Shown: one piece after another, positions 1 through 64,000 of the stretch | Numbering within the stretch: position 1 is the first letter of the stretch | How the letters are laid out: every line of letters begins with the position of its first letter | Assembly (NCBI GenBank): GCA_903813345.2 | Contig: CAIIXF020000005.1 | Location: forward strand, 9,551,375 to 9,615,374 | Direction of reading: 5' to 3' | Length of the DNA: 64,000 nt | Origin: Owenia fusiformis | Lineage: Eukaryota; Annelida; Polychaeta; Sabellida; Oweniidae | Position numbers and translations under genes: made by a program | The notes under the pieces: model-generated | Database searches by the model: none | What the model was told of the DNA's origin: nothing | Seen by the model: the letters and a program-made list of their open reading frames with translations, nothing else

Positions 1-98
1 AGATGGATATGTCAAGTCTGGTGGTGACGATACACTTACATGTATTCCACAAGGCAATTCACCTCCTATTTGGAATGGTACACCTTTGCAATGTGAAC
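1..98 (+). CDS. Gene A exon: C-terminal part of a CCP domain (type Z)
   Basis: Partial exon reading GYVKSGGD...LTC...WNGTPLQC and ending GAA C|gtgagt in phase 1. The text matches the Z domains with GYIKSGGDD and NGSPLTC in gene B (exon 59779-59964). It shows that at least one CCP precedes the divergent domain at 310, unlike gene B where a TSP1 domain precedes it. The exon could also be the tail of an earlier array block. Confidence 0.75.
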
Positions 99-3000
99 GT
101 GAGTTATAATAATACTTTATAGGAATGGATATGTTATGGGTATTTTAAACATTCTACTATATATACCATTAATCGAGATCTATGGGCCAATTAAGGTTAT
201 TTAGATATACATAATTTTAAGAATGAATTAAAGAAGAATTGATTCGGTAGCATAATCACATATTTTTACTGCATAATTCAATCCAAACTTATACCATTTG
301 ATATTTCAGAGCCAACATGCCCGCCTCCAACAATCCGAGGGACTGTGGATATAACAAGTACCGACACCGAACCGTACTTTCTTGGCGAGACAATCACTTG
401 GGATTGTGGGGGTGATAAATGTTCTCTACCGAGAACAATAGTTTGTTCAATGATCAATGGTGTCATGCGTTTCAATTCAACTAGGGTTGATTGCGTGGGT
501 GCTGCGTGTGCAGAAAGTAGTAAGTAATAATTTTAACCTAAATATCAATAATGTAAACAATGAAATGTCACTTTTGAAAAACACCCTTATTTCAACCATC
601 GCTCATCATTTGAATTGTTGTGAACAGCCAGTAGTTGTACCACTTAGGATTTATTCTGCTCATCTAACATACCCTAACTGTTACCCTTTGCATTCGATTA
701 ACTTCACTTATTAAAAGAGAGGTTCGTCTTCAGCAGGTAGTTTATAACTAATGCGCGCAGGGTACCTATAACTGTGCATTGAGTTTGGTCAATATTGAGT
801 CGTCTTCTGACCAACAAACCGTGTTTGTGGTCACCACTGAATCTTCTCGCCAGGAGAAAATGGTGACAATTTAGAATGCTCGTGGTCATAAATCTCTAAA
901 AGTTATCAAGCTTACCTTGTATTCACGAATGCAACTTACGCCTGTCGGAATGGAATAGTGGCAGATATTTTTCATCAAAATAGTAGGTTAATCCGGTGGC
1001 CGACAGGCGTTAGTTTCATTCGCAAATACAAGTTTAAATTTTTTGTTTACTCATATATTAGTAAGTATGTTTACAACTGAATCATATCAATCATTTTTAT
1101 TTTTAGCTTGTGACCTTCCACCAAGTATCAGTAACGGAAATTTCGTGACAACTCCACCTATTGCTCCTGGAGCGATATCAGTCGTTTTGAACACCAGGGT
1201 GGTATATTCCTGTGATAATTGTTTCACAACTAACGATCCAGTAACGTATGTCTGTCGAGAGGACTCCACTCAACAGATAGCAGAAGCCATCTACGTGCCT
1301 TCAGGAGATCCACCTACATGCAGACGTATGTATATGTATTAGTCTAGCTACACGTCACAGGGGCTTGTAGCTAAACTAGTATATTTTCTATGGTACTATG
1401 ATATGATATGATAGTATATCATATCATATCATAGTACCATCTTTGAGTCGTCTGACAAAGCCTAACTCTCTTCCATTCGGGGAAAAATAGACGCATGCAG
1501 TTGCGAATAGATATATAGGCTAACATATCATATTCTAATCTTTTTTCAACGATACAACGTGCACAGGGATGCCTTGGATACCAGCCTTTGTTTTAAGTCA
1601 TGTGGCAATCAGGAATTACACCAGCATTTAATTAAAACTCATTGTCATGACAGTATATGACCTAAGATGACCTCAGATTTTCAAAAATGTTGATACTATG
1701 TATAACATGTAATGGCTATGTACTAAATAGTACTAGATGTTCCATGATTTTTTCGATTGATATATATGAGCGTTCGAAGTACTCGATAGTACCTTTAATG
1801 AATGGCCAATTGACAAACAAAAAAACTTTTTTATACAAGAAAATTGAACATGCAGATCCTAGTTGTTTGCACCATCGACAATTCATTCAACGGACCTAAT
1901 ACTTTCATTTCAGGTGTTACATGCCCGGGTACCCCTCAGTCGCCACTAGGTGGAACAGTTTCCACAACAGAAAACACGTGTGGCACTCTCGTACAATATA
2001 GCTGTAACGATCCGTGTAGGGAACTCGTAGGGTCATCGATACGAGAGTGTCAATCGGATGGGACTTGGAGTGCTGCGGAACCAACATGCGAAAGTAAACT
2101 CTCTAAAATATTTCAGTATTCAGTCAATATGCTATTCTGTTTAAACGTGTATCTTGCTCTAAATATATCCTTTGGAAGAAATGTACAATATTTGGTCATC
2201 GTTAGTGTACTGCCTGTTGGAGCAGATACTGCAGGTCTAAATCAAGATTAAGTCTTATTTAAAAAAAAATTGTGGGTATTTACTAATTTGTATCTCCTTG
2301 TGTTGATGATTCTAGCTATGCATTAAATACAAGCTATTCACTTTTGGAACTTGTTAATTTAATCACAAAACAAAGGATGTCGGAATATTGTTCGTTAGTT
2401 TCTATCTCGTAATATAATATGAGGTTGTATTACATACCCAGCGAAGCATTTGTATTGAAGTCAATGGAGCTGAAGGTCGGCTATATATTCCTGTATAGCC
2501 GCCAAACATTTTACCATGACAATCTTATGACGTCATTTGGACGTCATGTTTCATATCTTCCTAATTTCACTCGCACACAGACACGTGGCGTCATTGATAT
2601 AACGTAGCCATGATATAAAAGTATGTAATACAACAGTTATGTCCGTATCATTGAATATATGCCTGCGGTCTGTCGTAATATAACCCTCGCAAGCTCGGGC
2701 TATATTGGTGACAGACCTCAGGCATATATTCAATGATAGGGACATAACTGCTAAATATAATGGTTGATTCCGTATATCGTGTTTATACTCAAGTGAGTAT
2801 ATGATATATTCACGAGTGCAGATTGAAGGGAACGAGTGAATATATCATATACTCACGAGAGTATAACGATATACAGAATCAACCATTATATGATCTTATT
2901 ATCCCACCCTAATCTTTAATCAATAAAAGGTTAATCTAAATTCAACAGTTGTATATCAAGTTGAGGAGTTGTATACGCTGCCTAGGAGTTGTATACGCTA

Positions 3001-6000
3001 TTCAGGAGTTGTATATCGTTCTCAAGAGTTGTATACGATGAGTGTTGGTCTTATACTGCAGTTATACAATGCTATTATACAATCATATAAAGCACTTAGG
3101 GTGGGATAATCATCAGTATTCTTTTCTGTACAAGGAAAGACATGCTCTCCACAGGCTGATAACCCATTGAATGGAAATGTATCGCCTCAAGACAGTTTCT
3201 GCGGTGCACGATTGACATATCGATGTGATCCTTGCTTTAGACTACAAGGATCACCATTACGACAATGTACACCATCAGGCTGGAGTGGTGCTGCACCGAC
3301 ATGTATACGTAAGTAACTCAAGTACTATCAAATCAATACCTGTTTACAAACAAATTCAGTGGAGAGGATTTCAAAATGGTAATGTAGATCTGAGATTCAT
3401 CTGAAATACATTCATAGTGATACGAGAATCATTTTAATCAACAGGAAAATGTTTTGTCAAATTTCAGCATTATCGTGCGATCCAATAAGCGCCCCTAACA
3501 ATGGCCAACGATTTCCTCCACAAGGGAACCAAGATTGTACTGACGAGATATCGTTCCAATGTAATAGCGGTTATCGTTTGGACGGTGCTCAAACGATAAC
3601 ATGTGTTAGCTCAAACATACCAGGATCCCGTCCTAGTTGGAATTCACCACCCCCAAGATGCATTCGTAAGTCACCAGGGTGATGCAATTTTATTTTAAAT
3701 CAATATTGTAATCAATGACGTACGATTCGTAAAATAATTATAAATGTCATATTGTTATTTTTTATCATAAGTACTCTTTATTTCATAAAAATCATAAATA
3801 AATGTAGATCTCAATCACTGCGTAATCGCCCAGAAATGGCATTTCTACTGCCGCTTTAAGTGAATTTGAAAATATAGAATTAATATATTGATACTGTTTT
3901 GTATGGAAATGTCTAGTGCCATTTAATTACTCTAAAAACGAATGAAACTTTTGGACTTGTAATGAAGTGTATTTGGAGTAATACATGAAAATGAGTGTCC
4001 TAGTCTCACGACCTTAGTTTGTGTGACCGCCCTATAATAAGTTTGTATGTTGTTTAATTAAACCCTCGTATTTACAAACAGCAACTGACTGTGAACCAAT
4101 GCCAAAAGATCCCGAATTCGGAAGTGCAGCACCAAAGGGTACTTCAATTGGTACGAGAGTGTTCTACAGGTGTGATCCGTGCTACACTCTGACGTCATCC
4201 CAAGGCCCAATTAACGTCAGAGAGTGTAAAGGTGGAGGTGTCGGTTGGGATCCCCTGGAAGAACCAACATGCAGACGTAAGGAAGTTTTATATCGTTTAT
4301 CATGATAATCTGGTTGACGTTTATAAGCACCAGAATTCAATAAACACTAAAATATATTTCTGTGTAAATTCATTACTCTCACTGGTAATATATTAATAAT
4401 AACTTACTCTGAAGTAAATGAACTTAAGTTATGAAGTGTATGTAAAATATTATGTTATGAAGTTAATAAATATTATGTTATTAAGTTGTGAAGTGAATGT
4501 AAAATATATTGTTTTTAAATGTTTAACCTTTTGTATTTTAGCTTTGGAGTGTCCCTTTGTTACTATTCCAAATGGCCAATCTACTCCTAGCGACAGAGAT
4601 TGTGGAACAATACGAAGAGTTACGTGTGATGATAATTACGTATTAGATGGCCCAGATACATTTGAGTGCAGGCAGCAAAATGGACAAGTGGGCTGGACCG
4701 AGATTCCAAAATGCCAAGGTATATAGACATAATTGTTTTTTATAACGATCATGACTGATAAGTCTGTAAGTAAAATACTAGTCTCGGTTTTGAATTCATC
4801 AGTCTACTGCACGTTACGCCTGATTTGAAAAATTTCGATATTATAAATTATTGAATGATTTGAAGTGCAATACAGGATATATTCTGCTCGAGAAATTCCG
4901 TATTGGAACGAGACGAAGTCGAGTGCCAATACAGAATGTCGAGACATTCTGTATTGGCACTCGACTTCGTCTCGTTCCAATACGGAATTTCTCGAGCAGA
5001 ATATATCCTGTATTGCACTTCAAATCATTCAATAACGTTTTTATCGTGTGATCCTCTGTATTGCTCCTGAGATTGTCCCATCCGTACAAATATTTTCTGT
5101 ATTGCGACGGAGATGATCAATGGGGACAATCTCAGTAGCAATACAGATTGGTACAGCACAAAAACTGACCAATCAGAGGGCTTCATTTTACAGATCATAC
5201 GATAAATGTACATATTGTAGATTTAAATATCCTCCTTGAATACCCATAATTTAATTTGGGTGATATTTCTATATTTTTCATGAAAAAATGATCAGCGCAG
5301 TACACTGATGAACTTCTTTCTGTAAATCGAGACTTGTCTTTTATTTCATAATTCAATTTGGGTGATATTTCTATATTTTTCATAAAAATAGCCCAGGAGA
5401 TTGTTCTCCAAACCGAGGTCCTTTTGAAAATGTATTGACAATAAATGCTAAATAATTTGCACAGAAATTCATTAACTAGTACACTATTTCCCACACAAGT
5501 TACATTATTTGACCCTACAGTTGTGCAAAATCTGACATTTATATTTACAGTGGTTTGCACTAGACTAATGGTAACTGATCCGAATGTTGAAATAGTAAGC
5601 GACTCTGCTGATCCAGTGACTGACACTTACAAACCAAACCAACGGGTGGTGTATAGATGTAGAGGATGTAACCGGTTGAGACCCGTGGGTCCATTTGGCC
5701 AGAGGATCCCAGAAAGGGTGTGCAAGACCAATGGACAATGGGATATCCCAATACCGCCTTCGTGTGAACGTATGTAATAAATCAGTAGCTAAAAGCTTTC
5801 GGCTTACATTCTTTACAGAATTTGAAATTTATGTCAGTTAATACGGTTGAAGATCGAAAACATTCCTGAATGTATGAAGAGGTAACTGAAGTCATTTAGT
5901 TATACGGCCAAAACTGCTATTTTTCAAATACTTAATTACATTAAAGCTTTGATATGTCCCGGGAATCCCCGTCCTCCAACCGGAGGAAGAGTTGACACAA

Positions 6001-9000
6001 CCAGTAATGATTGTGGTACAACCGCAACATACTCCTGTAACGACCCGTGTGATGAGCTGTCGGGTCCAGAGCAAAGGACGTGTCTTCCCAGTGGCCAATG
6101 GTCAGCCCCTGAGCCAACTTGCATAAGTAAGTACAGTACCACGTTTACTTATCAGCTTTAAAAACACAAAACGCAGAAACTCAAGACTAAAATCACATAA
6201 ATAGCATTAAAACTTGAAAGCAAAAGATGATGGACACCAACCAACCGCTTCATTAGGTGTCAATGTGAGACCAAGCAAACGTTATATTGAATACTCTTAA
6301 ACGTATTCACGGATTCGCCCTAGGCCATCTTCAATAATGCTTTCACCATAAATGGAAACAATTAAGATTGTAAAAACAATAATCTGCCAAAAATCAGTCT
6401 ACATATCACCTTCAATCATTTCAGAGAAAAGATGCTTCCCAAGACCGTTTGGCCAATTCCCTGTGCAAGTGACGCCGAACGATAACACGTGTGGTATAAC
6501 CGTGACATACTCATGTCCTCGATGTTATTCCTTGACACCCGAGTCATCAAGAACCCGATCTTGTGGTAGTAATGGACAATGGACTCCATCCTCAGTCCCT
6601 TCATGTTCAAGTAAGTATTTAACAATATAAGTCCTGGTGTTTCTAGCCCTTGTCTGGTAGATTGCTCTGTTTTTGCAATTCACCAATTATTTTCTAGATC
6701 CTTGATTTCAATGTACAGTAAGACCTGAGTGAACCCATCTCTTAAGTGAACACCTATCAACAGTGAACGTTTTTTCGGCAAAACCCCTTTCTCCAATTGA
6801 ATCCAATGTTTAAGTACAATCCTATAGTGAACACACTGTTTTTTATTATTATATCTTGGTTACCGCCATATTTGGCGAGCAATACCTCATCGGTATATGT
6901 TCAGTATTTTACGTATTTTACACCCAAAGACAGAGCCAGAAACCCCTCCTTGAAGGAGCCCTGTGTTCTTTTATGTGCACAGGTACACAGACATACAAGT
7001 ACACACCACAGCCTTTTATACGAGTCGTGAACCACTCAGTCAAACACCCAGAAATACATAACGCACAAACAAACTTGTATGAACCGAGAATCGAACCTGG
7101 GTGATAGTGGTAACCTTGACTCTGCCACTGAGCCATAGCGGGTGGACAGTGAATGCTAAATCTTGGCAAAATCAATAAATAAATTATCCTGTCTCTAGTG
7201 AACATTAAATCAGATATAAGATTTCTCGAGGATTTTCTGCAACTGCCTTATCAGAGCTGATCCGTTTATGTTATATAATACCATAATTAAAATGTCAGTT
7301 TGAGATGTTGACCTCCTTTTCTATTGAAACAGGGGTTACCTATTATAATTCTTAATAAGCTTTGTTTTTGTAAGACAAGATATGTGTCTAGCATTAATTG
7401 CTTTGAAGATAACCTGGTTAACTACAATTACCTCTATCTGAAAAATGCAGTAAAATCGCATTCTTGCTGTTGTGAATACCTACCAACAGTGGACGTTTTG
7501 TCTCGCCAAAAATGTTCGCTATACACAGGTTTTACTGTAATTTCAAATCCCATTGAATAGAGGTTATATCAAATATTTTTCGCACTTAGGTTAGGACATA
7601 TGCACCGGACACTTTTGCAATGAACAGCTATCTTCATTTCCCAGGAATAAATATGTCAAAAGCCATTGCATTGACATTAAAAGGAATTTTCTGGTGAATA
7701 TACAGTATATGTAACACATGAGTTTAATTTCGTTTCAGGAATCACATGCCCCGCACTAACATTGGAAAATGGTTTTGTCAGCGGCATGCCCGACTGTGAC
7801 ATGACCTTGGTATTCCAATGCAATTTCCCTTATCAATTAGAAGGATCTCGAACAACAAAGTGCACGGAAGATGGAACATATACGAACGACAAACCAATAT
7901 GTATCTTAGATATACGTAAGTTATTTTGCTTGGTAATACCCCTGTACTTATATTGTTATCAATCAATATCTAAAGAGAGAAGAACAAATACCAACACAAA
8001 ACAGCAAGGAAATAGCAATAACCATATACTTTTAGAGAATACAAATACTTTTTGGCTAATGTTGTAGCAAAATGTCCTTTCCGAATGCCTCCACAAAATG
8101 GGAAAATTTCTGACGATAGTTCGGATCCAGATAGTCAAAATGAGTACGATGCTGGGGACTTCGTGAGATTTGAGTAAGTTGCAGGATTTACTAGTTGTTT
8201 ACAACTACCAAACAGTTTTATTTCGATCGTTGCGATTCTTCAGGGTTTCTCATAAAAAATGTTTGGTCAATATGATTTAACTAGAACGACTTCGATTTTG
8301 AACCAACATGTTCTTTTATCATTACCTTTTCAAATAGGACATTTGAAATGATCCATAATATAAAATTATTGAAGCTATTGAAGGTTTCAAATGTTGGTAT
8401 CCATAAAAAGATATAAATCCCCTGTGGTATTTATTATTTTTCTATAGGTGTGACCCTTGTTATACCATTGCCAAAATGCCTGGCTCGCCAACTCCAATGG
8501 CTGATTCTGCGTTGTGCAAAGATGACGGTTCATGGACAAATCCCGTCCCTAGATGTGAACGTAAGTAAACAACAATATAAACCACAATATCCAATAAAAA
8601 ACAGGCACTTTTGAGTTCGTCAACCTTTTTGGGCATCCCAGGAAAAGTAAGAATTTATGAGGAAATTGAAGATTTGAGCAAGCCTTGGAGTAAATAAGCA
8701 AAATTATAATTACATTTTATAACACCATGAAATATAGTTATGAGAAACCAAAAGAGGTCATGAGACAAAATTCATGTAAAGGAAAAATGCATTGGTCCAC
8801 ATAACCTGTGCAACAAGATTGAAGGTATTTTCCAGGTCTACGCTGTACATCGATTCCTGCTCCACCCAACGGCCGAAGAAATCCACCTTCCGGAAACAAT
8901 GACTGCAATGATTTCGTGGATTATAGTTGCAATCCTGGATTTGAGGAACAAGGAACTAGAGTAAGGCGAATCCAATGTATCCAAGTGGGAAATGGAGCAG

Positions 9001-12000
9001 AATGGGATAAAGATCCATTGACGTGTGGAGGTATGTCGTTTACAGTAGTTTAACTTACATTCAAAAATGGGGAATCACATGTAAATGATCCTACTCGAAC
9101 AACTAAGTCAAAGCATTTTATGAAACTAAACGACTCTGAGTTGTAATCTTAACATGGATATTTGAAAAATTGAAATTGATATTTCGGTCAAGCCAAGTAA
9201 CTTAGTCAACATTCGATATTCGTATGTCCATCAATATTAACTAAGAATGGTGCCACAATTGAAGTAAACCTCTGTTTAATTATTTTCAATAAACCTATCA
9301 GCAAATGTGTAAATGATAAATTTGATGTTCTGTTACATATTGGTGAAGCAGTCTTTGGGATATGGCCTAAATTTCTGAATTTCCACTATGTCCCTGTATA
9401 CCCCTACTTAAAAACATGTATGTTATTTGTCATTTTTCATTATGAATCAACCATAAATGTATTTTTTCTTGTTTACATACAGAATGAACTTTTTGTTTTC
9501 AAATATTGAAAGATGGTACTGCATTTATTTTTTCATGATATGGAGGAAACAAATGCGTGTCAATTTACACTGTAATATACCACACACTTATATTTCAAGG
9601 GTAGTTTTGAAGAATAATCAAGAAAATCCATGTTTTCAAATGAATTCGTCCTTGTCAAAGAACGTAAATGAGGATATGCGGTTTAATAAAATAAAAACTG
9701 CGTGAAACCTTTTGTGAAAATTCGAACGATTTTTCAAGAATCCTCCTTCAAAGTGTTACCACAATGCTCCCCGGGAGTGGAAATTTCGTCTTGTGTAATC
9801 AAAATAATAGCGGGTGGTTTGAATTTTTGTTTGAGTTTAGAGCTCAGCATCTATAAATTTAAAAATGTGTCGCCTCATTGAGAGGTACATGCAGATTTTG
9901 GCGATCTATCTTTATAAAAGGCTAAATTTTGTGCACAAACAGGAGTTGTCACGCTTACATTTGGAATTGAAATTTCCTACATAATTGTCGACTCATGTTT
10001 AAAAGTCATGAAAACAAGGTTGAACACAAAATAATAACCTAGTTACTGTCTATTTAGCATGGGATCACTGAGGGAAATATTATTAATGACTTAAATCGTT
10101 AACAGATAAGTTGTATTCCAAGAAACTTATCAATTTAGAAATGCAAACTGTTCAATTTTGTTTTTCAATTCTAAAAATGGCACCTGTAGAGAACAACGTT
10201 TTACAAAATTATTCAAAACGGAGATATTAACTGATGTAACATTCGTTGGCATGTGTCAGGGAGTAAATAAGAAGAATATGCATTTGATTCTATATCTTGT
10301 TCCCAAAGGAGTTTGTTAAGGAGCGGTATATCTTAACGTACTTTTATCATCCCGAACTCAAATATTTCGAATCCCTATTTCGACAACGCTTTGTTGAGAA
10401 TGGATTCAAGATGTACTCAAAATTAATACGTTAAAAGATGTATTATCATCTTAATAACCACCTCACAAATTATTTTGGAAATCAAAGATGTACGATTTTT
10501 GAGATTTTTATTTTCGAATGTTGACTTAGTTACTTGGCTTGACTGATTTACACATTTGGGTTATTCAACATATTTCACATAATTTACGTCACATCATTAG
10601 GTATTGTAGAACTTCTAGATTCAAATCAGAACATCCCCGTTCTTCTACATTATTATCAAAATCTCAATTTTTGAAGTCACGTCGATTTCAATCTCCTTTC
10701 TGCAACCCTCACACAGTAGGCTTGATGATTTGATCGGTAGAATTGTTTTGACTATTTTTATACAAGTAAGAATTTTTATATTAAACATCGTAAATTAAAT
10801 CTTTTCTCACAGCAAAATGCAATATGCGAATGCCTCCTATAAACGGTAGAGTTGATGATGCTAACAGCGACCAGGCAGATAATCAACAACAGTTCTCTCC
10901 TGGTGATGTTGTGATATATGAATGCAATCCTTGCTACAAAATAAGGACCGTTGGATCACAACCAGAGTTCATAGTCAAACGCACTGAGTGTCAGGAAGGC
11001 GGGCGTTGGGACAAACCTGTACCAACATGCGAACGTAAGTACTGCTTTGATGGTTCAAATTCTGCATCAATACTTCGTATTGAAATATTCATTGCCAAAT
11101 AATTGTAGATCCAGTTGCTGGTTCTCGGCTTACTAGATCTAGACGTAGGGTAAAAGCCCGGTAAAAGCAAGCCATTTGGTCATCAGGCATTTGAATATAA
11201 CAGTGAAAAGCATCTGGTGTCACGATTCAGGCACTGAAACCATTATTGAAAGATTGCTTATACACAGTGTATGAAATAGTACTATATCGAGTACTTTCAT
11301 AGCTAGGGGGTGATTTTGTGAGTGCAAATATTTCAAAGGGAAATAAGTTGATTCATTTTCGATATCAATTTTTGCCTCCTGCAATTTAAGAACCAGTCAT
11401 ATAGTAGATCTGTACTCTTTTAATAACCAGCAAGACGATTAAATGATAAAATTATGGGATATAAATAAACATAGATTTGGACCTTTTACCAGTTTACAAT
11501 TGCATACATGTTCCTACCCAACCATCTTAAAGCCACATTCAATTAATCGAGAAGAAGTATGTAGCAGTGAGGTAAATGCAAGATTGAAAAGAATGTGGGA
11601 TAAGTATAACCTTGGCATTGAGTGGCCTGTCCATTTTCTACCGAACGTCTTTGTTTCACACTATGGAAATATATATACAAAGCAAATTAAACCTTGAGGT
11701 AAAGTGGTTTTAGCTATAGGCCAATCAAGTAAATTCAAAATTGAGTATTATTTCAGCACTTCAATGTCCTATTGTGCCTGTTGGCGAGGGGGTGATCCAA
11801 TTGGGCAGCAACAACAATTGTGGTGAATCTATTAGTTACCGATGTGAACAGGGCTACATACCATCTGGTGGACAACAGACAGTAACATGTACTCCAAGAG
11901 GCAATTTGCCTCCCTCTTGGAGTGGTACCCCTTTGACTTGTACACGTGAGTCTTATTTTGTGGTGTAAATTACTTTCTATATTGTTTATGTTTGTTGAAT

Positions 12001-15000
12001 GTTGCGTTATATCGGAAAAATACTCCTAGCATTTTCGGAAACAACTATACTCCTGATTGTATGTGCATTTAGGTAACTAAAGTTAGTAATAGAGCAAGGT
12101 CAATGCTCAAAGTCGTGTACTGCTGACAAGTTCATCACCCCACTTGTAAATCTTTAACTCGTTTTATTGCCCTTTTTCATTATTATAATAAAATGTATGC
12201 TGTCCCCATGGTGCACATAGTCAAGTGTTTTCTACTATGCTTGCCATAACTATAACTTATATAAGTTATCATAGTTTTATAGCAACTTTTAAAATCTTTA
12301 CCAAAACTAAATGTGAACACATGAATGTAATCGAAAGTGAGCCGTTCCAGCTTTAACTTTACAACAAAAATACAATCCTCAAGCATTTTTTACACCATAG
12401 GACCGGAATGTCCAAATCCTATGCCGTTTGCGCCGGAGAATGGAAGACGTGAACCTGTTGGGACAAGGCCAGGGCAGACGTCACCAGAACCTTATACACC
12501 TGGTATGGACTGCTTAAATCCGATTTTTGGCACAAATGGGTTCTCGAGTTTTCATGTAAATCAATACAAATAACAAGAGTTCAGCAAAATAGCATTAAAA
12601 CCGAGATACTCTGATGTAGATACAATATGAATTATCATAAATATTCACGTTCTATTGCTGTGAACTTGAATATCACGAGAAACAAGTTCAGATGTTCCTA
12701 AATTTTCGAGATTGAATGATTATACAAACACTAAATATTACGCGTTTTACCATGATGGTATCATGTACAATTCAAATAAACCCAAATCCAAATAACGAAA
12801 TATTTCAGGTGATCGAATTTACTACGATTGTGACAGATGTTATAATATAAGGGATGCTAATGGTAATAGTGATAAGAAGTTTATTCTCTGTGAGAACACT
12901 AAACAATGGGATGATCCAGTGCCAACATGCGAAAGTAAGTATTTTGCATGTAAACATTTCTGAATTTGAAAAATCCACTTTATGAAATATACAAACGATC
13001 ATATAGTGTCTCGATAAAAAACATAAATATCCAGTTTTGTCAACATATTTTAGCTGTTTATTAAGGGCACCATTTTCTGTTACAATAGAAACCATGATTC
13101 AACTATTATGTAACATATATTATAGAACTATACATATTACTATCATATGTGTGTAAAACTTCAGATAAAATATTGAAAAATATAGCTCTTAAGATCTCTT
13201 GAGAATTTACGGATGTTTATTTGTTGTGTGTATCTATTCGACCGATTTTAGTTTATCAGAAATAAAGGTGGACTCAATATGGACCCTTGATGAATACCGC
13301 GTTTGAAAATGGCTCAATATAGTTGTAGTTTTCAGATAAATCTTTTGTCAAATCATTTTTAATTAATCGTGAATATAATTTTTCATAACCAAGGGGATTA
13401 GACATTTTGTTGACCTTTTTTGGACTTCGCCTTTACTTTTTTGAAGTTATAATAACAGCATTGCGACTTTTGCTTAACAATCCCATTTATCGATCTCAGT
13501 CATTTTTATTCAGGATTTCCAGAACGTTTTTTATTTTGTTTTTAGGAGTTACTTGCCAACCTCCACCACAGCGACCTCGCAATGGAGGAATACAGAACCC
13601 ATCCGGTGACTGCGGCTCAACTACAACATACACTTGCAACGAATGTTACAGACCGGTTGGCCAGACAAGAAGAACATGCGGACCAGATGGAAATTTCGTA
13701 CCCCAAGCTGAACCGACTTGTCAACGTACGTGTTTTGAGTACTTGGTACTCAGTAGAAAATTGTACATTTTAACACATAAATAACACAGGCAGAAATGGC
13801 AGGATATACAGTCTCAAGAATCCAACCACTAGTATTCTTTTACATTGTGTTGTTAGGCTACTTTCGAAAATTTCGTTATATACTTTCGTTTTCAGTTCAA
13901 CAATGTCAGAGAGTACAATCACTAGCCAATGGACGTATAGTGTTCCAAAATACAGATTGTGGAGGTCAGATACAGTTCTTGTGCAACGATGGCTTTACCC
14001 TGATAGGCAGTGAACGACTAGAATGCGAGGACGATGGACGAAATGTAAAATGGTCCGGTTCAGTACCAACGTGTTCCGGTAAGCTCTGCATCTTTTCACT
14101 GTTGTACTGACAATATTCTCCGTGCACCCCAATACTATTATGTTAATGTGCATGTATTATGTAACTTCTATGAAATATATTGCTCAATTATATCAACGTC
14201 TATACATTTAACAGCACCACAATGTCCAGAACCAATGCCATTTGTTCCAACCAATGGTAGAAGAGCCGGTAACTTCAATCCACCATATGATGTTAGAGAT
14301 AGAATTGTTTATGCTTGCAACGATTGCTATGAGATTGATAGAGAAGACAGGCTTGGTCGCAAAGACCCGGATATAGAATGCCAGAATGATGGTACTTGGG
14401 ATGACCCAGTTCCCGGATGTAAAAGTAAGTTATTCAAGTAATGAAGACAATTAAATCACAGTATTTGAAATAGTTAAAAAAAGTTATTCCCTATCCCTAT
14501 GTCTAAATGCTTAAACCAGGAAAAAATTGATTCCACCAAAATATGAATATTTTGTCAATATTCATAGGGAAAGAATGCCTCCCCGCACCCAGTGCTCCTG
14601 CAAATGGCAATGTGAGTCCATCCAATGCGGAATGCGGTAGAAGTGTGACGTACACCTGCAACGAATGTTACAGGCTCGCTGGTGGCTCACCAACTAGAGA
14701 GTGTACAAATAATGGATGGTCACCTCTTCGACAACCAACATGTCGAGGTAAGTCGTAAATGATTGATTTCAAATTGGTTATTTAATTTACTATCATTTTG
14801 ATACATTTACAATTACATACCTTCATTGTATAAACATTAATTCTAGAAAAATAGTCTATGAGTAGCCTACATCAAATAATGGTAAACAAAAATTTAAATT
14901 AATCAAACATAATTATGATTGATCTAAATGTATGATGGCCCTGACGCAACGCAGTAGATAAAGTCATAAACTGAATTAGAAAAGTGCGTCATAAGAAAAT

Positions 15001-18000
15001 TGAATTCGATGATATTCTTAATTCATATTTTATGGATGAACTTCAATTACTCTTACTCAAGTTGAGTGTATCATAATGTTCATAATTTCATGCTTTTGCC
15101 CTGAATATTTTGTTAAACCTTAGATCTGTAGATTGAGGAACCATCTTGCAATAAATGTCACGCGTTGCTTGTTTATATTCTTCAGTGATCACTTGTCCAA
15201 CGCCACCTGCCCCGCAGAATGGTAGAATCGTGAGACAGACTGTAAACTGTGGCCAAGAGATAGAATTCGCATGCTTTAACGGATTTGATCTTGTTGGCAG
15301 TAAGACGCTAACGTGTCGAGACACTGGTGGACCCATAGGAGAATGGGACGGAGATGTCCCAGAGTGCCAAGGTAACGTATTTTATGATCGATATATGTTT
15401 GTATTAAATATAAATCATGAAGTGAAAAACAATTTTCGCAACAATACACATCATGTTCTCTTGAATATGGGGGGATGCTGGCAGTCGGAAAATTCAAATC
15501 CGGAAAAATGGCTCGGATTAAATCCCAAATATAATTAGCTCGAAATTTTGTACTATATTATGTAGCTGGTGTATGCGAGGAACCGATGCCATTTGCACCC
15601 GTAAACGGAAGGAGGGATAACCGTCCCGGAAAAACTGACGATCCACCATACACTCCATTTGAGAAAATTTCATATGAGTGTAATTCATGTTACACTATCG
15701 CACGCAATCGTTTCAACATTGTTGACAAGGACATCATGTGTCTAACTGGTCTTGAATGGGATGGTCCTGTTCCCACATGCGAAAGTAAGTTTACGTTAGT
15801 TAAGTAACTAAATTCCACACACGTTGATGTAAAACATTATGCATGGTATTATATTGATATAGATACATGACATAGATATTTTGGGAGCTCGTAGATAATT
15901 GTCCATTGAACAAAATTTAAAAATTGAAACAGATTCCCATTTTATTGAAACATCTAGAACTACTTCAAAATCAGCTGGAAATCGCATCGTGAATACAATA
16001 ACAAAATGCCTGAAATTGAAAAATACTAATTTGCAGAGAAGGTTTGTGACGACATATTCCCACCTACAAATGGAGAGATCACAAAGAGAGATATTGAATG
16101 CGGAGGTGAAACAGTGTATGGATGTGATTCATGTTATAGACTTACTGGAGCAAACCCCAGGCAATGTACTGATAATGGATGGGCTACACCTCCACCCCAA
16201 TGTCAGCGTAAGGGAATCTCTATACTCCATTCAGTGCATTCTCTTATATTTCTTATTTATGCATGATAATTTATAGAAAAAATGTGAACATTTCCCGCAC
16301 ATTATTTGGTACATCGGATAATAGACCTTTTGAAGAGTAAGCCCTAAACGAGAACCCATGGGTAAGCATATGGGGTGTGAAGGGCTAACATTTGCAACAT
16401 TCATGACGTACATAAATCAGTTTGGATTAAAGAAAATTATTAGACCATTTCTATCTATAGTAAATAATACCATATAGTATCGTACTTAAGAGTATCGTAC
16501 TGACTAATTTGAGGAATATAATTAGAGGAAGTTATACTTAATCATTTGATTTTTGTACCTGGCTTCCGGAACATATGCAGGGTTTGATTTCTGAACATGT
16601 GATTGGTATTAATCTACACATTGAACGTAAGTACTTAAATCAAAAACGTGCGTTCCGCCACACTGGTAGTGTGGCGGAACACTGCTATCAAGTATAAGAT
16701 CATACGTTATTTTTGTAGAATTATTCTGTCGTGTATTGAGACCACCTACAAATGGGCGTATTACTGGATTAACTTCCTGTGGTAGTGAGGTTGAGTTTAC
16801 ATGTAACGATGGATTCACTCTTGTTGGAAGGCAATCATTGCGATGCACTCCAACTGGTAGTGGTGAAGTCGATTGGAATGGTCAACCACCTACATGCCAA
16901 AGTAAATGCCTTTTAATTTTTACATCACACTTTTGAAAATAAATCTACTTTTATTTAGTGTAAATACTGGTCAACGATGAATAAATATTTACCGATTTTT
17001 AAGTGAACAATGTGAACAATAACGCAAATGCGAGTAGGTAGTTACCAGTTTCACCACCAGGTGGCTCGCTCGGGTCAGATAGCATGGCGGGTATAGTAGA
17101 AAGTTCCCTTTAACTTAAATTACATCTGTTTTAGTGGTTCAATTTTCATATAGCCCTTATGTATCGAATACTTATGCAAATTAAAGTATGTCAAGTAAAA
17201 GAAAATGTTATATGTCCAATACAAGAAAGGATATTTCACTTTTTGTGATTTTGTAATATGGAGTCTATGGGGAATCAACCCGAACTAGAAGTCACATTTT
17301 CAAAAAAGATTAAATTTTAAGTTGATAAACATTTTTCGAAACCATATTTTTAGATGTATTTTTACATGTAGATTTCAAATATGACATCACTTTGACTGAA
17401 CTTTGAATATTTAATGACGTAAATCAAGATCTTTTCTACTCGCATCTAGTCTATTATTCATATATTTTCGCAATTTACTTATTGATGATGCGTTTTTATA
17501 TTTTCATTACACTTTTAAAAATAAATCTACTTTTATTTAGTGATCGTAAATACTGGTAAACGATAATAAATATTTACCGATTTTCCAGGTGAATCATGTG
17601 AACAATTATTCATATATTTTCCAAATTTACTTATTGAATGCCTGCTTTTCGCTAGGTTCTGGATGTCCAATACCGATGAATTCTCCACCTGTAAATGGAG
17701 CTGTTGTCCAGCGACCAAATTCAGGGCCTCCATATTCAGTTGGTCAAGTATTCAAGTTTGAGTGTAACGAATGCTTCCGTATTGCACGCAACAGATTTGG
17801 TCAAAGGATTGACCAAATACGATGTCAAGCCAATGGCGAGTGGGACAATCCTGCACCAACATGTGAACGTATGTCTTGAGTTCTTACATTGTAGTCAAGT
17901 GTGATAGAAAATGGTACTGTAGAAAATGGAATCCCATGTTGACGTCCCACTTTGAATCATGTTGTATTTGGGTCATATTCGGGAGTTAAAGCTTATAAGA

Positions 18001-21000
18001 ATGACTACTAAGGCGTATGATTATATAATAAACATTCATTATTTAAAAAGAAGAACAAGGTTCATATAACAAAAACGCCAACCGATACATATCGCAACAA
18101 CCATACTGAACAATACATCTGTATATCAAACATCATCTATTCATCTTTAACCCTTCATGGATATTTCATCTTTATTTAGAGTTGAGATGTGAAGATATCA
18201 GATTTATCCAGAACGGCATTGTAACTGAAATAGACAGATTATGCAGGACCAATACCTCACCAGACAAACAAGGAAAAGCATTTTACGAATGTGAAATTGT
18301 GGATGGGGTGCAGTATGTTCTTCAACCAAATCGACCGAACGTTTGCACTGAAGGACCAAACAAAATAGCAGACTGGGATAGGAAACGAGAATGCGTACCT
18401 AGATTGACAGATCTGGGTAATTACGATTCATTAATAACTTTAATTGGTTGTAATAGTTTTATTGTAGAACCACATTACACATCACAAATAAAAAATGCAT
18501 CAATATGTACTGCTGTTATAACAGAGATTTTATTGCATCATTTCAGAATGCACTCCACCAGCGAATTCTCCCCCTGTAAATGGAAGATTCGTTTCTGGAA
18601 GACCCCAGTCTTCTTATGCTGTTGGTATTATTCTTCGATATGGCTGTAATGCCTGTTACAGAATCTTTGCCTCTGGAAGAAACGATCGCGATGACGACAT
18701 TGCATGCCAGGAAGTCATCAAACCCGGTGAAGTCTTAAAAACAGCAGATTGGGATTCACCTACTCCTGTTTGTAACCGTATGTTTGCACTGATTTATTTA
18801 TTATAGAACTGCGCCATTTCTTTCGGCCAAGCTACTATTTATTTCTCAAGTTTGATAATGTGACATATATTTACCATGTTTACACACGCGTTTGTAGCTC
18901 CATTGATTTAATAGAACATAACATTGAAGTGTCAAGAGGTGAAGTGCTAAAAGTGGTAAAAATACTAGAAATGGAGCGCTTAAGATTACAAAATAAGCAC
19001 GGTCAGAAGGAAATCCCAAACATAAATTTCACTGATCTAACTCAAGAAATTGTCTTATACCTTCCTTTCAAAATCCTTTTCAAAATCAACAAGGCTATAA
19101 CAACATGTTTCATCGTAAGACGAAGCCATTGCAATAAACCTTGAAGACTATTTGAAAATAATATTAACAGTCCAACATCAGAAATTGTTCTAGAATATGT
19201 GCTTGTGTAGTTTTTTATGTAAAATATACCAAAATAAATCTAAAATATGTGAAGGAACTAAAAATCAGAAAATCTTTTAAATCATATTGCAGGATTACGA
19301 TGTAGTGCTATAACGGCCCCAACATCAGGTCGGCGTATACCATTTTCTGGAAGTGAGCAGTGTGGTGATGAAATTCGATTTGAATGCAATGATGGATTCA
19401 ACCCAGAAGGGGTAGACCGCATAAGATGTACACAGACAGGTCCATTTAAAGCGGAATGGGATAATAAACCACTTATTTGCAAAAAAGGTAAACACTCAAT
19501 GTATGTTGCGCATAACACATTCAAGGAAGGTCCAGGGCTTAAATCCTTAAACCATCAAGTTTTACTAGTTGATAATGAAAGTTGATCATAGAGAATGTCT
19601 AGCAGTAATATAACAAAACAAATATCCCATCTATGTATTCTCAAGCATTGTCCTTGTAGAATGAAATATTTGCTTAAATATTGACAGAGGAGATGCGGTA
19701 ATAGCAAAGCATCTGTCCATTACAAACTATATAAAAATACCAATATAATCCAGCGTATTGATTTCACAAACTTTTCAGTGTTTACACTAAATAAAATTGA
19801 TATTTTAGTGGAAATAAAATTCTGCGAAGCTCCTCTACCGTTTGCACCACAAAATGGACGCAGAGTTGCAGGTAGTGCTAGCCAACCGTATGAGCCAGGT
19901 GACGTCATTAGATACGCATGTAACAGATGTTACAAATTGTCAAGTTCCGGACCATTGGGTGGTGGTGGAATTGATGACGACATCGAGTGTTTGAATAGTG
20001 GTGAATGGGATGGTGTCGTTCCAGCTTGTGAAAGTAAGCTTTTCATATTGACCCTATGCACGAGTGACGTCACAAATACACATTTTTCCAGCTCAGTTCA
20101 GCTGGCCGTCTAGAAAAGCCCGGGAAAATCAACGTGGCTCACCGACAGTCACATAATATTACTTACATAGGCCTACTTCCCTCGTGTTTAATGATAGCGT
20201 TATTAACACAATGCGTGGTATTTGAATGTGCATTATTTACTGATAACTTTATAAATAATTAAATTTTATTTTACTTATTATTTAGAAAACCAGGTCTGTT
20301 TCGAATACTACACTGTACCTGACAAGAAATGAGCGCTGCAAAGTCGATCGTGTTCTTTTGGTTCCCAGTTTTGCCTTTTTACAGCATTTATGCATACTAG
20401 CTTTCTTTTTACAGGTGACTTCTTGTCACTCGGAAAGCGATAAAACGTAATGCCGACTTGTTCTCTATTCGAACATTCAACAGCAACCAGTGGCGTAGCC
20501 AGAAAGGAAAAAAACGACGAGGCAAAAATATTTCATAACCAACTGTCTGTCACATTGTCGCAACGCAAAACGCATACGTACACCATACGTACAGCCAGGC
20601 ATTCATCAAGGCAACACAATTTTCCATCATTATGATACTTCAACCCAACGCAATTGAGTAATATATACTAATTCGGACTGAAATTAAGTCATCTTTTGAA
20701 CAATCTATTTATGAAACAACTCTTCAGTTTTACAGAAAGGGGCCGTTTTAAAGTAGAACAATATCAAACAGGCAAACATTTCACCAACAATTTGCTACAA
20801 CGCTGAGCGACAGACGCCGAACATCTTTCACTTTTTTAAGTAAGAGACAATAACAATACAGTGCGTCCCATAAAAACGCAACAAACAAAAACATTGTAAA
20901 ATCACAAAACCAGTGATGATAACATCAATTTGATTTAGTTTACCTGGAAGCCACATGTCTCTTCTTTCCAATGGTATGTCAGTTATTCATATAAGACCAC

Positions 21001-24000
21001 GGACCACTGAATAATCATTCATTTTGCACAATCTGCTCTGGACCAAGTTTTAGATATTGCAACAGTTAACAAAGAGTCACCAATGAGGTTGCTCCTCTCC
21101 GCCAGAACCTCAGATGATTCAAAGAGGTGTTCGACATGGACACACAGGCCAGTCCGCTCTGTGTAGAGAAATAGTTGTAGTCAGTAGAGAAATAGTAGTC
21201 ATGGGATTGGGAAAGGGAATGTAATCTTTCATAATTAATCTTTCATAAGAAGACAGGCAACGACTGTTTATGCCGCTTTTTTCCATATGTTTACTAAATG
21301 AAATTGATGTAATCATCACTGGTTTTGTGATTTTGCAATGTTTTTCTTTGTTGCATTTTTGGGACGCACTGTATAGGTAATGCAAGTAACACGATATCAC
21401 TCTGGTGGCATAAAATATAGCAATCAATTAAATACAGATAAAAGTCAGTTTTTCATATCCATTGGTTGTATCAGACAAGAATATACTTGCTCTTCCTCCC
21501 AAGGAAAAATCTATCGTTTAAACTGAATCTTTCATAGATTTCATATCGCAAACAAACATTAATTATCATCGTGCAATATACTTAACAGCGTTTTTTTTAA
21601 TATACTGCCCATACAATATACTTATTCATATATCTTATCAGACTATATTACTTGTGTCTATTTTCGTAATTCAAAAAGATCAGTGATTTAAATGCTATAA
21701 TTGTAATTTGGAGTATTGTTTGACCAAAGTAAAATTGGTTGTCTGAGTACGTTTGAGACATAGAATATTATACTTTCAATAGAAAGATAAAAAATAATAA
21801 AAAATGAATTTCAAAGATTGGCGTTTCAGCCAAGTGCACATTGATTACTTTTACACTTTACGCTGGAAGTTATAAAAATGACTTTTTTACCAGCGTAAAA
21901 TTGAATTTCGAATAAAAATATTCTTGAGTAGATTAGTGTTGATAGACCTTCCTAGGTCGTTATATCTGGGTGAAAGTAAAAAAGAAATACCCTAAATAAT
22001 AAGGTACCTGATCTTCTTGCCACAGTGAGTCTTGTATCATAATAATATCAACCAAAAATCTGAAAATGGCGCCGTTATAATTTGGTTCAAAAACGAAGGC
22101 TAGGCGATGTGCGAACGGTATAAAATCGCACGCAAGTGTCTTGAGAGAAGGCTACTTTAAGTTCTATATAAAGAGTACATGAAATTATATTTAGATAAAA
22201 TCAACAGAACATAAGCTTTTATTTTAATGGTATGTTTTCAAGAAAAAGATGCTTATTTTAATGGTTTTATATCCGATCATTATTTTTCAAAGGCTGTAAA
22301 AAGCGACGAGGCAGCTGCCTCATTTGCCTCAACGTAGCTACGCGCTTGGCAACGCAGCATTTAGGCATACTCTTTTAACTTTTTCTCATCACTTCGTCGC
22401 CATTTTGAGCACTGGTTGCTTATGACGTTTTCTAGACGGCCAGCAATATTTTCTGGCCGGACAAAGGCATGACGTCACACTGATGCATAGGGTCAATACT
22501 GGTACATAATTCATCATACGACGTGGTACTAAAACAAGCTTTTTCTAAAACAAAATAAAGTTACTTAATGAAACTGTTGGATATATATGATAATAAAATA
22601 TACTGTCAGATGAATAATTTCAAGAATATTCCTTCTCCATTTACCGAGTGCATGGTCAATATTTTGGGACACGCTGTATATGTTTTAAAAATTTAAGACC
22701 ATTTCATGAACTTATATTATTCTAGAATTACAATGCTCGGCGGTCACACCACCTGAAAACGGATTCATAGTATCAGCTGATCGAGAGTGTGGTGGCAAAA
22801 CGAGGTTTGCCTGCAAAGAGGGGTACACACTCTCTGGAGATGCTGAGATAACGTGTACCGAAAGCGGTAACTACGACAACAATCCTCCAACATGTTCCAT
22901 GGGTATGGATATATTTTAGTTCAGAATGACATTCATTTCCCTCTATATATTTATTAACCCTTATTCTCCATTGGATTATGTCCTCAGTCCTGTCTTTGAT
23001 TGTCAATATTCTGATCTTCAAACACTGCAACAAAAAAACACTTTTGAAGGCAACATCAGACCTAGCCAATAACATGTAACATTACCAGTTTGTTTCAATA
23101 TTAGAATAATTTTAGCTTGTAATCAGTTCTTGTATATGATCATACCTATTTTTAAAAAATCCCCAGAAGTTTTTACACATTTTTGCTCATTGAATCATTA
23201 ATAACTTCACTATTTGATAGATATCACATATTGAGTTATGAAAATATGTTTTTTTATTTGTCATGACTTTTAAAGATATGTTAGAGATTTTTTCATAAAA
23301 AAATTGAATAAGTTGATAGCTTTTCATTTCTCAAATATTCAAATTTCCCGCCATTTTTTAATCATCAAATATCACACTGTACATTGCAAAACATTATTTT
23401 TATCACCGATGCAAGGATTGAACAAAGGACACAATATTTCAATAATAAAATTCCATATCTAATGTGCCATTTCAATGGTTTAACATATCAGAAATATTTT
23501 GCAAAATCCCGGAATTAAACTTTTCTAAATAACCTAAGCTTCAAATATAAACCAATGTTGATTGTTTAACAAGTTTTAAAAGGAAGAAAATATCGTAAAA
23601 AGTGACATTGGGTAAGACTTCAACAGAAACCGAAGTGGTTTGAAGTTTATATGGATCGAATACACAATTCAGTGTTTCATTATTGGATTCAATTTTTCAG
23701 AATTTGGCATTTGCAGAGCTAGTGGCGATCCCCATTACAAGACATTCGATGGGGCAGCTATACACTTCCAGTGTGCCTGCCTCTACTTATTATCCGGATC
23801 TAAACCCGGTCCATGGAACCAATGGAAGATTCTAGTTCAAAATGAATACCTGAAAGGCAATTTTATTGGATCGTGGACACGTTATGTTGAAATTCAGTAC
23901 AATAATCTTGAAATCAGGCTGCTTCAAGGAGCGTTGGGCAAATCGAAGGACCCTGTAAATTCATTTGATGATCCAGTTGCAGGTGGATTTAACGTTCAGG

Positions 24001-27000
24001 TAAAAACTCTTTTAAATTGAGGTGCAGTGAACATAATTGATATTTTTGAAAACCATAGAATTATCAGTCTATCCCACGGGAAAGTAAAATTCATCATCAG
24101 CAAAATAAATTGAAAAAAAGTTCATAACCATCGAATATCATTTTTAAAACCATCGAATATCACTTGTGAAACCATTGAATATAATTTTTAAGAAGTGATA
24201 TTTGATAGCTTAAAAGTGATATTCGATGGCTTGGGCATTTTCGCTAAATTATGATGTCTTGATCCACATCTATATCCTTGCAACATGTGCAACCATGGGA
24301 TAACATTCAATATCATGCCCGAGCTACATTTAATATCATAGATCTTTTGAGATATGATATAATGGATGAAAAAAACACATGCCTTCATCAATTGTTAATA
24401 GAATAAATAATTCTACAGGGTAGGCCAAAAACGTAAATGTTTTTATTTCACTATTTTCATGAATGCTACAATCAATTATATATCTTGGTCAATTTCAATT
24501 TTCCATTATTGGTCAAGAAGATTAGCAAAGTATGAATCTGAGTCCCAAACCATTGAAAAGTTCTACAAATTGTAGGCTCAATCTAATCACTTTTTCTTGA
24601 CACTGAATCAGTTTTTCTTCATCTTGCTTATTAACCTTATGATACTTCTAATATTCAATTTTTCTGTAAATAATTAAAAATATGAAAATATAAAATATAT
24701 ATGTCAGTCTGGTGCTACAATATGTGTAGAGGCATGATTTAAATCAGGGCTAAATTTGTTGCTTCGAATATCATTCTGAGAATGGTATTTTTCATTTAGA
24801 TTCCCAATGTTCGTTAGCCTTTCTTTCTTATAGGCCTACAGGAAAACCCTGAAACCAAATGAAAGCAGTTGTTTAAATTTTGAATAATGACACAAGTGTA
24901 TACAGAAATAAGTATAACTAATTGTACAATAATTTGAATTTATATGATCGACACAGGTTGATGGACTGAGGGTTGAGCCAAGTACGAGACTTCAAAATGG
25001 CGATATTGACATTTATCTAAAAGGATTGTTTGTATGTGTTGAAATCAAGCCACTAAATTTGAAAGTGAAATGGGATGGTTCAGCAAGAGCTCTTGTTGTT
25101 CTTGGAAGTGAGTTTTGTATTGATATAAAATGTAGCATCTAATATAAATTAAAAGAAAAATACCGGAGCCGGATACAGAATAAAACAATTTAGGACAAAA
25201 CTTCTTCCTCACAATTTAAGTTCATTTTTTAGATTTCTGGAGAAACAAGGTGGAAGGAATTTGTCAAAACTTTAATGGGGACCCTTCAGATGACCTGACA
25301 CTACGTAATGGCCAATCTGTTGCTGGACAAGATAACCCTGGAACGCAGATTGGAAACAGTTATCAAGTGAACAGTCAAGATGAGTAAGATAACTACAGTC
25401 AGTTTTCGATAAAAAAAATATAGAAGATATTCACAGGGAAGGGTCTTGCATGCGTTGGGGATAACGTGCGTTAATATCTATCACAGGTATGGGGTTTATT
25501 AAGAGGAATTGTATATGTGACTGATGATGATAAAACAAAACTATACAATCATGTAGTATTGTCCCATCCCATGCATGGGTTTATTTATTATCCCATGACA
25601 CTGTTCTATCACATATAACATTTAAGGTTTTTGATGCGACCTTTTTTGCACATGATCCACATGCGTCCATTTTGTTTAGCCTAGCGAGCGTTGTTTTAGG
25701 TGTAAGGTGGCAAACATTAGACTTTGTTCGCTCGTAAAAAGCTCTCAACTGTAATTTGGATTGGATGGGTGAGGGTTAAATAAAATATTTTTAAATTTTG
25801 TTTTCACCTCATTTCATACTAAATAAACTCGATATCATGTCACGCTTAACCACTGAATCAGTCAGTAACATATTTCATTTTAATCTATGTTGTTTTAGGT
25901 GTAAAGCCTGCGACTTGGATGATATTCCCACATGTATCGACCAAGATACAGTCTTTAGGAAGTGTAGCATCCTCGGTGATATCACAGGCGTTTTCGGTCA
26001 GTGCATAAGAGCATTGTCAGATGCTGACAAACAATACTATCTAGAGTCGTGCCAGATGGACTTATGCGTGGACCCATCTGTATTCTGTGATATACTAGAA
26101 GACTTTGGAGCGTTCTGCGCATCTGAATCTGGAACTGTACGCGGTTGGCGTAGTCAAACTAATTGTCGTACGTAGGCATAACACATTTTTGAATTTACGT
26201 CAAATTAATGGTTTAAATGATATTGAATAAAGACTGTAAATGTTCACGATCATATTGACACAACGAAATACAGTTAGCTTATATCTATTTACAGCGTTCC
26301 CGAGCTGTCCGTTCCCAAGTGAATACAAGGAAGATGGCTTATCATGCCAAAACTCCTGTGTTGAACCAAACGCTGAAGATTCGTGTCCCCCTGGAGAGGC
26401 ACCCGTAGAAGGATGCTTCTGTCCCCCATTTTTCGTACTGTCTGGAACAGATTGTGTACCATTCCCGTTTGGATGTGGATGTACAGATGAAAATGGTATT
26501 TTCAGACCGGTAAGATAAAATTTGGAATATATGATTCTTTGTAGATACTAGAAAAGCAGCAACCACCTATGAGTAAAACTGATTATATGCACATAATTGA
26601 CCATAAACACCAGACATAACAGAGGCGCCGCAGTAGTTATGAATTTTAAAATGATGACATGGGCTCTATCAGAGGTGGTAGAGCCCATGATGATGACAAT
26701 GGAAATTTCCTCCGACGGGGGTTTATCCATTTTGTTATAAAAATTTGTCATGTGATAACATATTTGAAAACAAAATATACCAACTAAACACCTATGATAC
26801 ATTATAAGTGAAGTGTATGCCGTGTTTCAATTTGTTATGGAAACCTTTGTGTTTTATTTGTTAAGTTGATCATGTTCTCACTTTAGAGAGGCTCACGTTG
26901 GCTCAATGATGATTGTACTATCATGAACATGTGTCTTGGAACTGGATCTGTCAACACCCGGCCATGGCAGTGTAGAAATGGCCAGTTGTGTACCTTGGTA

Positions 27001-30000
27001 GATGGTGCGAATCAATGTACCTGTCCAGCAGGCTTTACGAAAGCAATTGACGGCTCTTGCACACGTAAGGATTTGTATTAACTGCATATTCGAATTCCAT
27101 GGTCTAATAATATAGTTGGAGAAACTGCAACCTTGCAAATCAAGATATATTTACTGTCACCATACGGAATTCTTAATATGATATGAAGTGAATCGAATGC
27201 TTTATACTAAAATATTATGTTATTTGAATTTAGCAAATGACATTTGTAAGACCAGACCATGTTTGAACGGTGGTACGTGTATCCCAGATGGAAGTGAAGC
27301 AGGATTCGCTTGTCGCTGTCCCACAAACAATCCTGGGAAGAGATGTGAAGGAAGTATGTACAACTATATTTCTTCTGAAAAACAACATCGTTTTTTGCCA
27401 AAAAGCATTGACATGAAAGCCTCCGTTGCTTCAAAGTAAATTTAGAAATTATGGAATTATTTGGTTTCCTTGTCTCTAGTTCATCCTTATGCAATTTCAT
27501 TTAGCTAATGGAGGATGGTGTCCTGGGTTGCAGGCAGTTTTCTGCGATCCTTGTGCTGAAAGTTCGACAAATCTGTTTGTACGTACATGTCTGTGCAAAC
27601 GGCCAGTATCTCCTGGACTGCCATGCTCTGGTGACTTTGTATATGAAGAGCCGTGTACAGGAATATGTCGACGTAGGTCTCAGTTATACTATACCTTGCA
27701 TTTGTTGTTCATGAGCAACCTATTTGGCTTATTAGCAATGATTATATTATTGGTTTTTATTTGTCTGTTCCTTATTAATGGTTTATCGGATGACTGTTAG
27801 ATGTTAATAAGGTACTTTCAAAAATATTGTAAACAATACAATTAGACAAACAGAGTATCTTATGCATTTCTAGTTGTTAGGTATAGTAGAGTGATATGAC
27901 CATGGTTTAATTTTCTATATTTCCAAATACTACAATTGCCTCCCGATTTCGAAAAATTCAACAGTCACCATAAACTTCGGAATCTCTGCAATTTTTATCT
28001 GAAGTCTTTATCTTGTATATCATCTTTTTCTGTCTTATGTGTCTCACTCTATTCATTCCCATTGATTTTAGCTTGTTTCCCCAACCCTTGTGAAAATGGT
28101 GGAACGTGCATTGAGAACGGAAAACTATTTCAATGTAGATGCCCGTCTGGCTTTAGTGGTCCCCGATGCCGCAGGAGTAAGTATTTTCTTTTATGATATA
28201 ATAATTGAAATATTTAGCTTTATTTTCACGAGTTTAAAGTAGTATCCATTCATTGAATTTACTTTTAATTAAGTGGAATTTTGAAGTATTAAGTCAAATT
28301 GCCAAATAGTATTTTATACTAGGGGTTTGGGGAACATGCTTGAACAATTATAATGATTCTTTTTAAATATAAGCTCAATCGCAGTGCAGTTCGGCCCCAT
28401 GTAAAAATGGTGGTTCGTGTTCTGAGACCGTCGACCCATTGACTGGAAGGCCTGACTTCTTCTGCTCATGTGTGAATCCGTTTACCGGAAAAGATTGCTC
28501 TGAAAGTAAGTACAGTCAAGTTATTTTTCTTTGAATAAAACCCCGCATATATCCCATTTATTTGAACGCCTGAATAAAACAATTTGATCGACATGATCTG
28601 TTTTTTATTATCATATCAGTCAGCATGCAGGGTGATCCGAAAGAAACAGAACCCCACAAATGTGTTATAATTTCAGTATATTCTGAAGCATACTTTCCAT
28701 ATCTTAGACTGAAAGAGCAATAAAGAAAGAATTCTTAAAACATTTAACGTGTAATGGTGAAAACGTTTCTCTTGGTGGAATATCAGGTGTCTGGAATCTC
28801 AAAGTGAACTTTATTTCATTTTAGATCCATGTAAGGGTTTTGATTGTGTCAAGAATCAAGGAGCATGTGTTATCAATAATGGAGTTGCGTTCTGCCAATG
28901 CTTCTTAAACCAATATGGTCAGCGCTACTATGGGCGTCTCTGTGAAAGCAGTAAGTAGTTATTCACCCAATATCATATCACAAAATACATATATTGACCA
29001 ATTTGAAATGGATAACTGTCATTGCGAACATGATAATCTGAGATTTTGATTCACAAGCTTGTTCCAACTTTTTGTGTAATTACACCACCTTGGAATTTGA
29101 AGATGAGATTTTGATACAAATCGTGAACATCATCTTGATTTGACAGCAGAGAAACAATAGTAGGCCGTGATACTCAACACATAAAACATAACAACCATAT
29201 TACCAATCATGTTATAATACTAGTACAAATTCCTTTGTAGTTAACGGAGGGTACTGTCCCCCAAGATTAGGCCAATGCGATGCAACCTGTGGCGGTGGAA
29301 ATATTCCAATCATCAAGGAGTGTAACTGTCCAAAACCTGTTGGAAGCGGACAAATCTGCCCGAATGGACAACAAGAAATCAGAACATTCCCCTGTAATAA
29401 TCAGCCATGCCCAAGTATGTGAACTATATGTACTTGTAGAATCTAACGCAGATACATTTACCAGTTTTGATTTTAAATATTGGTCTTCATAGTAGCCTAA
29501 TCGGTCTTACCTATAGTTATAATGACTATGAATGATATGTCCGTGGTTTTGAATTGTGATAATGGTTTCTGAATTGTGACGGAGAGGGGGTAGACACTTG
29601 GACGTTTAATTGATCATTGCTTTAGCTATTGATGATTGTTCCTTGTGACTGATTGTATTTGTACCGATTGCAAATAGGAATGATGAGCAAAGTGTATCCT
29701 CTGAATGCACGTATGGAAAGTGAACCACTGACCCTCTTGGAATGAATACCATTGTCATTGCGATTCGAAAATTCAGTACACACTTATGTCAAAGTATTTT
29801 ATTAACTTAAATGGCCTCAGATCGACCTGAAGCGGCATATACAACAACACATTCATCCATAATAATACGTGGTTTCAATTTTCAGTTATTCAATGCGGAG
29901 ATGGCGACGCAATGTTGATATGCCCCACTGGAACAGCGATAGATGTTATGTTTGTTGAATACGGTAAAGGAGTTGACGATCTTTGTGGGCGAATTCAAAG

Positions 30001-33000
30001 GGGTTGTAGTGCTCGTGACGCTTTGAATACTCTTAACAAGTACTGTAATTTGGACAAAGGAGCTCAGTCGTGTTCAGTTCCTCTTCGTGGAAGAGATGAA
30101 ATATTCTATCCCGATGGTGTACCGAGAGGTTGTGAACAAGGACGAAGACGATTGGTGATCAGGTACCACTGCACCAGCAACTTCCGACCAGGTAAATAAT
30201 GGATCAACAATGACAATGTGATTGGCGATGGACTTGTTACTCGGACATTCTCTCATATTAATCAATTATTACGATGGTTTTATTTGTATAGTGTCTAGAC
30301 TAGAGGCCATACCAGGCACATTTAGCATAGCTGTACAACTCCCTTGGTATTAGTCGCTTTGTAGAAATTTCTGATTTGTGGTCTGATTTTCCTCGTATAA
30401 CACTTATACTTCTAGAGTGGTCTCTGATGTTGAAAATATAATATTATATTTAGCTATTGTTATAAATTATTAATTGTAATGAACATTATGCAAATAAAAT
30501 TTTCATTCTGCAACAATTATATAACGTTTGTTTCTTCCTTTTTGGAGACACCAATACACATCAAAGGTCACTCTATATTTCTGGCTAGTATTCTAATATA
30601 CTAGGCGTAATTGAACTTTATATGAGGATCTTTGGTATGTGTTAGTGGGCTTCTGTAGTCATGTAGGATAACTATTATGATAGTTTTTTAGTTTTTTTTC
30701 AATAGGGAGAGTTACCTTGATTTTAAGAGAACTTGTTCGTGAATGTGTTTTATTATTATCCACTTGGATTACTCTTGTTTTTTAAAAAGGATCTGATTAC
30801 AACATTTTCCCTATGTCTTTATGACTAAATATAAGGAGATAACAATAATTCTACATATTCGCGTACATGTTGTCAATACTATGGGTTGTCATCTGGACCA
30901 AACTATCGTCATATTTTTGACGCGTTATATATAAAAGTACTTTTTACGCGTTAAAAACTTTTTTTTGACACGGTAAGAATCTTAATAAAAAATCTCATTC
31001 CATTCAAATATCCCCATTCAAAAATCATTCAATTTGTAGTTTGATAGGACAAAATCTTGACGAGAACGCAGCAGAAACATCGTTTGGATTTTTGTCAGTC
31101 AGCAACTCGGCATTTATGTTTTTAAATTAGCACACACATTGTAATGCTAGCTAATGCGTCATCAACGTGTTACATTTCTTACGCATTAAAAATTTTTCTC
31201 GTAAAAAATGATTTTTTGACGTGTTAAAAATCAACTTATTAACGCGTAAAAATTAGAATTTAACGACGTTAAAAGTACACTGGTCCAAATAGCCACCCAT
31301 AGACCATTTTAGAGCCATTTAAAAACACTGCACTTTAACTTATAAACCATCTTCATTCAAACTATTGACTACTGTGGGTCGTCCGATGACAATTTTAATT
31401 AAAGTGTTAGCCTTTTCGTAAAAGGTATTCTCGAACAGAGGTCGAATACATCAGCCTATAAAATTTGAACCTGTCAACCTGTAGTATCTGACAGACAACA
31501 AACGGATACAAGATAGTAGCTTCTTCAAATCACATATACGAACATTCGTGGAATATAACGTAACAGTATATAACAGTATTGTGCACGGTGTATTAGCAAA
31601 TGATCAAATTGCAAATATGGCACATATGTTATAAATTACCAGTATGATACAACAGATACTGTTTTTATTGTCCCATAGTCCACTTCAGACAATTAACATC
31701 AACCGAATCTTTAGAAATTAAAATTGAGAAAGTCAGTTAAGGAAACCTATATTTACATAATGGAAAAAGAATAATTTTGAAACTTCGTGGCATGTCTCTA
31801 AAAGTAGTACCTCGGAATAATTATTTGCTTTTTCTTACACTTCCAAAAAGTGTCATATTGGATTGTTTTTCAAGGACGTCAGAAAAGGATAGTGTGTCAT
31901 AATCATTTTGATAACTAATTTGAGCTCTTTAAAAAGTGAGTATAAAGTGCAACTTTACATTGTCATAAATACAGCAGTTATATTGAAATTGTAGATACAT
32001 TTATTTGAATATCTTAAAATTTAATATTGATTAATGTTAAACGATATTAATTGATGTTTTTTTGAATTAAACCTAAGATTAAAATGTCAACATAATTTCC
32101 TACAATTCATATCTGACAGATACTGTTCCCGAGTGCACGAGAAGCGACCAATGTCCGGAAATGGAATATTGCCATTTGTTCCGATGCACTGATAAGCTAA
32201 TATTTGGGTCCGCTTGTACGCAGGATGACGTAATTATGATATTTATATTATTCTTTTATTTATCAAATCCTTTGCTATTTTAGTAAACGTATATTTGAAC
32301 AGCTGTTGATAATTTGAAGATTAGAAAGGTGAAACTTGCTCAATTTATCTAGGCGTTTCGTTCCCATAGCAACCATATACCCCTCATGAAACCTAGGTTT
32401 AACCTACATTAATCTAATTCAAGTAACATTTATATTGCATCCATTACTTGAATATGAAGCTCAGACTCTGTGCATGGTTGGCGTTATGGGATTTGTTCTG
32501 AACTTTTCAAATATTTCCCTGTACTTTTTAGCAATGTAGGATGGGCGTGTGTGCGGATGGACTGTGTAGTATATGCAAGAAGGACTCGGACTGTCCTCAG
32601 GTGGGCTCTGGGTGGTATTGTGAAGGCGTGTCAAACCCCACTCGTCCAAATAGATGCGCTCCAAGAACGGATGATGTCGGCGCTATATGTACAACAAATA
32701 AAGTATGTTAAACCATGGTTAACCCATGATGAGTTTCAATAGTTATTACATTGACATATCATTTAATGAAATACAAATAAATCAATTGTAAAATATACAA
32801 AATCATACTGAAAAAGTTGGTAAATTTTTGTAGCAAGTTTTTTATTCTCTTTGGGTATTCAAGAAAAATAAAAAAAAAACATTGTTGTTCCCAAAATGCA
32901 TACGACGAAAACTAATTGACCCGATTAAAACGATTATGCTGAGATCTTGCATAATACTTATAACGGGGATGACATGTAAACACCGTTCTCTTCCATTCTC

Positions 33001-36000
33001 TTTCAGGCTTGCAAAAGTAGACGGTGTTTTGAGAACAAGTGCAGACTTTGTTCTGGGGATAATGACTGCGATACCACATCGTATTGCGACAGCAATGGGG
33101 TATGCATTGAACTAGAAGACATCTTGAGTGACTGTCGCACAAATGGGGTATGTGTTTTTGATATGCATTTGCTGGTTTTCTGAAACTTAAAATAATAAAA
33201 AAAACACGTGTATTTCAGAGTATGCCACGCGTGCACAATTGTTCAACGACACTTTATTCGACCTTTTCTGGCTTTCTACAATATTAATACAGAGGCATAA
33301 TTGATAAGCCCATTGCATGAACTGGTTTAATTTGTATGGTTCCGTTAATTTTAAACACAGGAATCAAACTATATGCAAACTTTATGCTTAGGGCTGATGT
33401 GAAAAAGTAACTCCACCTAAGTAGGAATCGAACCCAAAACTTAAATAATATTAGCGTCTCTTTTTCAAAAGGCACGCATGATGCAGTGCAGATTCGTATT
33501 AACATCTTATGAATAACATGTTTTAGGAATGCATAGGTGGCGTTTGCGTCGACGGAACATGTGGTAATTGTAAGACAGACTCCGATTGTGGACGACGTGA
33601 GAAGTGCATGGAAAATTTATGCAAGTCTGTTGGTATAGTTACTGATGAATGTCAAAATAATGCTGATTGTGACCAAACTAAAGAATTTTGTGGTAGTGGC
33701 AGCATTCAGAGATGTGTACCAAAAAAACCAAATGGATCACCATGTGATACAAAAGAGGTATACCATTACTAATAGTGGGTTGTATGAGAGGCTTGGTAGG
33801 AGTCAGGGACGTTTTAAAGAACATTAAACCATCCTTCAAGAGAATCCATTGAATCTAACATGAACATTTCTATCTTTCTCCCCATTGGACAGCAAACTTG
33901 GCTGTTTCTGAAAAACTATTTGTACAATCCTGCAATCATCTCAATTCATTGGCATGGTGAACAGGTGAATAAGCCAGGATTTTTTTTATTTCATATTATA
34001 TATTTGTACATTATTTCATTCATATTTAATACAGCAAATCACAATTTTTTAGTCAATGTTTAACATGAGGTTCGTAAACTGTGATGAGGTTGTTTTTTAG
34101 CATAAATAATAAGATACATGTGTCTATGGTAAAAAACCAGGTAGAATAAGATAATATTTTTCAAAAGTGGACGTGAATTCACATTACTTTTTTCTGAGTG
34201 AACAAAATAGTAATTGATTTTTCGGAGGTGCTGGAAAATAATTTAATATATTAGTTTAAATAAGAATACAAAATGTAGTTAATATCCACATGGACATTAG
34301 GAAATGCTACCTTGTATTTAAAAATACAATGTTTTAATGTTTGTAGTACAGATCAATCTAGTAAAAAAAGTATCTACACATTTTGTGAACTCAACCCAAA
34401 AGCCTTTAATTATCTTTACATGAATGAACGTGGAAGGGATATAGAATGTAAACTTTTTGGAATTGATATCGTATGTTGATACAACTTATTTTTTAGGAAT
34501 GCTTGTCTTCAATATGCGAGAATAATTTCTGTTTACCAAGATGTGATTCTGATGGCGATTGTCCTTCGGTTCAGTACTGTAGCAGTGAGAGGTGTACCAA
34601 TAAAGTCCCATCTGGAAGTGGATGTACGGAAGACAAGGTAAGACATGTTGAACGTACTGTGACGAGGTTGAACGTGGAGCTCCAAGTGTTTTGTGCCACA
34701 CAAGTATTTTAAGTTGTATCAATTTGAAATCAACTCGATAGATTAATTTTCGAATTGATTGCTTTTCCCGGCAACAATTTATTTGGATACCCTCTTGTGA
34801 ATTTTTAGATCTGATAAAATAGGTGAACTCGGAATACTTGGGTTGCCACAATAGTTGGGTAGAGTAAGAAAACTTGGGCAGTCAAGAATAATTCGTCTTT
34901 CACAAACGTCTATTTAGCCCAATATGCATATTGTGACAAAGTGTAACATATTGTGACAAAATGAAATTTAACAGTTGGCGTGTTTTGAGCGTTATCTTGG
35001 TTTTTGGTAATACTCATACGAATTGATTTCCAATCCTTTGATTTTGCTTCTTTGTAAGAGAGCTATTCTAATGCACTAGCTATAGACTCTGATACTCAGG
35101 GGTCCGTTTTCAAACTGTCGTAACTTACGATATATTTTGTCGCAAGTCATTGTTCGTCAAAATGTAGACAATGAGTTTCTCGAAATCTCAAGTAACGAAC
35201 GTACCAAAAACGAACTTTTGGATAATAATACGAATTTTTCTTCAAGGCATGTTTAAATGGACCATGTATCAATGACATCTGTCGCACCGAATGTCAGTTC
35301 GATAATCAGTGTGACGTTGAATCATTTTGCAACCCTCAAAGCTTTTGCGAAGAAAAGAGAGATCCTGGAGAGGCATGCGAAAACAATAAGGTATGCTTTT
35401 TAAGGCGGGTAAAGATTAAAAAAATATCACCTGAAGAATGCCTACTGTTAGAATATGTGATTTTGATCTTGTAAGGGAACATGGGGCAAAGCGGCCCAAA
35501 AAATTTAATTTTAAGTTGCTCTGATCTGTACGGGGTATTTTCGTATCTGTCAATCATCGCGCACTTTGATGTTCCACTTTATTAATGGTTTGTGGTTTAC
35601 ATTTTTCGAGTGTTTTATACTTTCCTAGGACTATCTTCTGTGATTTTTCAATGGTCAAAAATATTGTCGAGAGTGGGGCAAAACGGCCCATGGGTGGGGC
35701 AAAACGGCCCACCCTCTGTTACATGGGTTTTGAAACCAAAATTAATCAATTACAAGACTCGTCCACAAACATCTTATCTCAGACGTTCAAACCTTTGACA
35801 GATAAAGTATTCTTAACCCCTACCATAATTCTAGTCATTCGATATGTGTCGGAAGGAAATTAGGCACAAGCCAGATGTTAAAATTGTTACATTTGAAAAC
35901 CAATTGTTCTTGCACAATAAGATTTTTGTATGTTATAACATGTGTGGGCCGTTTTGCCCCAAAGACATGTGAATTTTCAAATAGACGCCATTTTAATTTG

Positions 36001-39000
36001 CCTAATATTTGAAGCTCGAAATTTTTACAAATAAATAATAAATGTGCACACTCTATGTAAAATGTTAAATCAAAACGATATTCTATTGTTGCCGGATTTT
36101 TTAGAGATTCTCGTGAGAGGGGTAATTTCCAAAAAAGAGGGTGAAAAGTAGAATTACCTCTTACGTAAGGCGAGCGCTGCTTGGTTAAAAATGGACGCTC
36201 GAGAAGGCGGCAGATATTTCAAAATTCGATTTTGTGACTTTTGAAGAACCATCTTTTTATAGTTCAAAAGATATTTCGATGGGCCACTTTGCCCCAGAGG
36301 GCCGTTTTGCCCCATGTTCCCCTACATCGTAACGCCGTCAAGTATGTATATATTTTTTTAAGTATATGATTCTAATGCCATTTCAACTAAAGGAATGTAA
36401 AGGCGTGTGTGCCGAGACAGGGTGCAGTAACGGGTGTACAACGAACAAAGACTGTTTGGAAGATCAGTTCTGTGTTATCGAAGAGCGAACGTGTCGACTG
36501 AAAAAGAAATCCGGGGAACGGTGCGGTGAAAGCGACGTAAGTTTTTAGAATTTTAGAATGAGTTTCTCTGACAATAAAACACAATGGTAAACCTATGTGG
36601 TATGTTGTATACAAATTGCAACAGGTTAGTTTAGAATATAAAAACTTTAATATCTCACAACTTTTTTTAGTCGGCCTTACATGTATATGCCAAGAATACA
36701 TTGTATATCTGTATTTGTAAATCAAAAGTTACAATTCCCTAGTCACTGTTGAAAAGTGATATTCTGCAACAAAAAGATGGATATTTTGGTTTCTCAGGAA
36801 TGTCGATATAGACTTTTGAAAAACTGAGAATATGAAATTGAAAAATGAGAATATAGAATACTTGAAAATTTAATACAAATCAAAGCATCCATGCTGACTG
36901 ACCAGTTACTACACACGTTCATTTTTTATTTCTTGAATAATAACGTCATTGGGTCAAATTAAGGAGGATTTCTATTTCAGGAATGTATCAGTAAATCCTG
37001 TGTATTTGGAATATGTGCATGTTCTAAAGACATAGATTGCGGCAGAGATCGATATTGTAGCGAAAATAGGAGGTGTAGTCCTAAGAAGTTAAACGAAGAC
37101 GAATGTGTACGGCCACAGGTAAAATTACAGATCTTCATCCTATATAAATGAGATGTCAACGTTAAAAGCTCAATTGTCCGGCAGATATTATAACCAGCTG
37201 TAAAGGAGTATGTCCGTCGTTCCAGTTTGAGAAGCTGCTGATCAAAAATGACTGAACTTGCCTGTTGAACTTGCCTTTCCGAAATTCTTTATTACTATTT
37301 GCTAGCTGAAACCCAATATTAAAAATCTATTTTGTTAACAGGAGTGTGGCAGTGGATTCTGTACAACGGGTGTTTGTCGTGAAGAATGTGCCGTGTCTGC
37401 TGATTGCCCTACTGACAAATACTGTAACACTGACGAGGCAGTTTGTGTAGATAAATTAACTACGGGGACCTCTTGTACGGCAAATGAAGTAAGTTTACTT
37501 CCGCTATGTTTCATTTATCATCATGTCTCCGACTGGTGTTATAAAAGCAGATGTTTAATATTCTATTTTTTGTATGATACATGGTATATATGCTGAATCA
37601 TCAATCTTATCTGAAGTTTAATGCTTCAATACAGAGTATGTTTGTTGGGGTTACACCGCATTTGACTTTATTTTTAGCAATGTATTGACAAATACTGTGG
37701 GACCGATGACCAGAAGTGTGGCTTCTGCAATACAGATTTCAACTGTAACTTTGGGGCTACATGTCTAGGGAAAAATGACGTTAACAAGATCAATATATGC
37801 TCTGGAGCCAAAACAAATGGTCAGTCGTGTGCCGGGAATCAGGTAAAATTTGGAGGTAGTTTTAAAAATGGGTCACTTGACAGGAACGTTGTTGTGTCTA
37901 GCTGAGGGAAATATATGAAACTGCTATTTTCAGAAGTTGAACTGTTGCTTAGTGTAAAAGTTACATTTCTGTAAAGAAAACCCATACTTTGGAGACAACA
38001 AAAATTACTTGTCTGATTTCTCGACCCTGTGTTAATTAAGTTTATCATACTGTTAGAAATCAGTCCAAGAAGTGTAGAAATATACATACAGTAACAGTAG
38101 TATATATACTGGTATGTATATTTGTAAAGTGGAACACCTCTAGAAGTGGAACACCACTGTTACTGGAACACTAACTTAGTGTTAAATTAACATCTGTAAG
38201 TGTAAAACCACCAAGGTGGGACGTTTTTAGAGGTACCAAAGGTGTTCCATTTAGACAGGTTTACTGTATACTTGTATGTATAAACGAGTATATATACGAT
38301 ATACTTATATTCATGTGTTTTCTTAGTAATTATTTTTAATACAGGAATGTGAAAGTGGCTATTGTGATGGCATTTGTGGTGATTGTGTCATAGACTCACA
38401 TTGTCCACAACGGCAATATTGCTTGAATGATACGAAAGATGTAATCAATACATGCGGACGAGCATTAGAGAACGGCATTAACTGTAAAAGGGGATCTGTA
38501 AGTATTAAAACATATGAACATATACAGTATGTATAACTTAGTTATAAAACATAAAAATATTGGGCTTTAATTATCTCTGACTAAACTTTTAATTTCAGCA
38601 ATGCCTGAGCACGTTCTGTTTCGAAATATGCCAGGTATGCACAGAAGATTCACATTGTCCAGCTGATCAATATTGTAAGGATGATGTTGACACATTCTTT
38701 TGCACACCAAAGCTCCCATTTGCTTCAGAATGTTCACGCAACACGGTAAGTGTCTCATTGTAAGAGCTGCATATACGAAGAGAATACACAAACCAAAGCA
38801 ACTGCTGATCATGATGAAAACATGTTATATGCATAAAAGCGATATGTGATGAATAAGTTCGCAAGTGCCAAAGAGAATGGACTAAATAAATATATCTATG
38901 CACCTGCCAAAGGGAAAGGGACAAAAACTGTTAAGGAACCTACAGTAGTAGGTAAAGCAAACTCTAGGTGTAAACCTGTCAAGAAAATATACCTTATTTA

Positions 39001-39925
39001 TCCATTATTGATCTAACGTGAAAAGAAATAATTTCTAACACTCACTCGACTTCCAATCAAGAACCAATATCACAATCCAGATCAAGGGACATTTCATACA
39101 TACTGAAGTCAAAGCACATACATGTTGTGCTATGACTTCTATACCTACATGTTGAAAAAAATTGAACAAATTGATAGCCAATCAATTTCTTCAAAAATAC
39201 TAATTGACACTCGTACTCATAAAGATGATGTGGGATAGACGAAATCCAATCTCAAAGTCATTAGGCAATTCAAAGGGTCAACATCCTTGCTACTTGTTAT
39301 CCTTGTTAGAACTTGTTACAGACCATAGCAAGAAAAAGGAAAACATCTAAGAGTACACCAGTAATTAGACATTATGTATAAGAGGGAACACAGCCCCGCC
39401 CATTCATAAGTCATTGGTGTATTAGCCAGCTCTGTGTTCAGAGTCCAATTTTACTATGAGTATGAACAATTTTACTATGAGTATGACATCTTATATTTTA
39501 ACATGTTTTTAACAAGATAAAATCTTTGACTTAACAATTTTCAATTTTTATTCCAGCAATGTACACCGGGCTTCTGTGATGGGTTATGCGGAGCTTGTAT
39601 AACAGCCGATGATTGTGGAACCGGTGGTGACGCAATGTTCTACTGCAGAGGTGAAGGATCCACATCGATTGCGAGTGAGTGTTTCGATCTCCTTGACAAT
39701 GGAAGACGCTGCAATGGCAATGAGTACTGTAAGAACGGATTGTGTCATAAGAGCATTTGCAGGTCCTGTGTGAACAGCACGTTAACAAACTGTGAACCAG
39801 AACAATACTGCAATCGGAATGAGTTCACGTGCAAGGCAAAACAGAAAAATGGACGAGTATGTCCCGATGGCGATGAGCAATGTTTTTCAGAGTTCTGTTT
39901 CAGGGGAAGATGTAGAAATACGTGA
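1..39925 (+). CDS. Gene A: giant modular CCP/vWD/EGF/TSP1/SUEL-lectin/Cys-repeat protein (5' end missing)
   Basis: One gene model of 59 exons; each junction keeps frame and uses GT-AG sites. The visible coding length is about 10.65 kb (about 3,550 residues). Module order: 31 CCP-type domains, vWD (three exons), C8, TIL, a TILa/EGF-like exon, EGF, TSP1-like, three EGFs, TSP1-like, SUEL lectin, then an eight-Cys repeat array ending in TGA at 39923-39925. Module exons up to the lectin are mainly phase 1-1, which is typical of shuffled extracellular domains; the terminal array is phase 0-0. No transmembrane segment is visible, so a secreted product is inferred. The N-terminus lies upstream of the window. 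The main uncertainty is whether the array from 32120 belongs to the same transcript, because an in-frame TAA at 30197-30199 and an AATAAA at 30493 offer an earlier end. The family is not one I can name; the function is unknown. Confidence 0.75.
310..519 (+). CDS. Gene A exon: divergent six-Cys CCP-like domain
   Basis: Phase 1-1 exon with donor gtaagt at 520. It starts TCPPPTIRG and keeps the CCP core [11 protein letters not shown], but the C-terminal half is rearranged: TIVC, then VDCVGAAC instead of the usual W...PxC ending. It is a clear counterpart of gene B exon 53968-54165 (APYFPGEKVFWEC, ITCPSGGC), with six Cys in the same layout in both. It heads the array in both genes, so it may be a capping or linking domain; this is inference. 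Confidence 0.7.
916..1032. repeat. Inverted-repeat (MITE-like) element in intron
   Basis: Arms 916-948 and 1000-1032, 33 bp with about four mismatches, share the core ACGCCTGTCGG/CCGACAGGCGT. They enclose about 50 bp. It is probably a short non-autonomous DNA transposon or a foldback element. Confidence 0.65.
1107..3665 (+). CDS. Gene A CCP block 1: X-Y'-Y-Z
   Basis: Four phase 1-1 exons: 1107-1325 ([10 protein letters not shown]), 1914-2093 (Y', NTCG then YSCNDPC), 3135-3308 (Y, SFCG then YRCDPCFRL), 3468-3665 (Z, QDC then FQCNSGYRL). Each has the CCP hallmarks NG near the start, C2 in a Y/F-x-C core, and a closing W...P-x-C. X and Z carry five Cys and Y' and Y carry six. The block order matches gene B 54516-55678 exactly. 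Introns 1326-1913 and 2094-3134 hold a perfect hairpin and an inverted-repeat cluster, listed separately. Confidence 0.8.
1390..1440. repeat. Perfect 24-bp hairpin, ATATG-rich
   Basis: Arms 1390-1413 and 1417-1440 are exact reverse complements with a 3-base loop. The arms contain the ATGAT tandem motif (atgatatgatatgata). It lies in the intron after exon 1107-1325. Confidence 0.8.
2422..2892. repeat. Cluster of nested inverted repeats in intron
   Basis: Three foldbacks lie side by side: GTTGTATTACATAC at 2423 pairs with its complement at 2621; arms around 2635-2679 and 2709-2752 share TATCATTGAATATATGCCTG; arms around 2758-2812 and 2838-2892 share TAATGGTTGATTC and GAGTATATGATATATTCAC. They look like several insertions of foldback or MITE elements. 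Confidence 0.65.
2900..3112. repeat. MITE with TIR TTATCCCACCCTAA and internal tandem repeat
   Basis: Terminal motif tattatcccaccctaa near 2897-2912 recurs inverted as ttagggtgggataatca near 3096-3113. Inside, from about 2945 to 3045, AGGAGTTGTATACG-type units repeat about five times with a period near 21 bp. The element abuts exon 3135-3308. Confidence 0.6.
4082..4718 (+). CDS. Gene A CCP block 2: X-Z
   Basis: Exons 4082-4276 (X, CEPMP start, [10 protein letters not shown]) and 4542-4718 (Z, RDCG then VTCDDNYVL), both phase 1-1. With block 1 it forms a six-domain unit X-Y'-Y-Z-X-Z that recurs in the next two blocks and also in gene B (55932-56667). The intron before it (3666-4081) shows nothing notable. 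Confidence 0.8.
4848..5035. repeat. Perfect palindrome with 92-bp arms
   Basis: Arms 4848-4939 and 4944-5035 read as exact reverse complements around a 4-base spacer (cgag). Both strands therefore give nearly the same open reading frame, which is a by-product and not a gene. A second, weaker inverted pair (ctgtattgctcctgagattgt, about 5055 and 5125-5146) flanks it. Confidence 0.9.
5245..5390. repeat. Direct repeat pair of about 42 bp
   Basis: Copies at about 5245-5286 and 5347-5388 share aatttgggtgatatttct and the following atatttttcat, with few differences. They border the palindrome cluster and probably mark a local duplication. Confidence 0.7.
5551..7915 (+). CDS. Gene A CCP block 3: X-Y'-Y-Z
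   Basis: Exons 5551-5769 ([10 protein letters not shown]), 5947-6126 (Y', NDCG then [10 protein letters not shown]), 6425-6610 (Y, NTCG then YSCPRCYSL), 7739-7915 (Z, PDC then FQCNFPYQL). All are phase 1-1. The domain texts pair with gene B exons 56990-58334 in the same order (for example YSCPRCYEL, and EPYKLEGS for NFPYQLEGS). The last intron (6611-7738) carries a pogo-like element with a SINE inside it. Confidence 0.8.
6716..7537. mobile_element. pogo/mariner-like non-autonomous element
   Basis: Ends are TA|CAGTAAGACCTG at 6714 and the complement of CAGTAAAACCTG, with |TA at 7538. The body has spaced copies of cagtgaacg/agtgaacac. A tRNA-derived SINE sits inside it in minus orientation. 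No transposase reading frame is visible. Confidence 0.55.
6930..7143 (-). mobile_element. tRNA-derived SINE (minus strand)
   Basis: Read on the minus strand from 7143, it has an A-box TGGCTCAGTGG (7135-7125) and a B-box GGTTCGATTCT (7097-7087) at tRNA-like spacing. A non-tRNA body then runs to about 6930. The 3' boundary is a guess. It is not a functional tRNA, because the stems are not conserved. Confidence 0.7.
8068..9030 (+). CDS. Gene A CCP block 4: split X, then Z
   Basis: X is divided by a phase 2 intron just before Cys2: exons 8068-8173 ([12 protein letters not shown] ... VRFE) and 8448-8560 ([10 protein letters not shown] ... PRCE). Z is exon 8836-9030 ([24 protein letters not shown]). 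The same internal intron occurs in gene B exons 58456/58727, 60115/60452 and 61751/62020, so it predates the gene duplication. Confidence 0.8.
9188..10542. mobile_element. 1.36-kb element with 28-bp terminal inverted repeats
   Basis: Left arm 9188-9215 and right arm 10515-10542 are reverse complements with one mismatch (core TCAAGCCAAGTAACT). The interior is AT-rich with no recognisable transposase. It fills most of the intron 9031-10812. Confidence 0.7.
10813..11945 (+). CDS. Gene A CCP block 5: X-Z
   Basis: Exons 10813-11034 ([20 protein letters not shown]) and 11757-11945 ([29 protein letters not shown]). With block 4 it makes the four-domain unit split-X, Z1, X, Z2, which is present once here and three times in gene B. 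The intron 11035-11756 shows nothing I recognise. Confidence 0.8.
12401..14078 (+). CDS. Gene A CCP block 6: split X-Y-Z
   Basis: X is split in phase 1 after YTPG: exons 12401-12502 ([15 protein letters not shown]) and 12809-12934 ([13 protein letters not shown]). Y is 13546-13725 ([13 protein letters not shown]) and Z is 13896-14078 ([15 protein letters not shown]). Gene B exons 63459-63551/63717-63842 show the same YTPG|DRI split and mark the matching point before the window ends. Introns 12503-12808 and 12935-13545 show nothing notable. Confidence 0.8.
14215..15371 (+). CDS. Gene A CCP block 7: X-Y-Z
   Basis: Exons 14215-14424 ([24 protein letters not shown]), 14568-14747 ([17 protein letters not shown]), 15186-15371 ([18 protein letters not shown]). 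All are phase 1-1. The Y-Z-X order repeats three times from 13546 to 17868, so this looks like local amplification within gene A. Intron 14748-15185 shows nothing notable. Confidence 0.8.
15566..16901 (+). CDS. Gene A CCP block 8: X-Y-Z
   Basis: Exons 15566-15784 ([29 protein letters not shown]), 16037-16207 ([16 protein letters not shown]), 16719-16901 ([19 protein letters not shown]). The X motif IARNRF recurs in the next X (17656), a sign of recent module copying. The intron 16208-16718 contains a 13-bp-arm hairpin at 16652-16680. Confidence 0.8.
16652..16680. repeat. Hairpin, 13-bp perfect GC-rich arms
   Basis: Arms gttccgccacact and agtgtggcggaac are separated by ggt. It stands out for its GC content in an AT-rich intron between exons 16037-16207 and 16719-16901. 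Confidence 0.75.
16927..17608. repeat. Direct repeat of about 95 bp in intron
   Basis: Copies at 16927-17021 and 17509-17608 share aaataaatctactttta and aataaatatttaccga. A second direct pair, attattcatatatttt, is at about 17452 and 17603. The intron 16902-17655 therefore arose partly by segment duplication. Confidence 0.7.
17656..18416 (+). CDS. Gene A CCP block 9: X and a divergent Z
   Basis: Exons 17656-17868 ([28 protein letters not shown]) and 18180-18416. The second exon is a weak CCP: it has [11 protein letters not shown], a Cys before the core (RLCRTN), FYECEIVDG, then NVC and RECVP. The closing tryptophan segment is ADWDRKREC. It still has five Cys in Z order, so I call it Z despite the divergence. 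Confidence 0.7.
18547..19487 (+). CDS. Gene A CCP block 10: X-Z
   Basis: Exons 18547-18777 ([25 protein letters not shown], long loop before [10 protein letters not shown]) and 19293-19487 ([25 protein letters not shown]). Both are phase 1-1. Intron 18778-19292 shows nothing notable. Confidence 0.8.
19809..22902 (+). CDS. Gene A CCP block 11: X-Z, last of the CCP array
   Basis: Exons 19809-20033 ([24 protein letters not shown]) and 22726-22902 ([20 protein letters not shown]). The 2.7 kb intron between them is filled by a nested transposon. The Z exon closes the eleventh X...Z pair, and the next exon opens the vWD region. Confidence 0.8.
20048..22496. mobile_element. 2.45-kb DNA transposon remnant with about 70-bp TIRs
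   Basis: Left end 20048-20116 has TTGACCCTATGCA at its outer edge and gctggccgtctagaaaa at its inner edge. Right end 22427-22496 has the same two motifs inverted. Both arms contain TGACGTCA-like sequence. The interior has no intact transposase and hosts a second element (20859-21371). It fills the intron between exons 19809-20033 and 22726-22902. Confidence 0.7.
20859..21371. mobile_element. Mariner-like MITE nested in the larger transposon
   Basis: Ends read TA|CAGTGCGTCCCA and its complement TGGGACGCACTG|TA. The inverted repeat runs about 80 bp inward and includes AAAATCACAAAACCAGTGATG. A TA target duplication flanks it. A lone similar end (gggacacgctgtata) is at about 22668-22682. Confidence 0.75.
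23701..25383 (+). CDS. Gene A: von Willebrand factor type D domain (three exons)
   Basis: Exons 23701-23999, 24957-25107 and 25233-25383 (phases 1-0, 0-1, 1-2). The start [14 protein letters not shown] is the vWD signature, followed by [11 protein letters not shown]. The end has [16 protein letters not shown], the usual G-x-C-G-N-F/Y-[NDG] calcium-site region in altered form, followed by an LRNGQ segment. Acceptor and donor phases chain without a break. vWD domains act in extracellular multimer or matrix assembly; here a C8 and a TIL follow, the standard order in mucins, vWF and related proteins. Intron 24000-24956 carries a small cluster of short repeats. Confidence 0.85.
24125..24235. repeat. 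Short repeats of ACCATCGAATATCA, direct and inverted
   Basis: Three direct copies at about 24128, 24152 and 24171 are followed by inverted copies (tgatatttgat, tgatattcgatgg) near 24197-24228. It is a small foldback in the vWD intron 24000-24956. Confidence 0.6.
25899..26167 (+). CDS. Gene A: C8 domain
   Basis: One exon, phase 2 to 1, with ten Cys: [39 protein letters not shown] and a final TNC. The spacing and the C-x-M-D-x-C motif followed by a Cys that precedes an acidic helix are typical of C8, which sits between vWD and TIL in vWF/mucin-type assemblies. Confidence 0.85.
26295..26509 (+). CDS. Gene A: TIL (trypsin-inhibitor-like Cys-rich) domain
   Basis: Phase 1-0 exon: [43 protein letters not shown]. 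The pattern C-P...C...C...C...GCFCP-x-G/F...C is TIL. The exon ends [14 protein letters not shown], which runs straight into the next exon (TILa-like). Confidence 0.85.
26658..26686. repeat. Small hairpin, TGGGCTCTA arms
   Basis: tgggctctatca and tggtagagccca face each other across gagg with one mismatch, in the intron 26510-26886. Confidence 0.5.
26887..27064 (+). CDS. Gene A: TILa/E-like segment with an EGF-like tail
   Basis: Phase 0-1 exon. It begins [13 protein letters not shown] (as in the W-x-x-x-x-C strand after TIL in vWF-type assemblies), continues WQCRNGQLC and ends [17 protein letters not shown], an EGF-like closing motif. Family assignment is tentative; a short, unclassified Cys-rich linker is the alternative. 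Confidence 0.6.
27234..27353 (+). CDS. Gene A: EGF domain 1
   Basis: Phase 1-1 exon: [14 protein letters not shown], then [15 protein letters not shown]. It has six Cys in EGF spacing with the NGGTC signature, and no calcium-binding N-terminal D/N-x-D/E consensus beyond ND. Confidence 0.85.
27505..27672 (+). CDS. Gene A: TSP1-like domain 1
   Basis: Phase 1-1 exon: [39 protein letters not shown]. This follows the plan of short TSP1 repeats (GGW...C..C......R.C.C..P...G..C.G......PC...C) but lacks the second and third Trp. It is paired with the better copy at 29241. Confidence 0.6.
28072..28950 (+). CDS. Gene A: three EGF domains (2-4)
   Basis: Phase 1-1 exons 28072-28176 ([24 protein letters not shown]), 28374-28505 ([22 protein letters not shown]) and 28825-28950 ([31 protein letters not shown]). 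The first is a textbook EGF; the third has a longer loop before the last Cys. They lie between the two TSP1-like exons. Confidence 0.85.
29241..29414 (+). CDS. Gene A: TSP1-like domain 2
   Basis: Phase 1-1 exon: [43 protein letters not shown]. The C-x-x-TCGGG motif and closing PC..QPCP identify a thrombospondin type 1 repeat; the N-terminal Trp residues are lost. Confidence 0.75.
29886..30191 (+). CDS. Gene A: SUEL-type (rhamnose/galactose-binding) lectin domain
   Basis: Phase 1-1 exon of 102 codons. Its layout matches the SUEL/Gal_lectin family: [20 protein letters not shown], then [10 protein letters not shown] (YGR-type motif), SARDAL, a CN...QSC segment (family CxGxxSC), [10 protein letters not shown] and RLVIRYHC (family DPC...KYLxVxYxC). 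YGR is YGK and DPC is PRGC, so sugar binding is plausible but not certain. Domains of this family occur in egg lectins, latrophilins and polycystins. The exon ends CGA CCA G|gtaaat. Confidence 0.75.
30192..30199 (+). other. Possible alternative stop after the lectin exon
   Basis: If the donor gtaaat at 30192 is not used, reading continues GGT AAA TAA and stops at 30197-30199. A polyadenylation hexamer follows at 30493-30498. This would give a form of gene A ending with the lectin domain, or it would mean that 32120-39925 is a separate gene. Confidence 0.45.
30493..30498 (+). promoter_or_regulatory. Candidate polyadenylation signal (internal)
   Basis: AATAAA about 295 bases after the alternative TAA, followed about 20-45 bases on by a T-rich stretch (tgtttgtttcttcc). 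In an AT-rich intron this hexamer can occur by chance. Confidence 0.35.
30879..31302. mobile_element. 424-bp MITE
   Basis: Ends 30879-30900 (CTATGGGTTG...TGGACCA) and 31281-31302 are inverted with 18 of 22 matches. The interior is rich in ACGCGTTAAAA-type motifs in both directions. It lies in the intron 30192-32119; the rest of that intron shows nothing I recognise. Confidence 0.65.
32120..39925 (+). CDS. Gene A: array of eight-cysteine repeats, 13 exons, C-terminal
   Basis: Exons: 32120-32229, 32532-32702, 33007-33147, 33527-33757, 34497-34637, 35247-35390, 36393-36536, 36981-37118, 37342-37488, 37678-37842, 38345-38497, 38599-38745, 39557-39925. All internal junctions are phase 0, and eleven of the twelve later exons start with Glu-, Gln- or Ala-Cys plus an extra half-turn; most start ECx or QCx. 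The repeat reads [E/Q]C...G.C..G.C..C..D.DCP...YC.....C..K...G..C. Most exons carry eight Cys. The first has only five and the last ends with an extra three, so the folded unit probably straddles the introns. Exon 33527 carries one and a half units, and exon 39557 two units plus the closing half. The C..D.DC...YC core resembles Dickkopf-N-like Cys-rich repeats, but I do not claim that family. Stop codon TGA follows CRNT. Confidence 0.75.
33375..33480 (-). mobile_element. Possible tRNA-derived SINE fragment
   Basis: A B-box-like GGGTTCGATTCC is on the minus strand at 33434-33423; a clear A-box is not found. It is probably a decayed tRNA-SINE head. Confidence 0.35.
35471..36325. mobile_element. 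855-bp DNA transposon with GGGGAACATGGGGC ends
   Basis: The left end 35471 reads GTAAGGGAACATGGGGCAAA; the right end to 36325 is its inverse with GTAGGGGAACATGG. The motif GGGGCAAAACGGCCC recurs inside: two direct copies near 35672-35711, and inverted copies near 35945 and 36280. No transposase frame. It lies in the intron 35391-36392. Confidence 0.75.
38089..38266. mobile_element. 178-bp mariner/pogo-type MITE
   Basis: TA|CAGTAA at the left and TTACTG|TA at the right. Short repeats of tggaacacc occur in both orientations inside. It lies in the intron 37843-38344. Confidence 0.5.
38850..38965. repeat. Dispersed repeat fragment shared with 55785-55865
   Basis: Both loci carry a run resembling AAGTGCCAAAGGGAA, then GGACAAA, GGAACCT and GTAAACTCTAGGTGTA in the same order. 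It is probably a copy of an unclassified interspersed element. The intron 38746-39556 otherwise shows nothing notable. Confidence 0.4.
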
Positions 39926-40140
39926 AGTTGTGTATATGCGTTTGAAATGTATAATTCTTTAGATTCTTAATTCATGCACTATCGTTTTGGAATCATCACT
40001 GATTAGATTAGTGTATATGTAGCAGGACATCTGGAACCGATGCTTTTGGAAACAACGGTCCCATTTTGTGACTGATATGGATATATATGTGTGTAATCAA
40101 AGAGAATATGTATTCAAAATAAAATGGTATGTGTAATACT
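39926..40140 (+). other. Gene A 3' untranslated region
   Basis: Non-coding sequence after the TGA at 39923, running to about 20 bases after the polyadenylation hexamer. The end is inferred. Confidence 0.6.
40118..40123 (+). promoter_or_regulatory. Polyadenylation signal of gene A
   Basis: AATAAA 193 bases after the stop codon, followed by TG-rich sequence (ggtatgtgtaat). Confidence 0.65.
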
Positions 40141-40785
40141 GTATCAGTAAATTGCAAATTTGTCTTCATGTATCAATCCGAGTGGCATATCGTCACGAGA
40201 AGGTGCTGTTTGAAATTATTGTAAGGTATACGATTCAAAAGTAATGCTGTAAGGAATAGTACAATTCACCCAATTTCTTGGGGATATAGCGCATACTAAG
40301 ATTAGCCATAGGATATTAGAGCTATTAGACCCACTTTCAGTGACTTAAGCATGCATGTTTGTCTAAAAAAACGTCCACATTTTTATGTAATGTTCATGAA
40401 AATACGTAGATTTCTGAAATCGTTCCTGAAATGGGGAAAAAAAAATCTCCATGGATTTCTGAATACAATGATATTAGTTATGCCTCGAATTATATTACCA
40501 GATTTACATATTATTCAGTCTGTCAGAGAAACACATCACCAGTTCTGTTTTTCTTGATTTTCTTAGACTCAGTTCAAATCTGCCTTATCGGTCTCAATAC
40601 ACTCACAATGTGAATGCTTCAGTTCTTATCAGAACTATAAAGACCAACAGTACAAGCACCATACCTAACATGTCTCTCTGACTCAATGTATAAGTTGTCA
40701 ATCTGAAACTATTGTTCCAGACATGACCAATATCTTTGTAGAATTATTGCTTTGAATATTATCCCGAAGGCTTCATATGGTAACT

Positions 40786-42472
40786 GGACAACTCGGACCC
40801 AGGACAACTCGGACCCTGGACAACTCGGACCCAAGACATCTCGGACCCAAGACAACTCGGACCACTTTTTAAAATTATGATTTTTATCATAATGAGTGGT
40901 TTTATTCTTTCATTTATGAAAATTATATATTATATATTGTGAATTCATATTTTGTGTTAATATGATAAAAAAATGTTTTAATTTGACTTATTTGATGAAA
41001 ATTAAGTAGAGGATATTGAAACTAGAAACCCAAGCAGCTCGGACCACTTTCTGAAATTATACTTTTGGTTGTCGTAATTGGGGATTATTTCTTTAATGTT
41101 TGGCAGGACATATTGCGAGTTTATATATTGTATTTATTTGATGTAGATCTTTCAATTGGTAACCTTTCAATTAACTTATTTGATGAAAGTTATGAAGTAG
41201 GACCAGTAAAAGAATATTGAAGCTGAAGACCCAAGACAACTCGGGCCACTTTTTGAAATTAAAGTTAATTTAATTTAAAACAAATTCATCGAATTACCAC
41301 AATATATCAATTCACAATATATAAATTATGTCATAAAAAACATTTCTTTACTTCTTAACTCTCATCAAAACGTTAATTTAAAACAATTTCATCAAATTAA
41401 CATAACATATGAATTCACAATATATAATTATGACGTGCACGGACCTGGGGACAATTCGGGAAATGCGGGCTTATCTCAGCTTTGAACGTTAATCTCTGCC
41501 TTATTTAAAAGGCCAACTATGTGTTTTACATATCATTTTGAAGTATTTTTTATTTGCATTTCAATGAAATTATTTTTCCTTCAAAATTTTGATGGGATCC
41601 AACACATTTTTAAAGTTAAATATACTCCGACATCGTCAAATACGCTGTAAGACGTAACACTTTACGGTTACAGGGCTCGTTGAAATTGAGATAACTTTTC
41701 AAATAATGATCAAAATCCCACTTAAATTTCACAATTTATTCAATGGAACATTTGCATTTATGACGTCACAATTGCTTTACGGCTACATTTCAAATTATCT
41801 TATACGAACGCTTTTAAAATTTTCAAAATTGTGTAAGGTTTTGAAGGCGAATGGGACGAGCAATAGGTTTACCTTCATTTAACCTTCTAATTTAGGTCTG
41901 ATTTGAAAGAAAATTTAACTGCACAATATTGTCATGGCGAAATTTACAAAACAATAACCGGTTTGTTTATTTTGCAAATAATATCAAAATAAGAGCTGGT
42001 TTTCGAGACTTGAAAAAATGTGACGCATCGATTTTTTACCACAAATTCCATACATATCAATTTTTACTAACGCCCCAAGTGGATTTCTTGACCGTTTTTC
42101 AAAATTCAAAAACATTTTAGAAATATTGTCCTCGAGATCTTGCTACCCTGTAAATTTTGTAATGATTAGATAAGGATAAAGTATTTTATTTTTAGGATGA
42201 CTAAACTTGTAAAAAATGTGACGCTTGTCGTTTTTGACGTTGTAAGGCTGTTTGCGCCCTATACTGCTCATTGTTTTGTTTTGTTTTTTTGACGCCATAA
42301 TGTTACGCTAATTGTCCCCAGTATCGTGCGACGTGTAAATATATGTCAAAATAAACCTAAAAAATAATTAAAACCTAATATATTGATAAAAATCATCATT
42401 TCAAAAAGTGGTCCGAGTTGTCTTGGGTCCGAGATGTCTTGGGTCCGAGTTGTCCTGGGTCCGAGTTGTCCG
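40786..42472. mobile_element. 1.69-kb transposon with tandemly repeated CAACTCGGACC ends
   Basis: The left end has five units and the right end four inverted units of a 15-bp motif (ACAACTCGGACCCAG and variants such as GACATCTCGGACCCA). Both ends then share GGACCACTTTTTAAAAT/GAAAT sequence, giving TIRs of about 75-90 bp. Further copies occur inside near 41030 and 41230. No reading frame resembles a transposase, so it is non-autonomous or of unknown type. It lies between gene A and gene B. Confidence 0.8.
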
Positions 42473-43949
42473 GAAACCCTTCATATATTTTCAATAAAGC
42501 CCTTAGTGTCTGTTACAATCTTTCTTATTCAAAAACCGCTAACGATTCATTTATCCCATTTCAGGAACAATTGCGCATGTCATTCCTGCATTTTAAGTAG
42601 ACTCATTGCGTTTTTAAAAAAGTTATACCGAAATAAAAAAAATTTATGATTTCCCCACGCTGTAATATGTTGTTTCATTAGTGTAACACAACAACCAATG
42701 ACATCATTTTTGAATTATACAGTCATTCTTAGGCACAGAGAACATGAAAACGTATGGATTCAAAAACTATTCTGTAGTAAAAATGACAAATGACAATAAA
42801 ATGTAACCTTAAATACTCAGGTGGTGCTTTGAGCTACATATATGAATAGTATGCCACCATAGGACAATAGCTTGCAGATAGGGCTGGGTAAAACATAAAA
42901 ATGAATCGTACCGATTATTGTGTATTCTTAAGAAATGAAATGCAGTCCACAAATGTACTTCACATGAAGGCCGTAACCAGGGGAGGCTAGAATAAGGGAT
43001 TCGAACAAAGCACCCAATTTGGCCAAAAATTCTTTCAAAATCATGCAATTTTCACATTTTTGAGCACTTTTCAAGTGGTTTTGAGCCTAAATTGTCAAAG
43101 ATCTCCCATTCTAGATTTTTTAAAACCGAATCCCCCATGGCAAAAGTTGACTTCGGGCTTGAAATGTTACAAGATTTGGAAATACATGAATGAATGTACA
43201 TTCAGACAATAAAATGAAGTGATATATGCATAATAGAACAATATAAATTGGCAAATAATTTAGAAAATCTTGCTCTGATTTCCCCATTTTAGACCCCCTC
43301 CCTGAAAATGATCACTGGGTTTTTCGCATTTTCGCGGCTACAATTGCTTAAAGTACTGAGTGATTTCACCCCAAATCGTATCGTAACTTGTTCCAGTAGG
43401 AATTGTAAGATACATAACTGTACTAATTATTCAGATATTGATTTACATGGTATGGACATTCAGATTTCTCAAATGAAAATGCTAATAATTAAAATGAAAG
43501 TTAATAGTTTTATCTGATAGGTGACATTCAAATTACCGATATATGTTCTGCTTTGAAGACCAATGATGCACAGTGATGTTTTGCTTTTAAATCAAAAATG
43601 ATTTGAAATATCTTCCATACTATTTTACGAATGCCCCTTTCGTGAACAATATGGCACCGAAGTGGACACTCAATGCTATATACCCAGCTCTACACATTGC
43701 TGTTATCACGAAGGACGATGGACGTGTATGACGATGTAATTGTCAATGGATTCGAAATATATGTATAGAAATAATGTAAAATGTCTATAAAATACTTCAT
43801 TACAAAAACCACAAGACCGTTATTACAGTACATTTTAATTGAAGAACATAGTAAAAATGTTATCCAACAGCCCTAATATCAAAAACAGTTGTAGATACTA
43901 CAGTAGTACTTATATGAAGCAAACGATGTAGGATACATAATATCCAATC
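42473..43949. other. Intergenic, nothing recognised
   Basis: AT-rich sequence without credible coding potential, domain text or clear repeats. Confidence 0.5.
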
Positions 43950-44886
43950 TCAAAGTTCAATGTATCATGCTCACATTGACCACTTAATTAACAAAGTAAT
44001 AAGCCTGATGAGGCCCATGAAGAAACTCTGCAAGATCTTGTCAAGCAAGCACCTTGAAACTTTATATAATGCGTACATACTACCTCATTTTGATTATTGT
44101 GACATCATATACAATAGTGCATCAGATACCAAATTGCAATCTCTTGAACGGTTACATTATAGAGCAGCATGTCTAGTCTCTGGAGCAATCCATGGCTCGA
44201 ACACTAATAAAGTTCTCTCATCGATAAACTGAAAAACTTTATCCTCTAGAAGAGAGGAACATCTCAAAATATTTATTTTTAAAGCAAGATATAATAACTT
44301 TCCTCCTTTCATTTGTAATCTTGTCAGGTCTTATGAGAATGATATACAAGTGCTAATCCTAAATGTTTATGTGACAATACAACTTTACATTTCCTGTTGA
44401 AATGCCCACTGCTGACAGAACAGAGAACAACACTACTTGCAGGATTGGAGACGATAGGGATCCGTACCCACTATGATGGACTTAATATGCATGATCAATC
44501 CCAGTTCTTACTTTTTGGAGATAATAAATTTCCAATAGATGTCAATGAGAAACTAATGAACATAGTAGCATATTATATCCACCAGGGTCTAGATCTTTTG
44601 GACATGTAATCGATTGAAACTGAAATCCCTCTGGCCAAGGGAAAAAACCGTACACATCTTTGTGATATACGAGTGCAGTGTGATGATATTTTATTGACTT
44701 TTTTTCATCTATTTTAACAATAACATGACATAAAAATAACTTATTATGTAAAAATTGAATAACATTCCTTTGGATTTCACTCAAAATTGCCGTTAATGTC
44801 ATTAGACTTTGGCAATTGTTTAAGTTTGTATATCTGTATTTTATGGAATATAATAAAGATGATTAATAAAAAAAATTAAAAAAATA
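43950..44886 (+). pseudogene. Decayed LINE (non-LTR retrotransposon) 3' end
   Basis: Frame 43960-44232 resembles the end of a reverse transcriptase ORF: NAYILPHFDYCDIIYNSAS, then LERLHYRAACLVSGA. A frame change follows at about 44232. Further stretches (FPPFICNLV, LLKCPLLTEQR) in other frames run to a stop at about 44607. An A-rich tail with AATAAA is at 44850-44886. It is 5' truncated and broken by frameshifts, hence inactive. Confidence 0.75.
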
Positions 44887-45999
44887 GATCGTCGTCCATG
44901 AAACACAATGGTCCAAACAGTGATCAAAATGAGATCCAAGTGGTCGTTTATTATCGGAAACAGAAGTAGCACTTTTCACAATGAAATGAAATTACATAAA
45001 CACAAGATATATAGCCGACATTGTCAGAAAAATCTTTATTTTATAAAACAATCTATTAAGGGTGCAGCAACAGATTATTATTGGATTGACTTATGTTGAA
45101 AATGTTCAAAGGGCGTCCTTTTGATTAATTAAGGTTAAGACTATTTGAATGATTAATCCACATCTGATCTAGATATCCTTTGCAAATACTGCTAATTACT
45201 ATTGTTCCCAAAAATGTTTTCGTATTTTGCATGGAGTGACATGTGTATATGTTGAAGGAATGAATGCAATTGGTTGTTTATAACTCGTAGCTCCATTAAA
45301 AATCAATTAACATTTAGGTTTTAATTCTTGAGATAATTATAAAAAGATATCTAAGTTGCGGATTCTATTGTTTGGTATAATTTATTGTAATGATTTATAA
45401 ATCGAATTAAGCAAACGTAGCGTTCTTAGTGATACTACGGCAGAGAAAGGATCCAGTGGGTATGATGCCAAATACTCCGTGAGTAATTAAGAAAATCATT
45501 TTTTAAATAGTTATCAACTAATCCTTTTGCGATGTGTACATTTCAAACAGTCTACTTATAATGTTTAACAACAAAAGGGTAATTTCATCATCTCCTCTGT
45601 AAAATATGTACACAGGCTGTATGGGGTTGCAATGGAATTATAGAGTGGAGTCGACCGTGCGTTATCACTTTTAAGGCCATACTGTGATGGAACTCTTCAA
45701 ACTCTACGAAAATGGATCTGTTCCGGTAACAAAATGTCGCAACCTCGAATGTACGATTTTTCTTTTCCCATGATTTCAAGAAACTCCAGAATTTGCACGA
45801 CCCTTTTGGCACAAACGTGTGTCAGCATGCATCATCAATTCGTGAAATTATGGAAACAGAAAAATTGTATCTCTGAGCCCTCGACATTTGTTGTTACAAG
45901 TTTTCGTAACCAGATTGAAGAATTCCACCACTGGCGAAATAAGCAATGCGGCAAGCCCAGCATATGCGTCTGCTCCAGTATGAAACCGTGGGAGGGATG
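44887..45999. other. Intergenic upstream of gene B, nothing firm
   Basis: No credible coding region. A 100-codon open frame at 45734-46036 lacks domain text and overlaps the promoter region of gene B. Confidence 0.45.
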
Positions 46000-46008
46000 T
46001 GGCGACTT

Positions 46009-46014
46009 TATAAA
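46009..46014 (+). promoter_or_regulatory. TATA box of gene B
   Basis: TATAAA in the context cgactttataaatcgcc, 58 bases before the ATG at 46072. A start site near 46040 would leave a 5' UTR of about 30 bases. The transcription start site is inferred. Confidence 0.55.
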
Positions 46015-46071
46015 TCGCCGCAGCAAATTTGACTGAGGCATTTTATCTTATTGTTCAGACAACCTGCCTGT

Positions 46072-46174
46072 ATGGGCAAGTGCTCGTATTTGGGTCCGTT
46101 GTTCATCCTCTGGATATGTGTACTGCCAACTACATTTGCGACATTTGGGGATCGTCATCGACTTCGTGCACGTG
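46072..46174 (+). CDS. Gene B exon 1: signal peptide
   Basis: ATG at 46072 opens MGKCSYLGPLFILWICVLPT, a short basic start and a hydrophobic core, with likely cleavage after TFA. The mature start is rich in Arg/His (DRHRLRAR). It ends CGT G|gtatgt in phase 1. Confidence 0.8.
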
Positions 46175-49100
46175 GTATGTACCGTTTTCTGTGGGATTAT
46201 TTATTTAAATACGACTTAGTTTTAGATCTCTAGTATGAAATTATGGTTAGGGAGGCTATCCTACTGTATAGCCATAGCTCGTTTGGTGAAAGCTTTGAGA
46301 TTTAGTTCTAGCTCGATTATACCGATCAAAAATTCTCAGAGTAATGTTAATGTTAACTTTAGATTTCTTATTTTAGACTTCATTGAACAATATTCATTTG
46401 AGGGAAGTAAGGATACAGAGGGTACGAAATGCTTTTCATGTCAAAACACGACAGACCCAACAGCGTGTCGAAGAGAAATCAAGTGTGCAGGGGGAGAGGT
46501 AGGAAGCACTAAGTACATTCCAACCGGTTTAGTAGTCTTACTTACCGGATTTCGTTCGGTGTTTTCATGAATAGATTTTTGAACTAAACAGAAATGGGAA
46601 GAGTTTCAATTCTTTATATGGTCAATTAATATATTTGTACAATGCATCTTTTTCCATTTTAATTTCGCTTTCCTTTTTTGTATACTGAAAATTCTTATCA
46701 CTCTAATGCAAGCAATTTACCTTCTCAAAAGAATCCACAACTTTACATTATTTGTAATTATCATAGGCTTGTTAAACTAATTCAGGTCTGTGGATTCGAT
46801 GTCCACTTAGATGAGACCAACACTGTCACCTCCTATAGGGACTTTGGATGCAAGCCTGTTAGTACTTGTCAGGAGGGTTTAATAATCACACGAATACAGC
46901 AGGGGAACCGGACATTCTCAGACTGTTCTGGTTGCTGTTATGGCCCTCTTTGTAACAAAAAACCAAGATGTGAGTTATTCACGATATCATGATGAAATAA
47001 ACAACTTGAACGTATGCTCGTGAAAGAAGTTCAATGTTCATTACGAAGTTATATTTATTCATTTTATGGACTTTTCCAGCTCATATTACTGTCACAGTAA
47101 TGCGTATCTTTGCCAGGCATTTATGACTGACAACAGCTTGTGTCGCCCTCTTTGTTTTGAAAATGTTTTTTTTTCTTTCTCGTGAACATTATTAAGTTCT
47201 CTATTGGATTTTGAAAACCCATTTCTCTTTTTAATACATGTGTCAGTAGTCGACTAGTTAACAAACCAATGTGTTGAAGTCGTGGAACTCTTTTTATATT
47301 AATTAGTCAGTGATATATATGGTCCCGAAGAAGCTATTGGATCGTGCTTCAAAAGAAAGGGAGAATGCTTACAACGGGTGCGGACACAGTGTATTCCCAT
47401 TGGAAGTTACTGCCTAAACGAGAAAAATGAATTTGAGCAAGTAGCGGAGTACACCATTCCATGTAGTACATGTCCTGATCAATATGGTAAATGTTTTGTT
47501 TGAGATACCTCATTAGAATAATTATATTAAACGTTTTAAAAATGTATTATTCAGTTATTGTATGTTCTAAATGACATACTACATCGATCAAATCTGTGTA
47601 ATATTTTAGGGTCGGAATCATCTGAAGAAATAGAAGACGAAGAGGTTATAATCGAAGAGGAAGAATTTACTCTACCACAATGGAAGTACCGAGGCAAAAA
47701 ACTGTACGTATAACTTCGTGCAGGTTCCGTCCTCATATCTGTTTATACATCGGAAGTTTTTTGTTTATTCTAAAATCTAATTAGTCCTGTATTCCTATTA
47801 GTACCATTTTATATTATGTATAACTTGTATAAATGTTTGAATTTACTGAATACACTTTATTAAAACAAAATCTAACCTAATTATTGTACAAATGGGCTGC
47901 ACTAACATTTTGATTATATATTACTGCACTAACGTTGTGATTATGTATTACTGCACCAACGTTGTGATTATATATTACTGCACTAACGTTGTGATTATGA
48001 ATTACTGCACCAACGTTGTGATTATATATTACTGCATTAACGTTGTGATTATATATTACTGCACTAACGTTGTGATTATGTATTACTGCACCAACGTTGT
48101 GATTATATATTACTGCACTAACGCTGTGATTAAATATTACTGCGCTAACGTTGTGATTATATATTACTGCACTAACGTTGTGATTATGTATTACTGCACC
48201 AACGTTGTGATTATATATTACTGCACTAACGTTGTGATTATGTATTACTGCACCAACGTTGTGATTATATATTACTGCATTAACGTTGTGATTATGTATT
48301 ACTGCACTAACGTTGTGATTATGTATTACTGCACCAACGTTGTGATTATATATTACTGCACTAACGCTGTGATTAAATATTACTGTGCTAACGTTGTGAT
48401 TAAATATTACTGCACTAACGTTGTGATTATATATTACTTCACTAACGTTGTGATTATGTATTACTGCACTAACGTTGTGATTATATATTACTTCACTAAC
48501 GTAGTGATTATGTATTACTGCACTAACGTTGTGATTATATATTACTTCACTAACGTTGTGATTATATATTACTTCACTAACGTAGTGATTATGTATTACT
48601 GCACTAACGTTGTGATTATATATTACTGCACTAACGTTGTGATTATATATTACTTCACTAACGTTGTGATTATATATTACTTCACTAACGTAGTGATTAT
48701 GTATTACTGCACTAACGTTGTGATTATATATTACTGCACTAACGTTGTGATTATATATTACTTCACTAACGTTGTGATTATATATTACTTCACTAACGTA
48801 GTGATTATGTATTACTGCACTAACGTTGTGATTATATATTAGGAAGGGAAAACGCAAAAGCAAGTCAAAGAAAAGCTGGGGAAGTAGAAGTAGATCCAGC
48901 CATGGTAGTGGAGGCAGTAGTAGGAAAAGTAGTGGATCCCACTCATATAAGAGTGGAAGCAAGAGTAAGAGTAGTGGTGAGCGCTCTGACAGAAGTAGTG
49001 TGGAACTTTGGGAGATATCTGAAAACGACACTGTCATCAATACAACCTGTACTCATTGGTCTACGTGGAGTGGTAACTATTTCAATTTTTTGCAATATTA

Positions 49101-52100
49101 ATTTAGTATTCGTACTGCTGCCCTCTCCTTTATTAAATGACATGTTTTCTTCATGCTATATAGTTAACTTCCACATATACCATACCACCGTATTGCACAA
49201 CATCCACATCATATTACATATATTTTAGATTGCAATATGTTAACCTGCAAACAGAAACGCCATAGGACTTGTCCAAGTGAATGTGCCGCTGATGAATTTA
49301 CCAGCAAGTAATGGAATTAAATCTTTATAATTATCTAATTAAATGTAATTACATGTTTCTTACAATGGGCATTTCAGTTTTGTCTTTCTGGATATTAATG
49401 AAAATGTTATTTTAAGGCGTCGGAGGAGAGGATCTAAGCGATCGGGTTCTAGAAGTTCTGGCTCTGGAAGTTCGAAATCTGATGTGTCGGGTTCAGGAAG
49501 TTCATCCAAACAGTCATCTGAATCCTCCCATAGCAAATCGTACACACGTAGGAAAAGAACTTATTCGATTGAACAACCATTAGATCTATACAATAGGTAT
49601 GGTTCCGTTACAGACACACGAAGTAGGTTCAGTGATTCTGATTCCAATAGCAAGTCTTCGGACTCAGATAGCAAAGTATCTGATCAATCAAAAAGTAGTG
49701 CTTATTCAAGCCAACGTTCAAGTGAAGGAAGCAGTGAACACGAGCCTGAATTCGGCGACGAATGCTTTACAACTGAAACACAGACTAGGGATTGCCAAGT
49801 GGAATGTAAGAACCAAAATATTTGACAAATAACAATAGCAATAATGGGAGATTGACTTAATTACACTGAAATAAAAACAATACAAATTAATATCTAACAC
49901 CTTAAAGTTACAGTGTGATAATTTTGTTTGATAAATGCTCCCGTATGATTTGACGTTAAGCTAATGTTACATATGGTACTAGATAATATTTAAATTTGAC
50001 TGCTAATATATATTAATTTAGGTCCTGTCCCAACATTGTGGACCGACTGGGGTGATTGTGATAGTATTAGCTGTAAAGCAAAACGATACCGATATGTACC
50101 CAGACCGTGCGACATAAACGAAGGGTAATAGTCTAATCACATCTATCTTTACATATACTATATCTGGTACTAAAAACCATTTTGCCCATATCATCATATC
50201 GGGGGGGGGGGGGGGTTGATGAGTCTAGAACGATACACGCATGGACAAATAAGGGGATTGTTGACAATTGTTACTTACAAGTATGAATACTTGTGAAATA
50301 AACAGCTCATATTTCAGATCTTCCGAAGAAAGTGAATATGATGACGAAGATTGTGAACCAGAAGACGATGATGAAGATGAGAGTAGTGAGGAGAAAAGTG
50401 ACTCGGCTAAGTCAAGCAGTGAATCAAAAGACAGTCAACATAGTTCAAGTGAGAGTGACAAATCAAGCGGTTCAAGCAGTGAATCAAAGGACAGTCAACA
50501 TAGTTCAAGTGAGAGTGACAAATCAAGCGGTTCAAGCAGTGAATCAAAGGACAGTCAAAATAGTTCAGTCGAGATTGAATTAAATGTTGACAGTACAAAC
50601 AATAGTAGTGGCTATAGGCGTAAGAAGAGAAGTTCTGGAAGCGGGGAAAGTAGTGATAAGGCTAGTCACGACATGTCTGATTCTAGTAACAATTCAAGTA
50701 AATCAGGTTCAAGTAAAGACAGTTCCAAATCAGGTTCAAGTAAAGATAGTTCAGATTCAGGTTCAGGTTCAGGTTCATCTAGTGGAAGTCACATTAGAAG
50801 ATGTAAAAGTAGAGGAAGTAGTAGCTCGAACAGTAAGAGTAATTCAGGAAGTAATTCAGATAGTTCCAGAAGTTCGGGTAGTAGAAGTGACAAGAGCATA
50901 AGCAGTGGAAGTGGTAGCCATATGCATGTAACAAAGAGGAGTGGTAGTGGAAGCCATGGTAGCAAAAGTAGCGGAAGTGGGAGTTCTAAGAGCGGGAGTG
51001 GAAGTGGGAGTTCCAAAAGCAGGAGTGGAAGTGGGAGTTCCAAAAGCGGGAGTGGAAGTAGGAGCAGTGGTGGAAGAAGCAGCGATGGAGGCATTGATCC
51101 AGAAACTATACCTGATGGATATGTTATTCCCGATGGCCTATGTTGGGATAAGGAAATAGACACAAAGGATTGTGAAAACTGTACAAGTACGTTTTTAAGC
51201 TTTTGATTTATAACTAGTCAACAGATGTATTGCTCAACATTTCAAAGTTATTTGAGTTGTCATAATATTTGTTTACAATCTATGAAATATCGAAATGTTT
51301 CATGAATTCACGTTAACTTAGTAACTTAGAATTTTCTCAAAAATTAATGAAGGCGAATTCGTTAACACTATTAAATTCTTTAATTAGGTGAACCATGTGA
51401 AGAGTGGAGTGAATGGAGTCTATGTAGTTCTGAAAACTGCTTCAGATACAGATGGAGGAGATGCCCGGTAAAATGTGAATACACAGATTCGTCAGCAGAC
51501 TCAGACTACAGCTATGAATCGTGGAGGTATTCTATTTTGTCTTTTTTATTGACGGTTATAACTTTTTGTTCAGTTTGAAATATTATGTAACTATTCAATT
51601 GACAAATATTTAGAATTCAGATTTCTCCTTTGTTTAGTTGAAATCAAAGACTTTTTGATATCGAACAATTTTGTCCACCATTCTTAATGCTGTGAACCAG
51701 TTCTCGTATTACAATTGCAAAATTTCGAGTGCGATGGTTTTAAAGAATGGTCCACTTACGTTTATCATACATGTCATATATTAAATTTTAATCTCAGTTT
51801 CTCTTGAAATGCAAAATGAAGTCCATAAAAGTGGCCACATGTGTGACTTTTTGACACTAAGTAAAATAATATGTGTCGTCATTCGTATCGCAGCAGTATG
51901 GAGGACAGCAATAGCATTAGTAGCAATGAATCGGGTTTGAGTAAAGCAAGTGGTGGAAGTAGCAGTAAATCGGGCAGTAAGATGAGCAGTGAATCCGGAA
52001 GTAAGATGAGCAGTGAATCCGGAAGTAATATGAGCAGTGAATCCGGTAGTAAAATGAGCAGTGAATCCGGAAGTAAGATGAGCAGTGAATCCGGAAGTAA

Positions 52101-55100
52101 GATGAGCAGTGGATCTGGCAGTTCAGGTGGAAACAGTACATCTTATGATTCGAGCAAACAATCCGACTCAAGTGCAAGTTCTATTGAAAGCAAAGAGGAT
52201 GTAGAAGATATAAACCGGTAAGACCAAGCTGCAGCAGAACAAGTCACCTCATCTTGTTGTTTTAAAATTATTAAAAATACAAGGCCTAACGCACATTTGT
52301 TATGTTGGAAAATTAAAACACTCGCTTCGAAAGTAAGTTTTTCAATTCAATATTTTTCAGTATTCGCAGGACCTTTTCTGGGAGTAGCTCTGACAGCCAA
52401 TCGAATGTCAGCTCTGGCAGTCAATCGAAGATGAGCTCTGGCAGCCAATCAAAGGTCAGCTCAGGCAGCCAATCAAAGGACAGCTCTGGCAGCCAATCGA
52501 AGGTCAGCTCTGGCAGCGAATCAAAGGTCAGCTCTGGCAGCCAATCGAAGGTCAGCTCTGGCAGCCAATCGAGGGTCAGCTCTGGCAGCCAATCGAAGGT
52601 CAGCTCTGGGAGCAAATCCAGTGGAGACACTTCTGAATATACATACAGTCATGGTTCTGATACATCTGACGAGGATAATGACTATAATGGCGATAACGAT
52701 TATCCCGATAGGCCAAGAAGGTGTTATCAAAAAGAAGTTGAGAAACAGAGCTGCTTGGAAGAATGTACAGGTACCACTGATATATAAGAAATAAATTATT
52801 GGTCACACGTTGTTACTTCCTACAACGTTACGTGTTCTTCATTTAATAAACAGGCATTTTATATATCATTAAAATAAATTATTACCCGATTTCATTATTG
52901 TCATCATGGAATAATTAAACGATTGTGTTACAGACCCATCTGGATTCGGGGACTGGAGGGTTATTTCTCCCTGCAGTGCATCGTGTGGAGGAGGGAAGCA
53001 AAGACTGGAACGTAGCTGCGTCAACCCAACAGATTCACACGATTCATGTGTAGTAACCGAAGAAAAAATAACGGATTGCAATACACAAAGATGCATGGAT
53101 GATGGTAATAACTCATTGCCCCCGTCATATATTGTGTTTTTAATGTAAACAAGAATATGCAAGTAAAGGTGAAAAGATTAACAAAGAAACAATAGAGAGA
53201 TTTCGCTAATGAAACTCTTAGTTACGTTTATGCGTATAGCTAGCTATATGTTATAACCATAACTGAACTGAAATTTCGCATTTCGCAACAAAGAATACTT
53301 ATACATATAGATTATGATATTTAAAGAATAACTTTATACGATAAATTCCTCGTTTATATTCTCGATTTGATATGGTAACATGACTATGCAAAAAACGCTG
53401 TGATTCCTGACCAATGATTATGTCTTAACAAGATAACAATTTCCTCATGTTTAGACCACGTTTTGTAAGCAGTAGGGAGTTTAAGCTTGCAATGTTTTTC
53501 ACAACCTAAACGTGAACGGAAAATATTTAAGTGATGCATTTGTTTGGGCGATTGGTCATGCGTATAGGTTGACGTTTCGATTTTATATGCAAGCTTAAAC
53601 TCACTAATGGCTACTTATTCGACAAATGGTGACGTAGTACACACACATTACGAATCATAAACGCAAGGGTTTGATAAACACCCAGTGAGTGAGTTAAGGA
53701 ATATTTCGAATGTCTGATTAATTCCCAGTAGCTTGAAATGCTCTACCCCGTGCTCTATATGTTTTTTAGGTTCAGTATATGGGTTGCTTGGTAAACAAAA
53801 TAAGTCGAAATTTCAATTAAATTTACAAAAGAACATATGTTTTCATGAAAATGGTTAGATTGGTCAAATTGAACAGACAGATAAGCTTCAGTAAGACATC
53901 GTTAAATTTTGTTAAATTCAGATTAAATCTATCATTCAATTTGCCCTATCTTTTCTTAATTATTTAGCCTGCTCCGAGCCAGAAAATCCAGCAGCAATCC
54001 CACTTTTATCGGACAGCGATACAGCTCCTTACTTCCCCGGTGAGAAAGTGTTCTGGGAATGTGGGGAGCCAGATTGTCTTGAAGTAAAAGTTGCAGTTTG
54101 TGTCGAAGATACCTTGAAATTCAACTCATCGATTACATGCCCTTCTGGAGGGTGTGCAATTCCACGTAAGTTAACAATTCATAATTTACGATCTTTAATT
54201 GATAAGCCGATTATCGTGTGTAATGTCCTATCTAATCACCTTACTGGCTAATGGGGATTTGGACAAGTTGTGTCGAACGTCCAAATGTTTAAGCTGGTCG
54301 ACTGTAAACGTCGTAACCTCGTGACACTAAATTAAAACTCGCTCTCCATCAGTTCTTTAACTACCACTTGATATTGAGGTCGATCTTTATTCAAGGTACT
54401 ATGATATGAAGAAAACAGTGGTTAATAATTATAAAATCATAGTCATTTTGTCGGATGATTCGAATTAATCGTTCGGTGTTGTATTAATTTCGATTTTTTG
54501 TTTGTTTTATGTTAGATTGTGATGAGCCACTTCCAATAATAAATGGCACTTTTGAGAAACAGTTCCCAGGCCCTGTTGAAGTAGGAACGTATGTCGAATA
54601 TTCATGTAATGAATGTTATCAAATCGCTGAACCCATTCGTACGTGTATTGAGGATGGAATCACAGGAGATATTCGATATGAACCTAAGCAGCTACCAATA
54701 TGTTCTCGTAAGTCAACACGAAAATGAAATTATTTGTTCCAATGAGACATAATGTACAATAAGTTGAAGTAAACATACACTATTAGCCCACAGAGCTTTT
54801 GAACTTTAGCACTATCATGATTATGTGTCTGTTCCAGGTGTCTCGTGTCAATTCATTCCAAAAGATCCTATCGGTGGTACTGTAAGCACATATAGCAACG
54901 ACTGCCTTAGTGTTGCGACATATACCTGCACAGATCCATGCTCTGAGCTAGTAGGGGCAGAAACAAGAACATGCACTCCAAGCGGAGCATGGGACCCTCC
55001 AAATGAGCCAACATGTTTAAGTACGCGTTACTCTTAAATATATGTTTTTAAAGAATAAAGGGATGGTCCATCAAAATGAAGTAGAATATGTGTAAATGAT

Positions 55101-58100
55101 AACTGAATGCTTACATACAACCTACACACAACCTACATAACCTAATATTGTTCTAATCCTGATTTATTTTATTTTATTAAATGTACAAATTTTTGTTGAT
55201 AGGACGAGAATGTAATCCAAAAGCTGTTGAACCAGATAATGGAGCAATCATTGGAGAAAGTTCTTGTGGAAGTTCTGTCACCTACTCTTGTGATCCATGT
55301 TATAGACTTAAGGGAACCAGTGAAAGAGTTTGCAGTGAATCAGGCTGGGAAAGTCCTGCACCGACCTGTGAAGGTTGGTATTCAATTGTCATATGTGCAG
55401 TTATATAACAATATATTACAACAATGCTAGAGACATTTCATTCAGAATAATCAGTTAACGCCAAAACAATTTTATACTTTCAGTTACCAAATGTGAAACA
55501 ATTCTTGCACCTGCAAATGGAAAAAGATATCCAATGACTGGAAATGAGAACTGTGGTGATGTTATAACATTTGAATGCGATGCTGGTTATACACGCAAGG
55601 GGCCAATAAATACCGTGTGCAGTGTTGGAGAAACTCAAGGATCAGCGATATGGAGCAATGAACCACCAACCTGCGAAAGTAAGTATACTGAGTAGATAAT
55701 TAAATGGACTCTAGAGCATGAGACAAATATATAGCATCTTATTAAACTGTACAAACCAATTTAAACAATATGACAGTATATACAGCCTAAGCGCAAGTGC
55801 CAAGGGGAAGGACCAAAGGTTGTAATGGAACCTTGCAAGAAAAAGTAAACTCTATGTGTATAATTGTACAAATCGATACACTTTTAGGAATTCACAGGCT
55901 TCTTTATTTTTTGTTTCTTTTTTCATTTCAGAAAATTATTGTGAACCGATGCCTGAAGATCCATCAAGCGGAACTGCAGAGCCAAAAACCAACACGATCA
56001 ACACAACTGTTACATATACATGTGATGCATGTTTCACATTATCAGGGTCTCCACAAAGAACATGTATAGCAAATCCTCCAGAAGATCCACAATGGTCGCC
56101 TTTGTTGGAACCAACTTGCACAAGTAACTTACGTCTTGAGTATACTAATAATACTTTGTACCTTGCGTTTGTTGTTATCAGCAGCTAGTCTTGGTGATCA
56201 GTTGTAATGTTGACTGTCGTCATGCATGTTTCTCCTAATTGGTTGTTTATTTGATCATTACTCGATATTCCAAAGTTGTTTTTTAAATTCCCGAAAATGT
56301 CTCAACAATTCTATCAGACTCCGTCTTAACATTAAGCATAATGATTAAGCATCAATGATACTATGACTGCCATATTCTTACCAGTCATTCCAGTGTTGTT
56401 CGTTTACCATTACCATATTTAAACTCTCGATTTCAGTAGTATTTGATTACTACAGTTTAACCAGTTAAACATTATTGTATCTTTTAGTGTTGTCATGTTC
56501 ACAAATGACAGTTGATAATGGAAACGTCCAAGGAACAAATGATTGTGGGGGATTGGCACAAGTAACATGTGACGCTGGATATTATATTTATGGCCAGTCA
56601 ACAATTCAATGCACATTGCAAGACGATGGAACTGTCGAATGGGTACCTAACCCACCCAGCTGTAAAGGTAATGCTTCCATGGGTTAAGCAGTAGAAAATG
56701 TTGTATTACTCATGCTCTCACAAAATCAAATGGTGGTCTTATGTCTTTGGCTCAATTCTTCGACTTTCAATGTGGTATGAACATTTGATTTACATGCTGA
56801 TTTATCGTCCTGTTACTATGTGATGTATCAATCTGGAAGCTTTTTCAACCAATCAGAAGTTTCCAAATATTTGTCTCATAACCAGCAGTGACGGTAATGG
56901 AAGGGTAGGGAATGTCAATGGATATGGTGTACTATCAACGCTGTACATGGACCTTAAGATAATATAAAATCCTCCATTTCATTATTTAGCAAGGTGTCAA
57001 GATATGATACCAGCAGATCCGAATGTAAGGAAAAACGTGGATGAGTCTTCACCAATAGACCCTGATACCGATACATATGGGGCCAATGATAGACTGGTGT
57101 TTAGATGTGCAGCATGCTTTATGATCATGGCAGATAGCGTTGGAGTCCGTGACAATGATCGCTTGTGTTTACCCACGGGTGAATGGGATAACCCAACCCC
57201 TCCTCAGTGCGAAGGTAAGTTATTTATATTATGAATAAAGGCTTTAATATACGCCGCATCGTGTACGTTATACAATGCGGCAATAATGTATAACAACGAA
57301 AAAACTATTGTATTAATCGGATGTGATGTGTGATAGTCATCTTGCCATAACAATTGAAGATCTGGATATGCATGATGTAATATATAATGTTAAAATATTT
57401 CAGCTATTACGTGCTCTGTGCTTGAAGCACCTAGTGGGGGAGCCATAAGCTCACAAGACATAACATGTGGAACTACCATTTCATACTCATGTACAGACCC
57501 ATGTCTTTTACTATCTGGTTCACCCGAGCGAACGTGTCAGCAAGATGGATCTTGGTCGGGATCAGAACCAGTTTGTATAAGTAAGTGAGATAACAATAGA
57601 GAGGTTCCGCATAATGTGATATTGCTAAAACCGCATCTTGTTTGAATTGAACTGCAATTTAACCGCATAAATGTAATGATTGCCTTACAGATTTTGATAC
57701 GTTGAGCTAAAAACGTTGTGCGAAACCTATCTATGAATAAAATAATTACAGATCACACGAGCTGCATCAATCACTCCTTGAGAAATATTAATTATAAAAT
57801 TAAGTCCATGTAAATTATTGGTAAAGTGAACATTTTTGTCTTTTGCAGGTAGAACTTGTGACAGTGAACCCAACCCACCAATACCTGGTACCATATCAAC
57901 AAATGACAACGTGTGTGGTACTGAAGTTACTTACTCTTGTCCTAGATGTTATGAGTTGAGACCAGACACGAATTCGATTCGCACATGTCAACCTGATGGG
58001 CAATGGACCCCAGCAATCGAACCAACTTGTGAAAGTAAGAAGATGTGTATGCTGAATGTCCAAACTATCATTCTTTTTTCAAAAAATAAGACAAACTTCA

Positions 58101-61100
58101 ATTCATAATAAAATGCATTTTCGACGCCTTTATGACACAATAATTCATTTTGTATTTTCTTAGTTAAGGCCTGCCAGCCTCTATCCTTACACAATGGTAT
58201 CGTAAATGGTGGGCGCAACTGCGATGCAACAGTAACATTTGAATGTATCGAACCATACAAATTAGAAGGTTCGTCAAGTGCAACATGCCTTCCTGACAAG
58301 ACATGGAGTTCGCCTGTTCCTGAATGTGTACCACGTAAGTATTTGTTTATAATATAGGTTTTTAAATTTGAGTAGGCTATTTTAAAATGACAAAACTGAG
58401 AGTCTGGATTATAAAACATAACATTACATGATGTTAATGCAAAATCTGCTTTCAGAGAGATGTCAGAAAAGGATGGACCCAGAGAACGGTGAAATAGATA
58501 TAGATAGAAGTGCCATACCTGATGAGAATGATACATATACTGTTGGGGATGTTGTATTCTATAGGTAACTGTTACTACAGTAATAATCTTTTAAATCTTG
58601 TGATTTTTTAATAACGAATTATCTCGTAATCTTGAAATTAATGGGCGATATAATGAATGTGCTTTCATAGAAATTTTTTGTAAAGAATGCTGAATCATAT
58701 TCCTAAAAGAATAGCAATTACTTTAGGTGTGACACATGCTATGCGATTGCGGATGGTGAGCTTGGGCCCATGTCAGATCATGCTATTTGTCTCAGTGATG
58801 GAACTTGGAGCGAACTAATTCCAATATGTCAGCGTAAGTCATATACTATTCAAATGGCGTTAGAATTTTATCAATATATCATTCAATATTTGTATCAATG
58901 ATGTTGTATATGTAACTATGATATCAAGAAATCAACAAACAAAAATACAAAAACGAAATTAGATATATCACTATAGCCTAAAATCTTGTCTTACATATAT
59001 TCATTTTATTTAAGTGCTGAGCTGTGCGCCGATGTCAGCTCCGATAAATGGTACAATGACACCATCGGATGGAAACAATAAGTGTAACGATGAACCATTG
59101 GAATTCAACTGTGATCCTGGTTTTGCTGCAGTGGGACCCGGTGTGACTCCGATACGTTGTATTCCAGTTGAAGGAGGCGCTGCTTGGGATAATACCCCTA
59201 TTTCATGTGAACGTATGTATCAAAATTAAAGCAGTATCTACCAATGGTTGATTTTAACACGATTTATAGTAGGCCTACTCATAAGTTTACTTCATAATAT
59301 AATGTATCTGGGAGATTAGTGCAATTTTTTCTAATTTACTATAGATTTTAGAAGATTACCTATCAAAGACATTTACACATCTTCCTTTATAGCAAGATGC
59401 AGTGAGCCTATGCCACCATTGAATGGTTCAATAGTTTCACCTACAAATGCGAATGGCGAATATGCTCCTGGAGATAAAATCGAGTTTGCTTGTGATACCT
59501 GCTTCAGAATAAGCGAAAATGCAGAAGGTGTAAGAGATGCTGATATTGTTTGCAAACAAAATGGAGAATGGGATGGACCAGAACCTGCGTGTGAATGTAA
59601 GATATTGAGACACTCAACAACAAACGATAAGTATAGTATACAAAGCAAGTTTTGAACCTCAAGCAAGTTATAAGTCATCCGAATCAATGAAAAACGTCAA
59701 TGTGTAACACATGAACCTGAGAACAAGATTTCCTTTTGATGTTTTAGTTGAAGTTAAAAATAATTGTTGATGTTTTAGTGATGCAATGTGTGTCTCCGAT
59801 GCTCGGAGAAGGAGTTGAAGTAGTCGATGGCAGTAATGACTGTGGATCATCAATGAGGTTTGAGTGTAAACAAGGGTATATTAAATCAGGTGGAGACGAT
59901 GAAATGATGTGTCTTTCCGAGGGTACAACTTTACAGTGGAATGGCAGTCCACTGACTTGCAAAAGTAAGCTGAAAATTAACATTAGTCAGTATGGGTGTT
60001 CCCTGACTGCACACATAAATTCATGTTAAAATAAATTGGACGATGTATTTAAAAACTTTGTATATCAAAATATTTTTAAAAACCTATTGCATTAGCCTTT
60101 CTTGCATTATACAGAAAAATGCCCGTATCGAATGCCACCAGCAAATGGCATAATAGACCCAAGTAGTGATGATCCAATTGAGTCAGAATACATTCCCGGG
60201 GATGTTGTCCGCTTCAGGTAAATACTAGTTTTCGACAGAAAATCCCAAATATCCACAGTGGATGGACGAAGCTGCTATATAAACTAATAAAACTAAAACA
60301 AACCAAATCAGAATTATGTAGCTCTAATTTACCCAGAAATTATTTTCAAATGTAACGCGCAGACATTCGATTTAAATAAATCTTAGTCAATGAATTTTAT
60401 GTTTATACGATTCTTTGCCTACGAACTTAATTAACATGTTTTATGTTATAGATGTAACGAATGCTATACAATCGGTTCTGATGAATCGGGTCTTATGTCA
60501 GACTCTGCCGTTTGCTTGAACAATGGCGATTGGAGTGATCCGGTGCCAACTTGTGAACGTAAGTTTTTCGTATAAAAATAAGAATATAATTGTATTTTGT
60601 GAAAAGTCGAAATCTACAAAACAACACAGAATATAAGTAAAATACTCGAGTACCACTTCTCCAAAGTATACGTATATGATCTGCCATAAAGAACTATATC
60701 AATGTACTGTTTCGCTACATTTTAAGGTATGAGATGTATACCCATGTTGGCACCAGCAAATGGTGGCCGATCACCAGAATCAGGAAACAACCTTTGCAAT
60801 GATCCACCTATTCATATCAGTTGTGATGAAGGCTATGGAGAAGAAGGGTCTGGTATCGACCAAATACAATGTGTAGATATTGATGGTGATGCTGATTGGA
60901 ATGGCGAACCGTTGAGCTGTGGACGTATGTTACTATTTAAGAAGTAAAGAAAGTTAATATTTATGCTGAATATATTATGACATGCTATTGTATGGAGATA
61001 TTTGTGTTTTAGCAAGGTGTAATAAACGCATGGGGCCTGATAATGGTGCGATCGATGAAGTTAATAGCGATCAACCAGATGAAGAAAACCAATACAGGCC

Positions 61101-63842
61101 GGGTGAGATTGTGAAATATGTTTGTGACAATTGCTTTGGAATAATTCCAAATGCAGATGGAATCCAAGACGATGATACAATGTGTACAGCATCTGGGTGG
61201 GATGGACAAGTTCCAAAATGTCAACGTAAGACCAAACTTAAATTAATATATTATAATGCCAAATGTTTCAGAGAGATCTACACAATTATATAATAAAAAT
61301 GATAGGTATGCTTACAATTAAAACATGGCTACTTATTCAACGAGGTGGTGTTAAAATACCAAACAATTTGAAATTGTGATTACGACTGATCATTCTTTAC
61401 TCAAAAATGTAGGGATATGAAACAAATTATATTTATTTCAAATGAAGGACTAACATGCGCCGCGCCTGAACTGAATGAAGGTGTCGAACGTATAGGGACC
61501 AACAATAATTGCGGAGCAACTGCAAGTTTCACTTGTAAAGAAGGCTATGTCCCAGCTGATGCTACCCTTACGTGTGTGGATGATGGTTCTGGGTCTCCCG
61601 TCTGGAGTGGTACCCCATTGACTTGCAAAAGTATGTACCAATCATTTATTTTGATTTATGCAAGGCGAAAATATGTAACATCAACTCAACACAACTAACG
61701 TTTTGTCGTTCTCATATAATCATTATGTTTTGCTTTCACTTGATCAACAGAAAAATGCCCTTTCCGGATGCCACCGGAAAATGGTGCAATAGATGAAGAC
61801 AGAAGTTCAAACCCAGATCCGGATGATAACAAGTACAATCCAGGCGATAGTGTGTATTATAGGTATTTATTGTTTAAATACATTGTTAGTTTTTCAGAGC
61901 GAATGGGAGAATCCCAACATATTTTCTCGGCCTGGATAATGTATTTAACAATTTTCGTCTTCATATAGAACATTTCTTTCACATTTTGCTATAACAATGT
62001 ATTTCAATGAACAATATAGGTGCAACACCTGCTATAAACTTGATACGATGCTGTATGGATCAGAAACAGAGTTTGCTGTTTGTGGAGAAGATGGCAATTG
62101 GAACAGACCGGTACCAACCTGCCAAAGTATGTTGTCTGCTTCATGCACATTATTCAAATGTATAACACTAAACTTATCATGTACGCGATGATATGATTTC
62201 TTATGTGTGACATTTGGAGCGATTATTTAAGACAAGTCTAATATTCTAGTTTTGATGTGCATGTCCATGCCGCCACCGGAGTTTGGGGGAAGAAATCCAC
62301 CCGATGGAAACAACAACTGTAATGATGATCCTGTCACTTTCTATTGTGATGCCGGTTATGGCGAAGAAGGACCAGGGGTGAGCAATATTAGCTGCATCCA
62401 AGTGGAAGATGGAGTGGCAGACTGGGATAATGAACCTATGACATGTGGACGTTAGTTCGACTTTTTTAGAATTTAGGTCAAATCTACTCAAAGATTTCCC
62501 CGTTTAACTAATTGGTGTCATAGAACATCACTATTCATTTAATTCATTATAATCGTCAAAGTTACATATTTTCTAGTACTTTGGCTGAGATCAATTATAA
62601 TCTTTCTTGTCCAACATGGCGAATCTACATATATATTAAGCTAATCTTATAATTATATATTATGGACATACACACCATTGCTTCTTAAATTATTTTCAGC
62701 ACGGTGTAGTGAGCGAATGCCTCCATTACATGGATCTGAACATGAAGCTTCTAGCGATGATCCGGTTAATAACCAATATAAACCAGGCCAAAAGGTTACA
62801 TATGAATGTGATATATGCTACAGAATAAAAGCAAATGAGCTTGGTGAAATGGACAATGATACACTATGCACAGAATCTGGTTGGGATGCTGATGTTCCTA
62901 ATTGTGAACGTGAGTGAAGAACATGTACCACAGATATATAATGCCGTCTATTAAATATGACACAACGGGTTCTGCCTGATGAAATATGATGGGCAGGGTT
63001 GATGTGAAATTCAGAAGTACAAATAAAAACTATGAAAACAATATAATTTGCCTAATATATTCATTTAGAAGGTTTTTCATAACACAATTATTCCTAACGT
63101 ATAGTGTTTGCTCATAAAAATAATATATATATTATCTGTTTCACAACAAAATTGTAAAATGTTTGATGTTATTTGAACAGTGATGCAATGCGAGAGCCCG
63201 CTTATGGGAGAGGGAGCCATGTTGATAGGGGACAACAACAGCTGTGGACAAACCCTTAGCTTTGAATGCAAGCCTGGCTACATTCAATCTGATGGAGAAC
63301 AAAGCATTACATGCCAATCCGAGGGCACCACAGTCTCATGGAGTGGCGTTCCAATGACCTGCCGGCGTAAGTAATTCTTTTACCACGTAACAAATGCTAC
63401 TAAGAGACAAATATGGAATCACGATTGTTCATTTTACAGCTGAATTTTATACTTGTAGTGCTGGAGTGTTTAGAAATGATGCCCGACAAACCACTTAACG
63501 GAGATATTGACAATACACCAGGTGCCACTGATCCTAAACCATATACGCCAGGTACATATTCTTCTTAAAGGTATATTATTCCTTGTTTATAAGTTCCCCA
63601 TTCACACCCCTCTCTGGTTACTTAATTATGTAATGACCCTCGATAGCAAGTCGCTACTAGTCTCAGCTGTAGTGGTTAGCCCTTATGGCTCATATAACGA
63701 ATATTCTTTTGTGCAGGTGACCGAATCAGCTTCATTTGCGATACATGCTATCAGATTGGACTGAATGAGAATGAAGAACGAGATGCAGATATTGTTTGTG
63801 GTATCAATGAACTCTGGGATGGTTCCATGCCAGTTTGTGAAT
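46072..63842 (+). CDS. Gene B: secreted Ly6-like/TSP1/Ser-rich/CCP protein, tandem paralogue of gene A (3' end missing)
   Basis: 42 exons chain in frame for about 8.1 kb of coding sequence (about 2,700 residues) and run off the window. Order: signal peptide, Ly6/uPAR-like domain, six-Cys exon, acidic exon, four TSP1 repeats (three with long Ser-rich inserts), a divergent six-Cys CCP, then 23 CCP domains up to an X domain whose partner lies outside. From 53968 on, domain types, exon phases and split exons follow gene A from 310 on, so the two genes arose by tandem duplication. The start ATG is chosen because it opens a signal peptide and follows a TATA box. No other start is compatible. The product should be extracellular; vWD, EGF and lectin parts like those of gene A would be expected past the window end. 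Function unknown. Confidence 0.8.
46377..46969 (+). CDS. Gene B exons 2-3: Ly6/uPAR-like (three-finger) domain
   Basis: Exons 46377-46498 and 46786-46969 (phases 1-0, 0-1). The text opens KCFSCQNTTDPTAC and closes DCSGCCYGPLCN, the CC...xCN ending of LU domains. It holds 11 Cys against the usual ten, one possibly unpaired. N-glycosylation motifs NTT and NRT are present. The short first exon and mid-domain intron are typical of Ly6 genes. No GPI signal follows, since the protein continues. Confidence 0.7.
47307..47486 (+). CDS. Gene B exon 4: six-Cys segment of unknown family
   Basis: Phase 1-1 exon. The acceptor at attag|TC is required to keep frame; a closer cag gives a stop. Text: IGSCFKRKGEC, TQCIPIGSYC, IPCSTC. 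It might be a second, degenerate LU domain or part of the first; I do not recognise it. Confidence 0.6.
47610..47703 (+). CDS. Gene B exon 5: acidic linker
   Basis: Phase 1-2 exon, very acidic (SSEEIEDEEVIIEEEEF), ending WKYRGKKL. It leads into the Lys/Arg/Ser-rich exon 6. The donor is gtacgt. Confidence 0.65.
47897..48840. repeat. 27-bp tandem satellite array in an intron, about 35 copies
   Basis: Unit about ATTATATATTACTGCACTAA plus CGTTGTG, 27 bp. Variants (gattatgta against gattatata; tgcacc, tgcact, ttcact; gttgtg against gtagtg) form higher-order repeats: a 54-bp alternation in the first half, and an 81/108-bp order around 48490-48795. Because 27 is a multiple of three and the unit lacks stops, long frames are open on both strands; they are not genes. 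The array ends directly at the acceptor of exon 48843. Confidence 0.95.
48843..49805 (+). CDS. Gene B exons 6-8: basic Ser-rich region and TSP1 repeat 1 with insert 1
   Basis: Exons 48843-49072, 49229-49307 and 49417-49805 (phases 2-1, 1-2, 2-1). First comes a Lys/Arg/Ser/Gly-rich stretch (KGKRKSKSKKSWGSRSRS). Then TSP1: CTHWSTWSDC, NMLTCKQKRHRTCPSEC. The domain does not close until DECFTTETQTRDCQVEC at the end of exon 8. Between lie about 120 residues rich in Ser, Asp and Arg, with basic sites RRRRG at 49417 and TRRKRT near 49545. Closing text matches the end of TSP1 repeat 4, so I read the Ser-rich part as an insert inside the fold. Confidence 0.75.
50022..51186 (+). CDS. Gene B exons 9-10: TSP1 repeat 2 with Ser-rich insert 2
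   Basis: Exon 50022-50124 gives LWTDWGDCDSISCKAKRYRY and RPCD; exon 50318-51186 (290 codons) is almost all insert. It starts with an Asp/Glu run (EYDDEDCEPEDDDEDESSEE), has a 20-residue repeat three times (SESKDSQHSSSESDKSSG), a furin-type RRKKR site (50616-50630), then SGSGSSKSGS-type repeats, and closes with LCWDKEIDTKDCENC. Many S-x-E/S-x-D motifs are potential secretory-kinase phosphosites. The flanking intron holds a run of 15 G at 50201-50215. Confidence 0.75.
51388..52770 (+). CDS. Gene B exons 11-13: TSP1 repeat 3 with Ser-rich insert 3
   Basis: Exons 51388-51526 (CEEWSEWSLC, SSENCFRYRWRRCPVKC), 51894-52217 (a MSSESGSK octapeptide about seven times) and 52361-52770 (an SSGSQSKV-type octapeptide about nine times, then an acidic Tyr/Asp patch and CYQKEVEKQSCLEEC). 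The RIRR site at the exon 12/13 junction is a furin consensus. Phases are 1-2, 2-2, 2-1. Exon 51894 needs AG|C from exon 11 to keep frame, which it has. Confidence 0.75.
52934..53104 (+). CDS. Gene B exon 14: intact TSP1 repeat 4
   Basis: Phase 1-1 exon with canonical TSP1 text: GFGDWRVISPCSASCGGGKQ, RSCVNP, then VTEEKITDCNTQRC. Six Cys. It is the only TSP1 of gene B with no insert, and shows where the inserts of repeats 1-3 fall: between the third and fourth or later Cys and the closing TxxxxxDCxxxxC segment. Confidence 0.85.
53477..53602. repeat. Inverted repeat with 15-bp perfect arms
   Basis: gagtttaagcttgca at 53477-53491 and its exact complement at 53588-53602, in the intron 53105-53967. 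It is probably a small MITE. Confidence 0.6.
53968..54165 (+). CDS. Gene B exon 15: divergent six-Cys CCP-like domain
   Basis: Counterpart of gene A 310-519: ACSEPENPAAIP, APYFPGEKVFWEC, then CVEDTLKFNSSITCPSGGC. The closing Trp and PxC are replaced by CPSGGC. Phase 1-1. Confidence 0.7.
54516..55678 (+). CDS. Gene B CCP block 1: X-Y'-Y-Z
   Basis: Exons 54516-54707 (X, YSCNECYQI), 54838-55020 (Y', NDC, YTCTDPCSELVG), 55203-55373 (Y, SSCG, YSCDPCYRLKG), 55484-55678 (Z, ENCG, FECDAGY). The donor of exon 55203 is gttggt, weak but the only one that keeps frame. Same order as gene A 1107-3665. Confidence 0.8.
55785..55865. repeat. Dispersed repeat fragment shared with 38850-38965
   Basis: Contains AAGTGCCAAGGGGAA, GGACCAAA, GGAACCTTGCAAG and GTAAACTCTATGTGTA in the same order as the copy at 38850. 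Unclassified interspersed element. Confidence 0.4.
55932..56667 (+). CDS. Gene B CCP block 2: X-Z
   Basis: Exons 55932-56123 (X, CEPMPEDPSSGTA, YTCDACFTLSG) and 56488-56667 (Z, NDCGG, VTCDAGYYIYG). The X text EPMPxDPxxGxA is shared with gene A 4082-4276, confirming the pairing of the two arrays. The intron before it carries a repeat fragment at 55785-55865. Confidence 0.8.
56990..58334 (+). CDS. Gene B CCP block 3: X-Y'-Y-Z
   Basis: Exons 56990-57214 (X, FRCAACFMI; DADP-like DPNV text shared with gene A 5551), 57404-57580 (Y', ITCG, YSCTDPCLLL), 57849-58034 (Y, NVCG, YSCPRCYEL), 58164-58334 (Z, RNC, FECIEPYKLEGSS). All are phase 1-1. An antisense open frame across this region is a shadow. 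Confidence 0.8.
58456..59212 (+). CDS. Gene B CCP block 4: split X-Z1 (superunit copy 1)
   Basis: Split X: 58456-58564 (RCQKRMDPENGE ... VVFYR) and 58727-58833 (CDTCYAIADGELGPMSD). Z1: 59015-59212 (DGNNKCNDEPLEFNCDPGF). The phase 2 split before Cys2 matches gene A 8068/8448. Confidence 0.8.
59393..59964 (+). CDS. Gene B CCP block 5: X-Z2 (superunit copy 1)
   Basis: Exons 59393-59596 (X, CSEPMPPLNGS, FACDTCFRI) and 59779-59964 (Z2, LGEGVEVVDGSNDCG, FECKQGYIKSGGDD). Z2 matches gene A 11757-11945 and the partial first exon of gene A. Confidence 0.8.
60115..60924 (+). CDS. Gene B CCP block 6: split X-Z1 (superunit copy 2)
   Basis: Split X: 60115-60217 (KCPYRMPPANG ... VVRFR) and 60452-60558 (CNECYTIGSDESGLMSD). 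Z1: 60727-60924 (SGNNLCNDPPIHISCDEGY). The phases are the same as copy 1. Confidence 0.8.
61013..61630 (+). CDS. Gene B CCP block 7: X-Z2 (superunit copy 2)
   Basis: Exons 61013-61225 (X, CNKRMGPDNGA, YVCDNCFGI) and 61448-61630 (Z2, LNEGVERIGTNNNCG, FTCKEGY, SGTPLTC). The acceptor of the second exon (caaatgaag) has a poor pyrimidine tract but is the only frame-keeping choice seen. Confidence 0.75.
61751..62450 (+). CDS. Gene B CCP block 8: split X-Z1 (superunit copy 3)
   Basis: Split X: 61751-61862 ([15 protein letters not shown] ... VYYR) and 62020-62126 (CNTCYKLDTMLYGSE). Z1: 62250-62450 (DGNNNCNDDPVTFYCDAGY). The donor after Z1 is gttagt, a weak variant. Confidence 0.8.
62700..63366 (+). 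CDS. Gene B CCP block 9: X-Z2 (superunit copy 3)
   Basis: Exons 62700-62909 (X, CSERMPPLHGS, YECDICYRI) and 63181-63366 (Z2, MGEGAMLIGDNNSCG, FECKPGY). Confidence 0.8.
63459..63842 (+). CDS. Gene B CCP block 10: split X (partner beyond window)
   Basis: Exons 63459-63551 (ECLEMMPDKPLNGD ... YTPG) and 63717-63842 (DRISFICDTCYQI ... PVCE), split in phase 1 as in gene A 12401/12809. The donor gtaaat at 63843 shows that the gene goes on. The last 158 bases are intron with nothing notable. Confidence 0.8.
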
Positions 63843-64000
63843 GTAAATATGTTTAGACTCATCCATGAAATTATGTAATTGAATTTCTCTGGGCCTTATT
63901 TCTAAGTATGAAGCTTCTTATTTCTCATTATGTTAGTTGCCAAGCTAACCTGGTTAGCAATATGTTTATAATTGTCTTAGCACCATGGTGGTGTGTTTAA

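Follow-up and report, generated by a model that had tools for sequence, protein, structure and literature searches.

Neighbor-matched extra cysteines in tandem CCP arrays of Owenia fusiformis suggest disulfide-stapled domain segments

Two CCP arrays and their gene context

The window, by which we mean the whole 64,000-nucleotide stretch analyzed here (C5:9551375-9615374, in a genome of 498 Mb and 525 contigs), holds two tandem arrays of CCP domains, A and B, with every domain given below lying on the plus strand (+). CCPs were detected with a profile built from the window's seed CCPs and run across all six frames, and the 40 kb on either side were analyzed beside the window, giving a cluster of 144 kb. 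Each domain was typed by Cys position relative to Cys2, with X having a late extra Cys only, Z an early one only, and Y both (Y′ where the late Cys lies at +4). All four canonical Cys are present in 117/117 typed domains of the cluster. At the curated PF00084 cut-off of 20.7 bits, one Y (38.4) and one Z (34.4) pass among three CCPs scanned, and the third, A26, gives no PF00084 match; the remaining CCPs were matched solely to the profile built from this window.

The window opens inside a Z that runs from -82 to 94, so that positions 1-94 of the window are its end; this Z belongs to an upstream X-Z-X-Z. Array A starts with A01 (318-509), a divergent six-Cys CCP-like domain that is neither X, Y, nor Z. 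The typed domains then run from A02 (X, 1109-1321), A03 (Y′, 1922-2089), A04 (Y, 3143-3304), and A05 (Z, 3476-3661) through A06 (X, 4090-4272) and A07 (Z, 4550-4714) to A08 (X, 5556-5765), A09 (Y′, 5955-6122), A10 (Y, 6433-6606), and A11 (Z, 7747-7902). A12 (X, 8073-8556, split by an intron before Cys2) pairs with A13 (Z, 8844-9026), and A14 (X, 10818-11030) with A15 (Z, 11765-11941). Each of the next X-to-Z runs has a single Y: A16 (X, intron-split, 12409-12930), A17 (Y, 13554-13721), and A18 (Z, 13904-14074); A19 (X, 14223-14420), A20 (Y, 14576-14743), and A21 (Z, 15194-15367); A22 (X, 15574-15780), A23 (Y, 16045-16203), and A24 (Z, 16727-16897). The array closes with A25 (X, 17664-17864) and A26 (Z, 18188-18394, early Cys at Cys2-16), A27 (X, 18549-18773) and A28 (Z, 19301-19480), and A29 (X, 19823-20029) and A30 (Z, 22734-22895), the final CCP found ahead of the VWD domain.

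Array B likewise begins with a divergent six-Cys CCP-like domain, B01 (53970-54155), which resembles A01. There follow B02 (X, 54518-54703), B03 (Y′, 54846-55016), B04 (Y, 55211-55369), and B05 (Z, 55492-55674), then B06 (X, 55940-56119) and B07 (Z, 56496-56663), then B08 (X, 56995-57210), B09 (Y′, 57412-57576), B10 (Y, 57857-58030), and B11 (Z, 58172-58327). From there on, X and Z alternate: B12 (X, intron-split, 58461-58829), B13 (Z, early -9, 59023-59208), B14 (X, 59398-59592), B15 (Z, 59787-59960), B16 (X, intron-split, 60120-60554), B17 (Z, early -9, 60735-60920), B18 (X, 61018-61221), B19 (Z, 61456-61626), B20 (X, intron-split, 61756-62122), B21 (Z, early -9, 62258-62446), B22 (X, 62705-62905), B23 (Z, 63189-63362), and B24 (X, intron-split, 63467-63838), whose partner Z lies at 64069 in the right flank. 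The block order common to A and B starts over at 79615, after the domains at 54518-79465; as no other domain is seen between, array B seems to continue as a super-repeat.

In the window profile search, each CCP occupies one exon, or two with an intron before Cys2, and most CCP exons have a phase-1 donor 4 bases past the last Cys. Such a split affects 6/21 X domains in the window. Throughout the 144-kb cluster it is seen in X (17/48) and in none of the Y and Z domains (0/69), and at a related locus (C5:9.44 Mb) the split domains include some Z too. The halves of the 17 split X in the cluster were joined by hand over the intron; in those at 85363 and 87762 the residue preceding Cys2 differs from the DNA, with the type unchanged.

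Exons 3′ of A30 (23616-30196, +) match VWD, C8, TIL, EGF, and SUEL lectin domains and are probably the 3′ part of gene A, and a TSP1 repeat (52915-53145, +) precedes B01 and is probably N-terminal to array B, so that both sets of exons would share transcripts with the CCP arrays. Such domain mixtures occur in secreted matrix, mucus, and adhesive proteins. Ser-rich open frames lie 5′ of TSP1-like repeats at window positions 50265-51203 and at -5707 in the left flank, which suggests the same N-terminal layout ahead of both arrays. Many small Cys-rich exons are seen 3′ of the SUEL match (32083-39922), one of the two scanned matching DUF7107 just below the cut-off, and a long tandem repeat with a plus-strand reading of IIYYCTNVV (47850-48839) is probably satellite-like and no gene.

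A junction rule in the cluster

Array A reads XYYZXZXYYZXZXZXYZXYZXYZXZXZXZ (11 X, 7 Y, 11 Z) and array B, up to the window end, reads XYYZXZXYYZXZXZXZXZXZXZX (10 X, 4 Y, 9 Z), exactly the counts given in the first-pass annotation, which had been made from the sequence of the window. With the flanks included, the 117 domains (48 X, 21 Y, 48 Z) parse fully into 48 X-(Y)0-2-Z blocks, of which 33 are XZ, 9 XYZ, and 6 XYYZ, and the X, Y, Z order proposed in that annotation holds for all of them. Wherever a domain of the cluster has a late Cys, the domain after it has an early one (69/69 junctions), and wherever the late Cys is missing, the following domain lacks the early one (45/45), the rule being obeyed at 114/114 junctions in stretches of 4, 29, and 84 domains. 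It also holds out of sample: all 65 of the CCPs starting outside the window fit (65/65), one of which, the Z at -82 to 94, ends inside it. No domain lacks both extra Cys (0/117), and no early or late Cys lacks a partner in the adjoining domain (0 cases).

When domain order was shuffled (20,000 times each), array A reached at most 25/28 junctions versus 28 observed and array B with the right flank at most 62/83 versus 83 observed; for the short array upstream, with its 4 domains, 3/3 junctions are also attained by shuffling, and order shuffling as such ignores block duplication. The Cys count is even in 47/48 blocks. The annotation had called every X-to-Z block even, and this stands but for one flank block, which is odd because the X at 75185 carries a sixth Cys adjoining Cys3.

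Among the 69 bearers of an early Cys, it lies at Cys2-8 in 56, at -9 in 11 Z, and at -16 in 2 Z; among the 69 bearers of a late Cys, it lies at Cys2+3 in 63 and at +4 in 6 Y. The originally noted spacings of -8 and +3 are thus those of most bearers (56/69 and 63/69), and the -9 and -16 positions in Z have to be added. Where a type lacks the extra Cys, the late position in Z is mostly Gly (40/48) and the early position in X mostly Pro (30/48). By eye, a late spacing of +3 or +4 is not accompanied by a matching shift of the early Cys in the next domain. With the +3 spacing, Cys2 and the late Cys form a CXXC in 63/69 late-bearing domains, and X and Y could for that reason be taken as redox-active thiol-exchange modules. 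We consider this very unlikely, since CXXC is broken by the +4 spacing of 6/69 domains and by some spacings of +4 or +5 at other loci, and since such a motif gives no reason to expect an early Cys in the following domain.

The claim that every complete CCP can be typed applies to the 117 domains but not to A01 and B01, which we left out of the X/Y/Z counts together with their junctions. Each lies directly 5′ of an X and has six Cys, with the extras at Cys2+5 and Cys4+5, within exon ends that are inferred; A01 gives only a weak HMM match (E 4.3). They need no outside partner and might close on themselves at the C-terminal pole. With these small corrections, the X-(Y)n-Z Cys typing of arrays A and B is confirmed.

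Descent of the domain types

On trees, X, Y, and Z largely cluster by type, with 6 type changes among 101 domains, and the order of the first 15 typed domains is the same in A and B. Three X domains, A06, B06, and the corresponding one at 81620, sit with Y on the tree, with modest support. Their early position is occupied by Ile, Ile, and Val, respectively, and the preceding Z lacks a late Cys; judged from the sequences, this pattern would look like coordinated loss of Cys. Judged from the trees, X seemed likely to have arisen several times independently, a reading that we dropped because the AU test does not reject a single origin of all X (p-AU of 0.15); the core X together with the A06/B06/81620 trio as one origin gives a p-AU of 0.40.

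Because type goes largely with descent, and because the AU test allows a single origin of X, the 114 junctions amount to far fewer than 114 independent observations, and block duplication accounts for much of the domain order. One could go further and regard the order as a mere record of duplicated X-Z, X-Y-Z, and X-Y-Y-Z blocks, with the Cys having no role at the joint, a reading that agrees with the clustering of types, the common first 15 domains, and the AU result. We judge it improbable, given that not one of 117 copies has lost one Cys alone (0/117) despite drift to about 30% identity and that the rule still holds with differing Y-run lengths at other loci. Identity outside the Cys has a median of 27 to 36% within a type across the cluster, and at such distances duplication would seem to leave the absence of unpartnered Cys among the 117 domains unexplained. 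That both Cys are kept within a type is true by definition; it was set aside as evidence, and the absence of unmatched Cys was used in its place.

The rule at other loci of the genome

Related loci were located by a protein search with one X and one Y, and C5, C11, C12, C1, and C3 are among the contigs found. Six stretches were taken from them, with intron-split halves joined before counting, and the rule is obeyed at 90/94 junctions. The single loci give 38/38 at C5:9.44 Mb (C5c; 39 domains from 41 matches), 26/26 at C5:29.60 Mb (C5b; 27 domains), 18/18 at C11 (28.34 Mb), 4/4 at C12, 3/3 at C1 (4 domains from 5 matches), and 1/5 at C3:9.27 Mb. In the raw typing, before split halves were joined by eye, C5c showed five "0," two "?," and a false Y, and C1 showed one "?" and a false Y. 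First halves are missing or partly seen for the X at 4827, 12204, and 19068 in C5c, 12220 in C5b, 6383, 7186, and 8214 in C11, and 955 in C1, and in those X an early Cys is excluded only across the part seen.

All 4 failures are lone Z domains with an early Cys at C3:9.27 Mb, where no X or Y was found before them; these are perhaps copies of a gene's end. In the same region (C3:9273000-9281000), four Z alternate with an eight-Cys segment of another kind. At C11:28.34 Mb, nine consecutive Y are followed by a Z. The limit of two Y per block, which had been read from the window and stands across the cluster, is for this reason only local, and the rods first described as short would be so within the window, with far longer Y chains at other loci. 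A late Cys at +4 in some X of C5:9.44 Mb indicates that the shifted late Cys is not confined to Y. C12:4357000-4363800 contains five near-identical Y exons; four recur at intervals of about 1.07 kb, and the DNA separating the exons yielded no further CCP.

Ordinary CCP arrays of the same genome were used for comparison. In two of these, 0/59 CCPs found have a Cys at the early or late position. One is intronless, with 47 CCPs found in 10 kb (C1:21969500-21979499) and an open frame of 2,766 amino acids, and the other has 12 CCPs found. Extra Cys do occur in two domains of the intronless array, placed near Cys1.

Linkers at junctions with and without matched extra cysteines

A linker of 4 residues is present at 69/69 junctions with matched Cys (here called stapled) and at 18/45 unstapled junctions of the cluster, where Z-X linkers range from 3 to 10 residues. 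At the other loci, the corresponding values are 49/52 for stapled junctions, with C5b computed over 25/27 domains and its last two Y taken from typing, and 10/18 for the unstapled junctions measured, one of which rests on a wrong domain start. All these lengths depend on splice sites inferred by rule, save in the intronless ordinary array, which has 4-residue linkers at 46/46 measured junctions. Because the ordinary array shares it, the 4-residue linker is no proof of a staple, and we dropped it as a staple signature. That Z-X linkers wander in length while stapled joints keep the usual one fits with the former being joints and proves nothing.

Position of the extra cysteines in the CCP fold

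In NMR studies of factor H modules 10-11 and 11-12 (PMC4068365) and 12-13 (PMC2806952), the published sections describe the D-E loop or strand E of one module as contacting the pre-strand-D loop of the next. P661, R662, F663, and L664 of CCP11 touch Y710, Y711, and G712 of CCP12, and T602 and V604 of CCP10 touch H651 of CCP11, according to the cited part of PMC4068365, while T724 of CCP12 is placed within H-bonding distance of H773 in CCP13 in that of PMC2806952; H651 is named as the equivalent of H773 in the same literature. On the aligned chains, P661 to L664 correspond to CysII+2 to +5 of CCP11, T724 and I726 to CysII+5 and +7 of CCP12, Y710, Y711, and G712 to CysII-9 to -7 of CCP12, and H773 and H651 to CysII-8 of CCP13 and CCP11, respectively. 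As these offsets coincide with those of the late (+3, +4) and early (-8, -9) Cys, the extra Cys would occupy a known module-module contact, with the qualification that the three bimodules are strongly tilted and have linkers of 6 or 8 residues, unlike the 4-residue linkers here. For a parasite CCP, the cited section describes one disulfide, the first, as fastening the N-terminal end and the other as fastening the C-terminal end (PMC9163516).

A Y domain, A20, was folded by AlphaFold2 with 45 window domains (pLDDT of 95.5), and the model has the CCP fold (best VIA-align Z of 8.4 and rmsd of 1.3 over 54 residues, to beta-2-glycoprotein I). Its two extra Cys lie on either side of one strand (23-28), C20 before and C31 after it. 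A single-sequence AlphaFold2 model of a Y domain was poor (pLDDT of 66.4) and was set aside. Pairing of the two extra Cys inside Y, as a third disulfide, would agree with the even Cys count of Y and would leave the extras of X and Z free. It seems to us the least probable of the readings weighed here, as the two Cys flank an extended strand in the model, sit at poles that contact different neighbors in the factor H interfaces described, and, if paired so, would leave each of the 48 X and 48 Z with a free thiol. Such free thiols would be odd for a secreted protein.

The pairing first proposed, in which the late Cys of a domain bonds the early Cys of the next, is supported, as far as sequence and published contacts allow, by the 114/114 cluster junctions, the 90/94 elsewhere, the 47/48 even blocks, and the factor H contacts. 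An arrangement of the extra Cys on opposite faces, lacking contact, would run contrary to the bimodule structures as described in the cited sections. Lone X and lone Z are odd in Cys, and the proteins probably carry VWD, C8, and TIL domains as well, which accompany disulfide-linked multimers in other proteins. The late Cys of one molecule could accordingly bond the early Cys of another and build an inter-chain network. This too is unlikely, if somewhat less so than the other alternatives, given that a network requires neither strict neighbor matching nor balance within blocks and that in the factor H modules described the two positions are opposed inside a single chain as it is.

A proposed staple between neighboring domains

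We regard it as probable that the CCP arrays form stapled segments in very large, probably secreted modular proteins, by way of late-early inter-domain disulfides. Going by published CCP structures, the extra Cys of X and the late one of Y would lie in the D-E loop at the C-terminal pole, and the early Cys of Y and Z at the N-terminal pole, where it would meet the late Cys over the module junction. The late thiol and the early thiol of the next domain would then form one inter-domain disulfide per junction, with X opening a rod, each Y lengthening it, and Z terminating it. Z-X junctions, having no staple, would act as joints, and the product would be a covalently stiffened, jointed rod. With somewhat less confidence, we propose that the domain types act as a three-letter code (open, relay, close) for the number of CCPs covalently fused per rigid segment, from 2 (X-Z) to at least 10 (the nine Y and the Z at C11:28.34 Mb). 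The least certain step is the role of the arrays, for which a matrix, mucus, tube, or adhesive structural material can be suggested on weak support.

Relation to known systems

The CCP arrays of factor H, CR1, and CR2 are likewise tandem modules of the same fold, and factor H also has the interface between D-E loop and the next module's pre-strand-D loop, with linkers of 3 to 8 residues. Unlike the proposed staple, the interfaces of these proteins are non-covalent in the descriptions cited, and the late position of CR1 and CR2 is never Cys among the alignment rows listed. Selectin SCRs, too, are CCPs with more than four Cys, but there the extra pair belongs to a single domain and forms an internal third disulfide; of the 117 domains here, 48 X and 48 Z have one of the early and late Cys alone. 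A disulfide between plasminogen kringle 2 and kringle 3 joins neighboring modules, as a single case of one inter-module bond in another fold with no repeated code. The two-domain thyropin IrThy, in the published section cited (PMC10889554), likewise has neighboring modules of one chain joined by disulfides, yet these are two Tg1 modules, bonded via a Cys-Lys-Cys linker. In PAPP-A, one SCR has three disulfides, and the text cited mentions no bond between neighboring SCRs. No earlier report of a CCP-CCP disulfide staple is found among the open-license papers listed. CCP arrays themselves are already known; a neighbor-matched code of extra Cys in such arrays would be new.

The usual picture of CCP chains is one of four-Cys beads, with bending governed by linkers and side chains. 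If the staple code is true, rod length and joints would become predictable from sequence, and the code would provide a simple sequence screen in other animals as well as a design rule for stiff protein rods.
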